Origin: Rhodopirellula sp.
Lineage (GTDB): Bacteria > Planctomycetota > Planctomycetia > Pirellulales > Pirellulaceae
Assembly (NCBI GenBank): GCA_002689655.1
Contig: NZHC01000128.1
Coordinates: 1 to 49,042, forward strand
Direction: 5' to 3'
Length of the DNA: 49,042 nt
The notes under the pieces were generated by a model. It worked only from the letters and a program-made list of their open reading frames with translations, was not told the origin of the DNA and made no database searches. Position 1 is the first letter of the stretch. Every line of letters begins with the position of its first letter. Below are positions 1 to 49,042 of the stretch, one piece after another. The position numbers and the translations under genes were made by a program.

Positions 1-1
1 A

Positions 2-145
2 CAGGAAGAAGTCGCTGTACAGGAAGAAGTCGCTGTACAGGAAGAAGTCGCTGTACAGGAAGAAGCCGCTGTGCAGGAAGAAGCCGCTGTGCAGGAAGAA
101 GTCGCTGTGCAGGAAGAAGTCGCTGTGCAGGAAGAAGTCGCTAAC
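2..145 (+). repeat. 18-bp in-frame tandem repeat (QEEVAV units)
   Basis: Eight contiguous 18-bp units, the last ending in a variant codon, encode QEEVAV or QEEAAV. Units begin at 2, 20, 38, 56, 74, 92, 110 and 128. Variation is limited to GTC/GCC (Val/Ala) and GTA/GTG. The array continues to the left edge, so the total copy number is unknown. It gives the helicase an acidic, probably extended N-terminal leader before the Q motif. Near-identity at the DNA level points to recent slippage expansion. Confidence 0.95.
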
Positions 146-1978
146 GGCTTTCAGGCCATGCCATTACACGAAAGTGTTCAACGTGCGATTGACGTCTCCG
201 GGTATACAACTCCCACGCCAGTCCAGGCACAGATCATTCCTTTCATGCTTGAGGAACGCGACGTACTGGCTCAGTCACAGACAGGAACGGGAAAAACAGC
301 TGCCTTCGCGCTCCCAATTTTGAGCCGCCTGAATCCCAAGCAACGTAAGCCCCAGGTATTAGTTCTGGCGCCCACCCGCGAGCTCGCAATCCAGGTCTCT
401 GATTCATTCAACAAGTATGGAATGTTTTTGGACAACTTGAATATCGCAACCATTTACGGCGGTCAATCCTACGACCCTCAACTTCGTCAATTGCGGCGTG
501 GCGTTCAAGTTGTCGTGGGCACTCCCGGACGAGTGATCGACCACATCAAACGTGGGACACTGGACATCAGCCAACTTCAGTGTCTTGTATTGGACGAAGC
601 TGATGAGATGCTGAATATGGGTTTCCTTGAGGACGTTCAATTTGTTCTTAAGCAAACGCCTCAAGAGCGTCAGATTGCATTATTCTCGGCAACACTCCCC
701 GAGCAAATCCGAGCGATCGCTCAGGACTATCTGAACGACCCAGCCAAGATCACCGTCAAAAAGAAAACGATGACGGCTGATTCGATCCACCAGCGAGCTT
801 TGTTTGTCGCCCCTCGGGACAAAGTTTACGCGTTATGTCGGATCCTTGAGGCCGAAGAAACCGACGGGGTCATTGTCTTTACCAAGACCAAGGCCGCAAC
901 TCTGCAAGTTTCCGAACACCTACAACGTGCTGGTCTATCAGCCACCGCATTGAACGGCGACATGCCTCAAAATGCCCGCGAACGAACGATCGAACAGTTC
1001 AAGTCAGGACGCCTCAATGTGCTGGTTGCAACTGACGTGGCAGCACGGGGTCTCGATGTCAGTCGTGTCAGCCATGTTTTCAACTTTGACCTGCCCCATG
1101 ACACAGAATCGTATATCCATCGTGTGGGACGCACAGGCAGAGCAGGAAGAAGAGGCGAAGCAATCATTTTCCTCAGCAATTCGCAGCGAGGTAAATTACG
1201 CACCATCGAACGAGCGACGAAGCAGAAAATCGAGGTTGTGCAATTACCGACCACCGATGACATCAATCAACTACGAATCAAGAGATTCATGCAGACGATC
1301 ACTGACACCACAGCAAGTCAGGATCTCACGATGTTCAAGGACCTGATCAATCTGTATGCGGAGGAATCAGGGAAGCCAATGGAATTGATCGCCGCAGCAC
1401 TGGCACACATCAATCAACAGGGCAGGCCATTTCTTGCAAAGGACCGCCCCCAGCGATCATCACGTGAAGACCGAAAAAAGAATCGATCGGATCGCGACGA
1501 CTCGGGTGACCGTGGTGAGTCTGGTGGGCGCCGCCGGAAAGAAATGAAACGCAAACCCCGTCAAGTAGGTCCGCCTGAAGCAGGCATGGAACGCTACCGC
1601 ATCGAAGTTGGAAAACGGGACGGCGTACGCCCTGGCAACATTGTTGGTGCAGTCGCCAACGAAGCGGGTATCGACGGTGACTTCATTGGCCCAATCCAGA
1701 TTCATGACTTCCATAGCACGATAGACCTCCCCGAAGGTATGCCACGCGGTGTTTACCAAACTCTAAAGAAAACTCGTGTAGCTGGAAAACAGATGCACAT
1801 TGCCCGCGATGGCGAACGATCAGACGAGGGTTCCGACTCTGGAGACAGTCGACACCGCAAACATCGGTCGGGGAAACCTCGACACAAACGCAACACAGAA
1901 TCCGGATTTCCGAACAAAAAGAAAAACAAGACCAAACAAGGCGGCAAACGCAAGAAACGCAAGACACCGACATCCTGA
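2..1978 (+). CDS. DEAD-box ATP-dependent RNA helicase, 5' end outside window
   Basis: ATP-dependent RNA helicase of the DeaD/CsdA/DbpA type, a cytoplasmic enzyme that unwinds short RNA duplexes in ribosome assembly and RNA turnover. Counting from an in-frame GTG at 71, I see a Q motif (GFQAMPLHESVQ, about 26-37, followed by PTPVQ), Walker A AQSQTGTGKT (67-76), DEAD (175-178), SAT near 207 and HRVGRTGRAG near 355. A DbpA-type RNA-binding domain follows at about 506-580, then a highly basic Lys/Arg-rich tail. The frame stays open to the left edge through repeated QEEVAV units, so the GTG at 71 is unlikely to be the true start. The core is complete, so the helicase assignment is firm. Which paralogue (DeaD, CsdA or other) is not decided. 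It converges on the gene ending at 2117 and shows no functional link to the rest of the window. Confidence 0.93.
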   Translation, partial: QEEVAVQEEVAVQEEVAVQEEAAVQEEAAVQEEVAVQEEVAVQEEVANGFQAMPLHESVQRAIDVSGYTTPTPVQAQIIPFMLEERDVLAQSQTGTGKTAAFALPILSRLNPKQRKPQVLVLAPTRELAIQVSDSFNKYGMFLDNLNIATIYGGQSYDPQLRQLRRGVQVVVGTPGRVIDHIKRGTLDISQLQCLVLDEADEMLNMGFLEDVQFVLKQTPQERQIALFSATLPEQIRAIAQDYLNDPAKITVKKKTMTADSIHQRALFVAPRDKVYALCRILEAEETDGVIVFTKTKAATLQVSEHLQRAGLSATALNGDMPQNARERTIEQFKSGRLNVLVATDVAARGLDVSRVSHVFNFDLPHDTESYIHRVGRTGRAGRRGEAIIFLSNSQRGKLRTIERATKQKIEVVQLPTTDDINQLRIKRFMQTITDTTASQDLTMFKDLINLYAEESGKPMELIAAALAHINQQGRPFLAKDRPQRSSREDRKKNRSDRDDSGDRGESGGRRRKEMKRKPRQVGPPEAGMERYRIEVGKRDGVRPGNIVGAVANEAGIDGDFIGPIQIHDFHSTIDLPEGMPRGVYQTLKKTRVAGKQMHIARDGERSDEGSDSGDSRHRKHRSGKPRHKRNTESGFPNKKKNKTKQGGKRKKRKTPTS

Positions 1979-1981
1979 ACC

Positions 1982-2006
1982 GTGACCCCCGGCAGCCTTA
2001 GGTCAC
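1982..2006. terminator. Weak stem-loop between convergent genes
   Basis: GTGACC (1982-1987) and GGTCAC (2001-2006) form a 6-bp inverted repeat with a 13-nt loop just after the helicase stop. There is no T-tract, so this is only a tentative terminator shared by the convergent genes ending at 1978 and 2117. Confidence 0.2.
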
Positions 2007-2116
2007 CCACATTCTGCTCACGAAATGCGAACAGCACTGTGACTCAAAACACAGCTGCCAAACGGACTGGGGATCAGCGACAACGGCCAGTACCAATTCG
2101 TTGGACCTGAGCCTGA

Positions 2117-3526
2117 CTAAACCAATTCAGGGACAGAGTCGCCCTCGGACATCAGCACATGTGGTCGGCCTGTCTGGTCATGAATGATTGACTGCGGATT
2201 GATCCCAAGCTTTCGATACAAGGTCGTAATCACGTCGCAGAAGGGAACCGGTCGCTCGGTTACTTTTCCCGCCTCGCGGTCGGTTGCTCCAAGCACCAAA
2301 CCGCCTGGAACGCCCCCGCCTGCCATGAGTCCCATCGAAACGCTTGGCCAATGATCTCGTCCACCTTTCTCATTCACTTTGGGCGTCCGTCCGAACTCTC
2401 CCCAAGCCAGCACCATGGTATCATCCAGCATGCCTCGTGACTCAAGGTCGGTTATCAACGCATGGAAGCCATGATCAAATAGGGGTCCGAGATGCCGCAT
2501 GCGATTATTATTGTCTGAGTGTGTATCAAAATCACTCAGTGAGACACTGACCACACGCACACCGGCTTCGATCAAACGTCTCGCCAGCATAAATTTCAAG
2601 AGCGAGTCGGGACCTTCGCTCGTGTAAAACTTAGTACCGCTGGAAGCCAGTTGGGGAGTGTAGTGTTCCACCACCGCTGAATCCTCAGCACCAATATCCA
2701 TCGCCCGAGCAAACGCCCCCGACGTCAACACCTTGTAGGCTTGTTGATGGAATTGATCCATGGCATCCATCGAACCAGATATATCCAAATCACGCTTGAA
2801 ACGATCGACACTCTTTAGCAGTTCCAAGCGATCATCCAACCGGTTCACTGGCAGATCATGAATCAAGCTGAGTTCTGTCTTGTGATCGTTTCCCAGTCGC
2901 TTCAACTCACCCTTCATTCCCGTTTCAAGCTCGCGTTTCCAGATGTCAGATATATCCGGGCGAAACGGCTTACAGCTGATCCCGAGAAAGCCTGGGCGGG
3001 CACTATTACGAACCAATGGCCGACCCTGCATCAAGTCGATGAAGTTCGGAACTTCGTCGTCCGGTTTCCCGAGCAAATGCTTGACCACGCACCCCAGCGC
3101 GGGACGTCCTCCGAGAGACTTCAGAACCTTTTCTCCATATCCTGACTGACACTGAAAGGCATGATGCTTTCCATCCGAACCCACCAGAGACCGCAAAAAG
3201 ACCAGTTTGTCAGCAATTTTGGCACACTGCGGCATCAGTTCGGTCAATTGCACACCAGGCACCGAGGTACTGATCGGGCCAAACGGACTCCGCAACTCAC
3301 TGGGAGCAAACGGCTTGGGATCAATCAGATCCATCTGCGGCGGACCACCGTCCAGATGAATCACAATCAACGATTTCTTCCCCGTCCTGGTCCCAGCCAA
3401 CGCTTCTTGAGCAAGAATTGCAGGCAGGCTTAGACCAGCGATTCCAGCTGACCCCGCCGTGAGAAAACTCCTCCGAGACACCCCGGAACAGTTAGCGAAG
3501 GCCTGACCTACATTGAAACGGATCAT
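2117..3526 (-). CDS. DUF1501 family protein, Tat-exported
   Basis: A 469-residue DUF1501 protein of normal family length. DUF1501 is related to the alkaline phosphatase/sulfatase fold; its reaction is not established. The N-terminus has a twin-arginine signal SRRSFLTAG (R18-R19) followed by a hydrophobic stretch, so folded export to the periplasm is likely. Family landmarks are HLDGGPPQMDLIDPKP (about 57-72), DFDTHSDNNNR (about 331), GEFGRTPKV (about 376) and GGRDHWP (about 388). The ATG at 3526 fits the Tat signal position. It lies 145 bp downstream of the DUF1592 gene on the same strand and probably closes a three-gene unit read from 8086. Its hydrolase-like role is inferred from fold resemblance only. 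Confidence 0.9.
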   Translation of the reverse strand: MIRFNVGQAFANCSGVSRRSFLTAGSAGIAGLSLPAILAQEALAGTRTGKKSLIVIHLDGGPPQMDLIDPKPFAPSELRSPFGPISTSVPGVQLTELMPQCAKIADKLVFLRSLVGSDGKHHAFQCQSGYGEKVLKSLGGRPALGCVVKHLLGKPDDEVPNFIDLMQGRPLVRNSARPGFLGISCKPFRPDISDIWKRELETGMKGELKRLGNDHKTELSLIHDLPVNRLDDRLELLKSVDRFKRDLDISGSMDAMDQFHQQAYKVLTSGAFARAMDIGAEDSAVVEHYTPQLASSGTKFYTSEGPDSLLKFMLARRLIEAGVRVVSVSLSDFDTHSDNNNRMRHLGPLFDHGFHALITDLESRGMLDDTMVLAWGEFGRTPKVNEKGGRDHWPSVSMGLMAGGGVPGGLVLGATDREAGKVTERPVPFCDVITTLYRKLGINPQSIIHDQTGRPHVLMSEGDSVPELV

Positions 3527-3671
3527 GTCATGCAGCTCCGAGGAAAATTTACGCCACGACGCATTTTAACAGCTCCTGCGACACGGTGTAATCACGACTT
3601 CGTCGAAGCCTGAAACCGGTCTACTGAAAAGGTTTTGCAAAGAAGCATTCTTCCTATGGCCCTCTCCACTC

Positions 3672-6600
3672 TCAATCCGTCCCACGGGTTTTCGCCCCAC
3701 CCTGCACAAAGCTCTGGTGCAGCACCACCTCACGAATCAAATTCCGCAGCGGGAAATCATTTTCGCCAGCCGCCTCGACGATTTCATCCACCGCTACGGC
3801 ATCGGCTGGTCCAAGATCACGTGCGAGGGCAAAACGCAGCAAGTGGGCCGTAAAAGCGTTGGCAAAACGATGACGTTCCCGATGCAACAACTTCTTGAAA
3901 CGCACCACATCGTCAAAAGCGTACTTGGTCATTAACGTACCCGCTGCATCGACAGGTCGCCCATTTGAATACTTGTCGCGCCAACGTCCGGTAATATCGA
4001 AATTTTCAAGTGCGAAGCCGAGAGGGTCGAGACGTGCGTGGCAGCTGGCACAGTCTGGGTTTTCACGATGGATCGCAAATTTCTCACGGATAGTCAGATT
4101 CTTGTCAGTCTGTTCTTCATTAAGTGGTGGAACATCATTGGGAGGTGGCGCAGGCGGATCATTAAAAATGACTTCAATGACCCAAGCACCACGAGCGATG
4201 GGATGCGTGCGTTTGGGTCCTGAAGTCATGCTCATCATGGCGGCGTTGGTGACTACACCACCATAGCGTGGATCGTCGATTGTGACTCGTTCAAACACAC
4301 GTGACCGCAACATGCGTTTGACTTGCCCATCAAATTCACGATTCAAATCCTGCTGCCGTTTCGCGGGGTCGATGCGCCCGGGTATTTTCTCAATCGCCAA
4401 GTCATTCGTTTGAATCTCGTCTGTCAGCCTATCAAACTGTTGATTCTGTGCATCACTCATTGCAACTCGAATGTCTTGATCAGAGACGAACAGATTGTTA
4501 CCACTGAATGCAGCGAGAACTTCCTCCGGTTTCAATTCGCGGTCATACAGGCGAGCCTGATCAATGCTGATGGAAAGATACTTGTTCCCGCCAGCAGGCA
4601 GGTGTCGCAAACCAAAAATGACCGAGGTTTTTTCCTTTGGAAAAGTAGCCAACCCCTTATTGAAGGGTCCACCATATGGCTGCCCATTGCGATACAGCTG
4701 CGTGTTTCCATCTTCCTGATACACCATGACAAGATGCAACAATTCTTCCGTCTCAGTCTCTTCAGTTGAATCTGGAAAGTCATCCGTCCGACTAAATCCA
4801 TTGCTTCCAGAAATCCAGTGTTGGGGTTTACGCTCACCCAGGACGATCGTATCAAAGAAGTCACCTGGCCCTTGAATTCCCATCACGCCACCACCCTGCT
4901 GATTAACATCATGAAGACGGAAAGTAACCTCAAGACTCTTCATTTTCAAGTCAATCGGCAAAGCAGGACTTTGCAGATATGCACGATCCAATACCACCAG
5001 GCCATCCTCGAATCGGACTTCTCCGTGCGGGGTCAAATCCAAATCGTTGACTGAACTCTTCAAGTCTCCATCAAATTCCCACGCAGCGTATGGTTTGAGG
5101 TCAAGCGGTGGCTGGGAATCCAAATTCTGACGCCGTTTTTTCAGCAGGCGTTCACGCACAGGAGCAACCAAACCTTCTTTCTGGTTACGCAAATCGAGAG
5201 CCCGCTCCGCAAGTTCGTTGCGCCGCTGTTCATTCCTGCGATTGAACTCATCCACTTCCTCCCGATTCAATCGGGGAGCCTTCAAGTCGGAGGTGTACCA
5301 GAAATTCAAAAACTCGCTGCGATACGCCAATTTTGGCAACAACAAATCCGCCAAAGGTCGATTTTCCAGAAACACCATATCGAACAGCAACAGCGGTTCC
5401 AGCAACATCTGCAGGCTGGCTGGATTCTGCTGGTCGAGACTGAACAGGCGATATTGCCGAGGGTCTGGCGTTGCCGCCAGCACATTCTCAAGTTGCATCC
5501 ACTGTGCGGGGAAGGAATCCAAAAAACGTTCAATCTTCGGATCAGACATCATCCGATCCACAACGTTTGCAAGAACCTCTGGACGCGTGAGTTGCCCCTG
5601 CTCGGCCAACCTCAACAGTGCCTCGTCAGGACCGCTTCCCCATAAAAAGAAGGAAAGCCGTGATGCCAATTCAAAGTTAGCATCAGACAACTGCCCAGTA
5701 TCTGCCCGATAGAGGAAAAGGGGCGATGACAATGCGGCAGCAGCGACCTTCTTCATGCTCTGCGTGAATGACAAACCTGATTCAATATTCGCAAACGCAT
5801 AATTTCGATAACGTGTTAAAGTCCCAATCTCGACGGGACCACGGAACGCAATCCGCAGAAAAGTCTTCAAACGCTTCTGAATCTCCGACTTTAGATCCCC
5901 TCCCTCGGCCGGCTCCGCAAAAAACTCATTCCAGACACCGACCGTCTTCTCATTAAAATCAGGACTGTCAGTGATTGACACACTTAATCGCAAGAATGCA
6001 TCCAACAAAAGTGGTGACAGCGTAAGCTGGTTAGCCTGATTGTCGAAACCATGGGAAGCGCGCAGGTCTTTTGGGAATGAGTTCACAGATGTCATTCCGC
6101 CGGAGTCATCAAGCGACTTGCTGCTGACACGCACCTCGGTCGGCATTTCCTGTTTTCGGGCCGCCACATAATTCTGGTCGCGACTCATCATTTTTTCCGG
6201 CAGATGAAAAACATCCATCTTCAGGCCAAACAAATCTTTCACTGCATAATTGTATTGAAAGCGATTCAACCGCCGCATTGGAATTTCTGGAACCAGCATC
6301 ACGCTCGTTGATTCGCGCAACAAGGCTTTCAAGGCGACCACCGCCTTCTGCCGAACAGGCTCGTCTAATTCAGGTTCGTCTTGCGGTGGCATATCATAAG
6401 AGTCAATCGCCTTCAGCATTGCCAAGATCACTTCTGGCCTGTCGATGAGATCTGCACGAGTTTCGACCGCTGCAAAATCCATCTCACCATTTGCATCACT
6501 TCCCTCATGGCAATGCACACAGTGTTCGGCGATCAGAGGTTGAATCGTTTGCTCAAACTGCCCAGCCAAGACGGAACAATGTCCCGGCAAGAACGCGAGC

Positions 6601-6674
6601 GTCAGCAACAACAGTGACAAATTAAAGCGAAGCGACCTACCAATGCAACGTGACATTTCCAAACCAGCTTTCAT
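3672..6674 (-). CDS. DUF1592/DUF1588/DUF1585 (PSD) c-type cytochrome with internal LamG domain
   Basis: About 1000 residues, exported by a Sec signal (LLLLTLAFLPGHCSVLAG). Domain order: an N-terminal haem motif CVHCH (52-56), a DUF1587 segment (RRLNRFQYNYAVKDLFGL), DUF1595, DUF1592 (ELASRLSFFLWGS), a LamG/concanavalin-like sandwich at about 525-722, DUF1588 with CASCH (875-879) in CASCHARLDPLGF, and DUF1585 at the C-terminus. These are the Planctomycete PSD/PSCyt domains. They suggest a periplasmic dihaem protein, but no reaction is known for them. The LamG insert suggests binding of glycan or another surface ligand. I prefer ATG 6674; an in-frame GTG at 6695 would overlap the upstream DUF1552 stop. 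It sits directly after DUF1552, a frequent pairing in planctomycetes, so the two products probably work together. Confidence 0.9.
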   Translation of the reverse strand: MKAGLEMSRCIGRSLRFNLSLLLLTLAFLPGHCSVLAGQFEQTIQPLIAEHCVHCHEGSDANGEMDFAAVETRADLIDRPEVILAMLKAIDSYDMPPQDEPELDEPVRQKAVVALKALLRESTSVMLVPEIPMRRLNRFQYNYAVKDLFGLKMDVFHLPEKMMSRDQNYVAARKQEMPTEVRVSSKSLDDSGGMTSVNSFPKDLRASHGFDNQANQLTLSPLLLDAFLRLSVSITDSPDFNEKTVGVWNEFFAEPAEGGDLKSEIQKRLKTFLRIAFRGPVEIGTLTRYRNYAFANIESGLSFTQSMKKVAAAALSSPLFLYRADTGQLSDANFELASRLSFFLWGSGPDEALLRLAEQGQLTRPEVLANVVDRMMSDPKIERFLDSFPAQWMQLENVLAATPDPRQYRLFSLDQQNPASLQMLLEPLLLFDMVFLENRPLADLLLPKLAYRSEFLNFWYTSDLKAPRLNREEVDEFNRRNEQRRNELAERALDLRNQKEGLVAPVRERLLKKRRQNLDSQPPLDLKPYAAWEFDGDLKSSVNDLDLTPHGEVRFEDGLVVLDRAYLQSPALPIDLKMKSLEVTFRLHDVNQQGGGVMGIQGPGDFFDTIVLGERKPQHWISGSNGFSRTDDFPDSTEETETEELLHLVMVYQEDGNTQLYRNGQPYGGPFNKGLATFPKEKTSVIFGLRHLPAGGNKYLSISIDQARLYDRELKPEEVLAAFSGNNLFVSDQDIRVAMSDAQNQQFDRLTDEIQTNDLAIEKIPGRIDPAKRQQDLNREFDGQVKRMLRSRVFERVTIDDPRYGGVVTNAAMMSMTSGPKRTHPIARGAWVIEVIFNDPPAPPPNDVPPLNEEQTDKNLTIREKFAIHRENPDCASCHARLDPLGFALENFDITGRWRDKYSNGRPVDAAGTLMTKYAFDDVVRFKKLLHRERHRFANAFTAHLLRFALARDLGPADAVAVDEIVEAAGENDFPLRNLIREVVLHQSFVQGGAKTRGTD

Positions 6675-6685
6675 GTTTCTGCAAC

Positions 6686-8086
6686 TCACGCCCACAAGTC
6701 AGAAATAACACCGTTACTGTCCGCAAACTGCTCAATTTCCAAACCCATCAGGTTTGCAATGGTAAGCCACATGTTTGAATTCAACGTACCGCTGGGTGAC
6801 CGAATGAATCGCCCTTGCTTCATCTGGCCCTGCGATTTACCGGCCACGATCAATGGCAGATCGTAATACTGGTGTGTCGCACCGTCGCCCAAACCCGCAC
6901 CATAAGTGACAATCGAATTGTCCAGCAAACTGGAACCATCAGTATCTTTGAGTGCTTTCATTCTGGAAAGCAGATAGGCATATTGCTGCATGTGAAAAAT
7001 ATCGATCTTCTGCAGTTCTTTGTAGCCATCACCCTTTTGATTATGAGTCATGTTGTGATGTTGAACCGGATCAGAAAAAACTCCTTCGTACAACAGCGAT
7101 GCATCCCACCGCTCAGGTCCAACCATGAAGGTACAGACATTGGTAATCCCCATCTGCAACGCCAGCAACATCAGATCAGCTTGCAGGCGGATGTACTCAC
7201 CACGAGGCAGGACTTCATCTTTCGGGACTTCGATATCAGCGTCCGAGATCAACTTTTGCATTTTCTTGATACGGACTTCAACGTCCCGAATCATTTCCAT
7301 GAAATCATCCATCATCTCGCGATCACGACGACCGAGTTTTCTGGACAGCGACTTGGCGTCGGCAAGGACAAGATCAGTCACATCCATCATGTGCCGTCGA
7401 TATCCGTCAGCCATGAATAACCGGTCGTACAATTTCTTCGGATCTTTGATGGACGGTGCAATTTTGTCCGGCCCATACCACGAGATATTATCAAAGTAGA
7501 TGGATTCCTTTCCTGCTTTGAATCCATTGCAACTGATTTCAAGTGTTCGGAACGCCGTACTGCGTCCGACATGATCACCGATGACCTGATCGAGACTGCG
7601 TCCGTTGGGGTGCCGAATTCCTGCTACGGCGGCTTGCTCAGGTGAAAGGCTGGTCAAGTAGCACGACGCACCCTGAGCATGAACATCCTGTCCATTTTTG
7701 AAGGTTCGGTCTAAACCCGTGATCAACGTGACATCATTGAGATGTTCAGCCAGTGGCTGCATCGTGGATGTCAACTCAAGGGGATAAACCCCAGGCTCGT
7801 TCTTCTTACGGCGTTCATTCTTGGTCTTGTCTGCATTGAACCCTCCCACAAAGCCAGGCAGGTCAGCTTCTTCTTCGCCGGGGAAAAAGCAGCGTCGCAC
7901 AAGCCCGTTGGGCACATACATGATGACCAACTTTTTGCTGGGCTTGCTGGGGTCGCTGGACTTGCTGGAGTCGCCCACCAAACCAGTCACTGATGCCTTA
8001 TCATCACCACTTGCAAGCGAGGGCAGGAAGGGCAAGGTCAGGACCGCGCCTTTTGCCCTCAGAAATTTCCTTCTTGTGAAATTCAT
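6686..8086 (-). CDS. DUF1552 family protein, Tat-exported
   Basis: A 466-residue DUF1552 protein. The start is ATG 8086, preceded by a good ribosome site (GGAGGAAATC-ATG on the minus strand); an in-frame TTG at 8098 lies before that site and is rejected. The Tat signal FTRRKFLRA begins at residue 3. A Ser/Lys/Pro-rich linker (SSKSSDPSKPSKK) separates it from the core, which opens with KLVIMYVPNGLVRRCFFP. Near the C-terminus GAGLGDGATHQYYDLPL is typical of DUF1552, which resembles DUF1501 in general plan. Its function is unknown. The stop is 12 bp before the start of the DUF1592-LamG gene, so the two are probably co-transcribed. Export in the folded state suggests cofactor or metal loading in the cytoplasm, which is inference. 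Confidence 0.9.
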   Translation of the reverse strand: MNFTRRKFLRAKGAVLTLPFLPSLASGDDKASVTGLVGDSSKSSDPSKPSKKLVIMYVPNGLVRRCFFPGEEEADLPGFVGGFNADKTKNERRKKNEPGVYPLELTSTMQPLAEHLNDVTLITGLDRTFKNGQDVHAQGASCYLTSLSPEQAAVAGIRHPNGRSLDQVIGDHVGRSTAFRTLEISCNGFKAGKESIYFDNISWYGPDKIAPSIKDPKKLYDRLFMADGYRRHMMDVTDLVLADAKSLSRKLGRRDREMMDDFMEMIRDVEVRIKKMQKLISDADIEVPKDEVLPRGEYIRLQADLMLLALQMGITNVCTFMVGPERWDASLLYEGVFSDPVQHHNMTHNQKGDGYKELQKIDIFHMQQYAYLLSRMKALKDTDGSSLLDNSIVTYGAGLGDGATHQYYDLPLIVAGKSQGQMKQGRFIRSPSGTLNSNMWLTIANLMGLEIEQFADSNGVISDLWA

Positions 8087-8504
8087 GATTTCCTCCAAAC
8101 AATGCCAAAAAGTCGATGACCATGGATCGGGTTAACACCGAAAACCCCGCTATTCGGTAGGAGAATCATGCTGAGGTAAACGCTTTGCCGAACGAGGTTG
8201 TAGTTTAACCGATAGAGTGGCGTCTGCCACAAAGGAAAAGCCGATTCCCAATAACTGCACCCAACAAATAAACCGCCAGCCCGTCAAGCCTCACCGAGAA
8301 ACAGAGTTCTTGCAACAAAAAGTGATAAACATCGGGGTGGCGGTGCTTGCTGCACTGAATTGCAAGTTCACGATCTTTCAACATCCCGACCTCCGAAAAC
8401 TAGCAGATGCCGAGAAAAATGAATTCATGTTTGAAATTTCAAAAGCAGGCGTCACTCGAAACCTAAAGAGAAGAAAACCCTGCATTTGCCACAAGCCTCG
8501 GCGT
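8087..8504. other. Intergenic region between two DUF1552 genes
   Basis: About 418 bp separates two minus-strand DUF1552 genes. It should hold the promoter of the 8086 gene and the end of the 8505-13822 transcript. The only recognisable signal is the ribosome site at about 8091-8096. A 98-codon plus-strand frame with a GTG start crosses it, but it runs into the neighbouring gene and has no recognisable product. I see no clear hairpin terminator. Confidence 0.5.
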
Positions 8505-9884
8505 TTAAACTGAGGCCAGCAACTCAGTCAGGGGTCCCATCTGATCTTTCTCTTTTCCGATCGCAAAATCGGGCTGACCGAAATGATCAACGGGCGCCCC
8601 AGCAACGTGACACAGTGTGGTCAACCAATTGCCAATCGTATGATGGTGACTTGCCTTTCCATACCCGGGATAAGCAAGATAGCGTCCCGTTGATTTGAGC
8701 CGTCCTCCCATATCCCCAATCACCACCATTGGCCATTCGGTTGCGGTGGAATGGTGTTTGTCAGAATTGTCACTGACATAAACAATCACAGTGTTATCCA
8801 GCATCGTGCCATCCTCTTCAGGAATAGCTTCAAGCTTGCGTGCGACCTCGGAAATCAGATTGAAATGAAACTTGCGAATCAGATTGCGACATTCCTGAGA
8901 TGACATACTTCCACTGCTAGCACCGTGCCCCACGGAATGGACTTTGGGTGTGATGCCCAATCCCTGATAAGAAGAATTGAGATCACAAGTGTGGATCGTG
9001 ACCACATTGGTGATCCCCGTGATCAGTGCCGACGTGGCCATGTCAAAATGAGCCTCTAAGTGGTCCGTGCTGAACTTCGAAGTGTACTTGTCACTGACCT
9101 CAGGTGCATGCCGCTTCAAAACGTCCTGCATTCCGACCAGCTTGAGCCTTCGATCGCGCAATGCCTCAAAACCACCAAGATAGTGATCCAATTTTTCACG
9201 GCCCTGCTGTGGCAGCTGTTTCTGCAGTTTGCGAATATCCTCTGACATCGTGTCCAAGACGTTGCCAGTTCGCAAATAATTTCGCTTGATGTCACCGCCT
9301 GCCGCGATACTGCCAAACAGATTCTGAAAAGCCAATTCCGGATTGCACTGGAAAGGCAACTGTCTATTTTTCCCCTGTGCGCTGATCGATGGGTACGCGG
9401 TGCCCTGACTTCCATCGCCCATTTTCAATCCGACATGATTGAACACTGAAGGCAGTTGTTGCGACAGGTATCCATCGATCGTGGCATCGGCTGGCTGGCT
9501 GTGCGCCCCCGCCTTGTACGCTCCCAAAGCACCGTAGTGCGACGAGTGCCCCGGATTACACATCCGCCCGCTAAGTCCCTGCAAGATCGTCAGCCTCTTA
9601 CGAAAGGGCTCCAACGACTCCATTCCCTCGGCTAACTTTCGATCGCCGAACGATTGATCAACGATGCTGTCCCCGCCATGCTGAAGCCCTTCTGGATTGA
9701 TAAATCCTGCCTGCAAGCCACTCGACTTGACGACAAACATAAATCTCTTGGGCGTTTGTGCTTGAGCAACGACTTCCTCGCTGCATGCATAGCGATTCAA
9801 AAACGGAGCAAGGGCAAGACCACTCGCCCCCAGTGACACGCTTTGCAGGATGGATCGGCGGGATTTCATGCTTCGGACCAACAT
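8505..9884 (-). CDS. DUF1552 family protein (second paralogue)
   Basis: A 459-residue DUF1552 paralogue of the 6686-8086 product, with clearly different sequence. The start is ATG 9884 or ATG 9869; both leave a twin-arginine-like signal (SRRSILQSVSLGASGLALAP). Core landmarks include RFMFVVKSSGLQAGFINP, VYVSDNSDKHHSTATEWP and the His-rich GYGKASHHHTIGNWL near the C-terminus, which could bind metal. It follows the leucine-rich-repeat gene by 18 bp and so belongs to the unit starting at 13822. The catalytic function of DUF1552 is unknown. It is likely the exported partner of the PSD cytochrome in the same unit. Confidence 0.9.
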   Translation of the reverse strand: MLVRSMKSRRSILQSVSLGASGLALAPFLNRYACSEEVVAQAQTPKRFMFVVKSSGLQAGFINPEGLQHGGDSIVDQSFGDRKLAEGMESLEPFRKRLTILQGLSGRMCNPGHSSHYGALGAYKAGAHSQPADATIDGYLSQQLPSVFNHVGLKMGDGSQGTAYPSISAQGKNRQLPFQCNPELAFQNLFGSIAAGGDIKRNYLRTGNVLDTMSEDIRKLQKQLPQQGREKLDHYLGGFEALRDRRLKLVGMQDVLKRHAPEVSDKYTSKFSTDHLEAHFDMATSALITGITNVVTIHTCDLNSSYQGLGITPKVHSVGHGASSGSMSSQECRNLIRKFHFNLISEVARKLEAIPEEDGTMLDNTVIVYVSDNSDKHHSTATEWPMVVIGDMGGRLKSTGRYLAYPGYGKASHHHTIGNWLTTLCHVAGAPVDHFGQPDFAIGKEKDQMGPLTELLASV

Positions 9885-9902
9885 TGAATTCTCGTGTTAT
9901 GA

Positions 9903-11372
9903 CTACTTGAAGATTATGCAATCAGGCAATTTCCGCTGCAACTGTTCAATTCCGGCTGAGCTCAACTGAGGACAATTCTCGAGCCCCACGTACTTGAGTG
10001 AGCGAAGTGATTCCAAGCGCTGAAGCCCATCATCCGTGATCTGCTCGCAACCGGACAAGGTGAGTTCTTCGAGATGCTGCATCCCCATCAGTGCCCGTAA
10101 TCCAACATCTGTGACCCCACTACAGTTGTCGAGATACAGACAACGCATCTGGAGGTGGTTTTGCAAATGCTTCAGACCAGAATCATCGATCCGAGGGCAG
10201 TCAGCCAGATTTAGCCGCCTCAACGCAGATACATTTTTAAAAGATTGCAGTCCCGCACCCGTGATCTGTGAACAATGCCAGAGATCAACGTCACGAAGGG
10301 CCTTCAATGCAGACAGATGGCTCAACCCACGATCAGAAAAGTTGTCGTTATCTGACACATTCAAATTTACAATTCCCGTATCTCCCTCGATCGCTTTCAG
10401 ACTCTTGTCTGTCAAAGCACGAATGGAACCCAGGTTTAAAGATTCCAGGTCAGAAAGATTCTGCAAGGATTCAATTCCCGCGTCGGTCAGAACGAGGCAC
10501 TGAAACAGGTTCAATGATCTCAACGACTCTTTTTCTGGCAACCGCACTAAAGTCTCGTCTACCAGACGCTTTGATTCATGCAAATCGAGGTCGCGGATAC
10601 CAGCAGGCAACTGCAATGCCTTGCCCTCATGCCACCAACAAAAAGCAAGGCTCAGTGTTCGCAATTTTTTGAGTTTACTAAATACAGGGTTGAAACCATC
10701 ATCCGTAACCCGGTGAAGGCCGTACATCTCAAGCGTTCGCAAATCAGTGAGCCCGGCAAGATGCTTGACGCCTTGATCCGTGATCGTGTCCTGGCCATCC
10801 AAATCAAGGGACTGCAAGGAAAACAAACCCTTGATTTGCTCCATGCCTTCGTCTCCGAATTGCCCCCGACCACAGGATAGATCCAAATGAACCAGGCCAC
10901 GCAATTCACTTAAACCTTTACCGCGATACGAGGTATTGCGTGCAAGACTCAACGACGTAAGCAGCGGCAGTTCAGCTAACGGCGCCACATCATTGGCCCA
11001 CCCCACTTGCTCCGCAGACAACTGCTCAAGTGATTTCATCTGTCGCAAGGTCTCAAACACATTAGGAGTCAACCGTCGACAGGAAGACAGATTCAAGGAC
11101 TTCAACTTCGAGAGCGTCAACAGATGCGCCACTCCGCTGTCGGTGAGATTGCCACAGCCGGTCAGATCCAAGCTCGTCAGCTCACTGACCGAGGCGACCT
11201 GCTTCAAATCATCATCACGAAGTTTCGTCCCACTTTCCTGCAACCACGACTGCACCGTGCCCAGCGTCAATTCCTCGGCACCAGCAGAACCAGACAGACA
11301 CACAACACCCACCAGCAAGAACAGCGCCAGTTGTTTCAACAGAAAACGGTCGTAGCCAAGTAGTAGTGACAT
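9903..11372 (-). CDS. Secreted leucine-rich-repeat protein
   Basis: About 489 residues with an N-terminal Sec signal (LLKQLALFLLVGVVCLSGSAGA) and then roughly 16 consecutive leucine-rich repeats of about 24-26 residues. The common pattern is LxSLNLxxCxxLTDxGLxxL, the cysteine-containing (F-box-protein-like, AMN1-type) class. There is no enzymatic domain. Such solenoids usually bind proteins, so a scaffold for the cytochrome and DUF1552 proteins encoded on either side is a reasonable inference. ATG 11372 overlaps the upstream stop in TGATG, which suggests translational coupling; an in-frame GTG at 11375 is also possible. Confidence 0.88.
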   Translation of the reverse strand: MSLLLGYDRFLLKQLALFLLVGVVCLSGSAGAEELTLGTVQSWLQESGTKLRDDDLKQVASVSELTSLDLTGCGNLTDSGVAHLLTLSKLKSLNLSSCRRLTPNVFETLRQMKSLEQLSAEQVGWANDVAPLAELPLLTSLSLARNTSYRGKGLSELRGLVHLDLSCGRGQFGDEGMEQIKGLFSLQSLDLDGQDTITDQGVKHLAGLTDLRTLEMYGLHRVTDDGFNPVFSKLKKLRTLSLAFCWWHEGKALQLPAGIRDLDLHESKRLVDETLVRLPEKESLRSLNLFQCLVLTDAGIESLQNLSDLESLNLGSIRALTDKSLKAIEGDTGIVNLNVSDNDNFSDRGLSHLSALKALRDVDLWHCSQITGAGLQSFKNVSALRRLNLADCPRIDDSGLKHLQNHLQMRCLYLDNCSGVTDVGLRALMGMQHLEELTLSGCEQITDDGLQRLESLRSLKYVGLENCPQLSSAGIEQLQRKLPDCIIFK

Positions 11373-13822
11373 CACTTTCGATACAAAAACGAATCCGAGG
11401 TTAACAGAGCGACAAGCGTTTCTTTAAAACTTCCCCCACTCTCCACATAAGCCATGTCCATTGCAATGAGAGTTTTTGAATCACGCAACGACTCATTTCG
11501 TCCCATCCAGAACCGGAAGATGTGCCGCAAGAAGGACTGCCTTACTTTTGGTTCCTTCGCCAGCGTTTCCATCATCTCTCGCACATTTGACACGTCACCG
11601 CTGAAGTAGTCGCCACCAGTAACGTGAATCGCTCCGCTGGTATCCACTGGCTTACCCTTTTCCAATTCGCGGAACCTTCCCACGTGGTTATACGCCTCGA
11701 ACGGCATGCCCAAAGGGTTCATTTTGCGATGGCATCGCCAGCAATATTCATTACGAACGACGCTGAAACGTTCACGCAGCGTCTTGCTCTCATCATCAGG
11801 AATTTGAGCATCAACAGTGATCGGAACATCGATGACTGCCCCAGCCAACAACTTTTCGCGTATCCACTTTCCACGCCGAACCGGATCATTGTCAAAGTTT
11901 CCACTGTGCGCGATCAACCAACTCGGTTGCGTGAGGACGCCACAACGCTGTTCGGATGGTGCGGTGATCGCCACCTTGCCATTCGTCTTGTACTCAAATG
12001 GATCGAGGTTGTAACTCTGCGCGTCATGCTTGGCGATGTACTTATCACGACCACCCGCGCGCTTGATTTGATCTTCCGGGTTCGAACCATTCCAATAACT
12101 AACAAACACCTTATTGGTCGTTAATAGTTGCTGCAGCACATCCTTGTCTTCTTGAAGGATATGCAGAATCAAAGCATCCGTGTCATACATCAGCCTGACA
12201 GGTGTATGACTGTGATAATGCTGAAATTCAACCTGCCCTGCAAACTTTTCAACATCCTTGAATACCGTTTGTGCCTTGTGGTAACCAAAGAACTCGCGAA
12301 AGAACTGCAAGATTCTTGCGTTAGTAACCGAGTCGATATCAGAGTTGTGATTGGGATTCAAATTGCGTGAACGGGTGCCCAAAATTTCCCTAATGACTTT
12401 TTCTACATGTTCACGCGTTTGCAGTTGGCCTTCATTCATTCGCTCAACCAGCCAACCGTGCTTTGCATGTCGCCGCACCTGCTCCTGAGTAAGTGCATTT
12501 TTCACCAAGGGATCGCTGTTTTTCGCGTACTTTTCGACGGTTTCAAATTCATTCACCCCAAAAGCGGGCGTGTTGTGAAACGCGTAATGAATCGCCCCCA
12601 CCAATTCATGTGGCGACAAGAAACGTCTTCCATCTTCATCAGGCTCGGTCAGACCTGTTTCCATTCGATAGACAAATTCGGGAGAGATTGCGATGTAGAT
12701 CAGCATCGCCTGCAATGCAGTCGTGTTACCCAATTCTGCATTCTTTTGAAATACATTGTGCCAGTAGTGCTTTACATCCTGCGGGCTCGGTTCTCGACGC
12801 AGGAAAAGATTGAAGGCGACTTGCAAAGCATCCCGAAAGTCGGATTCACTGACCTCTTTCGTAGCCTCCATGATGCGATGAAAAGCGACGGGTATTTTGC
12901 CTCGTCTTTCATGGCTGATCGTTTCTACGCCCCCGACAAAACTGCCGTGATTGTTGCCGTGTCGACTATCTTTGTTCTTGACCTCAGTCACGATCGTGAC
13001 AGGCAAACCGAGCGTCAAAATCTCTGCCATCGACTCTGCGTTAGTGAGCAACGATTCCAACGACGCCTGATCGGCCATGATGGAGGCGTAATCCGTGATG
13101 CCTGACGCCCGATGCACATACTCAAAGAACGGATTGGCGAATTTTTCGTTGGCAAAGTAACGTTTCGAAATAGCTTTGCCCTTATGAGGGCCATGCTGAA
13201 CCCGATGACGTGCGGTCGCCTGATTGCCACCCCCAATCTTGACAGAAATCCAATGCTGTTGACCGTAATGCGGCCCCCACATTTTCTTGTAAATCCCGGG
13301 ACGCTGCCTCCACAACCGTGCTGAAGTGTAAGGTTTCTGCTTCACTTCACCACTGAACAAAGTGTCGTGATCGAGCAGGTTTCCATATTCTGGCAGAAGC
13401 ATCTTTTCCGCCAAACCAAACCCCTGTCCGTGCATTTGCAACTGAGACTCGATTGCTTCGACAAATTGTTTTCGCTCTGCTGAGTCTGCCGCATCACTTC
13501 CCTCCGGTGGCATTTCACGGAACAAAACCTGCTCCTCGATTTGTCGCCACTGCGCAGCTATCTTGGGGTCATCCCATTGCTGCGACAAAGTATCAAACCG
13601 CAGCCCGCTTTCCTGAGTGTCCGGACCATGACAATCCGAGCACCATTGCCCCAGAAACTGCGTCAATGCCTCGCCGGAAGTATGCAACGATACATCCGTT
13701 GGCTCAGCACCGCGTGCGGCTTGCTGACCAAACACAGCGACAGACAGCATCGCACCCAGGATCAGAATCGTGCGCCGGTTACGAATTTTTGCAGTGGAAA
13801 CAGTTAGGTAAAGATGCATCAT
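11372..13822 (-). CDS. DUF1592/DUF1588/DUF1585 (PSD) c-type cytochrome
   Basis: About 816 residues; ATG 13822 preferred over TTG 13831. The N-terminal hydrophobic segment is TILILGAMLSVAVFG. A first haem motif CSDCH lies at about 61-65 and is followed by a line typical of this subfamily (GNLLDHDTLFSG). DUF1592-like helices occupy the centre (FNLFLRREPSPQDVKHYW; ISPEFVYRME). DUF1588 carries CWRCHRKMNPLGMPFEA (about 694-710) and DUF1585 ends the protein. Unlike the 3672-6674 protein it has no LamG insert and its DUF1587/1595 parts are hard to recognise, so it is a distant paralogue. It is first in a coupled unit with the LRR and DUF1552 genes. Expected to be a periplasmic dihaem protein of unknown reaction. 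Confidence 0.87.
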   Translation of the reverse strand: MMHLYLTVSTAKIRNRRTILILGAMLSVAVFGQQAARGAEPTDVSLHTSGEALTQFLGQWCSDCHGPDTQESGLRFDTLSQQWDDPKIAAQWRQIEEQVLFREMPPEGSDAADSAERKQFVEAIESQLQMHGQGFGLAEKMLLPEYGNLLDHDTLFSGEVKQKPYTSARLWRQRPGIYKKMWGPHYGQQHWISVKIGGGNQATARHRVQHGPHKGKAISKRYFANEKFANPFFEYVHRASGITDYASIMADQASLESLLTNAESMAEILTLGLPVTIVTEVKNKDSRHGNNHGSFVGGVETISHERRGKIPVAFHRIMEATKEVSESDFRDALQVAFNLFLRREPSPQDVKHYWHNVFQKNAELGNTTALQAMLIYIAISPEFVYRMETGLTEPDEDGRRFLSPHELVGAIHYAFHNTPAFGVNEFETVEKYAKNSDPLVKNALTQEQVRRHAKHGWLVERMNEGQLQTREHVEKVIREILGTRSRNLNPNHNSDIDSVTNARILQFFREFFGYHKAQTVFKDVEKFAGQVEFQHYHSHTPVRLMYDTDALILHILQEDKDVLQQLLTTNKVFVSYWNGSNPEDQIKRAGGRDKYIAKHDAQSYNLDPFEYKTNGKVAITAPSEQRCGVLTQPSWLIAHSGNFDNDPVRRGKWIREKLLAGAVIDVPITVDAQIPDDESKTLRERFSVVRNEYCWRCHRKMNPLGMPFEAYNHVGRFRELEKGKPVDTSGAIHVTGGDYFSGDVSNVREMMETLAKEPKVRQSFLRHIFRFWMGRNESLRDSKTLIAMDMAYVESGGSFKETLVALLTSDSFLYRK

Positions 13823-13951
13823 GGTTTCCAAGATGAACCGTTCATTATTATCTGTACGAGGTGGGCGAATCAGCAGTCGAGTCCCTCTTCTTAATCAACC
13901 GGGACGCAAGCTTAACGAACAGACGGACAACGAGCCGCCATCTCAGGGCCA

Positions 13952-16084
13952 CTAACGGTATTCCGCCGGCTTTTTGGGCTCTACACCCAACTTCTCATAA
14001 TTAAAGCCACTCGCGAGCGGAGTATATTCATCGACATACTCCACACTGCTTTGTGGATCGATCTGTTTTTCCATCCCCAACCCCCAATAAACCGCATTGG
14101 CAGTCAGCCTTCGAAGTCCAGCACTCTGGTAATCCTTGGCGCTTCCCATCGTGACATGAAAAACCCGGGCTTTTTTTCCGGTGTTCCCAGTCCATGACTT
14201 AGTCCATGCAATGGGCAAAGGCACCTTCTTGGCATTGATCTCATCGTCATGGTTGCGTCCCATCAGCGGCTGCCCTTCAAGTAACGCTGTGCAATCATCA
14301 GCAAGAGCCTTACCCTCGGGATAGGTACGATAGACGTCGGAAGGTCCCCACACATCCTCAACACCGATCAGAATGGGGTGGTCCTTGTTTTCCTCGATGA
14401 TCAATCCACGCGTCGAATCGGCATGCCAGTTTCCGTGATGGCCGCGAAAAGCTCCGCCCAAAACATCATCTCCGAAGCGAACCTCGCGACCAGCAACCTG
14501 ATACGGAAAATTTTCCAGGAAGCCGTGGTTCGCTGTACGGATTCCAATCAGCGGTTTTCCTGATTCAAGATAGTCAATCACATGCTTGATCTGGTCATCG
14601 GACAACGTGAGCAAGCGACTGAACAGAATCAACAGATCAGCTTTCTGCAAATGCCCCAATCCCGGAATCTGGTGCTGTACTGTTTTGTCTTCCCAACGAA
14701 TTTTTTGCGTGGGATCAACTTCGTTTTTGTCATTCACAGCAAACAGAACAGTGCAATCAAAGCCATGTCGCTTGGAAAGAATTTTAGCCAACATCGGCAT
14801 TGACTGCTCGCTTCGATATTCCTGCTCAGCGGCTATCAGTACGACATGTTTTCCCTGCCCAGGACCTATCCCACCCGGGTAGGTCAGCCACAGTGGACTC
14901 TCTGGGACAGGATGTGCGGTCAGTTGATCCGAATACTTTTCGGCGAGTCTTTTCCAAAAGCCGTGCCAATATTCATCGTAGTAATCGAGTGCAGCATTTT
15001 CGATGTGAACTGGATCGACAACCACAGGAGACTTGTCAGGCTCGAAGTCCTTCAAGTGGTCTTCTCCAGCGCGTTCACGTGGCGACACAAAGCGCCACTG
15101 GTCTTCACCCAGCACTTCATGGCAAAGCTGAGCGAGCGGCGGATCGTAAGCCTTGAGTTGCTCCCGCGTCTTGATGTGATTGTGATCGTGATCCATCGTC
15201 CGGTTGGTGTCATACCAACATTGAAATCCCTCGGCCCAATATTCAGCCCGATTCTTGGAGGCATAACACTCTTTGGGACCACCGAAAACGATTAGCACTT
15301 TGTCATCGGCAGTCACCATTGCGTTTGCAGTGACCGTTTCCCCATTGACCAGAATGTCTCCCCCTTCAAGACAACACTTGATCAACACAGGTGATTGATC
15401 CGGAAAAGCTTTGACCAGTGCATCAAACAGACTGACAGGAGTTTCGCTTTTCACTCTGCGAAACCGTTGAGCAGCACGCCCATCATTCCAGATTCCATTT
15501 TTCTTTGCGAGTTCGAAGCACTCGGTCAAACGGTCCTGCAAGGTTGAATCAAAACCAGCTCCATGAACCACGTGACCGAACTCATGAATCAGGATACTTT
15601 CCAATTGCATCCCACCCTCGAATTCCAAAACATCTTCTTCAGCAAAAACAACCGTCGAACGATTGTTCTTTCTGGTCAGGAACCCCCGGCTTCGCCAATT
15701 GTAAAAATCAAGTTCTTTACCGGTCTTGTTGGATTTGAATTGTGGCAACTGGGATGTCAGTTCATCATGCCCGATAAGAATGCAAAGCACTTTCTCGTCT
15801 CGGATCCGCTCAGCAATCGCTGGACTGATGCGTTGCATGATCATGCCGAACTGATAGGCAGCTTCAAGATGCGCAAGGTCCGACACCTTCGACGAAGTTG
15901 CGATCAGTATCCCCTCGGCTTCAGTCACTTTTGAATAGAAGTCACTGCTGAGGTCATAATCCATTGCCTGACTCTCTGTGATTGGCCCCACCTTGTACTC
16001 AGCATTCGTCACGGCTCCTTGCAGGAATAACCCAGAAATCGCAGAAATTGAAAGAAAGGCCAAAGTTAGCAGACACAGACGCAT
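13952..16084 (-). CDS. Anthrax-lethal-factor-like metallopeptidase fused to ThuA domain
   Basis: A 710-residue exported protein with signal LCLLTLAFLSISAISGLFLQGA. The N-terminal half resembles the ATLF-like (lethal factor C-terminal type) gluzincin family. It has zinc motif HEFGH (167-171) in ILIHEFGHVVHGAGFD, and a downstream NRAEYWAEGFQCW (278-290) whose glutamates would supply the third zinc ligand. The latter is followed by the family segment DHNHIKTREQLKAYDP. The C-terminal part (about 411-670) is a ThuA-like, class I glutamine-amidotransferase-fold domain: GKHVVLIAAEQEYRS, GKPLIGIRTANHGF, GAFRGHHGNWH. ThuA-like domains in planctomycetes usually accompany carbohydrate genes, with uncertain chemistry. 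The gene stands alone, 129 bp upstream of the 13822 unit on the same strand. The peptidase call is good; its substrate is unknown. Confidence 0.82.
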   Translation of the reverse strand: MRLCLLTLAFLSISAISGLFLQGAVTNAEYKVGPITESQAMDYDLSSDFYSKVTEAEGILIATSSKVSDLAHLEAAYQFGMIMQRISPAIAERIRDEKVLCILIGHDELTSQLPQFKSNKTGKELDFYNWRSRGFLTRKNNRSTVVFAEEDVLEFEGGMQLESILIHEFGHVVHGAGFDSTLQDRLTECFELAKKNGIWNDGRAAQRFRRVKSETPVSLFDALVKAFPDQSPVLIKCCLEGGDILVNGETVTANAMVTADDKVLIVFGGPKECYASKNRAEYWAEGFQCWYDTNRTMDHDHNHIKTREQLKAYDPPLAQLCHEVLGEDQWRFVSPRERAGEDHLKDFEPDKSPVVVDPVHIENAALDYYDEYWHGFWKRLAEKYSDQLTAHPVPESPLWLTYPGGIGPGQGKHVVLIAAEQEYRSEQSMPMLAKILSKRHGFDCTVLFAVNDKNEVDPTQKIRWEDKTVQHQIPGLGHLQKADLLILFSRLLTLSDDQIKHVIDYLESGKPLIGIRTANHGFLENFPYQVAGREVRFGDDVLGGAFRGHHGNWHADSTRGLIIEENKDHPILIGVEDVWGPSDVYRTYPEGKALADDCTALLEGQPLMGRNHDDEINAKKVPLPIAWTKSWTGNTGKKARVFHVTMGSAKDYQSAGLRRLTANAVYWGLGMEKQIDPQSSVEYVDEYTPLASGFNYEKLGVEPKKPAEYR

Positions 16085-16581
16085 AGTGTTCTCGGTATAC
16101 GGGCTCGGACAAAATCAATGTCATCACCCCCTATTCTACTAGGTTGCCCCTACCTGCAGTAATCGGGAGCAAGCATTTACTTAGCAGCAGATGATTACCC
16201 CACGCAGACCCGTCGCGGACAAATTTGCAGAGAAAATCACTTTAAAAACGATACTTATCCACGTCGCACCGAACACGTTCTGTTCACCACAACGAAGGTA
16301 GCCCGGCCACTAATTCCCCCCGGCAGGGTGTACTACAACCCAATCCTAACGCTGGTGACGCTAAAAATAAAAACGGCTGGATGTGCCCCCCGTGTGTCAG
16401 CCACGATTGCACGCGGCGTAGTACAATCTGCATAATCTTGTCTCCCGCAAACAACAAAGGCGGCCCGCCGCCTTTGAGACGCAAATGAGCCTTAACAACG
16501 CATGCCTGTGCTGCAGTGTCTTCCAACTTCAGGAAAAGCTGCAAACCGCAGAATCACTTCGCACAAAAAAGAGCAATCACG
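16085..16581. other. Intergenic region with inverted repeats, between divergent genes
   Basis: About 500 bp between divergent genes with no credible coding frame. It holds an 8-bp inverted repeat, TGTACTAC (16329-16336) and GTAGTACA (16418-16425), enclosing about 80 bp. A strong hairpin lies at 16456-16475. Promoters for both neighbours should lie here, but I cannot place them. Confidence 0.5.
16456..16475. repeat. Near-perfect 20-bp palindrome (GC-rich hairpin)
   Basis: AAAGGCGGC pairs with GCCGCCTTT around a CC centre: a 9-bp perfect stem. It is not followed by a T-tract, so a simple intrinsic terminator is doubtful. It lies 106 bp before the ATG at 16582 and could act as an operator, an RNA stem in the leader, or a remnant repeat. 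Confidence 0.6.
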
Positions 16582-17517
16582 ATGGCAATTAATTTTAAAT
16601 GCACCGAATGCGACAACATGCTCGAAGTCCCAGAGGGTAGCGAAGGGCAAAAAGCGAAATGCCCTGCATGCTCGGCGGTGGTGGATGTACCTTATTCCCA
16701 AACGTATGATACCGACCGTTTGCCAGAAACGAATGAACCCATGAACCCGTACGCATCCACCTCCGCGGTGGAGCCCCAAGGTATTCCTTCGTTAGCCCCA
16801 AGCGGCGAACTCACAGTTCAACAAGTTGACATTGGCTGGACACTGAAAGCCACTTGGGAGCTTTTCAAAGTTCAATTTGGCATCCTGATCGGAATCTTCA
16901 TGATTTTGGTGGCTGCGTCGATAGTTACGTCGCTGGGACTCTTCATTCTTCGAATTGCTGTAATGGCAATCACTGGAGAATTAAACGCACCCAACGCAGT
17001 AGCCCCTACATTGATTGGCCTTAGCATATTTGAAAACGTCATAAGTCAACTGGTGAATCTCTGGTTCACCATTGCGTCAATTAGGATCATGCTACAGATT
17101 TCAAGGAATCAACCAGCCGATCTTGGCCTCCTGTTGCAATCTGCCCCCTTCATGATTCGGACCTTCCTTGCGACATTGCTGTTCGGCATTATGATGATCG
17201 GAGGACTTCTCTTATTTATTGTCCCCGGTATTTACGTGATTCTGACGTTCTGGAATTACACGTACTTTATCGTAGATCGGAACTGTGGCGTCTTCGAAGC
17301 ATTCCGCTTAGCCAACGCCCATGCAAGTGGAAATCGGCTGTCAATTTTTGTCGTGGGTCTGATCATTTCTGGCTTGGGACTCCTTGGTGTTCTAGCATTC
17401 TGCCTAGGCTGGATCGCAACAAGCCCATTCTGCATGCTTTTGCTTGTGATCACCTACTTGACCATGACGGGTCAACCGTTTGTTCAACCTCGGGTTGTCG
17501 CAAACGAACAAGCGTGA
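16582..17517 (+). CDS. Zinc-ribbon membrane protein
   Basis: A 311-residue protein. ATG 16582 puts a zinc ribbon directly at the N-terminus: CTECDNMLEVPEGSEGQKAK, then CPAC, two CxxC knuckles at about residues 7-10 and 27-30. A polar linker follows, then several hydrophobic helices, for example FGILIGIFMILVAASIVTSL, TLLFGIMMIGGLLLFIVPGI and IFVVGLIISGLGLLGVLAF. The membrane part resembles the poorly characterised integral membrane families in which a cytoplasmic zinc ribbon precedes a DUF975/GdpD-membrane-like domain. It has no signal peptide. A function cannot be assigned; it is the only clear multi-pass membrane protein in the window. Translation could start further upstream in the same frame, at 16516, but the extra 22 residues look non-conserved. 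Confidence 0.75.
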   Translation: MAINFKCTECDNMLEVPEGSEGQKAKCPACSAVVDVPYSQTYDTDRLPETNEPMNPYASTSAVEPQGIPSLAPSGELTVQQVDIGWTLKATWELFKVQFGILIGIFMILVAASIVTSLGLFILRIAVMAITGELNAPNAVAPTLIGLSIFENVISQLVNLWFTIASIRIMLQISRNQPADLGLLLQSAPFMIRTFLATLLFGIMMIGGLLLFIVPGIYVILTFWNYTYFIVDRNCGVFEAFRLANAHASGNRLSIFVVGLIISGLGLLGVLAFCLGWIATSPFCMLLLVITYLTMTGQPFVQPRVVANEQA

Positions 17518-17700
17518 GTAGGGTGAACATGCCTTCAAAGAAAGTGAACCGACTGTGATTAAGGTAAGCAATGCGAATCATCACAGTTGCCCGTAGCCAG
17601 AGGTTCGCAACTGAATTTGCTGCGCAGTCCCCTGTGTCGACAAATGTCGGGAGCAAGTCTGCGGGCCACCTCTACTCGCTGTTGTGTTCACACACGCAAT

Positions 17701-18858
17701 TCACTTGGGTGCAAACCGCACGTTCACGGCGGCATCGAGTGGTAACTTCGGACCAACGGGAGTCAACTCGCCCGATTCCTGATCGATGGACAGTGCAACT
17801 ACATTTCCTGTCTTTTGATTCCCCAACACCAACCATTTACCATCATCCGTGATTCCAAAACCTCGCGGGATTTGACCACCACTGGGCGCATTCCCCAGTG
17901 AACGAAATGTCTTGGACGCTGCATCGACCGCGAAGGCAGCAATCGAATTGTGTCCACGATTCGACACATACAAAAACTTGCCTGACGGGTGAACCAAACA
18001 CTCTGCGGTGCTATTCCCCTTTCCCTTCGCCGACTCGGGAATCGTATCCAGCACTTTCCCAAGTGCCAATGTTCGCTGCTCACGATCGTAGTGCAACAGA
18101 GCGACTTGCGATGTCAATTCGAGGTTCGAAAAGGCAATATCAAAGTCAGGATGAAAACTGAAATGCCTGGGACCTCCACCGGCCGGCAATTGCAGAAACG
18201 CCTGCTTAGAAGCCTTCATCGTCCCTGTTGCCGGGTCAACATCGTACAGCAGAATCTGATCCTTGCCCAAATCAGCAACGAACGCTTGTGTTCCATCTTG
18301 ATTGAAATTGATGGAATGTGCGTGGGGTGCCTCCTGCCTACCAGCATTGACACCACTCTGTCCAACATGCTGAATAAAAGAACCAGCTTTCCCAAGTGAG
18401 CCGTCTTCCAAAATCGGAAACAAAACACAACTGCCGCCGGTGTAATTGGCAACGCCCACGCACCGTCCGGTGGGATCAACCGTCACATGACACGCGGCAC
18501 CACCCCGCGTCGAATGCTCGTTCAGCTTTGTCAACATTCCATCTGCACCAACGGAATACGCAACAATCCCTGTGGAATCGGGTCCACTTGCACCGATCTC
18601 AGACACCGCATAAAGCAGTGGCCGGTTTGGATGCATGGCCACAAAGGACGCATTCTCCAACTCCGCTACGAGAACAGGCTGTCCCTTAAGTCCTGAGTCA
18701 TCCAACGAAATCGCATAAACACCACGACTGCTGGAATCACCTTGTGTGTAAGTTCCGACATACGCAGTCGTCTGCATTGAACTGGTAGGCTTAGCAGTCG
18801 TTTGAGCCAAGACGTCTACTGACATAGCTAACAACAAAACACAAGCAAAAAATTTCAT
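17701..18858 (-). CDS. Seven-bladed beta-propeller lactonase (6-phosphogluconolactonase-like), secreted
   Basis: A 385-residue member of the lactonase/YkgB-type 7-bladed propeller family. The N-terminal signal is MKFFACVLLLAMSVDVLAQ. Family landmarks include YVGTYTQGDSSSRGVYA at the first blade, HVTVDPTGRCVGVANYTGGS, EAPHAHSINFNQDG, GGGPRHFSFHPD, FLYVSNRGHNSIAAFAVD and GGQIPRGFGITDDGKWL. The cytoplasmic relative hydrolyses 6-phosphogluconolactone. This one is exported, so its substrate is more likely an extracytoplasmic sugar lactone, which is inference. It is transcribed away from the sulfatase/esterase genes that follow, but lies in the same carbohydrate-flavoured neighbourhood. Confidence 0.9.
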   Translation of the reverse strand: MKFFACVLLLAMSVDVLAQTTAKPTSSMQTTAYVGTYTQGDSSSRGVYAISLDDSGLKGQPVLVAELENASFVAMHPNRPLLYAVSEIGASGPDSTGIVAYSVGADGMLTKLNEHSTRGGAACHVTVDPTGRCVGVANYTGGSCVLFPILEDGSLGKAGSFIQHVGQSGVNAGRQEAPHAHSINFNQDGTQAFVADLGKDQILLYDVDPATGTMKASKQAFLQLPAGGGPRHFSFHPDFDIAFSNLELTSQVALLHYDREQRTLALGKVLDTIPESAKGKGNSTAECLVHPSGKFLYVSNRGHNSIAAFAVDAASKTFRSLGNAPSGGQIPRGFGITDDGKWLVLGNQKTGNVVALSIDQESGELTPVGPKLPLDAAVNVRFAPK

Positions 18859-18901
18859 GGCAAACTCAGGGTGTGAATGTACTTGGAGGCCACATCACCT
18901 T

Positions 18902-18918
18902 AACGCATTGCATGCGTT
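18902..18918. promoter_or_regulatory. Inverted repeat upstream of lactonase gene (candidate operator)
   Basis: AACGCAT (18902-18908) and ATGCGTT (18912-18918) are perfect 7-bp arms with a 3-bp spacer, 44 bp upstream of the lactonase ATG at 18858. The size and position suit a dimeric regulator site. No regulator gene is nearby, so the role is conjectural. Confidence 0.3.
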
Positions 18919-19015
18919 CCTGCTGTCGAATCCCCAGTGACCTGATGATTCATTGCCTACGCTGCGGTGATTTCCAACGCCCACCAACTCATACCCAAAT
19001 GAGATTTCCGCTTTT

Positions 19016-19561
19016 TTGAGAATAAATCATCTGAGAACGTGGACTAGCCATCGCAACCTGACTTTGGTCCTGAACCAACTTGAAGACTTTGAGGGAGCCA
19101 GTGAATTCTTCAATCGGGTCGTCCCCAGGAAATGGGATCGTTTTGAGAAGAGTGGGGTCATCGCGTTGATCGACCTGAACCATGAGTCGTCTCTTGGAAC
19201 GCGAACAGGTGTTACCATCCCCACAGTGGACCCTCGCCTGAACAAATTACTGGACGTCGATGTGCGGATCATTCTGACTTGGGATGCCGACATGACGGAC
19301 ATGGATCTCTGGATTGCAGAACCATCAAAAGAACAAGCCAGTTACAACAATAATCGGACGCAAATCGGCGGAATGATGTCTCGCGATTCTACGCAGGGTT
19401 ACGGACCTGAAGAATATCTTCTGAAGAAATCCATGAAGGGGAAATACGCGATCGACGTGGATTACTTGAGTGAGAGTGCACCCTCCATTCTGGGACCGGT
19501 GACCCTGCAAGTTGAAATTTCCACCAACTACGGCCGAGCCAACGAAGAGAAAAAACGTTGA
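19016..19561 (+). pseudogene. Orphan C-terminal fragment of a DUF2135 (YfaP-like) protein
   Basis: The reading frame encodes about 180 residues that match the C-terminal end of large exported proteins whose usual order is VIT domain, TPR helices, DUF2135. The first part (RNLTLVLNQLEDFEGASEFF) reads as the last TPR-like helices. The rest is a complete DUF2135 domain: VRIILTWDADMTDMDLWI, SRDSTQGYGPEEYLL and SILGPVTLQVEISTNYGR. There is no convincing start: the first possible codon is a TTG at 19016, with no signal peptide and no ribosome site. I do not see the VIT/TPR part upstream in any frame before the divergent lactonase start. I read it as the remnant of a gene deleted at its 5' end; a short functional protein is less likely. 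Confidence 0.65.
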
Positions 19562-19713
19562 CCGTGCGACTCGGGGAAAGCAAAGATCGTCAGAGGGTCG
19601 GCAAAGTAGCGTTTTAATTTTTTCGCAAACACTGCATCACAACATACATCCCGTTCACGGACGCCGTAAAGTTGCTTGCCGCAGTGTCAGCTTTGTCGGA
19701 ACGATTCTATCGC

Positions 19714-19719
19714 TATACT
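19714..19719 (+). promoter_or_regulatory. Possible -10 element for the SMP-30/esterase gene
   Basis: TATACT lies 37 bp before the preferred ATG at 19757. A poor -35 match (TTGTCG, 19693-19698) is 15 bp upstream. Only suggestive. Confidence 0.2.
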
Positions 19720-19756
19720 GCGGGGAAAACTCCTTCCGAAAGTTCCTGGAATCAAA

Positions 19757-21532
19757 ATGAATCATCACCTCCGTGTTGCCTTATGGATGGTGGCGGTGCA
19801 AGCACTCGCCGGTCACTCGCTTGTGGCTCAAACGCCCTCTTCTGTGGTCGACCACGATACCCCCCTGGAGCATCTTTCGTCGGACTTTGTGATGGCCGAC
19901 GGACCATGCTGGGATGGATGGTCACTAATCGTTCCCGATGTCAAAGGGGAACAGCTTCTGAGATACAACCCGAAGAAGAAAACCTTGCAAACGCTGGTTT
20001 CCGATTCCAGTCGCATCAGTGCGACATTCTTCAATCACGGACGGCTGTATTTAAGTGACAATGGCCAAGGCAAGCTCTGCTTCATCGATGGACGCAAAAA
20101 GGTATCGATCGCTGATTTTTCCCAGCTGAAAACCGAAGGAGAAAAGCGGGACTACCGCCCCAATGACCTTGTGGTTGACCACCGAGGTGGTGTTTACGTG
20201 ACTTTCACGCCTCAGGGAAAAGTAATTTACGTGACGCCCGAGGGTGAACTGAAAGTTGCCGTCGAGAGCGTACCCACACCCAATGGTCTGATTCTCTCGC
20301 CAGATGGGAAGACCCTCTATGTTTCATCTGTCGCCTCCAAACAAATCTGGTCTTATGAGATCAAGCAGGCTGGCCAACTTTCAGAGGCACGTCAAATTGC
20401 TGCTATGGACGATGGCGCCGCAAGAGGAGCTGACGGCATGGCGATGGATCGTGCTGGCAACGTTTACTGCGCCGGGCCCAGCGCGATTTGGATCTGGTCC
20501 CCGACTGGCACACTGCTGGACAAGATCGTTTGTCCAACCAAGCCCATCAATTGCACGTTTGGTGATCCCGACATGCGATCACTCTACATCACTGCTGCAG
20601 GTGGATTGTATCGGCAAAGAATGAAAATCAGTGGCCGCTCACCGTCCCAAGCGTCACTGCCGCTGAATCCAATCGCACAAACAAAAACATCGCGCCAACT
20701 GGAATCATCGATTCCCAGCACAACGATACCCGCGGACCTGAGTTTCCAGCCCGATGTCGTCTATGCCAAGTATGGAGAACGAAAACTTCTGGCAGACATC
20801 ATCGCTCCTAAAACCACCCAACAGCTTCCTGCCCTGATCGTGGTCCATGGCGGCGGATGGCACAATGGCGACAAGACCAAGTTTCAGGCGCTCGCCATTC
20901 GACTGGCAAAACTTGGTTATGTAGTGGCCGCCATTGAATACCGTTTAGCTGACGAGGCTGCGTTTCCAGCTGCAATCCACGACTGCTTTGCCGCAGTCCG
21001 GTTTCTTCGAAACCACTCTCAACGCTTTCACATTGATGCCGAAAGAATTGGTGCCGTGGGTGGCTCTGCTGGCGGCCATCTGGTCGGCTTGATGGCATCT
21101 GGCAATGGAAACCCGAACCTGCAAGTCACCGCCGGAAATTTTGAAACGTCATCAAAGATTCAGGCTGCCATCGTCATGGCAGGCCCATTGGAAATGCTGA
21201 CCGGAAGCGTTGCGGAGCGATCACGAAGCGGAAAGGGCTTTTCAAATGCCAATAGCTGGCTACGTGGAACCGTTGACGAAAAACCATCCTTGTACCGAGA
21301 TGCTGATGCCTATGTACAAATCGACAAAAACACCTGTCCGATCCTGTTCATGACAGGTGAATTTGACAATCCGGCAAGAAATCAGAGTTCACGTGATCGC
21401 TTGTCCAAATTAGGAATCGCCACTGACATTAAGACCTACAAGGATGGCAAGCATGGGTGCTGGAATCGCTTACCGTGGCTCGACGAGATGGTGCTCGACA
21501 TGGCTGATTTTCTACGAGACAACTTGAATTAA
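19757..21532 (+). CDS. SMP-30/gluconolactonase propeller fused to alpha/beta-hydrolase esterase
   Basis: A 591-residue exported fusion. ATG 19757 gives a clean signal (LRVALWMVAVQALAGHSLVAQ). Residues about 30-310 form an SMP-30/gluconolactonase-like six-bladed propeller (DGPCWDG, YRPNDLVVDHRGGVYVTF, TPNGLILSPDGKTLYVS, GADGMAMDRAGNVYCAG). Residues about 340-591 form an esterase of the BD-FAE/hormone-sensitive-lipase-like type. They have oxyanion motif HGGGW (364-368), nucleophile S437 in GGSAGG, and D537 and H566 (GEFDN, DGKHGCW) as likely acid and base. The expected action is hydrolysis of ester or lactone bonds on sugars in the periplasm; the exact substrate is unknown. The sulfatase gene converges on it from 23026. 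An in-frame start at 19676 exists but would bury the signal peptide. Confidence 0.88.
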   Translation: MNHHLRVALWMVAVQALAGHSLVAQTPSSVVDHDTPLEHLSSDFVMADGPCWDGWSLIVPDVKGEQLLRYNPKKKTLQTLVSDSSRISATFFNHGRLYLSDNGQGKLCFIDGRKKVSIADFSQLKTEGEKRDYRPNDLVVDHRGGVYVTFTPQGKVIYVTPEGELKVAVESVPTPNGLILSPDGKTLYVSSVASKQIWSYEIKQAGQLSEARQIAAMDDGAARGADGMAMDRAGNVYCAGPSAIWIWSPTGTLLDKIVCPTKPINCTFGDPDMRSLYITAAGGLYRQRMKISGRSPSQASLPLNPIAQTKTSRQLESSIPSTTIPADLSFQPDVVYAKYGERKLLADIIAPKTTQQLPALIVVHGGGWHNGDKTKFQALAIRLAKLGYVVAAIEYRLADEAAFPAAIHDCFAAVRFLRNHSQRFHIDAERIGAVGGSAGGHLVGLMASGNGNPNLQVTAGNFETSSKIQAAIVMAGPLEMLTGSVAERSRSGKGFSNANSWLRGTVDEKPSLYRDADAYVQIDKNTCPILFMTGEFDNPARNQSSRDRLSKLGIATDIKTYKDGKHGCWNRLPWLDEMVLDMADFLRDNLN

Positions 21533-21604
21533 CGAACGCTTGAAAGGAAACATCACTCGGCTGACAGGCTTGCTCTCAGCATTCAACAAAGAAGCAAACA
21601 CCGC

Positions 21605-23026
21605 TCAGTGGCGGTAGTCAGCCCCTGACCAACTCCGCAAAACAGACTGCTGCCAGTTCTCCAAGGCAGCGGTCAACTCACGAACGCGTTGGGGCTCCTG
21701 CATGCTGAGATCACTTGTTTCCATGGGATCATTCACCAAGTGATACAGCTCGTATTTGACGTTTCCTGCGTTCTCAATTCGATGCAGTTTCCAAGGCCAT
21801 GCGTTCCAAGCCGCATGCCCGCGTGAGTCGAGACTTTCGAGGTCAGGAAACTCATTGACATTTTTCAGAATTCGTTCAGGGTGCGGATTGGGCTTTCCAG
21901 CCATATTGGCTTCCATCAGCGCCTTGATGATTCTGTCACTCCAAGTTCCCTGACCATCACGGAACCCATGCCAGAACCCCATGCCGGGGCGAGTGGTTTG
22001 GTCCCCAGAAATCACGCCTGCAAGATCGATCCCATCAAGCGGCGTTTGGTGATCAACCTTGGCTCGACCGATAGCGATAAGTGTGGGATAAAGGTCCGAT
22101 GAAAATGCAGGTGTATCAATCTTTCTGGCCGTGTATTTGGCAGGCCATTGCAAGACAGCTGGGACGCGTAAACCCCCTTCATAAATGCTACCTTTCTTTG
22201 CTCTTCCACCTGACGAAGCGGGAACCAAACCGCCATTGTCACTGCAGTACAAAAAGAGTGTGTTGTCCCTGATACCTAGATCAGTCAACGTCTGCTGCAA
22301 CCTTCCGATTTGCTGGTCAAGCAACGTGATCTCACGAAAGTAGCCAGGTTTTTTTGTGTTTTGATCACTATACAGCTTCCTCGCCTGAGGTAGATCGGGG
22401 AGTTCTTCCTGTGGATCGTGCGGTGAAGGAAACCAAGTCACTGCGAACATCGGCTGACCACCAGAGTGATGCCGAGTCAGGAAGTCGATGGTGGCATCCA
22501 TGCTGATCACTGTTCCAGGTCCCTTGATCTGCTCGTAGTTTCCATTTCGACTCAGATAGGGATCATTGTCAAAAAAGTTCAATCCTGAAAGCCACTCATC
22601 GAATCCCGCACCGCCGGGACTGGTGGGACTGTTGGGCTGCACCGATCCGATATGCCACTTTCCAAAGTGTCCCGTCACATAGCCCGCATCGCTCAAAGCT
22701 TCAGCAATCGTGGTTTCATGGGGACGCATGTAATGGCCGTGATTTGGCACATTCGTCCGAAATGGGTGCCGCCCCGTCATGACGCTTGCACGCGTGGGTG
22801 AACATACAGGTGCACTTGCGTAGAACCGGTTAAAAACAACACCCTCTTCAGCCATGGCATCCAGATTCGGGGTTTGAACGAAAGGATGACCGGTGTACCC
22901 AGCATCTCCATACCCGTGATCGTCGGCCATCACAATCACAACGTTAGGTCGCTGATCGCCGAACACTGGCAAAGCCAGCAGGGCCAAGCAGATCACAGCA
23001 GGACTGGTGAATCGCATTTTCTTCAT
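21605..23026 (-). CDS. Sulfatase (arylsulfatase family, formylglycine type)
   Basis: A 473-residue sulfatase. ATG 23026 gives a typical signal (MRFTSPAVICLALLALPVFG); an in-frame start at 23143 would add 39 non-signal residues. The catalytic signature CSPTRASVMTGRHP has C75, to be converted to formylglycine by an FGE-type enzyme encoded elsewhere. D35-D36 (VMADDHGYGDAG) are calcium ligands, followed by GKWHIG and YCSDNGG. The enzyme hydrolyses sulfate esters, probably on algal or other sulfated polysaccharides, a common planctomycete lifestyle. The specific substrate cannot be told from sequence. It converges with the SMP-30/esterase gene and diverges from the DUF1501 gene at 23400. Confidence 0.93.
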   Translation of the reverse strand: MKKMRFTSPAVICLALLALPVFGDQRPNVVIVMADDHGYGDAGYTGHPFVQTPNLDAMAEEGVVFNRFYASAPVCSPTRASVMTGRHPFRTNVPNHGHYMRPHETTIAEALSDAGYVTGHFGKWHIGSVQPNSPTSPGGAGFDEWLSGLNFFDNDPYLSRNGNYEQIKGPGTVISMDATIDFLTRHHSGGQPMFAVTWFPSPHDPQEELPDLPQARKLYSDQNTKKPGYFREITLLDQQIGRLQQTLTDLGIRDNTLFLYCSDNGGLVPASSGGRAKKGSIYEGGLRVPAVLQWPAKYTARKIDTPAFSSDLYPTLIAIGRAKVDHQTPLDGIDLAGVISGDQTTRPGMGFWHGFRDGQGTWSDRIIKALMEANMAGKPNPHPERILKNVNEFPDLESLDSRGHAAWNAWPWKLHRIENAGNVKYELYHLVNDPMETSDLSMQEPQRVRELTAALENWQQSVLRSWSGADYRH

Positions 23027-23399
23027 CTTCAACGCAAACGAACGCGGCAAGTATTCACGACATGAACGATTTTTGTCGTTGTTTATGCACAGTTTAACGT
23101 CCGCAGAGTAACGATGCTGAAACCATGCACGAAAAGCCCTCAATCAATCACTTCAACTGAAAATCCTTCTCCCAGTTCCCAGCCCCAGACTCAGCTAATC
23201 CGTTTCATCCCTCATGTGTCCACATATCGAGCCAGATGGTTTCAAATTATCTGCGACTGAGAATCAGGCGTGATGACTCCAACTGGCATCCGCATCAACC
23301 CTTTAAATACACGGGAAGATATTTCATTTTGCGGTCACAAATCGCATAGGAACAGGATAAACTACTGCGTGCAGTCCACCTAATTCGAGGAGATTTCGA
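23027..23399. other. Divergent promoter region between sulfatase and DUF1501 genes
   Basis: About 370 bp with no coding frame that I trust. It must drive the sulfatase leftward and the DUF1501 gene rightward. The only distinct signal is a ribosome site, GAGGAG (23387-23392), 7 bp before GTG 23400. Confidence 0.5.
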
Positions 23400-24827
23400 G
23401 TGTCAATCGATCGTCGCTCTTTTCTTGTCGCTTCCGCATCTGGTTGTGCAGGTTTGCGCCTAGGGGGACCAAGACTTCTATCGGCCGATGATAAGAGCTC
23501 TCCAGGAGCCTCCACATCCCGACAGCGAACACCCGGCGGCACCGCGAAATCAGTGATCCTGTTTTTCCTTTGCGGCGGTGCTTCTCACATCGACACATGG
23601 GACATGAAACCTGATGCACCCAGCGAGTATCGTGGTCCGTTCTCGCCGATTGCAACATCATCGCCCGAAATCAAATTATGCGAGCACCTTCCCTTACTTG
23701 CAAAACAGGCGCACCATCTGTCCGTCGTTCACTCCGTCGGTGGAACGGTGAACACGAATGATCACCACGCTGGCTACTACTACAATCTGACTGGGCATGT
23801 TCCCGACGAGACATTCAAAACGCAAGGCAATGATCGCAGGCCGTATTCCGATGATTGGCCATTCATGGGGTCAGTGGTCAGTTCGCGAGCAAATCGCCAA
23901 ACGACACTTCCGGGAGCGATCACTCTTCCCCACATGCCGAGCAGAAAACCTTATACGCGACCGGGCCAATTTGCTGCAAAACTGGGAGTGGAGTTTGATC
24001 CTTTGTACGTTGATGGCTCAGTGGACGAACCTCTCGTCTTCCAAGCCCCATCTCTGATGGTTTCCGGTGATGTCACCCGCGAACAGTTTCTATCCAAGCA
24101 ACAATTATTCAAGACTCTCGACAAAGCTCGCACAGAGTTCGATTCATCACCTCAGGTGCGCATTTGGAAGCAGCACCAAGAACGCACGATGAATCTGCTG
24201 TTGGCCAGTGAAACCACAACGGTATTTGACCTTGAAAAAGAACCGGTTTCAGTGCGCGAACGCTATGGAAAATCCATCAATGCGATGAGTCTTTTGCTTG
24301 CCCGACGCCTGGTGCAAGCAGAAGTTCCCTTTGTGACCGTTTTTTGGAAAGAGAACGAAAAAATCAAGGACAAGTGCAAGAGCGCTGGTGGATGGGACAC
24401 TCATGGCAACAACTTTGGCTGCCTGAAGGACCACTTGCTGCCTGAGTTTGACAAGGCATTTTCGGCGCTTGTAGAAGACTTAGCCAATCAAGGCATGTTG
24501 GACGAGACTCTGCTTGTCGTGAACAGTGAAATGGGACGCCAGCCCAAGATTGGAGACCGTCGATCGGGCGGTGTCAGTGGTGGGGGACGCGACCACTGGA
24601 CACATTGCCAAAGCGTTTTGATGGCGGGTGGCGGGATTCAAGGCGGGCAGTCCTTTGGCTCAAGTGATCGATTTGGCGAATACCCCAGCGATCATCCAGT
24701 CACCCCGGCCGACATCACCAAGACCGTTTACCATGCTACCGGCACACACGACCTGATTGCGCGGGATTCGCAAGATCGACCGTTCAGTCTGCTGGAACCC
24801 GGCAAGCCCATCATGGACTTGTTTTAG
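23400..24827 (+). CDS. DUF1501 family protein, GTG start
   Basis: A 475-residue DUF1501 protein starting with GTG, supported by GAGGAG 7 bp upstream and by a Tat signal right at the start (DRRSFLVASASGCAGLRL). Family landmarks: GGASHIDTWDMKPDAPSEYR, HHAGYYYNLTGH, WDTHGNNFGCLKDHLLPEFD, LDETLLVVNSEMGRQPKI and GGGRDHWTHC. The segment NSEMGRQPKI departs from the GEFGRTPKI seen in most paralogues here, while the GRDHW element is kept. It therefore belongs to a different DUF1501 subgroup, and its chemistry may differ. Its 3' end overlaps the convergent cytochrome-WD40 gene by 17 bp. Confidence 0.9.
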   Translation: MSIDRRSFLVASASGCAGLRLGGPRLLSADDKSSPGASTSRQRTPGGTAKSVILFFLCGGASHIDTWDMKPDAPSEYRGPFSPIATSSPEIKLCEHLPLLAKQAHHLSVVHSVGGTVNTNDHHAGYYYNLTGHVPDETFKTQGNDRRPYSDDWPFMGSVVSSRANRQTTLPGAITLPHMPSRKPYTRPGQFAAKLGVEFDPLYVDGSVDEPLVFQAPSLMVSGDVTREQFLSKQQLFKTLDKARTEFDSSPQVRIWKQHQERTMNLLLASETTTVFDLEKEPVSVRERYGKSINAMSLLLARRLVQAEVPFVTVFWKENEKIKDKCKSAGGWDTHGNNFGCLKDHLLPEFDKAFSALVEDLANQGMLDETLLVVNSEMGRQPKIGDRRSGGVSGGGRDHWTHCQSVLMAGGGIQGGQSFGSSDRFGEYPSDHPVTPADITKTVYHATGTHDLIARDSQDRPFSLLEPGKPIMDLF

Positions 24828-26304
24828 TCTTCCCGATTTTATCAGCGTCAGTGTTGGTGCCACTCGTTTTAACTTTCCCAGCACCTGTGGGCTGCGCAAG
24901 CCAGCTACTTAAAAGAGTTCCATCAGCGACGTTCCAAACTCGAATTTCACCGTCATGCGAACCGGTTGCCACCTTGGCTTGATTCGAGTGAATAGCAGAA
25001 CATAAGACCCAATCGGTATGCCCCTGAAACCGAGTGGCAACCTGATTCTTCGTGAGATCAACTTTGATCAATTTCTTGTCGCTTGAAGGAATCAAAGCGA
25101 AATCACCAGCCACTGCGATCCGGTACCCTTCACCACCAATAGCGACCTCAGCTGTTTTCTTGGCGTCCGAGACATTCCAACGATGAAGTTTTTTGTCATT
25201 TCCAGTAGAAACGATCTGCTTTCCATCTGGCAGCATCGAAACACCGCGGACCGCGCTGCCATGCCCCTGATAACTGATCAGTAACTGCCCTGTCTCTGCA
25301 TTGAACACCTTTGCCGTTTTGTCCCGACTCGCAGACACCAACTTTGTCCCATCCTTACTCCAGGCAATCGCGGTTACAAAATCGGCATGGCTGAGCAGAG
25401 TCTTCTGAACCCCGAGTGTTTCCATATCAACAATGCGAATCGTCTTGTCGGCAGAGGCAACCGCCAATTTTTTTCCATCCGGCCGAAAAGCCAAATCAAG
25501 GATAACGTCATCACAAGGCGCGAGGACTGCCGTGACTTGCTGGCTCGCCAAATCAATCACACGAACATCACCACCAAACCCGGGTCGACCACTGGCAACA
25601 ACAACTTGCTGATCGACGGACGCCTTGGCTGCACCGCTCTCGTTGTTTTTTCCTTCATCCGCTTGGACACCGCCGGAAAGAGGCGGAAAAACAATCGCAT
25701 AAGTCTGCTGCCCGACATTGCCAATTCGGTCTTGAAGATTTCCCTGCATGTCCCAAATCAGAATCTCGTTGTAACCGCCACTATAAACCAAATCACTTTC
25801 TGTTGAAAAAGCGATCGAGGTTACTTGCAACGGTGCAGGGTAACTGGTGGGTGCTGCCGGATGTTCCTGCGGTGGAATTACAAATGGCAATCTTGCATCA
25901 GGATCATCACCATCAAAGATCGCACCTTGATCAATCCAGTCTGACACCAGCTGGATTTGGTCCGCAGTCAACGCGTCTGTTTCGGCTGGCATGCGTTCAA
26001 ATGAATCTTCGACTATCAGTCGCCGCAACAATTCAGCACCATCATCTTTGCTGGCCTTCAAGGGCATCAGACCGCTGTCACCAGGCTTAGAAGACTCTGT
26101 GAATGTATCAATGCGATAACCACCCTCCGCTTTTTTTGCATCATGACACGCGACACAATTTTCCAAAAAAATGGGGGCAACGTCGCGTATGAAGCTGACA
26201 CCCCCATCTTCTGCACCCACAACACTCATCATCAGTAATGCGATCACCGTCGGCATGAATTCGGTCCGAAACCGTTGTAGACTTTTGTGAAATATGCGTT
26301 TCAT
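24811..26304 (-). CDS. PSCyt1 cytochrome c-WD40 propeller protein
   Basis: A 497-residue exported protein. The signal (MPTVIALLMMSVVGA) is followed by a PSCyt1 domain with haem motif CVACH (50-54) in NCVACHDAKKAEGGYRIDTF and a possible distal methionine in SFERMPAETDAL. The remainder is a WD40 propeller (SIAFSTESDLVYSGGYNEIL, AIAWSKDGTKLVSASRDKTA, GHGSAVRGVSMLPDGKQIVS, GSHDGEIRVWNV). The haem domain probably transfers electrons and the propeller docks partners. It is the last gene of the leftward cluster from 33957 and is clearly paralogous over its whole length to the protein at 40965-42308. Confidence 0.92.
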   Translation of the reverse strand: MKRIFHKSLQRFRTEFMPTVIALLMMSVVGAEDGGVSFIRDVAPIFLENCVACHDAKKAEGGYRIDTFTESSKPGDSGLMPLKASKDDGAELLRRLIVEDSFERMPAETDALTADQIQLVSDWIDQGAIFDGDDPDARLPFVIPPQEHPAAPTSYPAPLQVTSIAFSTESDLVYSGGYNEILIWDMQGNLQDRIGNVGQQTYAIVFPPLSGGVQADEGKNNESGAAKASVDQQVVVASGRPGFGGDVRVIDLASQQVTAVLAPCDDVILDLAFRPDGKKLAVASADKTIRIVDMETLGVQKTLLSHADFVTAIAWSKDGTKLVSASRDKTAKVFNAETGQLLISYQGHGSAVRGVSMLPDGKQIVSTGNDKKLHRWNVSDAKKTAEVAIGGEGYRIAVAGDFALIPSSDKKLIKVDLTKNQVATRFQGHTDWVLCSAIHSNQAKVATGSHDGEIRVWNVADGTLLSSWLAQPTGAGKVKTSGTNTDADKIGKTKTSP

Positions 26305-26409
26305 GCTTCAAAATTTGATTGGGAATCGGGTGTGTGGTGGGGGTGAGTGGGCTACCGATACTCTGAGACAACGGCTACGCCACCGGAAAATCAAATTTCG
26401 ATACTTCTT

Positions 26410-29400
26410 TCAATGTTGAAAAATAAATTCATCCGTATTCAACAGGGCCCAACAAACGTCTGCGAGTCCGTCAGCAGGCGTTTCACGCTTTCCGCAATGT
26501 TCGATTGCAGCATTCCGTTCATATTCTGTTGGCAAGCGACAAACAGACGCTAGGTACAAATCATCAAGAATTTCCAATAGTGGTAACTCACTCTTAAGGG
26601 CGACACGAAATCGATTTGATTCCTGTTGCAATTTTTTGTGAATGGTCGACCCATTGAACAATTCAATTGCCATCCCGAGGTTGGAATCGCTGGCGCGTTC
26701 GCAAGCACACACAGTACTGCGTTCTGGTTGGCCAAAAACTTTAAGAAAATCAAGCTTGACGAGATCCGGGGCAGGCAAATGAGTAGCCTTCGTACCCGTA
26801 GGCAAATTGGTGAATTTCTCTTCCAGCCCTGTTGCATGGTTGATCGCATCAAGCAACTGCTCGGCGCTCATCAAACGAGGTAGCTGATGCGAGAAATAGA
26901 CTTGATCATCACGATTTGAATCATTGGCAAGATAACTGGCCTGGTAGGTCCGACTGTTGAGAATTCTCCTAAGCAAGTACTTTCGATCAAATCCGTTCTG
27001 TGCAAAATCTCTTGCCAAAGCATCAAGCAGCGGCCCGTTGGAGGGCGGGTTAGAATCACGAAAGTCATCGATCGGTTCCACGATTCCTCGGGAAAAACAT
27101 TCACTCCAAATCCGGTTCGCCTCAATCTTGGCGAAATACGGATTCTCAACGTTCACAAGCCAGCCGACAAAAGCATCGCGACGATCTCCCTCAACGAGGG
27201 ATTCCACCGTCCCATCAACAGGTACCCAAGGCTTCATCTGCTGCCCTGTTCGAGGCTGAATAACTTCACCACTGACAGCTGACCAAACGAACATTTCACC
27301 TGGACGTTGCGTTTTTCGTCTTTGAACCCTCTGGAAGAAAGCTCCCAGCCCGTAATAGTTATCCTGAGTCCAGCGTTCGAAAGGGTGATTGTGACACTTG
27401 GCACATTGCAAGCGAGCTCCGAGAAAAACCTGGGAGACAGTTTCCACGCAGTCATTCATGCTGGTGGCTGTGCGATAAAAATTCGCTGGCGGATTGGATA
27501 ACGTGGAACCATCGGCAGACAGCAGTTGCCTGGCGAATTCGTCATACGGCATATTGGTCCGAAACGCTTCTTCAACCCAACGGTGATATTTATGAACCCC
27601 CTCTTTTCCAACCAACTGACTTGTCATCTTGAGCAAGTCACCCCACTTCAAGGCCCAGAACTTTGCGTATTCTTCACGCTCTAGCAACTGGTCGACCAAC
27701 GCAGCGCGTTTACCCTCAGACGTGTCTGCAAGAAACGCCTTGCTTTGCTCAACCGTGGGTAGAATACCGATCACATCCAGATAGACACGTCTTAGGAACT
27801 CCGAGTCATTGCACGTTTCCGATGGAAGGTATTGAATCTGCTTCAGCTTTGCATTAACGAGTTCGTCGATGTAATTTGCTTCCGGAGACGATATCCACTG
27901 GAAGCTGGGATTCCTGTGAACAAACATGAATGGAACGGATTCAATATGCTCCAGGAAACGAACCAAAATCACCGCCTCGCCTTGAGTTCCAGCCTCGACC
28001 CATCCAGATTCGTCAACTGCCGCGACGGTTTGGTCAGAGCTTTCATAAACAACCAGATCCGTCACATCCCGCGATGATCCATCCGAGAAATGAGCAAGCA
28101 CTGACAGCTGTTGTCTTCCCTGCTCAAGCGCCATGATTCTCTTCTGCGCAGGATAAACTTCCAAACGCACACAGCGTGATGCCTCAGGCGCGTCAGGCTG
28201 AGCCCCCTCGGCAATCCAATCACGTAGAATTTGATAAGCCGGATCATCGGGCTGAAGTTGCTTGCCCCCGCCATGGCTAACTTTCATCAGTGGTTTCTGC
28301 AACAGTAAACTTTGCTCGGGTTGTATTCGGTTAACACGTCGACCAAAGTCCTCACGGATCAACGTGAGGAGATCCAGTTCTTGATCGAATCCCCTCAGCG
28401 AAAGCCGGAACATTCCCTTCCCGCTAGGTGAACCATGACATGCACCTGAGTTACACCCCTGCTTTGAAAGTGCCACTAGAACTTCAGACTCAAAGGCAAC
28501 ATTGCGGTGTTTTCCGACAACTGACACGCGGACCGGCACATTGACTTGCAGCGACCCAACCCGCACGACTAGCTCAGTAACACCATCGGCCTTCGGATAA
28601 ACCACACCGTCGCGAACTTCTGCAACAGTTTCATCAAGACAACTGAAGACGGCCTCCCGTGTCCAGTCCTGCGGCACCTGCTCAGCATCGTAACCAGTCA
28701 CCACCAACTGGCGTCTGGATGATTTTCCTATCAGCTCAATTTCCCCTGGATGCACGTGAATACTTTGGGGCATACTCGCAATCGGCAATGAAGATAAATC
28801 ACTGACAAATTTAAGCGGTTTCCCCTGATACTGGCTCACGACCTCAATACTGATAACACCCTGCTCTACAGTATTGTCCGCTGGCAGAGTCACATTAAAA
28901 ACGGCAGCATCCTGATCTGCCGCCAACGTAATTGATTCAGATACATTCCATCCTTTTGGAAGCAATGTAAATGCAACCTCCACTGGCTGAGGATCATCTC
29001 CTTGTCGCTCAACATTCAGAGAGATTGAATGCGTTTTCCCAGCGACCAGTGGCTCCGACGCTGATACACTCACTTTCACCGGATCGATCCACTCAATGGG
29101 AAACGCCTTTTCGGTCACTCGTCCCCTGCCATTGAATTCAGAATAGGCCAGAAATGAGATGGAGGAAGGCTCATCCTCCGGATTCAGGCGAGACCCGGTA
29201 AGGGCATAAGTGTCTTTGTCAGCCTTGGCAGCAATGTTCCATTGGCGATTGGATTGATCTGTCAAAAGCGTTAGACCTGACTTGAACTTGTCATTCGTTC
29301 GTTTCAAAACAAGCGTCGCCTGATGACTCTGTTGCTGCCTAGCAAATTGCAACACCGCTTCTGGTTCGAGCGAATAATAATCATCTCCTGAGGTGGTACC

Positions 29401-31035
29401 GCTGAGAAAGACAATGCCGTCCTGCCAACTGTCAGGAAAGGGAACATACGGACGTTTAGCACGATGCAGGTCCAAGCTATTGACTGACACCTCGAGCGGC
29501 ACCTTCCCTGAAACATTCCCTTTCAGCTCAACCAGCGATGAACTTTCGGCATTCCAATTTTCATCAGCGAGTAAATAGATTTTTGCTGCCTTTACTTTCG
29601 CTGGTACGCGTGGGTTCAAAATCCGCAGCCCTTGCACAGGTCTCGTGAATGACAGGTCAATTTCACCGTCATAACCGAAACGCCCGATTTCCAGCTCCAG
29701 CACACAGGCTCCGTGCTCAAGCTCAATGACGAATTCTTCTCGGATCTTTGCATCAGGCTTGAACGCCAAGTCAACGCGGCCCGAGGGTAGAACTTCTACC
29801 AAGTAACCAAAACCTTCACCTCCACGGCCCAGCAGATCTGATGCCCGCAGACGATAGGAACCGTTGGACGGAAACTTGTAATCGAAGCTCCATTCATCTG
29901 CATCTGTGACCTTTGACTCAGCAACCACTTTTTCCTGATCATCTAGCAGCTGCATTTTCAGCAATGCCATTGATCCAAGACTGCGAGTTCGCGAGCGAAA
30001 TCGCACAGTCTCATCTTTGACTCCCGTGATCAAATATTCATCCCGCTCGCCCGCGGCGGCCAATGTTCCATTGATTCCAACGGGATAGGCCAGAAGGCTC
30101 GGCCCCTCGCCTTCGATGTGCTGTGGCGACGAACTGACATGAATCGACTGCCAAGCCGACACTTGCCCGTCCTTGAAGTGAAAGGAAAGATTTTTACCAG
30201 CGTCGCAGACGCTGTTCTGCACAGCGATTTCACGCTGCGAAGACTGATGATCCCCAAGTGTCGACACCTTGATGTCTGCTGCCTCACCGCGTTTGACTGC
30301 GAGCGGAAAGCAATGGCTGACTAGAGGAAAATCGCCAATCCTCAGGTGATAATTTCCACCTGAGGCATATCCACTGTCTTTGATTTCAACGACATAGTCT
30401 CCGGCCGTCGCAAATTGGTGTCGAAAACGACACTCGGCCCCAACACCATCATCGTCCGAAACCAGGACTGGTTTTCCATCAGTCGTGAGTACCCGAATAG
30501 CTGGATCCATTGTTGAAGCGATACATTGCGTGAGCGCTTCTACAGTAATCCACTGATTTTCATCAACATGGATTTGGTAATAGTCCAACGATGCCCCATC
30601 ACTCTCGCCATCAATCGCAATTTGCGAAGGAACCTTCTGCGCGGTAGAGAGGGAATGATTGTTACCATCATCCGAAACCACACTCAAATCATCAACCAAA
30701 ACAGCAGTCGGAGCAATAGAGCCCGCATTAGTCGCTGCCCATAGGCCGATCGATCCCAAGGGTGTTTCCGCCGGCACGGTCAATTGAATGACTGCCTTTT
30801 CCGGTTCGACTGAATCGATACTAATTTGCGAACTGCCGCGAGCAAGAAATCGGAGAGTGGAGTCGAATCCCTTACCAATAACGGTCAACTGGGTAGTGCT
30901 GCCAGGCTTGACCGATCGCGGCATGATGGCAGTGATCGATTGCGCCCGCACAGGACCATCGCCCAAACACAACAGCAGTATCCAAATCAGGGAAAGCAAA
31001 CGCATGTTGCACGAACCAGATAAAGTGAATTTCAT
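26410..31035 (-). CDS. Giant PPC-domain, CX4CH cytochrome, DUF1549/DUF1553 fusion protein
   Basis: About 1541 residues from ATG 31035. The frame opens further upstream to 31404 but there overlaps the DUF1501 gene, and ATG 31005 is an alternative. After the signal (LLSLIWILLLCLGDGPVRAQ) come a TIG-like strand set, at least two pre-peptidase C-terminal (PPC) sandwiches (YYQIHVDENQWITVEAL, GDYVVEIKDSGYASGGNYHL), and Big2-like domains. Then come a haem motif of unusual spacing, C861-X4-C866-H867 (GCNSGACHGSPSGKG), DUF1549/PSCyt2 with CAKCH (1211-1215, CAKCHNHPFERW), and DUF1553/PSD1 (VENPYFAKIEANRIW, ILNSRTYQAS). It is an exported dihaem protein with ligand-binding sandwiches; its reaction is unknown. 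It lies between DUF1501 and cytochrome-WD40 genes in one leftward unit. Confidence 0.9.
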   Translation of the reverse strand: MKFTLSGSCNMRLLSLIWILLLCLGDGPVRAQSITAIMPRSVKPGSTTQLTVIGKGFDSTLRFLARGSSQISIDSVEPEKAVIQLTVPAETPLGSIGLWAATNAGSIAPTAVLVDDLSVVSDDGNNHSLSTAQKVPSQIAIDGESDGASLDYYQIHVDENQWITVEALTQCIASTMDPAIRVLTTDGKPVLVSDDDGVGAECRFRHQFATAGDYVVEIKDSGYASGGNYHLRIGDFPLVSHCFPLAVKRGEAADIKVSTLGDHQSSQREIAVQNSVCDAGKNLSFHFKDGQVSAWQSIHVSSSPQHIEGEGPSLLAYPVGINGTLAAAGERDEYLITGVKDETVRFRSRTRSLGSMALLKMQLLDDQEKVVAESKVTDADEWSFDYKFPSNGSYRLRASDLLGRGGEGFGYLVEVLPSGRVDLAFKPDAKIREEFVIELEHGACVLELEIGRFGYDGEIDLSFTRPVQGLRILNPRVPAKVKAAKIYLLADENWNAESSSLVELKGNVSGKVPLEVSVNSLDLHRAKRPYVPFPDSWQDGIVFLSGTTSGDDYYSLEPEAVLQFARQQQSHQATLVLKRTNDKFKSGLTLLTDQSNRQWNIAAKADKDTYALTGSRLNPEDEPSSISFLAYSEFNGRGRVTEKAFPIEWIDPVKVSVSASEPLVAGKTHSISLNVERQGDDPQPVEVAFTLLPKGWNVSESITLAADQDAAVFNVTLPADNTVEQGVISIEVVSQYQGKPLKFVSDLSSLPIASMPQSIHVHPGEIELIGKSSRRQLVVTGYDAEQVPQDWTREAVFSCLDETVAEVRDGVVYPKADGVTELVVRVGSLQVNVPVRVSVVGKHRNVAFESEVLVALSKQGCNSGACHGSPSGKGMFRLSLRGFDQELDLLTLIREDFGRRVNRIQPEQSLLLQKPLMKVSHGGGKQLQPDDPAYQILRDWIAEGAQPDAPEASRCVRLEVYPAQKRIMALEQGRQQLSVLAHFSDGSSRDVTDLVVYESSDQTVAAVDESGWVEAGTQGEAVILVRFLEHIESVPFMFVHRNPSFQWISSPEANYIDELVNAKLKQIQYLPSETCNDSEFLRRVYLDVIGILPTVEQSKAFLADTSEGKRAALVDQLLEREEYAKFWALKWGDLLKMTSQLVGKEGVHKYHRWVEEAFRTNMPYDEFARQLLSADGSTLSNPPANFYRTATSMNDCVETVSQVFLGARLQCAKCHNHPFERWTQDNYYGLGAFFQRVQRRKTQRPGEMFVWSAVSGEVIQPRTGQQMKPWVPVDGTVESLVEGDRRDAFVGWLVNVENPYFAKIEANRIWSECFSRGIVEPIDDFRDSNPPSNGPLLDALARDFAQNGFDRKYLLRRILNSRTYQASYLANDSNRDDQVYFSHQLPRLMSAEQLLDAINHATGLEEKFTNLPTGTKATHLPAPDLVKLDFLKVFGQPERSTVCACERASDSNLGMAIELFNGSTIHKKLQQESNRFRVALKSELPLLEILDDLYLASVCRLPTEYERNAAIEHCGKRETPADGLADVCWALLNTDEFIFQH

Positions 31036-31105
31036 TATTTGACATTTCAACATCATGAACGGATCGCGTTCAAGTGACAGGTGCTTGAACGAGACAACTG
31101 ACGGA

Positions 31106-32581
31106 TCAAAGCAGACCGGGAATAGGCTGCCCGTGGTAGATCTGGTGAGGCCGTTCGGCCGCATCACGCCAAACTGCCGTGGCTGGAATACCGAGTGCAC
31201 GATAAATCGTGGCCGCAAAATTTTCTGGGGTGACTGGTTCCTCATTCGGATACCCACCCTGTTCATCTGAAGCACCAATGACGTTGCCGCCACGAACCCC
31301 TCCCCCTGCGAACCAGACCGACTGCACTGCTCCCCAGTGATCGCGTCCCGGCAATTCATAGTGTTTCTCCAACAGGCTGATTTGGGGCGTCCGCCCAAAT
31401 TCACTTGCCATCACGATCAAGGTTTCGTCCAACTCACCGGTCGCTTGGAGGTCATCCAACAAAGCAGAAAGAGCTTTGTCGGTGGGTGGTAGAAGTTTGT
31501 TTTTCAAATGGGGAAACGCATTCCCGTGTGTGTCCCATGTCTCATCATTACCCAAATTTACCTGCACGAGATTTACCCCTGTTGATATCAGGCGTCTGGC
31601 CATCAACAGCGACCAACCGAATGAGTTGGCGCCATACCGTTCCAGGGTCCTTGGGTCAGCATTGGTCACATCGAGGGCATGGTGTACTGAAGAATCGGTC
31701 AGGAGATCAATTGCTCCCTGCCGCAATCGATCAAACTGTGTCGTTTCGGCGTGTGCGCCGAGGTGTTGTCGCTGATGCTGCAGCGTTTCCAAAAGCTGCA
31801 AACGACCACTGACCTCTTTCATTCCCAGGCCATGCGGCAAACTCAATTGGGGTGCCTGGAAAATACGTTTGTCTGAACCTCCTCGCTCCTGATGGTCAAA
31901 ATCGTGCGTTGGGAAAGCACCGTAAGATTTTGAATGAAAAGGGGAGGCATCAATCATCCAGGGATCATACTGGGCTCCCATTTCGCCTGAGTCCTGCCCG
32001 GGGATCACTCGCCCAGAATTATGAACTAGTCTTTCGGGCAACACGACCGCTGGCGGGAGGTTGTTAACGGATTCTGTGGCACGTCCGGCAATAGCAGCAA
32101 TGGAAGGGCGATCGGTCCGACTGGGCTCATTTGGCTTGAAACCCGGCGGCAACTTTGAATGGCCTGTCAAAATCATGTGATGCCCGGCCGAATGTTCATT
32201 CGACCCATGAGTCAAAGAGCGGCACACGGCCCACTGTTCACTGCGTTCTGCCAACCGAGGCAAGTGTTCGCAAATCTGAAGCCCAGGCGTTTTAGTCGAG
32301 ATGGGCTGGAACTCACCGCGAATGGTATCAGGAGCATTCGGCTTCATATCGAAGCTTTCATGCTGCGCCAGACCGCCTGACAGAAAAATAAAGATGCACG
32401 ACTTTGCTTTACCGGCAGGGGTACTGCTGTCGGCGGCCACAGCCTGACGCAAACCGGTCAAATGGTTCAAGCCCATCCCCAACAGACCAATTGACCCAAT
32501 TTGCAAAGCCTCACGACGAGCCAAACGGGGGTGAATGCAACTTCCTTCTAAAGCACGGTGTTGTGACTTCCGATTCTTCAT
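31106..32581 (-). CDS. DUF1501 family protein (second of tandem pair)
   Basis: A 491-residue DUF1501 protein with a twin-arginine signal (LARREALQIGSIGLLGMGL). Landmarks: FIFLSGGLAQHESFDMKP, HSAGHHMILTGH, DETWDTHGNAFPHLKNKLLP, ASEFGRTPQISLLEK and ELPGRDHWGAVQSVWFAGGG. Its start ATG overlaps the stop of the upstream DUF1501 gene in ATGA, so translation is probably coupled. The tandem pair suggests either a heteromer or two related specificities; this is inference. It precedes the giant DUF1549/1553 gene by 70 bp. Confidence 0.91.
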   Translation of the reverse strand: MKNRKSQHRALEGSCIHPRLARREALQIGSIGLLGMGLNHLTGLRQAVAADSSTPAGKAKSCIFIFLSGGLAQHESFDMKPNAPDTIRGEFQPISTKTPGLQICEHLPRLAERSEQWAVCRSLTHGSNEHSAGHHMILTGHSKLPPGFKPNEPSRTDRPSIAAIAGRATESVNNLPPAVVLPERLVHNSGRVIPGQDSGEMGAQYDPWMIDASPFHSKSYGAFPTHDFDHQERGGSDKRIFQAPQLSLPHGLGMKEVSGRLQLLETLQHQRQHLGAHAETTQFDRLRQGAIDLLTDSSVHHALDVTNADPRTLERYGANSFGWSLLMARRLISTGVNLVQVNLGNDETWDTHGNAFPHLKNKLLPPTDKALSALLDDLQATGELDETLIVMASEFGRTPQISLLEKHYELPGRDHWGAVQSVWFAGGGVRGGNVIGASDEQGGYPNEEPVTPENFAATIYRALGIPATAVWRDAAERPHQIYHGQPIPGLL

Positions 32582-33957
32582 TCATCCACTCCTGTATAAA
32601 GAGGATGCATCACCTGACCATTACATAATTGATGGGGACGATTCAGTGGATCCATGATTTGCGTTTCACTTTCAACACCCAGGGCATGAAAAGCTGTCGT
32701 CAAACAATCAGCTGGAGAATACGACCGAGTGATTGGATAAGCAGCCTGAGAATCGGTTTTACCAATCGCCTGCCCACCTCTGACTCCCGCACCCGCGAAC
32801 AAGCCAGAATAAGTGTGTGCCCAATGGTCGCGTCCCGGCAAGGTCTGCCCCGGTAATGTGGAAACTTTGGGTGTGCGGCCAAACTCACCCATCACCACCA
32901 CCAGCGTCTCATCTAATAAACCAGACGCCTCCAAGTCATCCATTAATGCTGACAAACCCTGATCCAATTGTGGTAACAACTTGTTTTTCAATTTTCCCCA
33001 ATTGTCAGTATGAGTATCCCATGTTTGCACAATCCCCATGGCCGCTTGCACTACCGGCACGCCAGCTTCGACGAGTCGCCTTGCCAACAAGAGACTTTGT
33101 CCAAACTGATTGCGTCCATAACGATCACGTGTCGCAGTGGATTCCTCCGCTACCTCAAACGCTTGAACGACCTTTCCTGACGTCAACAGGTTGATGGCTA
33201 TTTCCTGTTGTTGCCGGAACGAACCGGCATCACCCCTGAGCGTGCCAACGCGTTGGTGCTGCAACTGTTCCAACAATTGCCGGCGTGATTGCAATCGCTG
33301 CTGCGTGATACCCTCACGCATACTCAGCGCCTGCATCCGGAACGCATCATCATTGGGATTACCATTGATCTGCCACGGATCATGCTTCGCGCCCAAAAAC
33401 CCAGCATGCTGCCCGGGCCATGTCAGCGGCCCCTCAATAAAGTAATTAGGTAGTGACACTGCAGTGGGAATACCATCGGTTCGCGGACGAATAAAATCGA
33501 GAGCCGCAGCGAAATTTGGAAAATCATTCCGCGACTCAACTCGATCCTGGTCAGTACCACCCCGCGGAATGGGCGTAGCCCGTCCGGTCAAAGCCACATG
33601 GGTCGCTAACAAATGATTGTGTTCTCGATGTGCAAGCGTCCTCACAATCGCCCACCGCTGCATCTGCTTGGCTATCCCCGGAAGGTGTTCACAAACAGCG
33701 ATACCAGGCACAGCAGTGGAAATCGGCTTGAATTCCCCGCGAACTTCAGCGGGCGCGTCCGGCTTTGGGTCAAGCATATCCAATTGGCTTGCTCCGCCAC
33801 TGAGATGCACGTGCAACACAGATTTGGCTTGCCCTTGAGTCTGCTGTTTTGCCGCACCCAACAAAATGCTTTGCTCGGCTGGCAGCAACGAACCGACAAC
33901 ACCAGCAGCGGTCGCATGAAGAAGGCCTCTTCGATTGAACGCGTACCTGGGTAACAT
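32578..33957 (-). CDS. DUF1501 family protein (first of tandem pair)
   Basis: A 459-residue DUF1501 protein, first gene of the leftward cluster. The N-terminus MLPRYAFNRRGLLHATAAGV contains a twin-arginine-like element. Landmarks: HVHLSGGASQLDMLDPKP, TWDTHTDNWGKLKNKLLPQL, GEFGRTPKVSTLPGQTLPGR and DHWAHTYSGLFAGAGVRGG, all with the standard GEFGRTP and GRDHW elements. It overlaps the next gene by 4 bp. It is divergently arranged with the DUF1501 gene at 34277 across a 319-bp gap, so one control region could serve both clusters. Confidence 0.91.
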   Translation of the reverse strand: MLPRYAFNRRGLLHATAAGVVGSLLPAEQSILLGAAKQQTQGQAKSVLHVHLSGGASQLDMLDPKPDAPAEVRGEFKPISTAVPGIAVCEHLPGIAKQMQRWAIVRTLAHREHNHLLATHVALTGRATPIPRGGTDQDRVESRNDFPNFAAALDFIRPRTDGIPTAVSLPNYFIEGPLTWPGQHAGFLGAKHDPWQINGNPNDDAFRMQALSMREGITQQRLQSRRQLLEQLQHQRVGTLRGDAGSFRQQQEIAINLLTSGKVVQAFEVAEESTATRDRYGRNQFGQSLLLARRLVEAGVPVVQAAMGIVQTWDTHTDNWGKLKNKLLPQLDQGLSALMDDLEASGLLDETLVVVMGEFGRTPKVSTLPGQTLPGRDHWAHTYSGLFAGAGVRGGQAIGKTDSQAAYPITRSYSPADCLTTAFHALGVESETQIMDPLNRPHQLCNGQVMHPLYTGVDE

Positions 33958-34276
33958 CGTTGGACTCGTTGGTGGGAGATAACATGTTTGGAAGGCGAAG
34001 CGGCGAGGGTCTCATTGTCGACTCTCACAGGGCTGGATGCAACATTCCTGTCAGTTTAGGTACCGCATGAGGCGGTGTACGGGCAGAAAGCGGCCATTTC
34101 CTCCCGCCAGCAAACTTGGTGACCAGCCAAAAAGGAGCGGAAAGCGATGTGAACGATCGCCACGCCTTTTTTTTGCTGCCAATGGCTCATTTTTCACAAG
34201 TAAATGTCTTTTTACCCCGTCTAACGCCACTCAGTGTTGAAAGTCAGCCTCAGTGATGGTGGAATAAAGGGCGGAG
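33958..34276. promoter_or_regulatory. Shared divergent control region of the two mirrored clusters
   Basis: 319 bp between two divergent DUF1501 genes at the heads of paralogous clusters. No coding frame is credible. An imperfect inverted repeat, GTACCGC (34060-34066) with GCGGTGTAC (34072-34080), lies near the middle and could be an operator. T-rich and A-rich patches follow at about 34168-34215. Promoter boxes cannot be fixed by eye. Confidence 0.45.
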
Positions 34277-35695
34277 ATGTCATTCGAAATCTTCGCCCCG
34301 CCCACCCCCGCTACCCCTACCTCCGCCGCAGCCCCTTTCCAGGACTCAAGCATGCTCGAATTCGGACAATTCAAAGCAAATACTTGCAATGGCGTTGGAC
34401 GCCGTGGATTCCTTAAAACGGCGGCCAGCATTCCGGTTGCTCTCGGTGCCGGAATCCCCACGCTTGCTGAAGCAGAAGAAGCTCGCCGACGCGCTAAAGC
34501 AAAGTCGGTACTGCTGTTGTGGCTCTGGGGTGGACCAAGCCATATCGACATGGTCGACCCGAAACCCGATGCACCGATGGAATACCGCGGCCCCTTCGGC
34601 ACCATCCCCACCAAAACAACCGGCATGCGATTTACCGAACTGCTTCCCCGACTAGCATCCAGAAGCGATAAGTTCAGCGTGATCCGTTCGATGCGAACCA
34701 GTAATGGCGGACATCCTGGTGCGGGCACGGTTGGTTTGACAGGCTACGAAGAAAACGCCGGACCTGTCCAACCCAACTTTGGCTCAATCATCGCCAAGCA
34801 CCGTGGCCAACATGATGCCTTGCCACCATTTTTCTACGTCGGCCAAGGCATTCCACGCGACCTGCCAAGACGTATCGAGGGCTATGGTGGAGGAACGCTT
34901 GGAAAAGCGTATGACCCTTTTTTAGTGAGCTGTAGCGAACAGGGAAAAGTTGGAATCCCAACCCTGAAAATGCTACCGGGAATGACACCTAACCGAATCA
35001 CAGATCGCAGGCATTTACTCACACAATTGGATCAGACGCAAAAACAATTGGACAATGCCCGCATCAGTGACTGGAATCGCTCGTACCAAGCTGCTTACGG
35101 CTTGCTGACCAAACCAGGAGCCCGCCAAGCGTTTGATCTCACGGAAGAATCAGAAAGCACCCGTGAAGCCTATGGACAGACAACCTTTGGGCAAAGTTGT
35201 TTACTGGCAAGACGTCTCGTCGAAGCCGAAGTCCCTTACGTGCAAGTCAACTGGAGTGAATACGTCGAAACGTTCACCCCCAATGGTGACTTTGGTTGGG
35301 ACACACACATTTACAATTTTGAACTTTTACAGGATCGGCACTGCCCAATTTTCGACCGTGCCTTCAGCGCACTGCTGGACGACCTCTATGACAGAGGACT
35401 GATGGACGACACCCTTGTGATTGCCATGGGTGAATTTGGCAGAACGCCACGAATCAGCAACCGAGCTGCACGAGAACACTGGCAACATTGTTACTTCTCC
35501 ATCTGGGCGGGTGCAGGTGTCCAGCCGGGACGCTGCATTGGGCAAAGTGACGCCAAGGCTGAACATCCGGTAACTCGCCCCATCACTCCTCTGATGGCCG
35601 GAACCACAATCAGTGAATTATGCGGCGTAGGCGCCAGAGAACGGGCGGAAATGAAAGTTCTCGATGGTGGCAGCCTGATCCACGAACTGCTGTAG
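34277..35695 (+). CDS. DUF1501 family protein heading the rightward cluster
   Basis: Up to 472 residues. ATG 34277 gives a Pro/Thr/Ala-rich leader (APPTPATPTSAAAP) ahead of the Tat element; ATG 34352, preceded by AGGA, would place GRRGFLKTAASIPVALGAG near the N-terminus as in the paralogues, so either start may be real. Landmarks: LLWLWGGPSHIDMVDPKP, GHPGAGTVGLTGYE, WDTHIYNFELLQDRHCPIFD and GEFGRTPRI. The usual GRDHW element is replaced by AREHWQHC, an Asp-to-Glu change in the most conserved part. The gene is followed 33 bp later by the TolB-like gene. Confidence 0.9.
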   Translation: MSFEIFAPPTPATPTSAAAPFQDSSMLEFGQFKANTCNGVGRRGFLKTAASIPVALGAGIPTLAEAEEARRRAKAKSVLLLWLWGGPSHIDMVDPKPDAPMEYRGPFGTIPTKTTGMRFTELLPRLASRSDKFSVIRSMRTSNGGHPGAGTVGLTGYEENAGPVQPNFGSIIAKHRGQHDALPPFFYVGQGIPRDLPRRIEGYGGGTLGKAYDPFLVSCSEQGKVGIPTLKMLPGMTPNRITDRRHLLTQLDQTQKQLDNARISDWNRSYQAAYGLLTKPGARQAFDLTEESESTREAYGQTTFGQSCLLARRLVEAEVPYVQVNWSEYVETFTPNGDFGWDTHIYNFELLQDRHCPIFDRAFSALLDDLYDRGLMDDTLVIAMGEFGRTPRISNRAAREHWQHCYFSIWAGAGVQPGRCIGQSDAKAEHPVTRPITPLMAGTTISELCGVGARERAEMKVLDGGSLIHELL

Positions 35696-35728
35696 CCTCA
35701 ATTCAACCGACGACTTCCCAGACAAGCC

Positions 35729-36613
35729 ATGACACTTTTGATGCCACGCTCAATCCTTCTCGGCAACCTTCTTTTGGCAATCACACTGACAACATCGTTG
35801 TCAGCAACTGAGCCAGTGCGATTGACTCATGACGGATCCCTGAAACGGGATCCTCGTTTCGTCAACGAAGGCAAGGAACTCGTTTATTGTTACGACGAGG
35901 CCCCGGACTTGATCCGCATGATGCGGCTTCATCTTGACAAACCAAACCCCAAACCGATGTTTGACAACTCAGGTGACAAACACCAGTTGGAACCCTTCTT
36001 CTCGCCTGATGGTCGATACATCGTCTTCACGGAGTGCACTGGCAACCTTTCTGCAAGGCTTGTGATCCGGGAACAGGAGAGCAAAAAAGATGCCTACATC
36101 ACCCACAGTGGTCGCGGAGGTACGCGGAGCCCCTGTTTTTCACCATCAAGCGACCTCGTTGTCTATGCATTTGCAGAAACAGGGCCTCAGCATTTGTGGT
36201 CAGTGAAACCGGATGGCACTGACAAAAAACAGATCAACGAAACTCAGGGCATCAGTAATTGGCCAACATTCACACCGGATGGCAAGCGTCTGGTCTATTC
36301 CAACAGTCGCGAAAACAATTATGAAATCTACTCGATGAATCTTGATGGCACGGCAGAGGAGAGACTCACAACCAACAACCTGATGGATATCCGCCCGATG
36401 GTCTCACCCGATGGAAGCAAGATCGCGTTCACGAGCACGCGTGACGGCAACTATGATATCTATGTCATGGACATTGACGGTTCCAAAATCAAGCGGATCA
36501 CGGAGTCCGAAGAACGCGATGACTATCCGACCTGGCACCCTGATGGCGAACGTCTGGTTTATGTAGGCGAACGCGCGGGAAAATTCGATTTATACATGGT
36601 TCAGGTGCCGTGA
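35729..36613 (+). CDS. TolB-like/PD40 beta-propeller protein, exported
   Basis: A 294-residue protein with a Sec signal (ILLGNLLLAITLTTSLSA) and then about five PD40/WD40-like blades. Repeated lines include FSPDGRYIVFTE, FTPDGKRLVYSNSRENNYEI, VSPDGSKIAFTSTRDGNYDI and WHPDGERLVYVGERAGKFDL, each with the DGxxLxYxS core. Such TolB-type propellers bind proteins or glycans and usually have no catalysis. It is unique to the rightward cluster; the leftward mirror cluster lacks it. Its stop overlaps the next ATG in TGATG, so coupling is likely. Confidence 0.88.
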   Translation: MTLLMPRSILLGNLLLAITLTTSLSATEPVRLTHDGSLKRDPRFVNEGKELVYCYDEAPDLIRMMRLHLDKPNPKPMFDNSGDKHQLEPFFSPDGRYIVFTECTGNLSARLVIREQESKKDAYITHSGRGGTRSPCFSPSSDLVVYAFAETGPQHLWSVKPDGTDKKQINETQGISNWPTFTPDGKRLVYSNSRENNYEIYSMNLDGTAEERLTTNNLMDIRPMVSPDGSKIAFTSTRDGNYDIYVMDIDGSKIKRITESEERDDYPTWHPDGERLVYVGERAGKFDLYMVQVP

Positions 36614-38340
36614 TGCGGCTCAACATTTCACAGCCATCCGCTGGATCATTAGCACCACACTGCGGATTTCAATTCAAAAGACTCACGCGGCCCTCCCTTC
36701 AGGTGCTTGCATTTCACTGCTTGCTGTCTTTGGCGTTCATTGCTCTGCCCCAGTCTGGACTGGCGGTAGAACTTCGAGATTCAGATCAAGTCTCATTGCA
36801 CCCGACAGAGCCTACCGAGCTCACGCTCACAGGCCAGAACCTTCGTTCCGAATCGGGGCAGGTCGCTGACCTGTGGTGCAGTTCACCCGTGACTTTTGAG
36901 GTCATGGATCCTGAAAACAAAGATCGCAATCGCGTTCGTTACCGCGTTACACCCACGAAACCGATGGGCGGCGTTGTCACGATTCGTGCCTATACCGCAG
37001 ACTCCGTATCACAGGCACTACTTTTTTTCGTTACTTCTCCGGCAAGTCAGGGCATCCCCTCTGACACAACTCCTCCCCTGAAGCCACCCTTCGGGATTGA
37101 TCTTAAATCGAAAAGTAATGGAGACACCACGATTCACTTTGAGTGCAACAAGGGGCAGATACTGTTTGCTGAAATCATCGGCTCACGAATCGGCAGTTCA
37201 GTTGATGGCGTGCTGATCCTATCAGATGCTAACAAACGGGAACTGACGTTCGCTGACGATCATCCGATGACAGGTAGCGATCCGATTCTGAAATGGACTG
37301 CCGAATACTCGGGCCTTCATCATCTGACCATCAAAGACGTGGAGTATCGCGGGGGTCTGCGAATGCATTTACGGGTGAGCGAAGAAACAACAGCAGGCCG
37401 GACCGTTCCATCAGCTATCCGACGCGGAGAAACGAGACGTTTAAAAGTCACCACGGCCTCACATCCAGAACCTCTCTGCGAACAAGTCGTGCACATTGGC
37501 ATGAGCGAGGCCCCCGGTCTCGGTTACGTACCGCAACGTTCAATCCTGTCTCCGTTCATCAAATCTGACCAACCTGTGTATACCGAAACTGAAAGCGAAC
37601 GGCTTCCCGTCCCTGCACTGTTCTGCGGAAAAATCGAGTCTGAGAAAGAGGTTGACAGCGTCACCTTTGATGCCCGCAAAGGTGAAACGATCACCATCAA
37701 ATTCCTTTCAACGGACGGTCCATTCGTCGGTGACTTGCGGTTGTTCCGCAAGAACCAGAAGGTGCGTGACCATCACTTCGGGCGGGACCCGAACAACAGC
37801 CTCAAATACAAGGTGCCCGAAACAGATACTTATCGGATCGAGATTCGTGAGGTTCTGAACAGGTTCGGAATCGGTTTTGAATATTGCGTCTCTCTTCGCA
37901 ACGATCTCGCGCCAACGGTGCTACGAATCGCTCCAGTCAAGCCTGGTGATCGGCGAATACGCAATGACAAGCCACATCGCCAGGTTTGGTTCAACGACGA
38001 AACCCTGCCCATTCTCGTTCGCGCCGACCGACGTGGGTTTGACGGTCCGATCACTTTGCATGCAGAGCTCGATGGAAAACGATGTAAAGTCGATGGACGC
38101 ATTGCGGAGAAGAAGAACGAAACTGAAATGCAGATCCATCTTCCGGAAGCAAGTCCCAATCGCGAACTGAAGACTCTCAGGATTTTCGGCAGCTGCGACA
38201 TCGAGGGCAACTCCATGTACATCCCCCTTGACCTGAGTGAACACATCAAACGTGATTTCGAAGAATTCACTACAATTCCGGCAAATGCAGGACACACCAT
38301 TGCGGTTGTCGTAACACCGTATGAAGAGAAAAAGAAATGA
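36613..38340 (+). CDS. PPC-type beta-sandwich protein (counterpart of N-terminal half of the giant fusion)
   Basis: About 575 residues; ATG 36613 lies inside the overlap with the TolB-like gene (GTG 36610 also in frame). A hydrophobic stretch (LAFHCLLSLAFIALPQSGLA) after a long n-region is a likely signal. It has a TIG-like first sandwich (PTELTLTGQNLRSESGQ), a PPC-like domain (WTAEYSGLHHLTIKDVEYRG) and a second PPC-like domain (FDARKGETITIKFLS, YKVPETDTYRIEIREVLNR). There is no haem motif. The layout matches the N-terminal half of the 26410-31035 protein. Its stop overlaps the start of the DUF1549/1553 gene in ATGA, so the two products are probably made in step and associate. Confidence 0.82.
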   Translation: MRLNISQPSAGSLAPHCGFQFKRLTRPSLQVLAFHCLLSLAFIALPQSGLAVELRDSDQVSLHPTEPTELTLTGQNLRSESGQVADLWCSSPVTFEVMDPENKDRNRVRYRVTPTKPMGGVVTIRAYTADSVSQALLFFVTSPASQGIPSDTTPPLKPPFGIDLKSKSNGDTTIHFECNKGQILFAEIIGSRIGSSVDGVLILSDANKRELTFADDHPMTGSDPILKWTAEYSGLHHLTIKDVEYRGGLRMHLRVSEETTAGRTVPSAIRRGETRRLKVTTASHPEPLCEQVVHIGMSEAPGLGYVPQRSILSPFIKSDQPVYTETESERLPVPALFCGKIESEKEVDSVTFDARKGETITIKFLSTDGPFVGDLRLFRKNQKVRDHHFGRDPNNSLKYKVPETDTYRIEIREVLNRFGIGFEYCVSLRNDLAPTVLRIAPVKPGDRRIRNDKPHRQVWFNDETLPILVRADRRGFDGPITLHAELDGKRCKVDGRIAEKKNETEMQIHLPEASPNRELKTLRIFGSCDIEGNSMYIPLDLSEHIKRDFEEFTTIPANAGHTIAVVVTPYEEKKK

Positions 38341-40841
38341 ACATCGCTGCAATGAATCGTACTGAGTACTGGCAACGACCATGGATCGTTCTTTCCATCT
38401 TCATGGCAGTCGCATGTTTTACCGAATTGGCTTCACTGCCTTGCCTTGCCGACCACACGAGCAATCAGCAAGTCATCACAGTGCATCCTGCGACCTATCA
38501 GATCACCGGAAAGCGTGATCCACTGCAGTTAATTGTCACTGTCTCGGAAAAGGAACAAACACTCGACGTGACTCGCGACTGCACCTATGAAGTAAAAACA
38601 GACGCTTTGAGCGTAACAGAAGCTGGACTGGTAACCCCAAAAACAAATGGAAAAACCACCATCACCATTCGCTGGCAAAACCTGAGATGTCAAGCAACGG
38701 TCGAAGTCATCCATATAGAAAAACCCCAACCGATGTCATTCGACTATGACGTGCTCCCGATCCTCGCCCAGACCGGCTGCAGCGGGGGGTCATGCCACGG
38801 GGCGCCTCACGGCAAAGCTGGTTTCCAGCTGTCGCTGTTTGGCTCTGATCGCGAGTTGGATCGCATTTCCCTAACCCAAGAACTGTACGGACGTAGAATC
38901 AACCCAATTGAACCTGCGAAGAGTTTGCTGCTTCAAAAGCCAAGCATGCAAATTGCTCATCAGGGGGGGAAGCGTTTCGCTGACTCGGAGCGACCTTACG
39001 CTGTCCTTCATGACTGGATCTCGGAAGGTTGCCAGAACAAAACAGCGGAGGTCGCATGTATCGGGATCGAAGTTTACCCACAGGAAAACAGGCTTCTAAA
39101 ATCTCCAGCGTGGCAACAGCAGTTCTCTGTGATCGCCAGTTTTGAGGATGGCACAAGACGTGATGTCACCCAATTATCCAAGTACGAGACTTCGGACCCT
39201 TTAGTTGCAGTGACAAATCGCACAGGTTTAGTAACAGGTTTGCGGCGTGGTGAAGCAGCCATCATCGTTCGCTATCTCAACCACATCGAAACTCCGCTGA
39301 TGACTTTCGTCAGGGACGCCAAAGATTTTCGGTGGGCAGCACCGATACCAGTGAATGATGTCGACATTCATGTTCAGGCCAAGCTTAAAAAACTCAAGTT
39401 CCTGCCAGCAACACGGTGCAAGGATCATGAGTTTATCCGGCGTGTCTTCCTCGATACGATCGGCATCCTTCCCACCCAAGTCGAAGCTGACGCATTCGTA
39501 GCTGATAATAGCCCGGACAAAAGAGGCGTCCTAATCGATGAACTACTCGAAAGAAAAGAATTTGCGAGATTTTGGGCGCAAAAATGGGGTGATCTCCTAC
39601 GCATTTCCACCAAGCTGATCGGAACCGCGAGTACCCATAAATTCAACCGGTGGCTTGAACATAGCGTATTGAGCAACCAGCCCTATGACGCATTCGCCCG
39701 CGACATTCTGCTTGCAACCGGCAGTACACGTCAGTATCCAGCTGGCAACTTCTACCGGTCAGCCGGCGACACGAGTGATGCAATGGAAACAGCCGCACAG
39801 GTCTTTCTTGGAACAAGAATCCAATGTGCGAAATGCCACAATCATCCTTTTGAACGTTGGACACAGGAAAACTACTATGGACTGAGCGCCTTTTTCAATC
39901 GAGTCGAAAGATCAAGAACCTCCCGCAAGGAAGAAATCCTGCTCTGGTCACGAGACGATGGTGAGGTCCAACTGCCAACCACAGGCGAAGCAGTGGAACC
40001 GTGGGTTCCAGGCGCTGACAGCATCCCGAACCTCCCAGGTGATCGTCGACAAGCCTTTACCAACTGGTTGACCACCAACGAAAACCCGTTGTTTGCAAGG
40101 GTGGAAGTCAATCGGATCTGGAGCCATCTGATGGGGCGCGGGATTGTCGAGCCATTCGATGATTTCCGTGATTCCAATCCACCCGCGAATGCTCCCCTGC
40201 TGAACTCACTTGCAAAAATGTTCGTTAAAAGTGGGTACGACCGAAAACAGATCATCCGGATCATTTTGAATAGCGAAACCTACCAAGCTTCATCGCAACC
40301 GACCGAAAATGATCAAAGCGGACTCAAATACGCCTCGCATTACCAGTCTCGAATTCTGACGGCTGAACAGTTGGTCGACGCTCTAGGGTTGGTCACCGGT
40401 AAACCAAAAGCTTTTTTTGGTGTCCCGACGGGAACACTGGCAACCTGGCTGCCCGCTCCGGACCTGAGACCCCACGACCGAGGTAGGATTGGTGACATTG
40501 AATTCCTAAAGGTATTTGGCCAACCCGAGAGGCAAAGCGCGTGCGAATGCGAACGCAGCGATGACGTGAGTCTGGGGCAGGCACTCGAACTGATTAATGG
40601 AAAACTGGTCGCAGACATGTTGTCCGATCGCTCCAACACCTTCCACCAGCAACTTGATGCTGGCATCGAACCCAGCACAATCATTGACTCTATTTACCGA
40701 CGTGCCCTGTGCCGCTCTGCTAGTGAAGAAGAAATGAAAATCCACAGCGACTACCTGGCAAGACATCAGGACATTCACCTTGCGATGGAAGATATCTGCT
40801 GGGCAATTCTGAACCGCACAGAATTCCTGTTTCAACACTGA
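38337..40841 (+). CDS. CX4CH cytochrome-DUF1549/DUF1553 (PSCyt2/PSD1) protein
   Basis: An 834-residue exported protein. The signal (WIVLSIFMAVACFTELASLPCLA) is followed by a Big2-like domain. A haem motif of CX4CH spacing (C148, C153, H154; GCSGGSCHGAPHGKAGF) comes next, then a second Big2-like segment. DUF1549 has CAKCH (497-501) in CAKCHNHPFERW, and DUF1553 has ENPLFARVEVNRIWSHLMG, FDDFRDSNPPANAPLL and ILNSETYQAS. It is the counterpart of the C-terminal half of the 26410-31035 fusion; matching segments such as RINPIEPAKSLLLQKPSMQI are easily aligned by eye. It has two predicted haem sites, and its reaction is unknown. The next gene, cytochrome-WD40, follows after 123 bp. Confidence 0.91.
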   Translation: MNIAAMNRTEYWQRPWIVLSIFMAVACFTELASLPCLADHTSNQQVITVHPATYQITGKRDPLQLIVTVSEKEQTLDVTRDCTYEVKTDALSVTEAGLVTPKTNGKTTITIRWQNLRCQATVEVIHIEKPQPMSFDYDVLPILAQTGCSGGSCHGAPHGKAGFQLSLFGSDRELDRISLTQELYGRRINPIEPAKSLLLQKPSMQIAHQGGKRFADSERPYAVLHDWISEGCQNKTAEVACIGIEVYPQENRLLKSPAWQQQFSVIASFEDGTRRDVTQLSKYETSDPLVAVTNRTGLVTGLRRGEAAIIVRYLNHIETPLMTFVRDAKDFRWAAPIPVNDVDIHVQAKLKKLKFLPATRCKDHEFIRRVFLDTIGILPTQVEADAFVADNSPDKRGVLIDELLERKEFARFWAQKWGDLLRISTKLIGTASTHKFNRWLEHSVLSNQPYDAFARDILLATGSTRQYPAGNFYRSAGDTSDAMETAAQVFLGTRIQCAKCHNHPFERWTQENYYGLSAFFNRVERSRTSRKEEILLWSRDDGEVQLPTTGEAVEPWVPGADSIPNLPGDRRQAFTNWLTTNENPLFARVEVNRIWSHLMGRGIVEPFDDFRDSNPPANAPLLNSLAKMFVKSGYDRKQIIRIILNSETYQASSQPTENDQSGLKYASHYQSRILTAEQLVDALGLVTGKPKAFFGVPTGTLATWLPAPDLRPHDRGRIGDIEFLKVFGQPERQSACECERSDDVSLGQALELINGKLVADMLSDRSNTFHQQLDAGIEPSTIIDSIYRRALCRSASEEEMKIHSDYLARHQDIHLAMEDICWAILNRTEFLFQH

Positions 40842-40964
40842 CACAGCAATGACCCGCTGGCTACAACCACGTCCAATGGTTCGACGCCACTGATTATCCC
40901 AACGCTGATCATCTTGGACAAACCGTTGTAAACATTCGATTTCCAGGGCACTTGGCGAACACAA

Positions 40965-42308
40965 ATGAGCAGCAATCAAGCAGTCTACCGGAGGCAGTGG
41001 CGACTTCTTTGGATTTTTGTTTTACTGTTTTGCGCTGGTCGCCAAGTGAAAGCAGATGATGCGATCAGTTTCGCAACCAGGGTGGCACCGCTGTTACAAC
41101 AGCAGTGTGTGACCTGCCATGATGCCGAATTGGCAGAAGCAGGCTACCGGCTAGACACCTATAAACATTTGGTGCGACTGGGGGATGGCAGTCCTGCTGT
41201 GATTGCTGAAAAACCTGACAAAAGCAAACTTTTTCAGGTCCTGATTCACGAGGATGAAAACTCACGCATGCCATCGGAAAGCGATCCGCTTCCCGACACC
41301 TCGATTAATCTGATCAGAAATTGGATCCAACAAGGAGCTGCCTTTGACGGAGCCTCTGAAGATCAATTACTCAGTTCACTTCTGCCTAAAACAGAACATC
41401 CCCAACCCCCAAAAAACTACCCGGCTGCCATCCCGTTGTCTGCCATAGCGTTTCACCCCTCACAAAGCCAGTTATTGGTGAGTGGTTATCACGAGATCAC
41501 AATATGGAATCTGAAGGGCGAACTTGTTAATAGAATTACCAACCAAGGCGAGCGAACCTACGCGATTGATATCCACCCCACACTCCCACACGTTCTAACT
41601 GCCAGTGGAACCCCGGGTGTGACCGGCGAGGTAAGAATCTTTAATTTATCCACGGGCGCATTGGCATCGGTGCTAGCGACCGCTGATGAAGTAATCATGG
41701 ACGCCCGATACAGTCCTGACGGCAATACCATTGCAGTAGCAATGCCAGATGGATCAACCCGTTTGATTGATTCCAAAACGGGCTCTGAAAAAAGGCAGCT
41801 CTTAGGCCATTCAGATCAGGTGTGTTCGGTGTCTTGGCACGCCGATGGAAAACGACTTGCAACAGCCAGCCGTGATCACACAGCCAAAATTTTCGATTGC
41901 CAAAACGGGTTGTCTGTGGCAACTTTCACGGGGCACACCAAATCGGTTAACGACGTAGCGTTTGTCAACCATGATCAGGCGGTCAGCGTTAGCGATGATG
42001 GAACAGCACAACTTTGGAATGCAGACAACGGAAAACGCATGCGGGAAATGGCGAGGAACAAAACGCCCATTTTGACGCTGTCGATAGCACCCGAAAAAAT
42101 CGCCGTTTCTGGAGCGTTGGAAACACAATGGTTTAAACGTGACGGCCGCCAAAGCATTAAGCGATTCACTGATTCAGATGCTTGGACGACGATAACAGTT
42201 TTTGATTCATCTGGTGAAATCTTCGCCGCCGGCACCCAATCCGGTGAAATTGTAGTCCGCCAAAAGGAACAGGAACCAATCCGATTCAACGCTATCCCGG
42301 GCCGCTAA
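40965..42308 (+). CDS. PSCyt1 cytochrome c-WD40 propeller protein
   Basis: A 447-residue exported protein with signal LLWIFVLLFCAGRQVKA, a PSCyt1 domain with CVTCH (48-52) in QCVTCHDAELAEAGYRLDTY, a possible distal Met in SRMPSESDPL, and a WD40 propeller (VMDARYSPDGNTIAVAMPDG, VSWHADGKRLATASRDHTAK, FTGHTKSVNDVAFVNHD). It is a whole-length paralogue of 24811-26304 and holds the same terminal position in its cluster. A likely role is electron transfer with protein docking in the periplasm alongside the DUF1549/1553 protein. Confidence 0.92.
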   Translation: MSSNQAVYRRQWRLLWIFVLLFCAGRQVKADDAISFATRVAPLLQQQCVTCHDAELAEAGYRLDTYKHLVRLGDGSPAVIAEKPDKSKLFQVLIHEDENSRMPSESDPLPDTSINLIRNWIQQGAAFDGASEDQLLSSLLPKTEHPQPPKNYPAAIPLSAIAFHPSQSQLLVSGYHEITIWNLKGELVNRITNQGERTYAIDIHPTLPHVLTASGTPGVTGEVRIFNLSTGALASVLATADEVIMDARYSPDGNTIAVAMPDGSTRLIDSKTGSEKRQLLGHSDQVCSVSWHADGKRLATASRDHTAKIFDCQNGLSVATFTGHTKSVNDVAFVNHDQAVSVSDDGTAQLWNADNGKRMREMARNKTPILTLSIAPEKIAVSGALETQWFKRDGRQSIKRFTDSDAWTTITVFDSSGEIFAAGTQSGEIVVRQKEQEPIRFNAIPGR

Positions 42309-42486
42309 CAATCTGTCCATACGACGCACAGCACAACAAAGCAAGCATTTTGCTTTCTAACCTTGAGTGAACAAGTGATGTACCTTGAAGGCATGTTTCA
42401 AGTCAGAAGTCGGGAACCAAGCTTCATCTGTTATTGATGCTGCGGCTGCCGCCCATCCCACACACCTGCGGTAATCAGTAACCCGT

Positions 42487-44115
42487 ATGATAAGCAAAGT
42501 CTCCGAAAGCTGCCACGTTGCAGATGCGTCTGGCCACAGCGACGCTGTATCGCGTCGTATTTTCATTGAGAGATTGGGGAAACAAGTCAGCGCGGGAATG
42601 TTAGCCAGTGGCAGCCTTCTGAACGCGGCAGACTCGGCAACCGGGCAGGAACCTTTCAGTACCATGCCGCACCACGAGTACGCAAAACATGATGCGATCA
42701 GCCTCGCATCGCTAGTGCGTACAGGACAGGTCAGTGCTGAGGATTTATTAGATGCAGCGATTCAGCGTTTGGAGACAGTGGATCCGCAAATCAATGCGAT
42801 CGCCGGTCGAATGTATGACGAAGCCCGCACTGCCATCCGTCAAGGTCTTCCGCGTGGTCCATTCACGGGTGTTCCGCTACCAGTAAAAGACATCAGCTTT
42901 CCAATGAAGGGTGTACCCTCCGAATACGGATCCAAGCTATTCGCAGACCGGCTATCGAAACGGGACAGCACGGCTGTCAAGCGTCTGAGACGCGCGGGGT
43001 TCGTTCCTTTCGCGCGTACGCGAGTTCCGGAACTGGGCATCCTGCCCACGACAGAATCAACTTATGGCGGCATCACGCGAAATCCATTTGCAGTCAACCA
43101 CACAGCAGGCGGATCATCGGGAGGCAGTGCTGCTGCGGTTGCTGCTGAAATCAGTCCCATCGCGACCGCAAGTGACGGTGGTGGGTCCATTCGCATTCCT
43201 GCCGCGTGCTGCGGTCTCTTCGGCCTGAAACCTACACGAGCGAGAGTGCCAACAGGCCCGGACGGGTTCGAAGCTTGGGGCGGCTTGGCTGTGTTGCATG
43301 GAGTCACCCGCTCAGTTCGCGACAGTGCGGCATTGCTGGATGTAATGTCAGGCATGGCAGCAGGTGATTCATACGCTGCCCCCCATCACAATGGAACTTT
43401 TCTGAGGCAGGTCACGCACAAACCAGGCAAGCTGCGCATCGCGATGGTCAAGACAATGAATCCGACTACTGATATCGATCCGGAGTGCATGCAGGCCCTA
43501 CAACAATCGGCCGCCTTGTGTGAATCACTGGGGCACACAGTCGAAGAGACAACGGATGATTTCAACCAACAATTTTCGTTTCAGGAACTGCGCCACTCGC
43601 ATGGCCTTACCGTTTTGGTAGCAGTTCGCCGTCGCGTTCTTGCGCGTCTGCAGGAACTCGGACGCGAGCTTCGCGATGACGATCTTGAACCTGTAACGCG
43701 TTTCTATCATGACTATGCCGAACAGTACACGGCAGTCCAACTCGAAGATGCACGCAGTGCATTTTTTCGTGCAGCTCGGAAGATGTCAGACTTCCAGTCT
43801 CGCTACGACATAATCATGACGCCAACACTGGCAACTCCGCCCGTCAAACACGGCGAAATTTGCATGACGGGGACAGCTCAACAGGTACTCGACGGAATAC
43901 TAAATTTCATTCCGTGCACACAAATGGCGAATTGGACAGGCCAACCAGCGATGTCCGTCCCGCTCAACCTGACCAAGTCCGGCCTGCCAATCGGAACTCA
44001 CTTTATGGGAAAATTTGGAGACGAGGGAACCCTTTTCCAGCTGGCAGGGCAACTCGAACAAGCCCATCCCTGGGACGCGCGGCGTCCCAAGTTCGAGGTG
44101 ATCAAAACGGGTTGA
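42487..44115 (+). CDS. Amidase-signature hydrolase, probably Tat-exported
   Basis: A 542-residue amidase-signature family enzyme. The Ser-cisSer-Lys triad is visible: K134 in PLPVKDISF, S210/S211 in GGSSGGSAAA and nucleophile S234 in DGGGSIRIPAACCGLFG. The N-terminus has SRRIFIERLGKQVSAGMLAS, a twin-arginine-like signal, so this is an exported amidase rather than the cytoplasmic GatA subunit, and no gatB/gatC partner is present. Amidases of this fold hydrolyse carboxylic amides; the substrate is not predictable. It follows the cytochrome-WD40 gene by 178 bp on the same strand and may or may not share its transcript. Confidence 0.9.
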   Translation: MISKVSESCHVADASGHSDAVSRRIFIERLGKQVSAGMLASGSLLNAADSATGQEPFSTMPHHEYAKHDAISLASLVRTGQVSAEDLLDAAIQRLETVDPQINAIAGRMYDEARTAIRQGLPRGPFTGVPLPVKDISFPMKGVPSEYGSKLFADRLSKRDSTAVKRLRRAGFVPFARTRVPELGILPTTESTYGGITRNPFAVNHTAGGSSGGSAAAVAAEISPIATASDGGGSIRIPAACCGLFGLKPTRARVPTGPDGFEAWGGLAVLHGVTRSVRDSAALLDVMSGMAAGDSYAAPHHNGTFLRQVTHKPGKLRIAMVKTMNPTTDIDPECMQALQQSAALCESLGHTVEETTDDFNQQFSFQELRHSHGLTVLVAVRRRVLARLQELGRELRDDDLEPVTRFYHDYAEQYTAVQLEDARSAFFRAARKMSDFQSRYDIIMTPTLATPPVKHGEICMTGTAQQVLDGILNFIPCTQMANWTGQPAMSVPLNLTKSGLPIGTHFMGKFGDEGTLFQLAGQLEQAHPWDARRPKFEVIKTG

Positions 44116-44759
44116 GCAAACGGAATCGATTTTCGATTTACTGAGCGTGGATATTTGCAATGTTCATGCCCCTGTTTGCGAAAACTCGCCCGCTGCACTT
44201 TCCGACTTACCAAGTTGCGACGGAGCGATCAATCAATGAATCTGAGGTTCCGACGTTCATTCCATTGACCCCGCTCATGCTTCCGCGACCACCGTTCAGA
44301 TCCGTCATTTTAAGGATGGAATTTTTTTCTGAAATGCGATGTGATTATCAGAACATCGCGCTCGATCGCTTTGGCAAGGGAGATCGATTCATCGCTTGTC
44401 TGACACTGGTCCAAATTCCCGGCAAGTAATCCGCAATTCAGGGTGAGAGAAGCCGCCAATTCCGTCCGGCATGACTAAAAACGGAAGGCCATTCGGCCAT
44501 TCTGATTGCACGATTCACACCGCTGGAAGTGGGATCGTTCAGGTGGTGACAATCAAAACGACGAAACAGCCTAGAGAATTCACCTTCAACACGCTGCCCG
44601 CTGATGGACGATTTCATCCTGCAGACACAGAACCAACCACACAGCGGTCGTCCTTACGCTGCAACGTTTCTGCGTGGTCCGAACTGTTTCCACCAGTATG
44701 GTAATCCCCCGTACGGGTAACCCGCTCACTCGAATCGCGATCACATTGAAGGTAGAGCC
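44116..44759. other. 644-bp gap with two doubtful short frames
   Basis: Two plus-strand frames, 44160-44429 (89 codons) and 44471-44704 (77 codons), start with ATG but have no recognisable domain, signal or ribosome site. They look like non-coding sequence or decayed genes. No RNA gene or obvious terminator is seen. Confidence 0.4.
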
Positions 44760-45515
44760 ATGTCAGCGTTTTTCAATTCCTACAATTACAACCCACACCG
44801 ACACTGCCTGAAGGTTTCGGGCATCTTCGTCATCCTGCTCGCGGTAGCTGGACAGGCCAACAAAGCCCATGCTCAAACGGGACAAGATGGCGGGGCATGG
44901 TTTTCAGCGAACACTCAGGGTGTTCTTGGCGACCGCTGTTCACATCAACCTGGTTTACGCTGGTGGTTTGATGGCCACCTTCGCTATCGTGATGATTCCG
45001 GCGGTTACAACCAGAGCATCCTTCGCCCAGCATTGGGATACGCGATCAATCGCAATACCGCATTGTGGTGGGGATACGCTTGGATCAACGAGCTACCTGC
45101 TAGCGGCGCACCCGCATTCAATGAAAATCGAATGTGGGAACAATTAACTTGGTCAGGTAAGTGCAATGCTGCGAGCATCCTGAGTCGTACGAGGCTGGAA
45201 CAGCGTTTCGTCGAAACAGGAGAGGACACTGGCTGGCGTTTCCGACAGTTGCTGAAGATAAATCGACCTCTTGATTTTCAACCCCGCTTAAGTCTGGTCG
45301 CGTGGGACGAAACATTCTTCGACCTGAACACGACAGACTGGGGACAACAAGGCAGCTTTTCGCAAAATCGGCTCTTTGTCGGCTTGGGCTGGAAATGCTC
45401 AGGCAAGAACCAGCCCAAAATCGAAGTTGGCTATCTGAACCAGTTTTTGCGCGGACAAAGTGCTAATGACCAATCCAACCACATCGCCTCGTTGAATTGG
45501 TTCTGGACGTTTTAA
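44760..45515 (+). CDS. DUF2490 family protein, likely outer-membrane barrel
   Basis: A 251-residue protein. ATG 44760 follows a weak purine site (GGTAGAG). The N-terminal signal segment (VSGIFVILLAVAGQANKAHA) is followed by alternating beta strands typical of DUF2490: AWFSANTQGVLGD, WWFDGHLRYRDDSGGYNQSI, RPALGYAINRNTALWWGYAW, RLEQRFVETGEDTGWRFRQL, QNRLFVGLGWK and a C-terminal strand ending in aromatic residues (NWFWTF), as outer-membrane barrels do. The function of DUF2490 is unknown. It would be one of the few outer-membrane candidates here. Confidence 0.8.
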   Translation: MSAFFNSYNYNPHRHCLKVSGIFVILLAVAGQANKAHAQTGQDGGAWFSANTQGVLGDRCSHQPGLRWWFDGHLRYRDDSGGYNQSILRPALGYAINRNTALWWGYAWINELPASGAPAFNENRMWEQLTWSGKCNAASILSRTRLEQRFVETGEDTGWRFRQLLKINRPLDFQPRLSLVAWDETFFDLNTTDWGQQGSFSQNRLFVGLGWKCSGKNQPKIEVGYLNQFLRGQSANDQSNHIASLNWFWTF

Positions 45516-45680
45516 TAACTGACTAACGCGTAACGAATCATTGAAACTCTTGAGCAAGCTATTCAGCGATCACGTGAACAAACAATCACGCCTGAAATTT
45601 CAAGTAGCAGCAACGGCTGTTGGTCTGATCTAATTTAGCGAAGGCGAAATATGAAATACCACAAACCATGAATCAGACAA

Positions 45681-46664
45681 ATGAAGCAAGAATTCACTCG
45701 TCGCCGTTTTGCTAAATGTGCGTCGCTAGCTGCTGGCGGGATTCTTCTCTCTCAACCAGAAGTGTTACCTCAGGACTCCAGTCCTGTCACGGTCGAGAAT
45801 TCAACATTACAGGGAGACCGCCTCATCTCACTTGGGCTGAATGCTCTGGCACGAGCTCCAGAGATGAACTATTTTTCAGATGGACATCGAGGCGCCGCGA
45901 TGATTTCCGCGCACCTACTCTGCGTTGACAATGAACTTGACATGGAGACGGTAAAACGGATTCAGCAGCTCTTTGATTTGAATTGGGCACCCAGCAAACT
46001 ATGCCAAGCGTTTCCTGAAGGCGACCGCGACCCCAAAGCCATCGAAAAAGTTGGCCTTGCACTAGCGGATGGAAGTGGTGTCCTACGGCAGGTCGGTCAC
46101 GACGCAATCTTTGCGATGCATGCCATCAAGGGCTTTCGCTTGATGCCTGAATTGGCGACACCCGAGAGAGTCACAGGCGTTTGCAACTTGATTCGCTCTT
46201 TCACGCCATGGCGTGACATTGCACCAGACAAAGACATACAACCTCCGCCATTTTCTGACGAGGTTGCGGCTTCACGATTCATTCTTCAAGAAGCTAGCAC
46301 AGCCATTGATCGGTTTTCTGGATTTGGACAGGGCTTTGCAGGTCACATGCTTACTTTTGGTCAATCCCTGGTGGAGTTGGCAGCGATGGGTGACACGGAA
46401 TGGGCAGAGAGTTGCCGCACAGCATTTCGAAAATACGTCACCGTGACCCGCAAGGGTCCCGCCCCGGGTGATCGCAAAATTGCTGACCACCGGCCAAGCA
46501 AACTACGCCCTCGTAAAGCCCAGTACTGGCACCAACGCGGTGACAAGACACTCGGAATCGGCCACGTCTTCAAATACCCCTACGGTTATTACGATTTGCT
46601 ACGCCGCGCTAAAGACGAACAACTAGCCGCAGAACTGGATTCCAAGGCCTATCAGATTTTCTGA
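45681..46664 (+). CDS. Uncharacterised Tat-exported protein
   Basis: A 327-residue protein that I do not recognise. The Tat signal FTRRRFAKCASLAAGGILLS opens it. The mature part is helical with several conserved-looking His-containing stretches: SDGHRGAAMISAHLLC, GVLRQVGHDAIFAMHAIKGF, GQGFAGHMLTFGQSLVELAA and LGIGHVFKYPYGYYDLLRRA. These could bind metal or a cofactor, which would suit Tat export, but no domain name can be given. It is followed 231 bp later by the sugar dehydrogenase gene on the same strand. Confidence 0.75.
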   Translation: MKQEFTRRRFAKCASLAAGGILLSQPEVLPQDSSPVTVENSTLQGDRLISLGLNALARAPEMNYFSDGHRGAAMISAHLLCVDNELDMETVKRIQQLFDLNWAPSKLCQAFPEGDRDPKAIEKVGLALADGSGVLRQVGHDAIFAMHAIKGFRLMPELATPERVTGVCNLIRSFTPWRDIAPDKDIQPPPFSDEVAASRFILQEASTAIDRFSGFGQGFAGHMLTFGQSLVELAAMGDTEWAESCRTAFRKYVTVTRKGPAPGDRKIADHRPSKLRPRKAQYWHQRGDKTLGIGHVFKYPYGYYDLLRRAKDEQLAAELDSKAYQIF

Positions 46665-46808
46665 CCAGAATGACATGTGCGCCCAGGGTCATCGAACTCA
46701 GCAGACTTGGAATTTGATGTTCGACATGACCTGGTCAAGGGTGTGGCGTGGCTCATGAATCCGGCCCCCAGTCAAGGCTCGCATTGGCTGAGCAGGAACT
46801 CGCCAACG

Positions 46809-46837
46809 GCGACACGAATACTTGCTTGGGCTATACT
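46809..46837 (+). promoter_or_regulatory. Candidate sigma-70-type promoter for the sugar dehydrogenase gene
   Basis: GCGACA (46809-46814) and TATACT (46832-46837) are separated by exactly 17 bp, 58 bp before ATG 46896. The -35 matches TTGACA at four of six positions and the -10 matches TATAAT at five. By-eye call only. Confidence 0.3.
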
Positions 46838-46895
46838 TTACGTCGATTCCTTCGCGAATTTGCGTAAATTTTTTCCCTGATTTCCTGACGGTTCT

Positions 46896-49042
46896 ATGCT
46901 CAACAAGCATCCACGGTTGCTCTCTCGTTTTCATGTGATCTTTTTCTCAATTATCGCGTCTTCCTCAGTTGCGTACTCCGAGAATTTTGACGCCATTCGC
47001 TTTGAGCCCACAACGGTTGCCGTTGATCTTGTTAGGCCGATGGAGTTTGACATTTCTCCTGATGGAAGAATATTTCTGATTGAATTGGCAGGTGAAATCA
47101 AATTGATCGATCCTGTGACGCGAATGATCTCGTCGGTCGGAAAGCTGAGCGTAACGACCGAACAGGAGAACGGGCTTATCGGCTTGGCACTCGATCCAAA
47201 TTTTTCTGAGAACCAATGGATTTATCTGCAGTACTCGCCCCCTGATTTCAAGGGCCAGCATGTCAGTCGATTTACGATTCGCAATCACAAACTTGACATG
47301 GCCAGTGAAAAGATTCTTTTCAAATATCAAGAGCAGCGTTTGCAATGCTGCCACCATGCGGGATCTCTTGAATTTGGTCCTGATGGTTGCCTCTTCATCG
47401 GCACAGGTGACAACACTAATCCATTTAATGACTCACAGGGCTATGCGCCGATTGACGAACGCAAAGATCGCGAGCCTTGGGATGCACAGCGAACATCCGG
47501 CAACACACGCAATTACAACGGAAAAATTCTACGAATTCGGCCAGAACAAGACGGCACCTACTCAATTCCCGAAGGCAATCTGTTTCCGGCAGACGGCTCC
47601 TTGGGCTACCCAGAGATTTATGTCATGGGATGCCGCAACCCTTGGCGCATCAATGTCGATCAAAAAACAGGCTATCTGTATTGGGGTGATGTAGGCCCCG
47701 ATGCCGGTGCGGATGGCCCCCGCGGGCCACGAGGTTACGACGAGGTCAATCAGGCACGAGTGGCTGGCAACTTCGGGTGGCCTTATTTTATCGGCGACAA
47801 TTATCCTTACGGGATTGTTGATTTCGCAACGGGAAAGATTGCCCCACCTCTCGACCCGGCACGCCCCATCAATCGGTCGGCCAACAACAATGGCGAAACA
47901 AATTTGCCGCCCGCCATGCCAGCCATGATTTACTATCCAGGAGTGCCGACTGAGAAATTCCCAGCGGTGGCCAACGGTGGCCGCACCGCTTGTGCTGGCC
48001 CCGTCTACTATTTTGATCCAGATTCTTCTGCCAGCCGACGCTTCCCAAAGGAATATGACCGCACCCTCTTTGCGTTTGAATGGTCCAGAAACATGATTTA
48101 CGCAGTACACCTCGATGAAGATTCAAATCTCGAAACGGTCGAGCGTTTTCTGCCTGATACAAAGTTTGCCCGGCCAATCGACATGCAGTTCGATCAAAAC
48201 GGTTCGCTTTACGTTCTGGAATACGGAGAGACGTGGGGCGTAAATCCGGACTCGCAACTGGTGAGGCTGGATTATGTAAGAGGGAATCGTTCTCCCATAG
48301 CCAAAGCAAATGCACGAAATACGATTGGACGTGAACCACTAGCCGTTGAACTCAACGGCCTTCGTTCTTCCGATAAAGACAACGACGCACTGAGCTATCA
48401 ATGGACAGCCTTGCGATCAGGACAGGAGACAGCAACCCCCATCGAGATTGGAAACCAAGCCGAAACAACGGCCGTTTTCGAAGAACCAGGGGTTTACACC
48501 CTGGAACTGAAAGTCACTGATCCGGCCGGTGCATCAAGTGTCAGTTCTCTTCCGATCATTGTCGGAAATTCGAGGCCAAAAGTAAGCTTCACCAAACCCG
48601 CCGATGGAGATTTCTTTGTTCCGGGCGAACCCATTGAATACCAAGTTGTCGTGAGTGACTTTGAAGACGGTACAAGCGATCCTGATGAAGCTGAAGAAGA
48701 GGGAAAGCATTTCATTGAACTGAGTGCGTCCATGCGAGTAGCCGTAGAAGCCATTCCGGCAACCCCCCAAGCCGATGCGAACGCTGAAGATCCAGGTCTA
48801 GCGATGATCCGAAAAAGTGATTGTCTGAACTGCCACGCTCCTAACCGACCGCTGGTAGGACCGAGTTTTGTACAAATCGCCAGCAAATATCGAGATCAAC
48901 CACACCAATTGCAAGAATCCGTCAAACGGGTACTGCAAGGCTCTACCGGTGTTTGGGGGAAAATCGGCATGCTACCTCATCTTCAACACACACCAGCCGA
49001 AGTCACAAAAATGGTTGAGTATGTGTACAGCGTTTCTGCTGA
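46896..49042 (+). CDS. PQQ-type sugar dehydrogenase (GSDH)-PKD-cytochrome c protein, 3' end outside window
   Basis: The frame is open from ATG 46896 to the right edge, at least 715 codons, with no stop. A signal (FHVIFFSIIASSSVAYS) precedes a soluble glucose/sorbosone-dehydrogenase-type beta propeller: DISPDGRIFLIELAGEIKLI, ENGLIGLALDPNFSENQWIY, CCHHAGSLEFGPDGCLFIGT, YVMGCRNPWRINVD and GNFGWPYFIGDNYPYG. A PKD-like domain follows (about 470-550; LNGLRSSDKDNDALSYQW), then a cytochrome c domain with CLNCH (643-647). A matching distal Met, MLPH, lies shortly before the edge. The probable action is PQQ-linked oxidation of a sugar with direct electron transfer to the attached haem. Further domains, for example ThuA, could lie beyond the edge. 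Confidence 0.9.
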   Translation, partial: MLNKHPRLLSRFHVIFFSIIASSSVAYSENFDAIRFEPTTVAVDLVRPMEFDISPDGRIFLIELAGEIKLIDPVTRMISSVGKLSVTTEQENGLIGLALDPNFSENQWIYLQYSPPDFKGQHVSRFTIRNHKLDMASEKILFKYQEQRLQCCHHAGSLEFGPDGCLFIGTGDNTNPFNDSQGYAPIDERKDREPWDAQRTSGNTRNYNGKILRIRPEQDGTYSIPEGNLFPADGSLGYPEIYVMGCRNPWRINVDQKTGYLYWGDVGPDAGADGPRGPRGYDEVNQARVAGNFGWPYFIGDNYPYGIVDFATGKIAPPLDPARPINRSANNNGETNLPPAMPAMIYYPGVPTEKFPAVANGGRTACAGPVYYFDPDSSASRRFPKEYDRTLFAFEWSRNMIYAVHLDEDSNLETVERFLPDTKFARPIDMQFDQNGSLYVLEYGETWGVNPDSQLVRLDYVRGNRSPIAKANARNTIGREPLAVELNGLRSSDKDNDALSYQWTALRSGQETATPIEIGNQAETTAVFEEPGVYTLELKVTDPAGASSVSSLPIIVGNSRPKVSFTKPADGDFFVPGEPIEYQVVVSDFEDGTSDPDEAEEEGKHFIELSASMRVAVEAIPATPQADANAEDPGLAMIRKSDCLNCHAPNRPLVGPSFVQIASKYRDQPHQLQESVKRVLQGSTGVWGKIGMLPHLQHTPAEVTKMVEYVYSVSA

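Follow-up and report, generated by a model that had tools for sequence, protein, structure and literature searches.

Genes for PSCyt2 and PSCyt3 usually adjoin two families of unknown genes, as stated in the account of the PSCyt1-3/PSD1-5 clusters (PMC5615132). The clusters described there resemble the present locus in their combinations of PSCyt and PSD domains, their Big_2 and WD40 companions and the sulfatases nearby, and differ from it in that here two such operons stand head-to-head (PMC5615132). A further likeness is to R. baltica RB10051 (DUF1553 plus DUF1549), for which regulation by the ECF factor RB10049 and a redox role are suggested in PMC2754498; the proteins CYTp and BIGm described below have the same domain pair, but no sigma-factor domain is among the Pfam matches shown for 25 ORFs of the window, by which we mean the whole stretch of Rhodopirellula sp. 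DNA analysed (49,042 nucleotides). A published head-to-head pairing of such operons was not found among the open-licence papers listed. We take DUF1501 to be one of the two families usually adjoining PSCyt2/PSCyt3 genes.

The two operons, named p (plus strand) and m (minus strand), are of the planctomycete-specific cytochrome/DUF1501 kind and, by the gene trees, were separate before they met. Our reading as a whole, promoters and functions included, is that two ancient paralogous operons, long separate, were set head-to-head by a rearrangement and are not a mirror copy; we consider this very probable, and we hold its historical part, the juxtaposition of ancient separate operons, with still greater confidence. 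The trees settle the origin of one mirrored pair among abundant operons of putative function, and the genome evolution seen here is ordinary and well resolved.

Organization of the locus

In the ORF map of the window, divergent arms run outward from the region 33958-34276. The features are as follows.

23400-24827, plus strand: D1501far, a DUF1501 gene convergent with the minus operon (Pfam DUF1501, E 1.8e-75; own clade, 13 rows)
24811-26304, minus strand: WDm, PSCyt1 (CVACH) plus WD40 propeller (Pfam PSCyt1, E 1.3e-9; WD40, E 5e-36)
26410-31056, minus strand: BIGm, Ig/PPC-like region fused to a dihaem (CNSGACH, CAKCH) DUF1549/DUF1553 part (Pfam PSCyt2, E 3.7e-51; PSD1, E 2.6e-36; m clade)
31106-32581, minus strand: D1501m2, the second DUF1501 of the minus operon (Pfam DUF1501, E 1.9e-83; own clade, 24 rows)
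32578-33957, minus strand: D1501m1, the first DUF1501 of the minus operon, with twin-arginine leader (Pfam DUF1501, E 5.9e-86)
33958-34351, no strand: divergent intergenic region of 394 bp (alignment of six genomes with unbroken spacer)
34014-34042, minus strand: predicted minus-operon promoter, TTGCAT-N17-GACAAT on the minus strand (among the two best conserved 29-column windows)
34237-34265, plus strand: predicted plus-operon promoter, TTGAAA-N17-TGGAAT (the other best conserved window)
34352-35695, plus strand: D1501p, the DUF1501 of the plus operon, ORF open from 34277 (Pfam DUF1501, E 2.5e-79; own clade, 23 rows)
35729-36613, plus strand: PD40p, TolB-like beta-propeller (Pfam PD40, E 5.8e-43; NCBIfam TolB propeller, E 7.9e-62, under the cut-off)
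36610-38340, plus strand: UNKp, Ig/PPC-like, counterpart of the N-terminal part of BIGm (PPC in alignment members; hhalign to BIGm)
38337-40841, plus strand: CYTp, Big_2 plus dihaem (CSGGSCH, CAKCH) DUF1549/DUF1553 (Pfam PSD1, E 1.5e-46; PSCyt2, E 3.6e-46; p clade)
40965-42308, plus strand: WDp, PSCyt1 (CVTCH) plus WD40 propeller (Pfam PSCyt1, E 4.3e-12; WD40, E 2.2e-23)

The minus arm runs in the order DUF1501 (m1), DUF1501 (m2), fused PPC and dihaem DUF1549/1553, PSCyt1-WD40, with a 4 bp overlap between D1501m1 and D1501m2; the order of the plus arm is DUF1501, TolB-like propeller, PPC, dihaem DUF1549/1553, PSCyt1-WD40. The initial annotation had described mirror-image clusters. The two arms do diverge as described, but they mirror each other only in part, and their contents differ: where one DUF1501 gene had been given for the minus arm there are two (32578-33957 and 31106-32581), and the TolB/PD40-like propeller of the plus arm (35729-36613), which has no counterpart in the minus arm, had been overlooked. 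The families that it had named were recovered by Pfam, namely DUF1501 on both sides (PF07394 above the cut-off in m1, m2, p and D1501far, E 1.8e-75 to 5.9e-86), DUF1549 (PSCyt2) and DUF1553 (PSD1) in one protein of each arm, far over the cut-offs and with CX4CH plus CXXCH haem motifs, and a CXXCH cytochrome (PSCyt1) with WD40 at each end of the cluster; an NCBIfam search gave no family over the cut-off. The PPC assignment also stood, with E 0.019 for the window protein, below the Pfam cut-off, and E up to 0.5 for 16 of 18 alignment members (the window's included), the best match among the 18 being at E 1.7e-15. UNKp matched the N-terminal part of BIGm with an hhalign probability of 100 at 19% identity.

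Two gene starts probably lie downstream of the ORF starts. For the plus DUF1501 gene, previously begun at 34277, position 34352 appears likelier, since its ATG is kept in the relatives listed and 34277 sits 12 bp past the predicted -10 box; with the start probably at 34352, the spacer would be 33958-34351 (394 bp). The start of BIGm is uncertain, with candidates at 31005-31056 ahead of a leader-like stretch, and a start there seems likelier than the ORF start at 31404, as ORF 26410-31404 overlaps its neighbour because the frame is merely open upstream. D1501far, which overlaps the minus operon by 17 bp and is found beside m operons in other genomes, is part of the conserved m locus and outside the mirror. 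An amidase gene adjoins WDp in G064, G065, G066 and G046, and not in G067.

Resemblance between the arms and separate histories in gene trees

The resemblances between p and m are far beyond chance. The DUF1549/1553 parts, whose likeness had been noted by eye, align at 46% over 809 columns, and the terminal WD40 proteins align at 35% over 433 columns, which is most of their length. Genome-wide, the two arms are mutual best matches for the dihaem protein (46-47%) as well as for the WD40 protein (35%). These matches, together with the shared order of related domains in the two arms, favour a whole operon duplicated inverted in place and diverged afterwards, and inside one genome they alone would suggest duplication; the orthologues in other genomes refute it. 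Among the 80 DUF1501 genes of the genome, 17 pairs of neighbours are separated by less than 12 kb (eight tandem, six convergent and three divergent, the window's included), so some mirrored clusters are expected.

In the DUF1549/1553 tree (125 rows, reduced from 173 by removal of contained or identical sequences), CYTp lies in a 33-row p clade with an SH-aLRT support of 100, and BIGm in a 67-row m clade with a support of 98. AU tests on 48 of the 125 rows rejected a sister relationship between the two copies in the window (p 3.4e-4), as well as the grouping of p with m of the paired subclade (5e-54) or of the genus (3e-45). For DUF1501 (122 rows, reduced likewise from 148), AU tests on 38 of the 122 rows rejected m1 and p of the window as sisters (p 8e-98) and, weakly, all p and all m1 as a single clade (p 0.031). 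Here m1 groups with m2 as its sister (support 96.8 with 38 rows, 90 with 122 rows), and a single clade of p, m1 and m2 was not rejected (p 0.19); a shared DUF1501 ancestor for both operons is therefore possible. The window p and m proteins were separated too in the WD40 tree, for which ORFs above 620 aa and near-copies were removed and 96 rows kept. All trees are quick searches without a mixture model, with support by SH-aLRT alone. The loci were chosen for their match to the p dihaem protein, part of the candidates being kept, with 60 genomes from the larger family, which leaves m-only and distant types too thinly sampled. Close neighbours are apparently missed by the DUF1501 genome search, as m2, with a score of 280-292 bits against m1, is not in its output; absences from that output are accordingly given no weight.

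Within the genus, the dihaem proteins of p and m fall into separate clades, as do the WD40 proteins, and each clade spans many genera. Dihaem orthologues of each operon lie at separate loci in other genomes with 56-92% identity, and WDm orthologues in the m loci shown for the genus are 42-84% identical. The initial annotation had proposed that duplication in situ would make the three pairs of products mutual closest relatives in trees. The pairs are not; they differ in history and have their nearest kin in other genomes, often at separate loci. In-place duplication is further opposed by the rejection of window sisters for both DUF1549/1553 and DUF1501, by the separate orthologue clades of each arm across genera, by the presence in the genus of genomes with p or m alone, and by a propeller confined to p and two DUF1501 genes and a fusion confined to m. 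We find it scarcely credible, and refuted by the trees unless wholesale transfer or conversion mimics them. The alternative that had been offered, assembly of two related operons, is supported by the trees. As a caution, local duplication is not shown by two genes being each other's best match in a single genome.

The trees also bear on how p and m were founded. An ancient duplication of a PPC, dihaem and WD40 unit may have given rise to both, with DUF1501 recruited independently and the head-to-head arrangement much later; this is a refinement of our reading and not opposed to it, and we give it an even chance. In its favour, the planctomycete rows divide into p and m alike in the dihaem and the WD40 tree, and p is not the partner of m1 in the DUF1501 tree. 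Against it, the Roseibacillus rows have p-type dihaem proteins but WD40 proteins on the m side, and the DUF1501 clade of p, m1 and m2 was not rejected in the AU test.

Distribution and juxtaposition in the genus

The genus sample comprised 22 genomes, our own included, searched at E<=1e-200. A p-type protein was found in 13 of the 22 and an m-type protein in 14; both types occurred in 11 genomes, or 12 counting G076, whose p contig also carries m genes. At this threshold m alone occurred in three genomes and p alone in one, and six had neither. The operons are head-to-head in eight of the 12 genomes with both, this one included. Six of these (G000, G064, G065, G066, G067 and G076) hold both operons on one contig; the pairing in G075 was obtained via a 139-base contig-end overlap with two mismatches, and that in G046 via a 26-base repeat overlap, which is weak evidence. 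The eight paired genomes form one clade in the DUF1549/1553 tree (support 100). Outside this subclade the operons are apart, as in G078, where both are on one strand with 35 kb between them, or just one of the two is found. Most simply, the head-to-head placement would have arisen once, in the ancestor of this subclade, and been kept since. The orthologue groups p and m are now defined with their gene content and usable for functional questions.

The patchy distribution, and a p clade that takes in rows labelled Verrucomicrobiota as well as several planctomycete families, would agree with entry of the plus operon into the genus by horizontal transfer before it adjoined a resident minus operon. 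In the DUF1549/1553 tree, however, the p orthologues of G072, G073, G077 and G078 branch beside the paired subclade. We think such an entry doubtful; as the p orthologues of these unpaired genomes adjoin the subclade, any arrival predates the juxtaposition.

Other arrangements were seen in two cases. The m operon of G063 stands opposite a different PSCyt2-DUF1501 gene pair, and a p operon in L041 opposite a single m2-like DUF1501 gene.

The divergent intergenic region

Conservation in the spacer was analysed in the six of eight paired genomes in which it is unbroken. The two separate windows with the best conservation begin at 34014 and 34237, and a result as good was reached in none of 20000 column shuffles and in 230 of 20000 shuffles of ten-column blocks. 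A sigma-70 scan of the spacer gave no site at its threshold; both promoter-like sites are predicted from conservation. The minus site was found before m1 by pattern in seven of the eight paired genomes and by eye in G046 (on the partner contig); the plus site was likewise found by pattern in seven, and by eye in G067 as TTGAAA-N17-TGCTAT. TTGAAA-N17-TGTAAT also precedes the stand-alone p operons of G068, G072 and G073. Upstream of p in G077 and G078 the search gave other loose-pattern matches but no p-type site, and none was found in 330 bases (rough anchors) at eight more distant p loci. The p promoter-like site would predate the juxtaposition, and the m site may have arisen or been gained in the paired subclade. 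A repeated element in the spacer was rejected, there being no second genome copy at E<=0.001.

A shared promoter region had been proposed for the two arms. We see instead two separate conserved promoter-like sites, the plus one also at three stand-alone operons, and each arm is probably transcribed from its own site. Regulation of both operons jointly by one bidirectional control region would fit the 394 bp between the start codons and the arrangement kept in 8/8 subclade genomes (two via contig-end overlap). This is unlikely in our judgement, as the two sites lie 194 bp apart with poorly conserved sequence between them, and their extended forms are each unique in the genome by pattern search and unlike each other. 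Moreover, other neighbours are retained too, among them the amidase gene beside WDp in the four genomes named above, and retention of the pairing is therefore not special.

Putative functions of the two operons

The two arms had been described as two versions of one periplasmic redox/hydrolase apparatus, which is reasonable as a statement on the families and goes no further. Each operon may yield an exported protein set, in which DUF1501, with its twin-arginine leader and sulfatase/alkaline-phosphatase-like fold, would be the hydrolase, and the dihaem DUF1549/DUF1553 and monohaem WD40 proteins would pass electrons. The CX4CH and CXXCH haem residues are kept in 124-125 of 125 dihaem rows, own-genome paralogues included, and a comparison of the dihaem core with the PDB gave matches to Ig-like or unrelated folds alone. 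The two operons might serve related yet different substrates; carbohydrate-derived compounds are a tentative suggestion for the targets. That the head-to-head arrangement is a functional switch between alternative substrates, co-regulated via the 394-bp region, with m having gained its promoter beside p, seems to us distinctly improbable; if it were true, the pairings in G063 and L041 would make pairing a general habit of such operons.

The assignment of the fold comes from a structural model of D1501p, for which the PDB gave 133 matches at E<=0.001. Most of the 50 that were listed are sulfatases, the best of them being carrageenan sulfatase 6b0j (E 5e-8). TM-scores were low (about 0.4), and the D1501p sequence profile reached its best solved sulfatase at E 0.38; as modelled, DUF1501 resembles the sulfatase/alkaline-phosphatase fold. 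A formylglycine-type motif was not found at an N-terminal place. The loose motif C/S-x-P/A-x-R is absent from p and m2; m1 has it at residue 273 and D1501far at residue 162. The invariant residues of DUF1501 include D317, H319, R364 and H376.

Gene content of the two arms

The initial annotation had described mirror-image gene clusters in the window, which covers bases 1-49042 of contig C114 of the source genome (G000; 7.09 Mb, 156 contigs, 80 DUF1501 genes). ORF prediction and Pfam scans showed that both arms are real and encode related families, but that a second DUF1501 gene in the minus arm and a TolB-like propeller in the plus arm had been overlooked.

Minus arm: DUF1501 (m1), DUF1501 (m2), a fused Ig/PPC-like plus dihaem DUF1549/DUF1553 protein (BIGm) and a PSCyt1-WD40 protein.
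Plus arm: DUF1501 (p), a TolB-like PD40 propeller, a PPC-like protein, a dihaem DUF1549/DUF1553 protein (CYTp) and a PSCyt1-WD40 protein.
23400-24827: a further DUF1501 gene (D1501far), convergent with the minus operon (17-bp overlap); its position beside m operons is kept in many fetched loci.
2117-13831, minus strand: another cluster of one DUF1501, two PSCyt3/PSD-type, two HXXSHH (DUF1552) and one leucine-rich repeat protein.

Overlaps of 4 bp at three junctions (m1/m2, propeller/PPC and PPC/dihaem) fit operon organization. The PPC domain of the plus-arm window protein was under Pfam's cut-off; 16 of the 18 members of its alignment matched, with E up to 0.5. Among the ORFs near the operons are a sulfatase, a lactonase and an esterase that carries a gluconolactonase-like part. 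Metagenome genomes labelled Rhodopirellula or Rubripirellula supply the nearest named relatives of the plus-arm dihaem protein. Elsewhere in the source genome (G000:C48:20222-28831), two other DUF1501 genes are convergent across a 169-bp gap with a PSCyt2-type ORF behind each, a tail-to-tail mirror pair.

Origin of the two arms

Pairwise, the plus and minus dihaem proteins are 46% identical over 809 columns and the WD40 proteins 35% over 433 columns; the PPC parts aligned with an hhalign probability of 100 at 19% identity, and m1 is 36% identical to p and 39% to m2. Within the genome, the plus dihaem protein matched its minus counterpart best, at 816 bits against 513 for the runner-up, and the plus WD40 protein likewise matched its minus counterpart best. 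Thus single-genome comparison alone favours duplication for these two pairs. The DUF1501 pair was already doubtful, because two copies elsewhere in the genome (L120 and L123; 236 and 235 bits by BLAST) score slightly above m1 (223 bits) against p.

In the DUF1549/1553 tree (125 rows), p-type proteins formed a clade of 33 rows (SH-aLRT 100), containing rows labelled Roseibacillus, Opitutales and other planctomycetes, and m-type proteins a clade of 67 rows (SH-aLRT 98). Outside both fell 15 rows scoring nearer m; the other 10 rows were further G000 paralogues. AU tests rejected p and m as one clade for the window (P=3.4e-4), for the eight genus genomes with head-to-head operons (5e-54) and for the genus (3e-45). 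In the DUF1501 tree (122 rows), p (23 rows), m2 (24) and far (13) were each a single clade at 100, and m1 (21) formed one clade plus one row score-labelled as other. m1 and m2 were sisters, with support of 96.8 (38 rows) and 90 (122 rows). Window m1 and p as sisters were rejected (38 rows; P=8e-98) and a clade of all p and all m1 was weakly rejected (P=0.031), whereas a clade of p, m1 and m2 was not (P=0.19). The WD40 tree (96 rows) largely parallels the dihaem tree, except for the long-branched Roseibacillus rows, which are placed on the m side.

Once other genomes entered the trees, therefore, the pairs were not mutual closest relatives, and inverted duplication of a whole operon in situ, one of the two origins first proposed, was overturned by the orthologues in other genomes, the separate clades and the AU rejections. 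The other proposal, that two related operons were assembled, was supported: the mirror is real but imperfect, and it was made by joining two paralogous operons that were already old. The gene clusters themselves are of a known kind.

The Roseibacillus-labelled loci (L046, L047, L048, L049 and L068) have p-type dihaem proteins, yet their WD40 proteins branch on the m side, reflecting either WD40 gene exchange or long-branch error.

Distribution and head-to-head placement

Among 22 genus genomes (own included), the dihaem query (E<=1e-200) matched in 16: p-type in 13, m-type in 14 and both in 11. G076 has its m genes on its p contig, which makes 12 genomes with both operons. In the same search G068 had p only, G061, G063 and G069 had m only, and neither type was detected in six genomes, some of them incomplete. 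Genus identities to the window were 83–96% for DUF1501 p (the 83% row being a G073 fragment containing a stop), 69–93% for m1, 61–87% and 56–92% for dihaem p and m, and lower for WD40 (42–84%) and PPC (36–85%).

The operons are head-to-head on a single contig in G000, G064, G065, G067 and G076. In G066, contig C148 spans the m1 N-terminus, the spacer and p; G075 is joined by a 139-base contig-end overlap with 2 mismatches, and G046, weakly, by a 26-base repeat overlap only. These eight genomes form one clade at 100 in the dihaem tree. In G078 both operons lie on one strand, with ~35 kb separating their DUF1501 starts. G072, G073 and G077 carry the operons on separate contigs, and no m1 match was present in the fetched DNA upstream of p (~5.8, ~9.6 and ~2.0 kb respectively). 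A single juxtaposition inside the genus is the simplest account.

In G063 (L180:2889-8933), where the p operon was not found, the head-to-head partner of the m operon is a distant PSCyt2-like ORF, at 28% to BIGm, with a DUF1501 ORF behind it, so that such pairing also occurs with another partner. Outside the genus, in Pirellulaceae bacterium ALOHA_ZT_40 (L041:3456-6544), a p operon has an m2-like DUF1501 gene facing it, at 59% to the m2 of the window; the 3.4 kb retrieved past that gene gave no m-type cytochrome match.

The spacer between the operons

The conserved p start codon is probably at 34352, giving a spacer of 394 bp, of which 73 columns are invariant across six unbroken spacers. The best two separate 29-column windows start at 34014 and 34237, with 16 invariant columns each; the first falls on TTGCAT-N17-GACAAT, directed at m, and the second on TTGAAA-N17-TGGAAT, directed at p, the two sites being 194 bp apart. 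Shuffling single columns never gave two windows this good (0 of 20000 trials), and shuffling ten-column blocks gave them 230 times in 20000. The extended sites are each unique in the genome, found only in their own place at <=3 (m) or <=2 (p) mismatches. TTGAAA-N17-TGTAAT also precedes p of G068, G072 and G073; the p-type site was not seen at 8 more distant p loci, and G077 and G078 gave other loose-pattern hits. No m site was seen in front of m1 in G061, G063 or G078. A standard sigma-70 scan gave no sites at its threshold. Taken together, the conserved windows, shuffle tests, site distribution and uniqueness suggest that two separate predicted promoters are likelier than the one shared promoter region initially envisaged, and that the predicted p site is the older.

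In G065 (L173 ~16220-16517) and G046 (ends of L110 and L111), m1 is separated from its promoter-like site by short tandem repeats, at which the G046 assembly breaks.

Protein features and possible function

The D1501p model (mean pLDDT 79.7) resembles sulfatases and other alkaline-phosphatase-like enzymes: a PDB search gave 133 matches at E<=0.001, of which the 50 listed were mostly sulfatases, with a best E of 5e-8 and TM ~0.4. Twin arginines were present in all four DUF1501 leaders. The dihaem model (mean pLDDT 81.7) matched Ig-like domains, and the search gave no structural match for its core. PMC5615132 describes the functions of such proteins as unknown but points to carbohydrates; PMC2754498 points to a redox role. 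Each operon may encode an exported hydrolase that acts alongside a small electron-transfer set on sugar-derived compounds.

In the dihaem protein, the residues of the haem motifs are conserved across 124–125 of 125 rows. Near its C-terminal end, CYTp (gene 38337-40841) has a C-x-C-x-R motif at residues 736-740. Of the 115 p- and m-type rows, 113 retain this motif and its C-x-C (the remaining two have gaps there), and it is also present in most of the 10 other own-genome paralogues.
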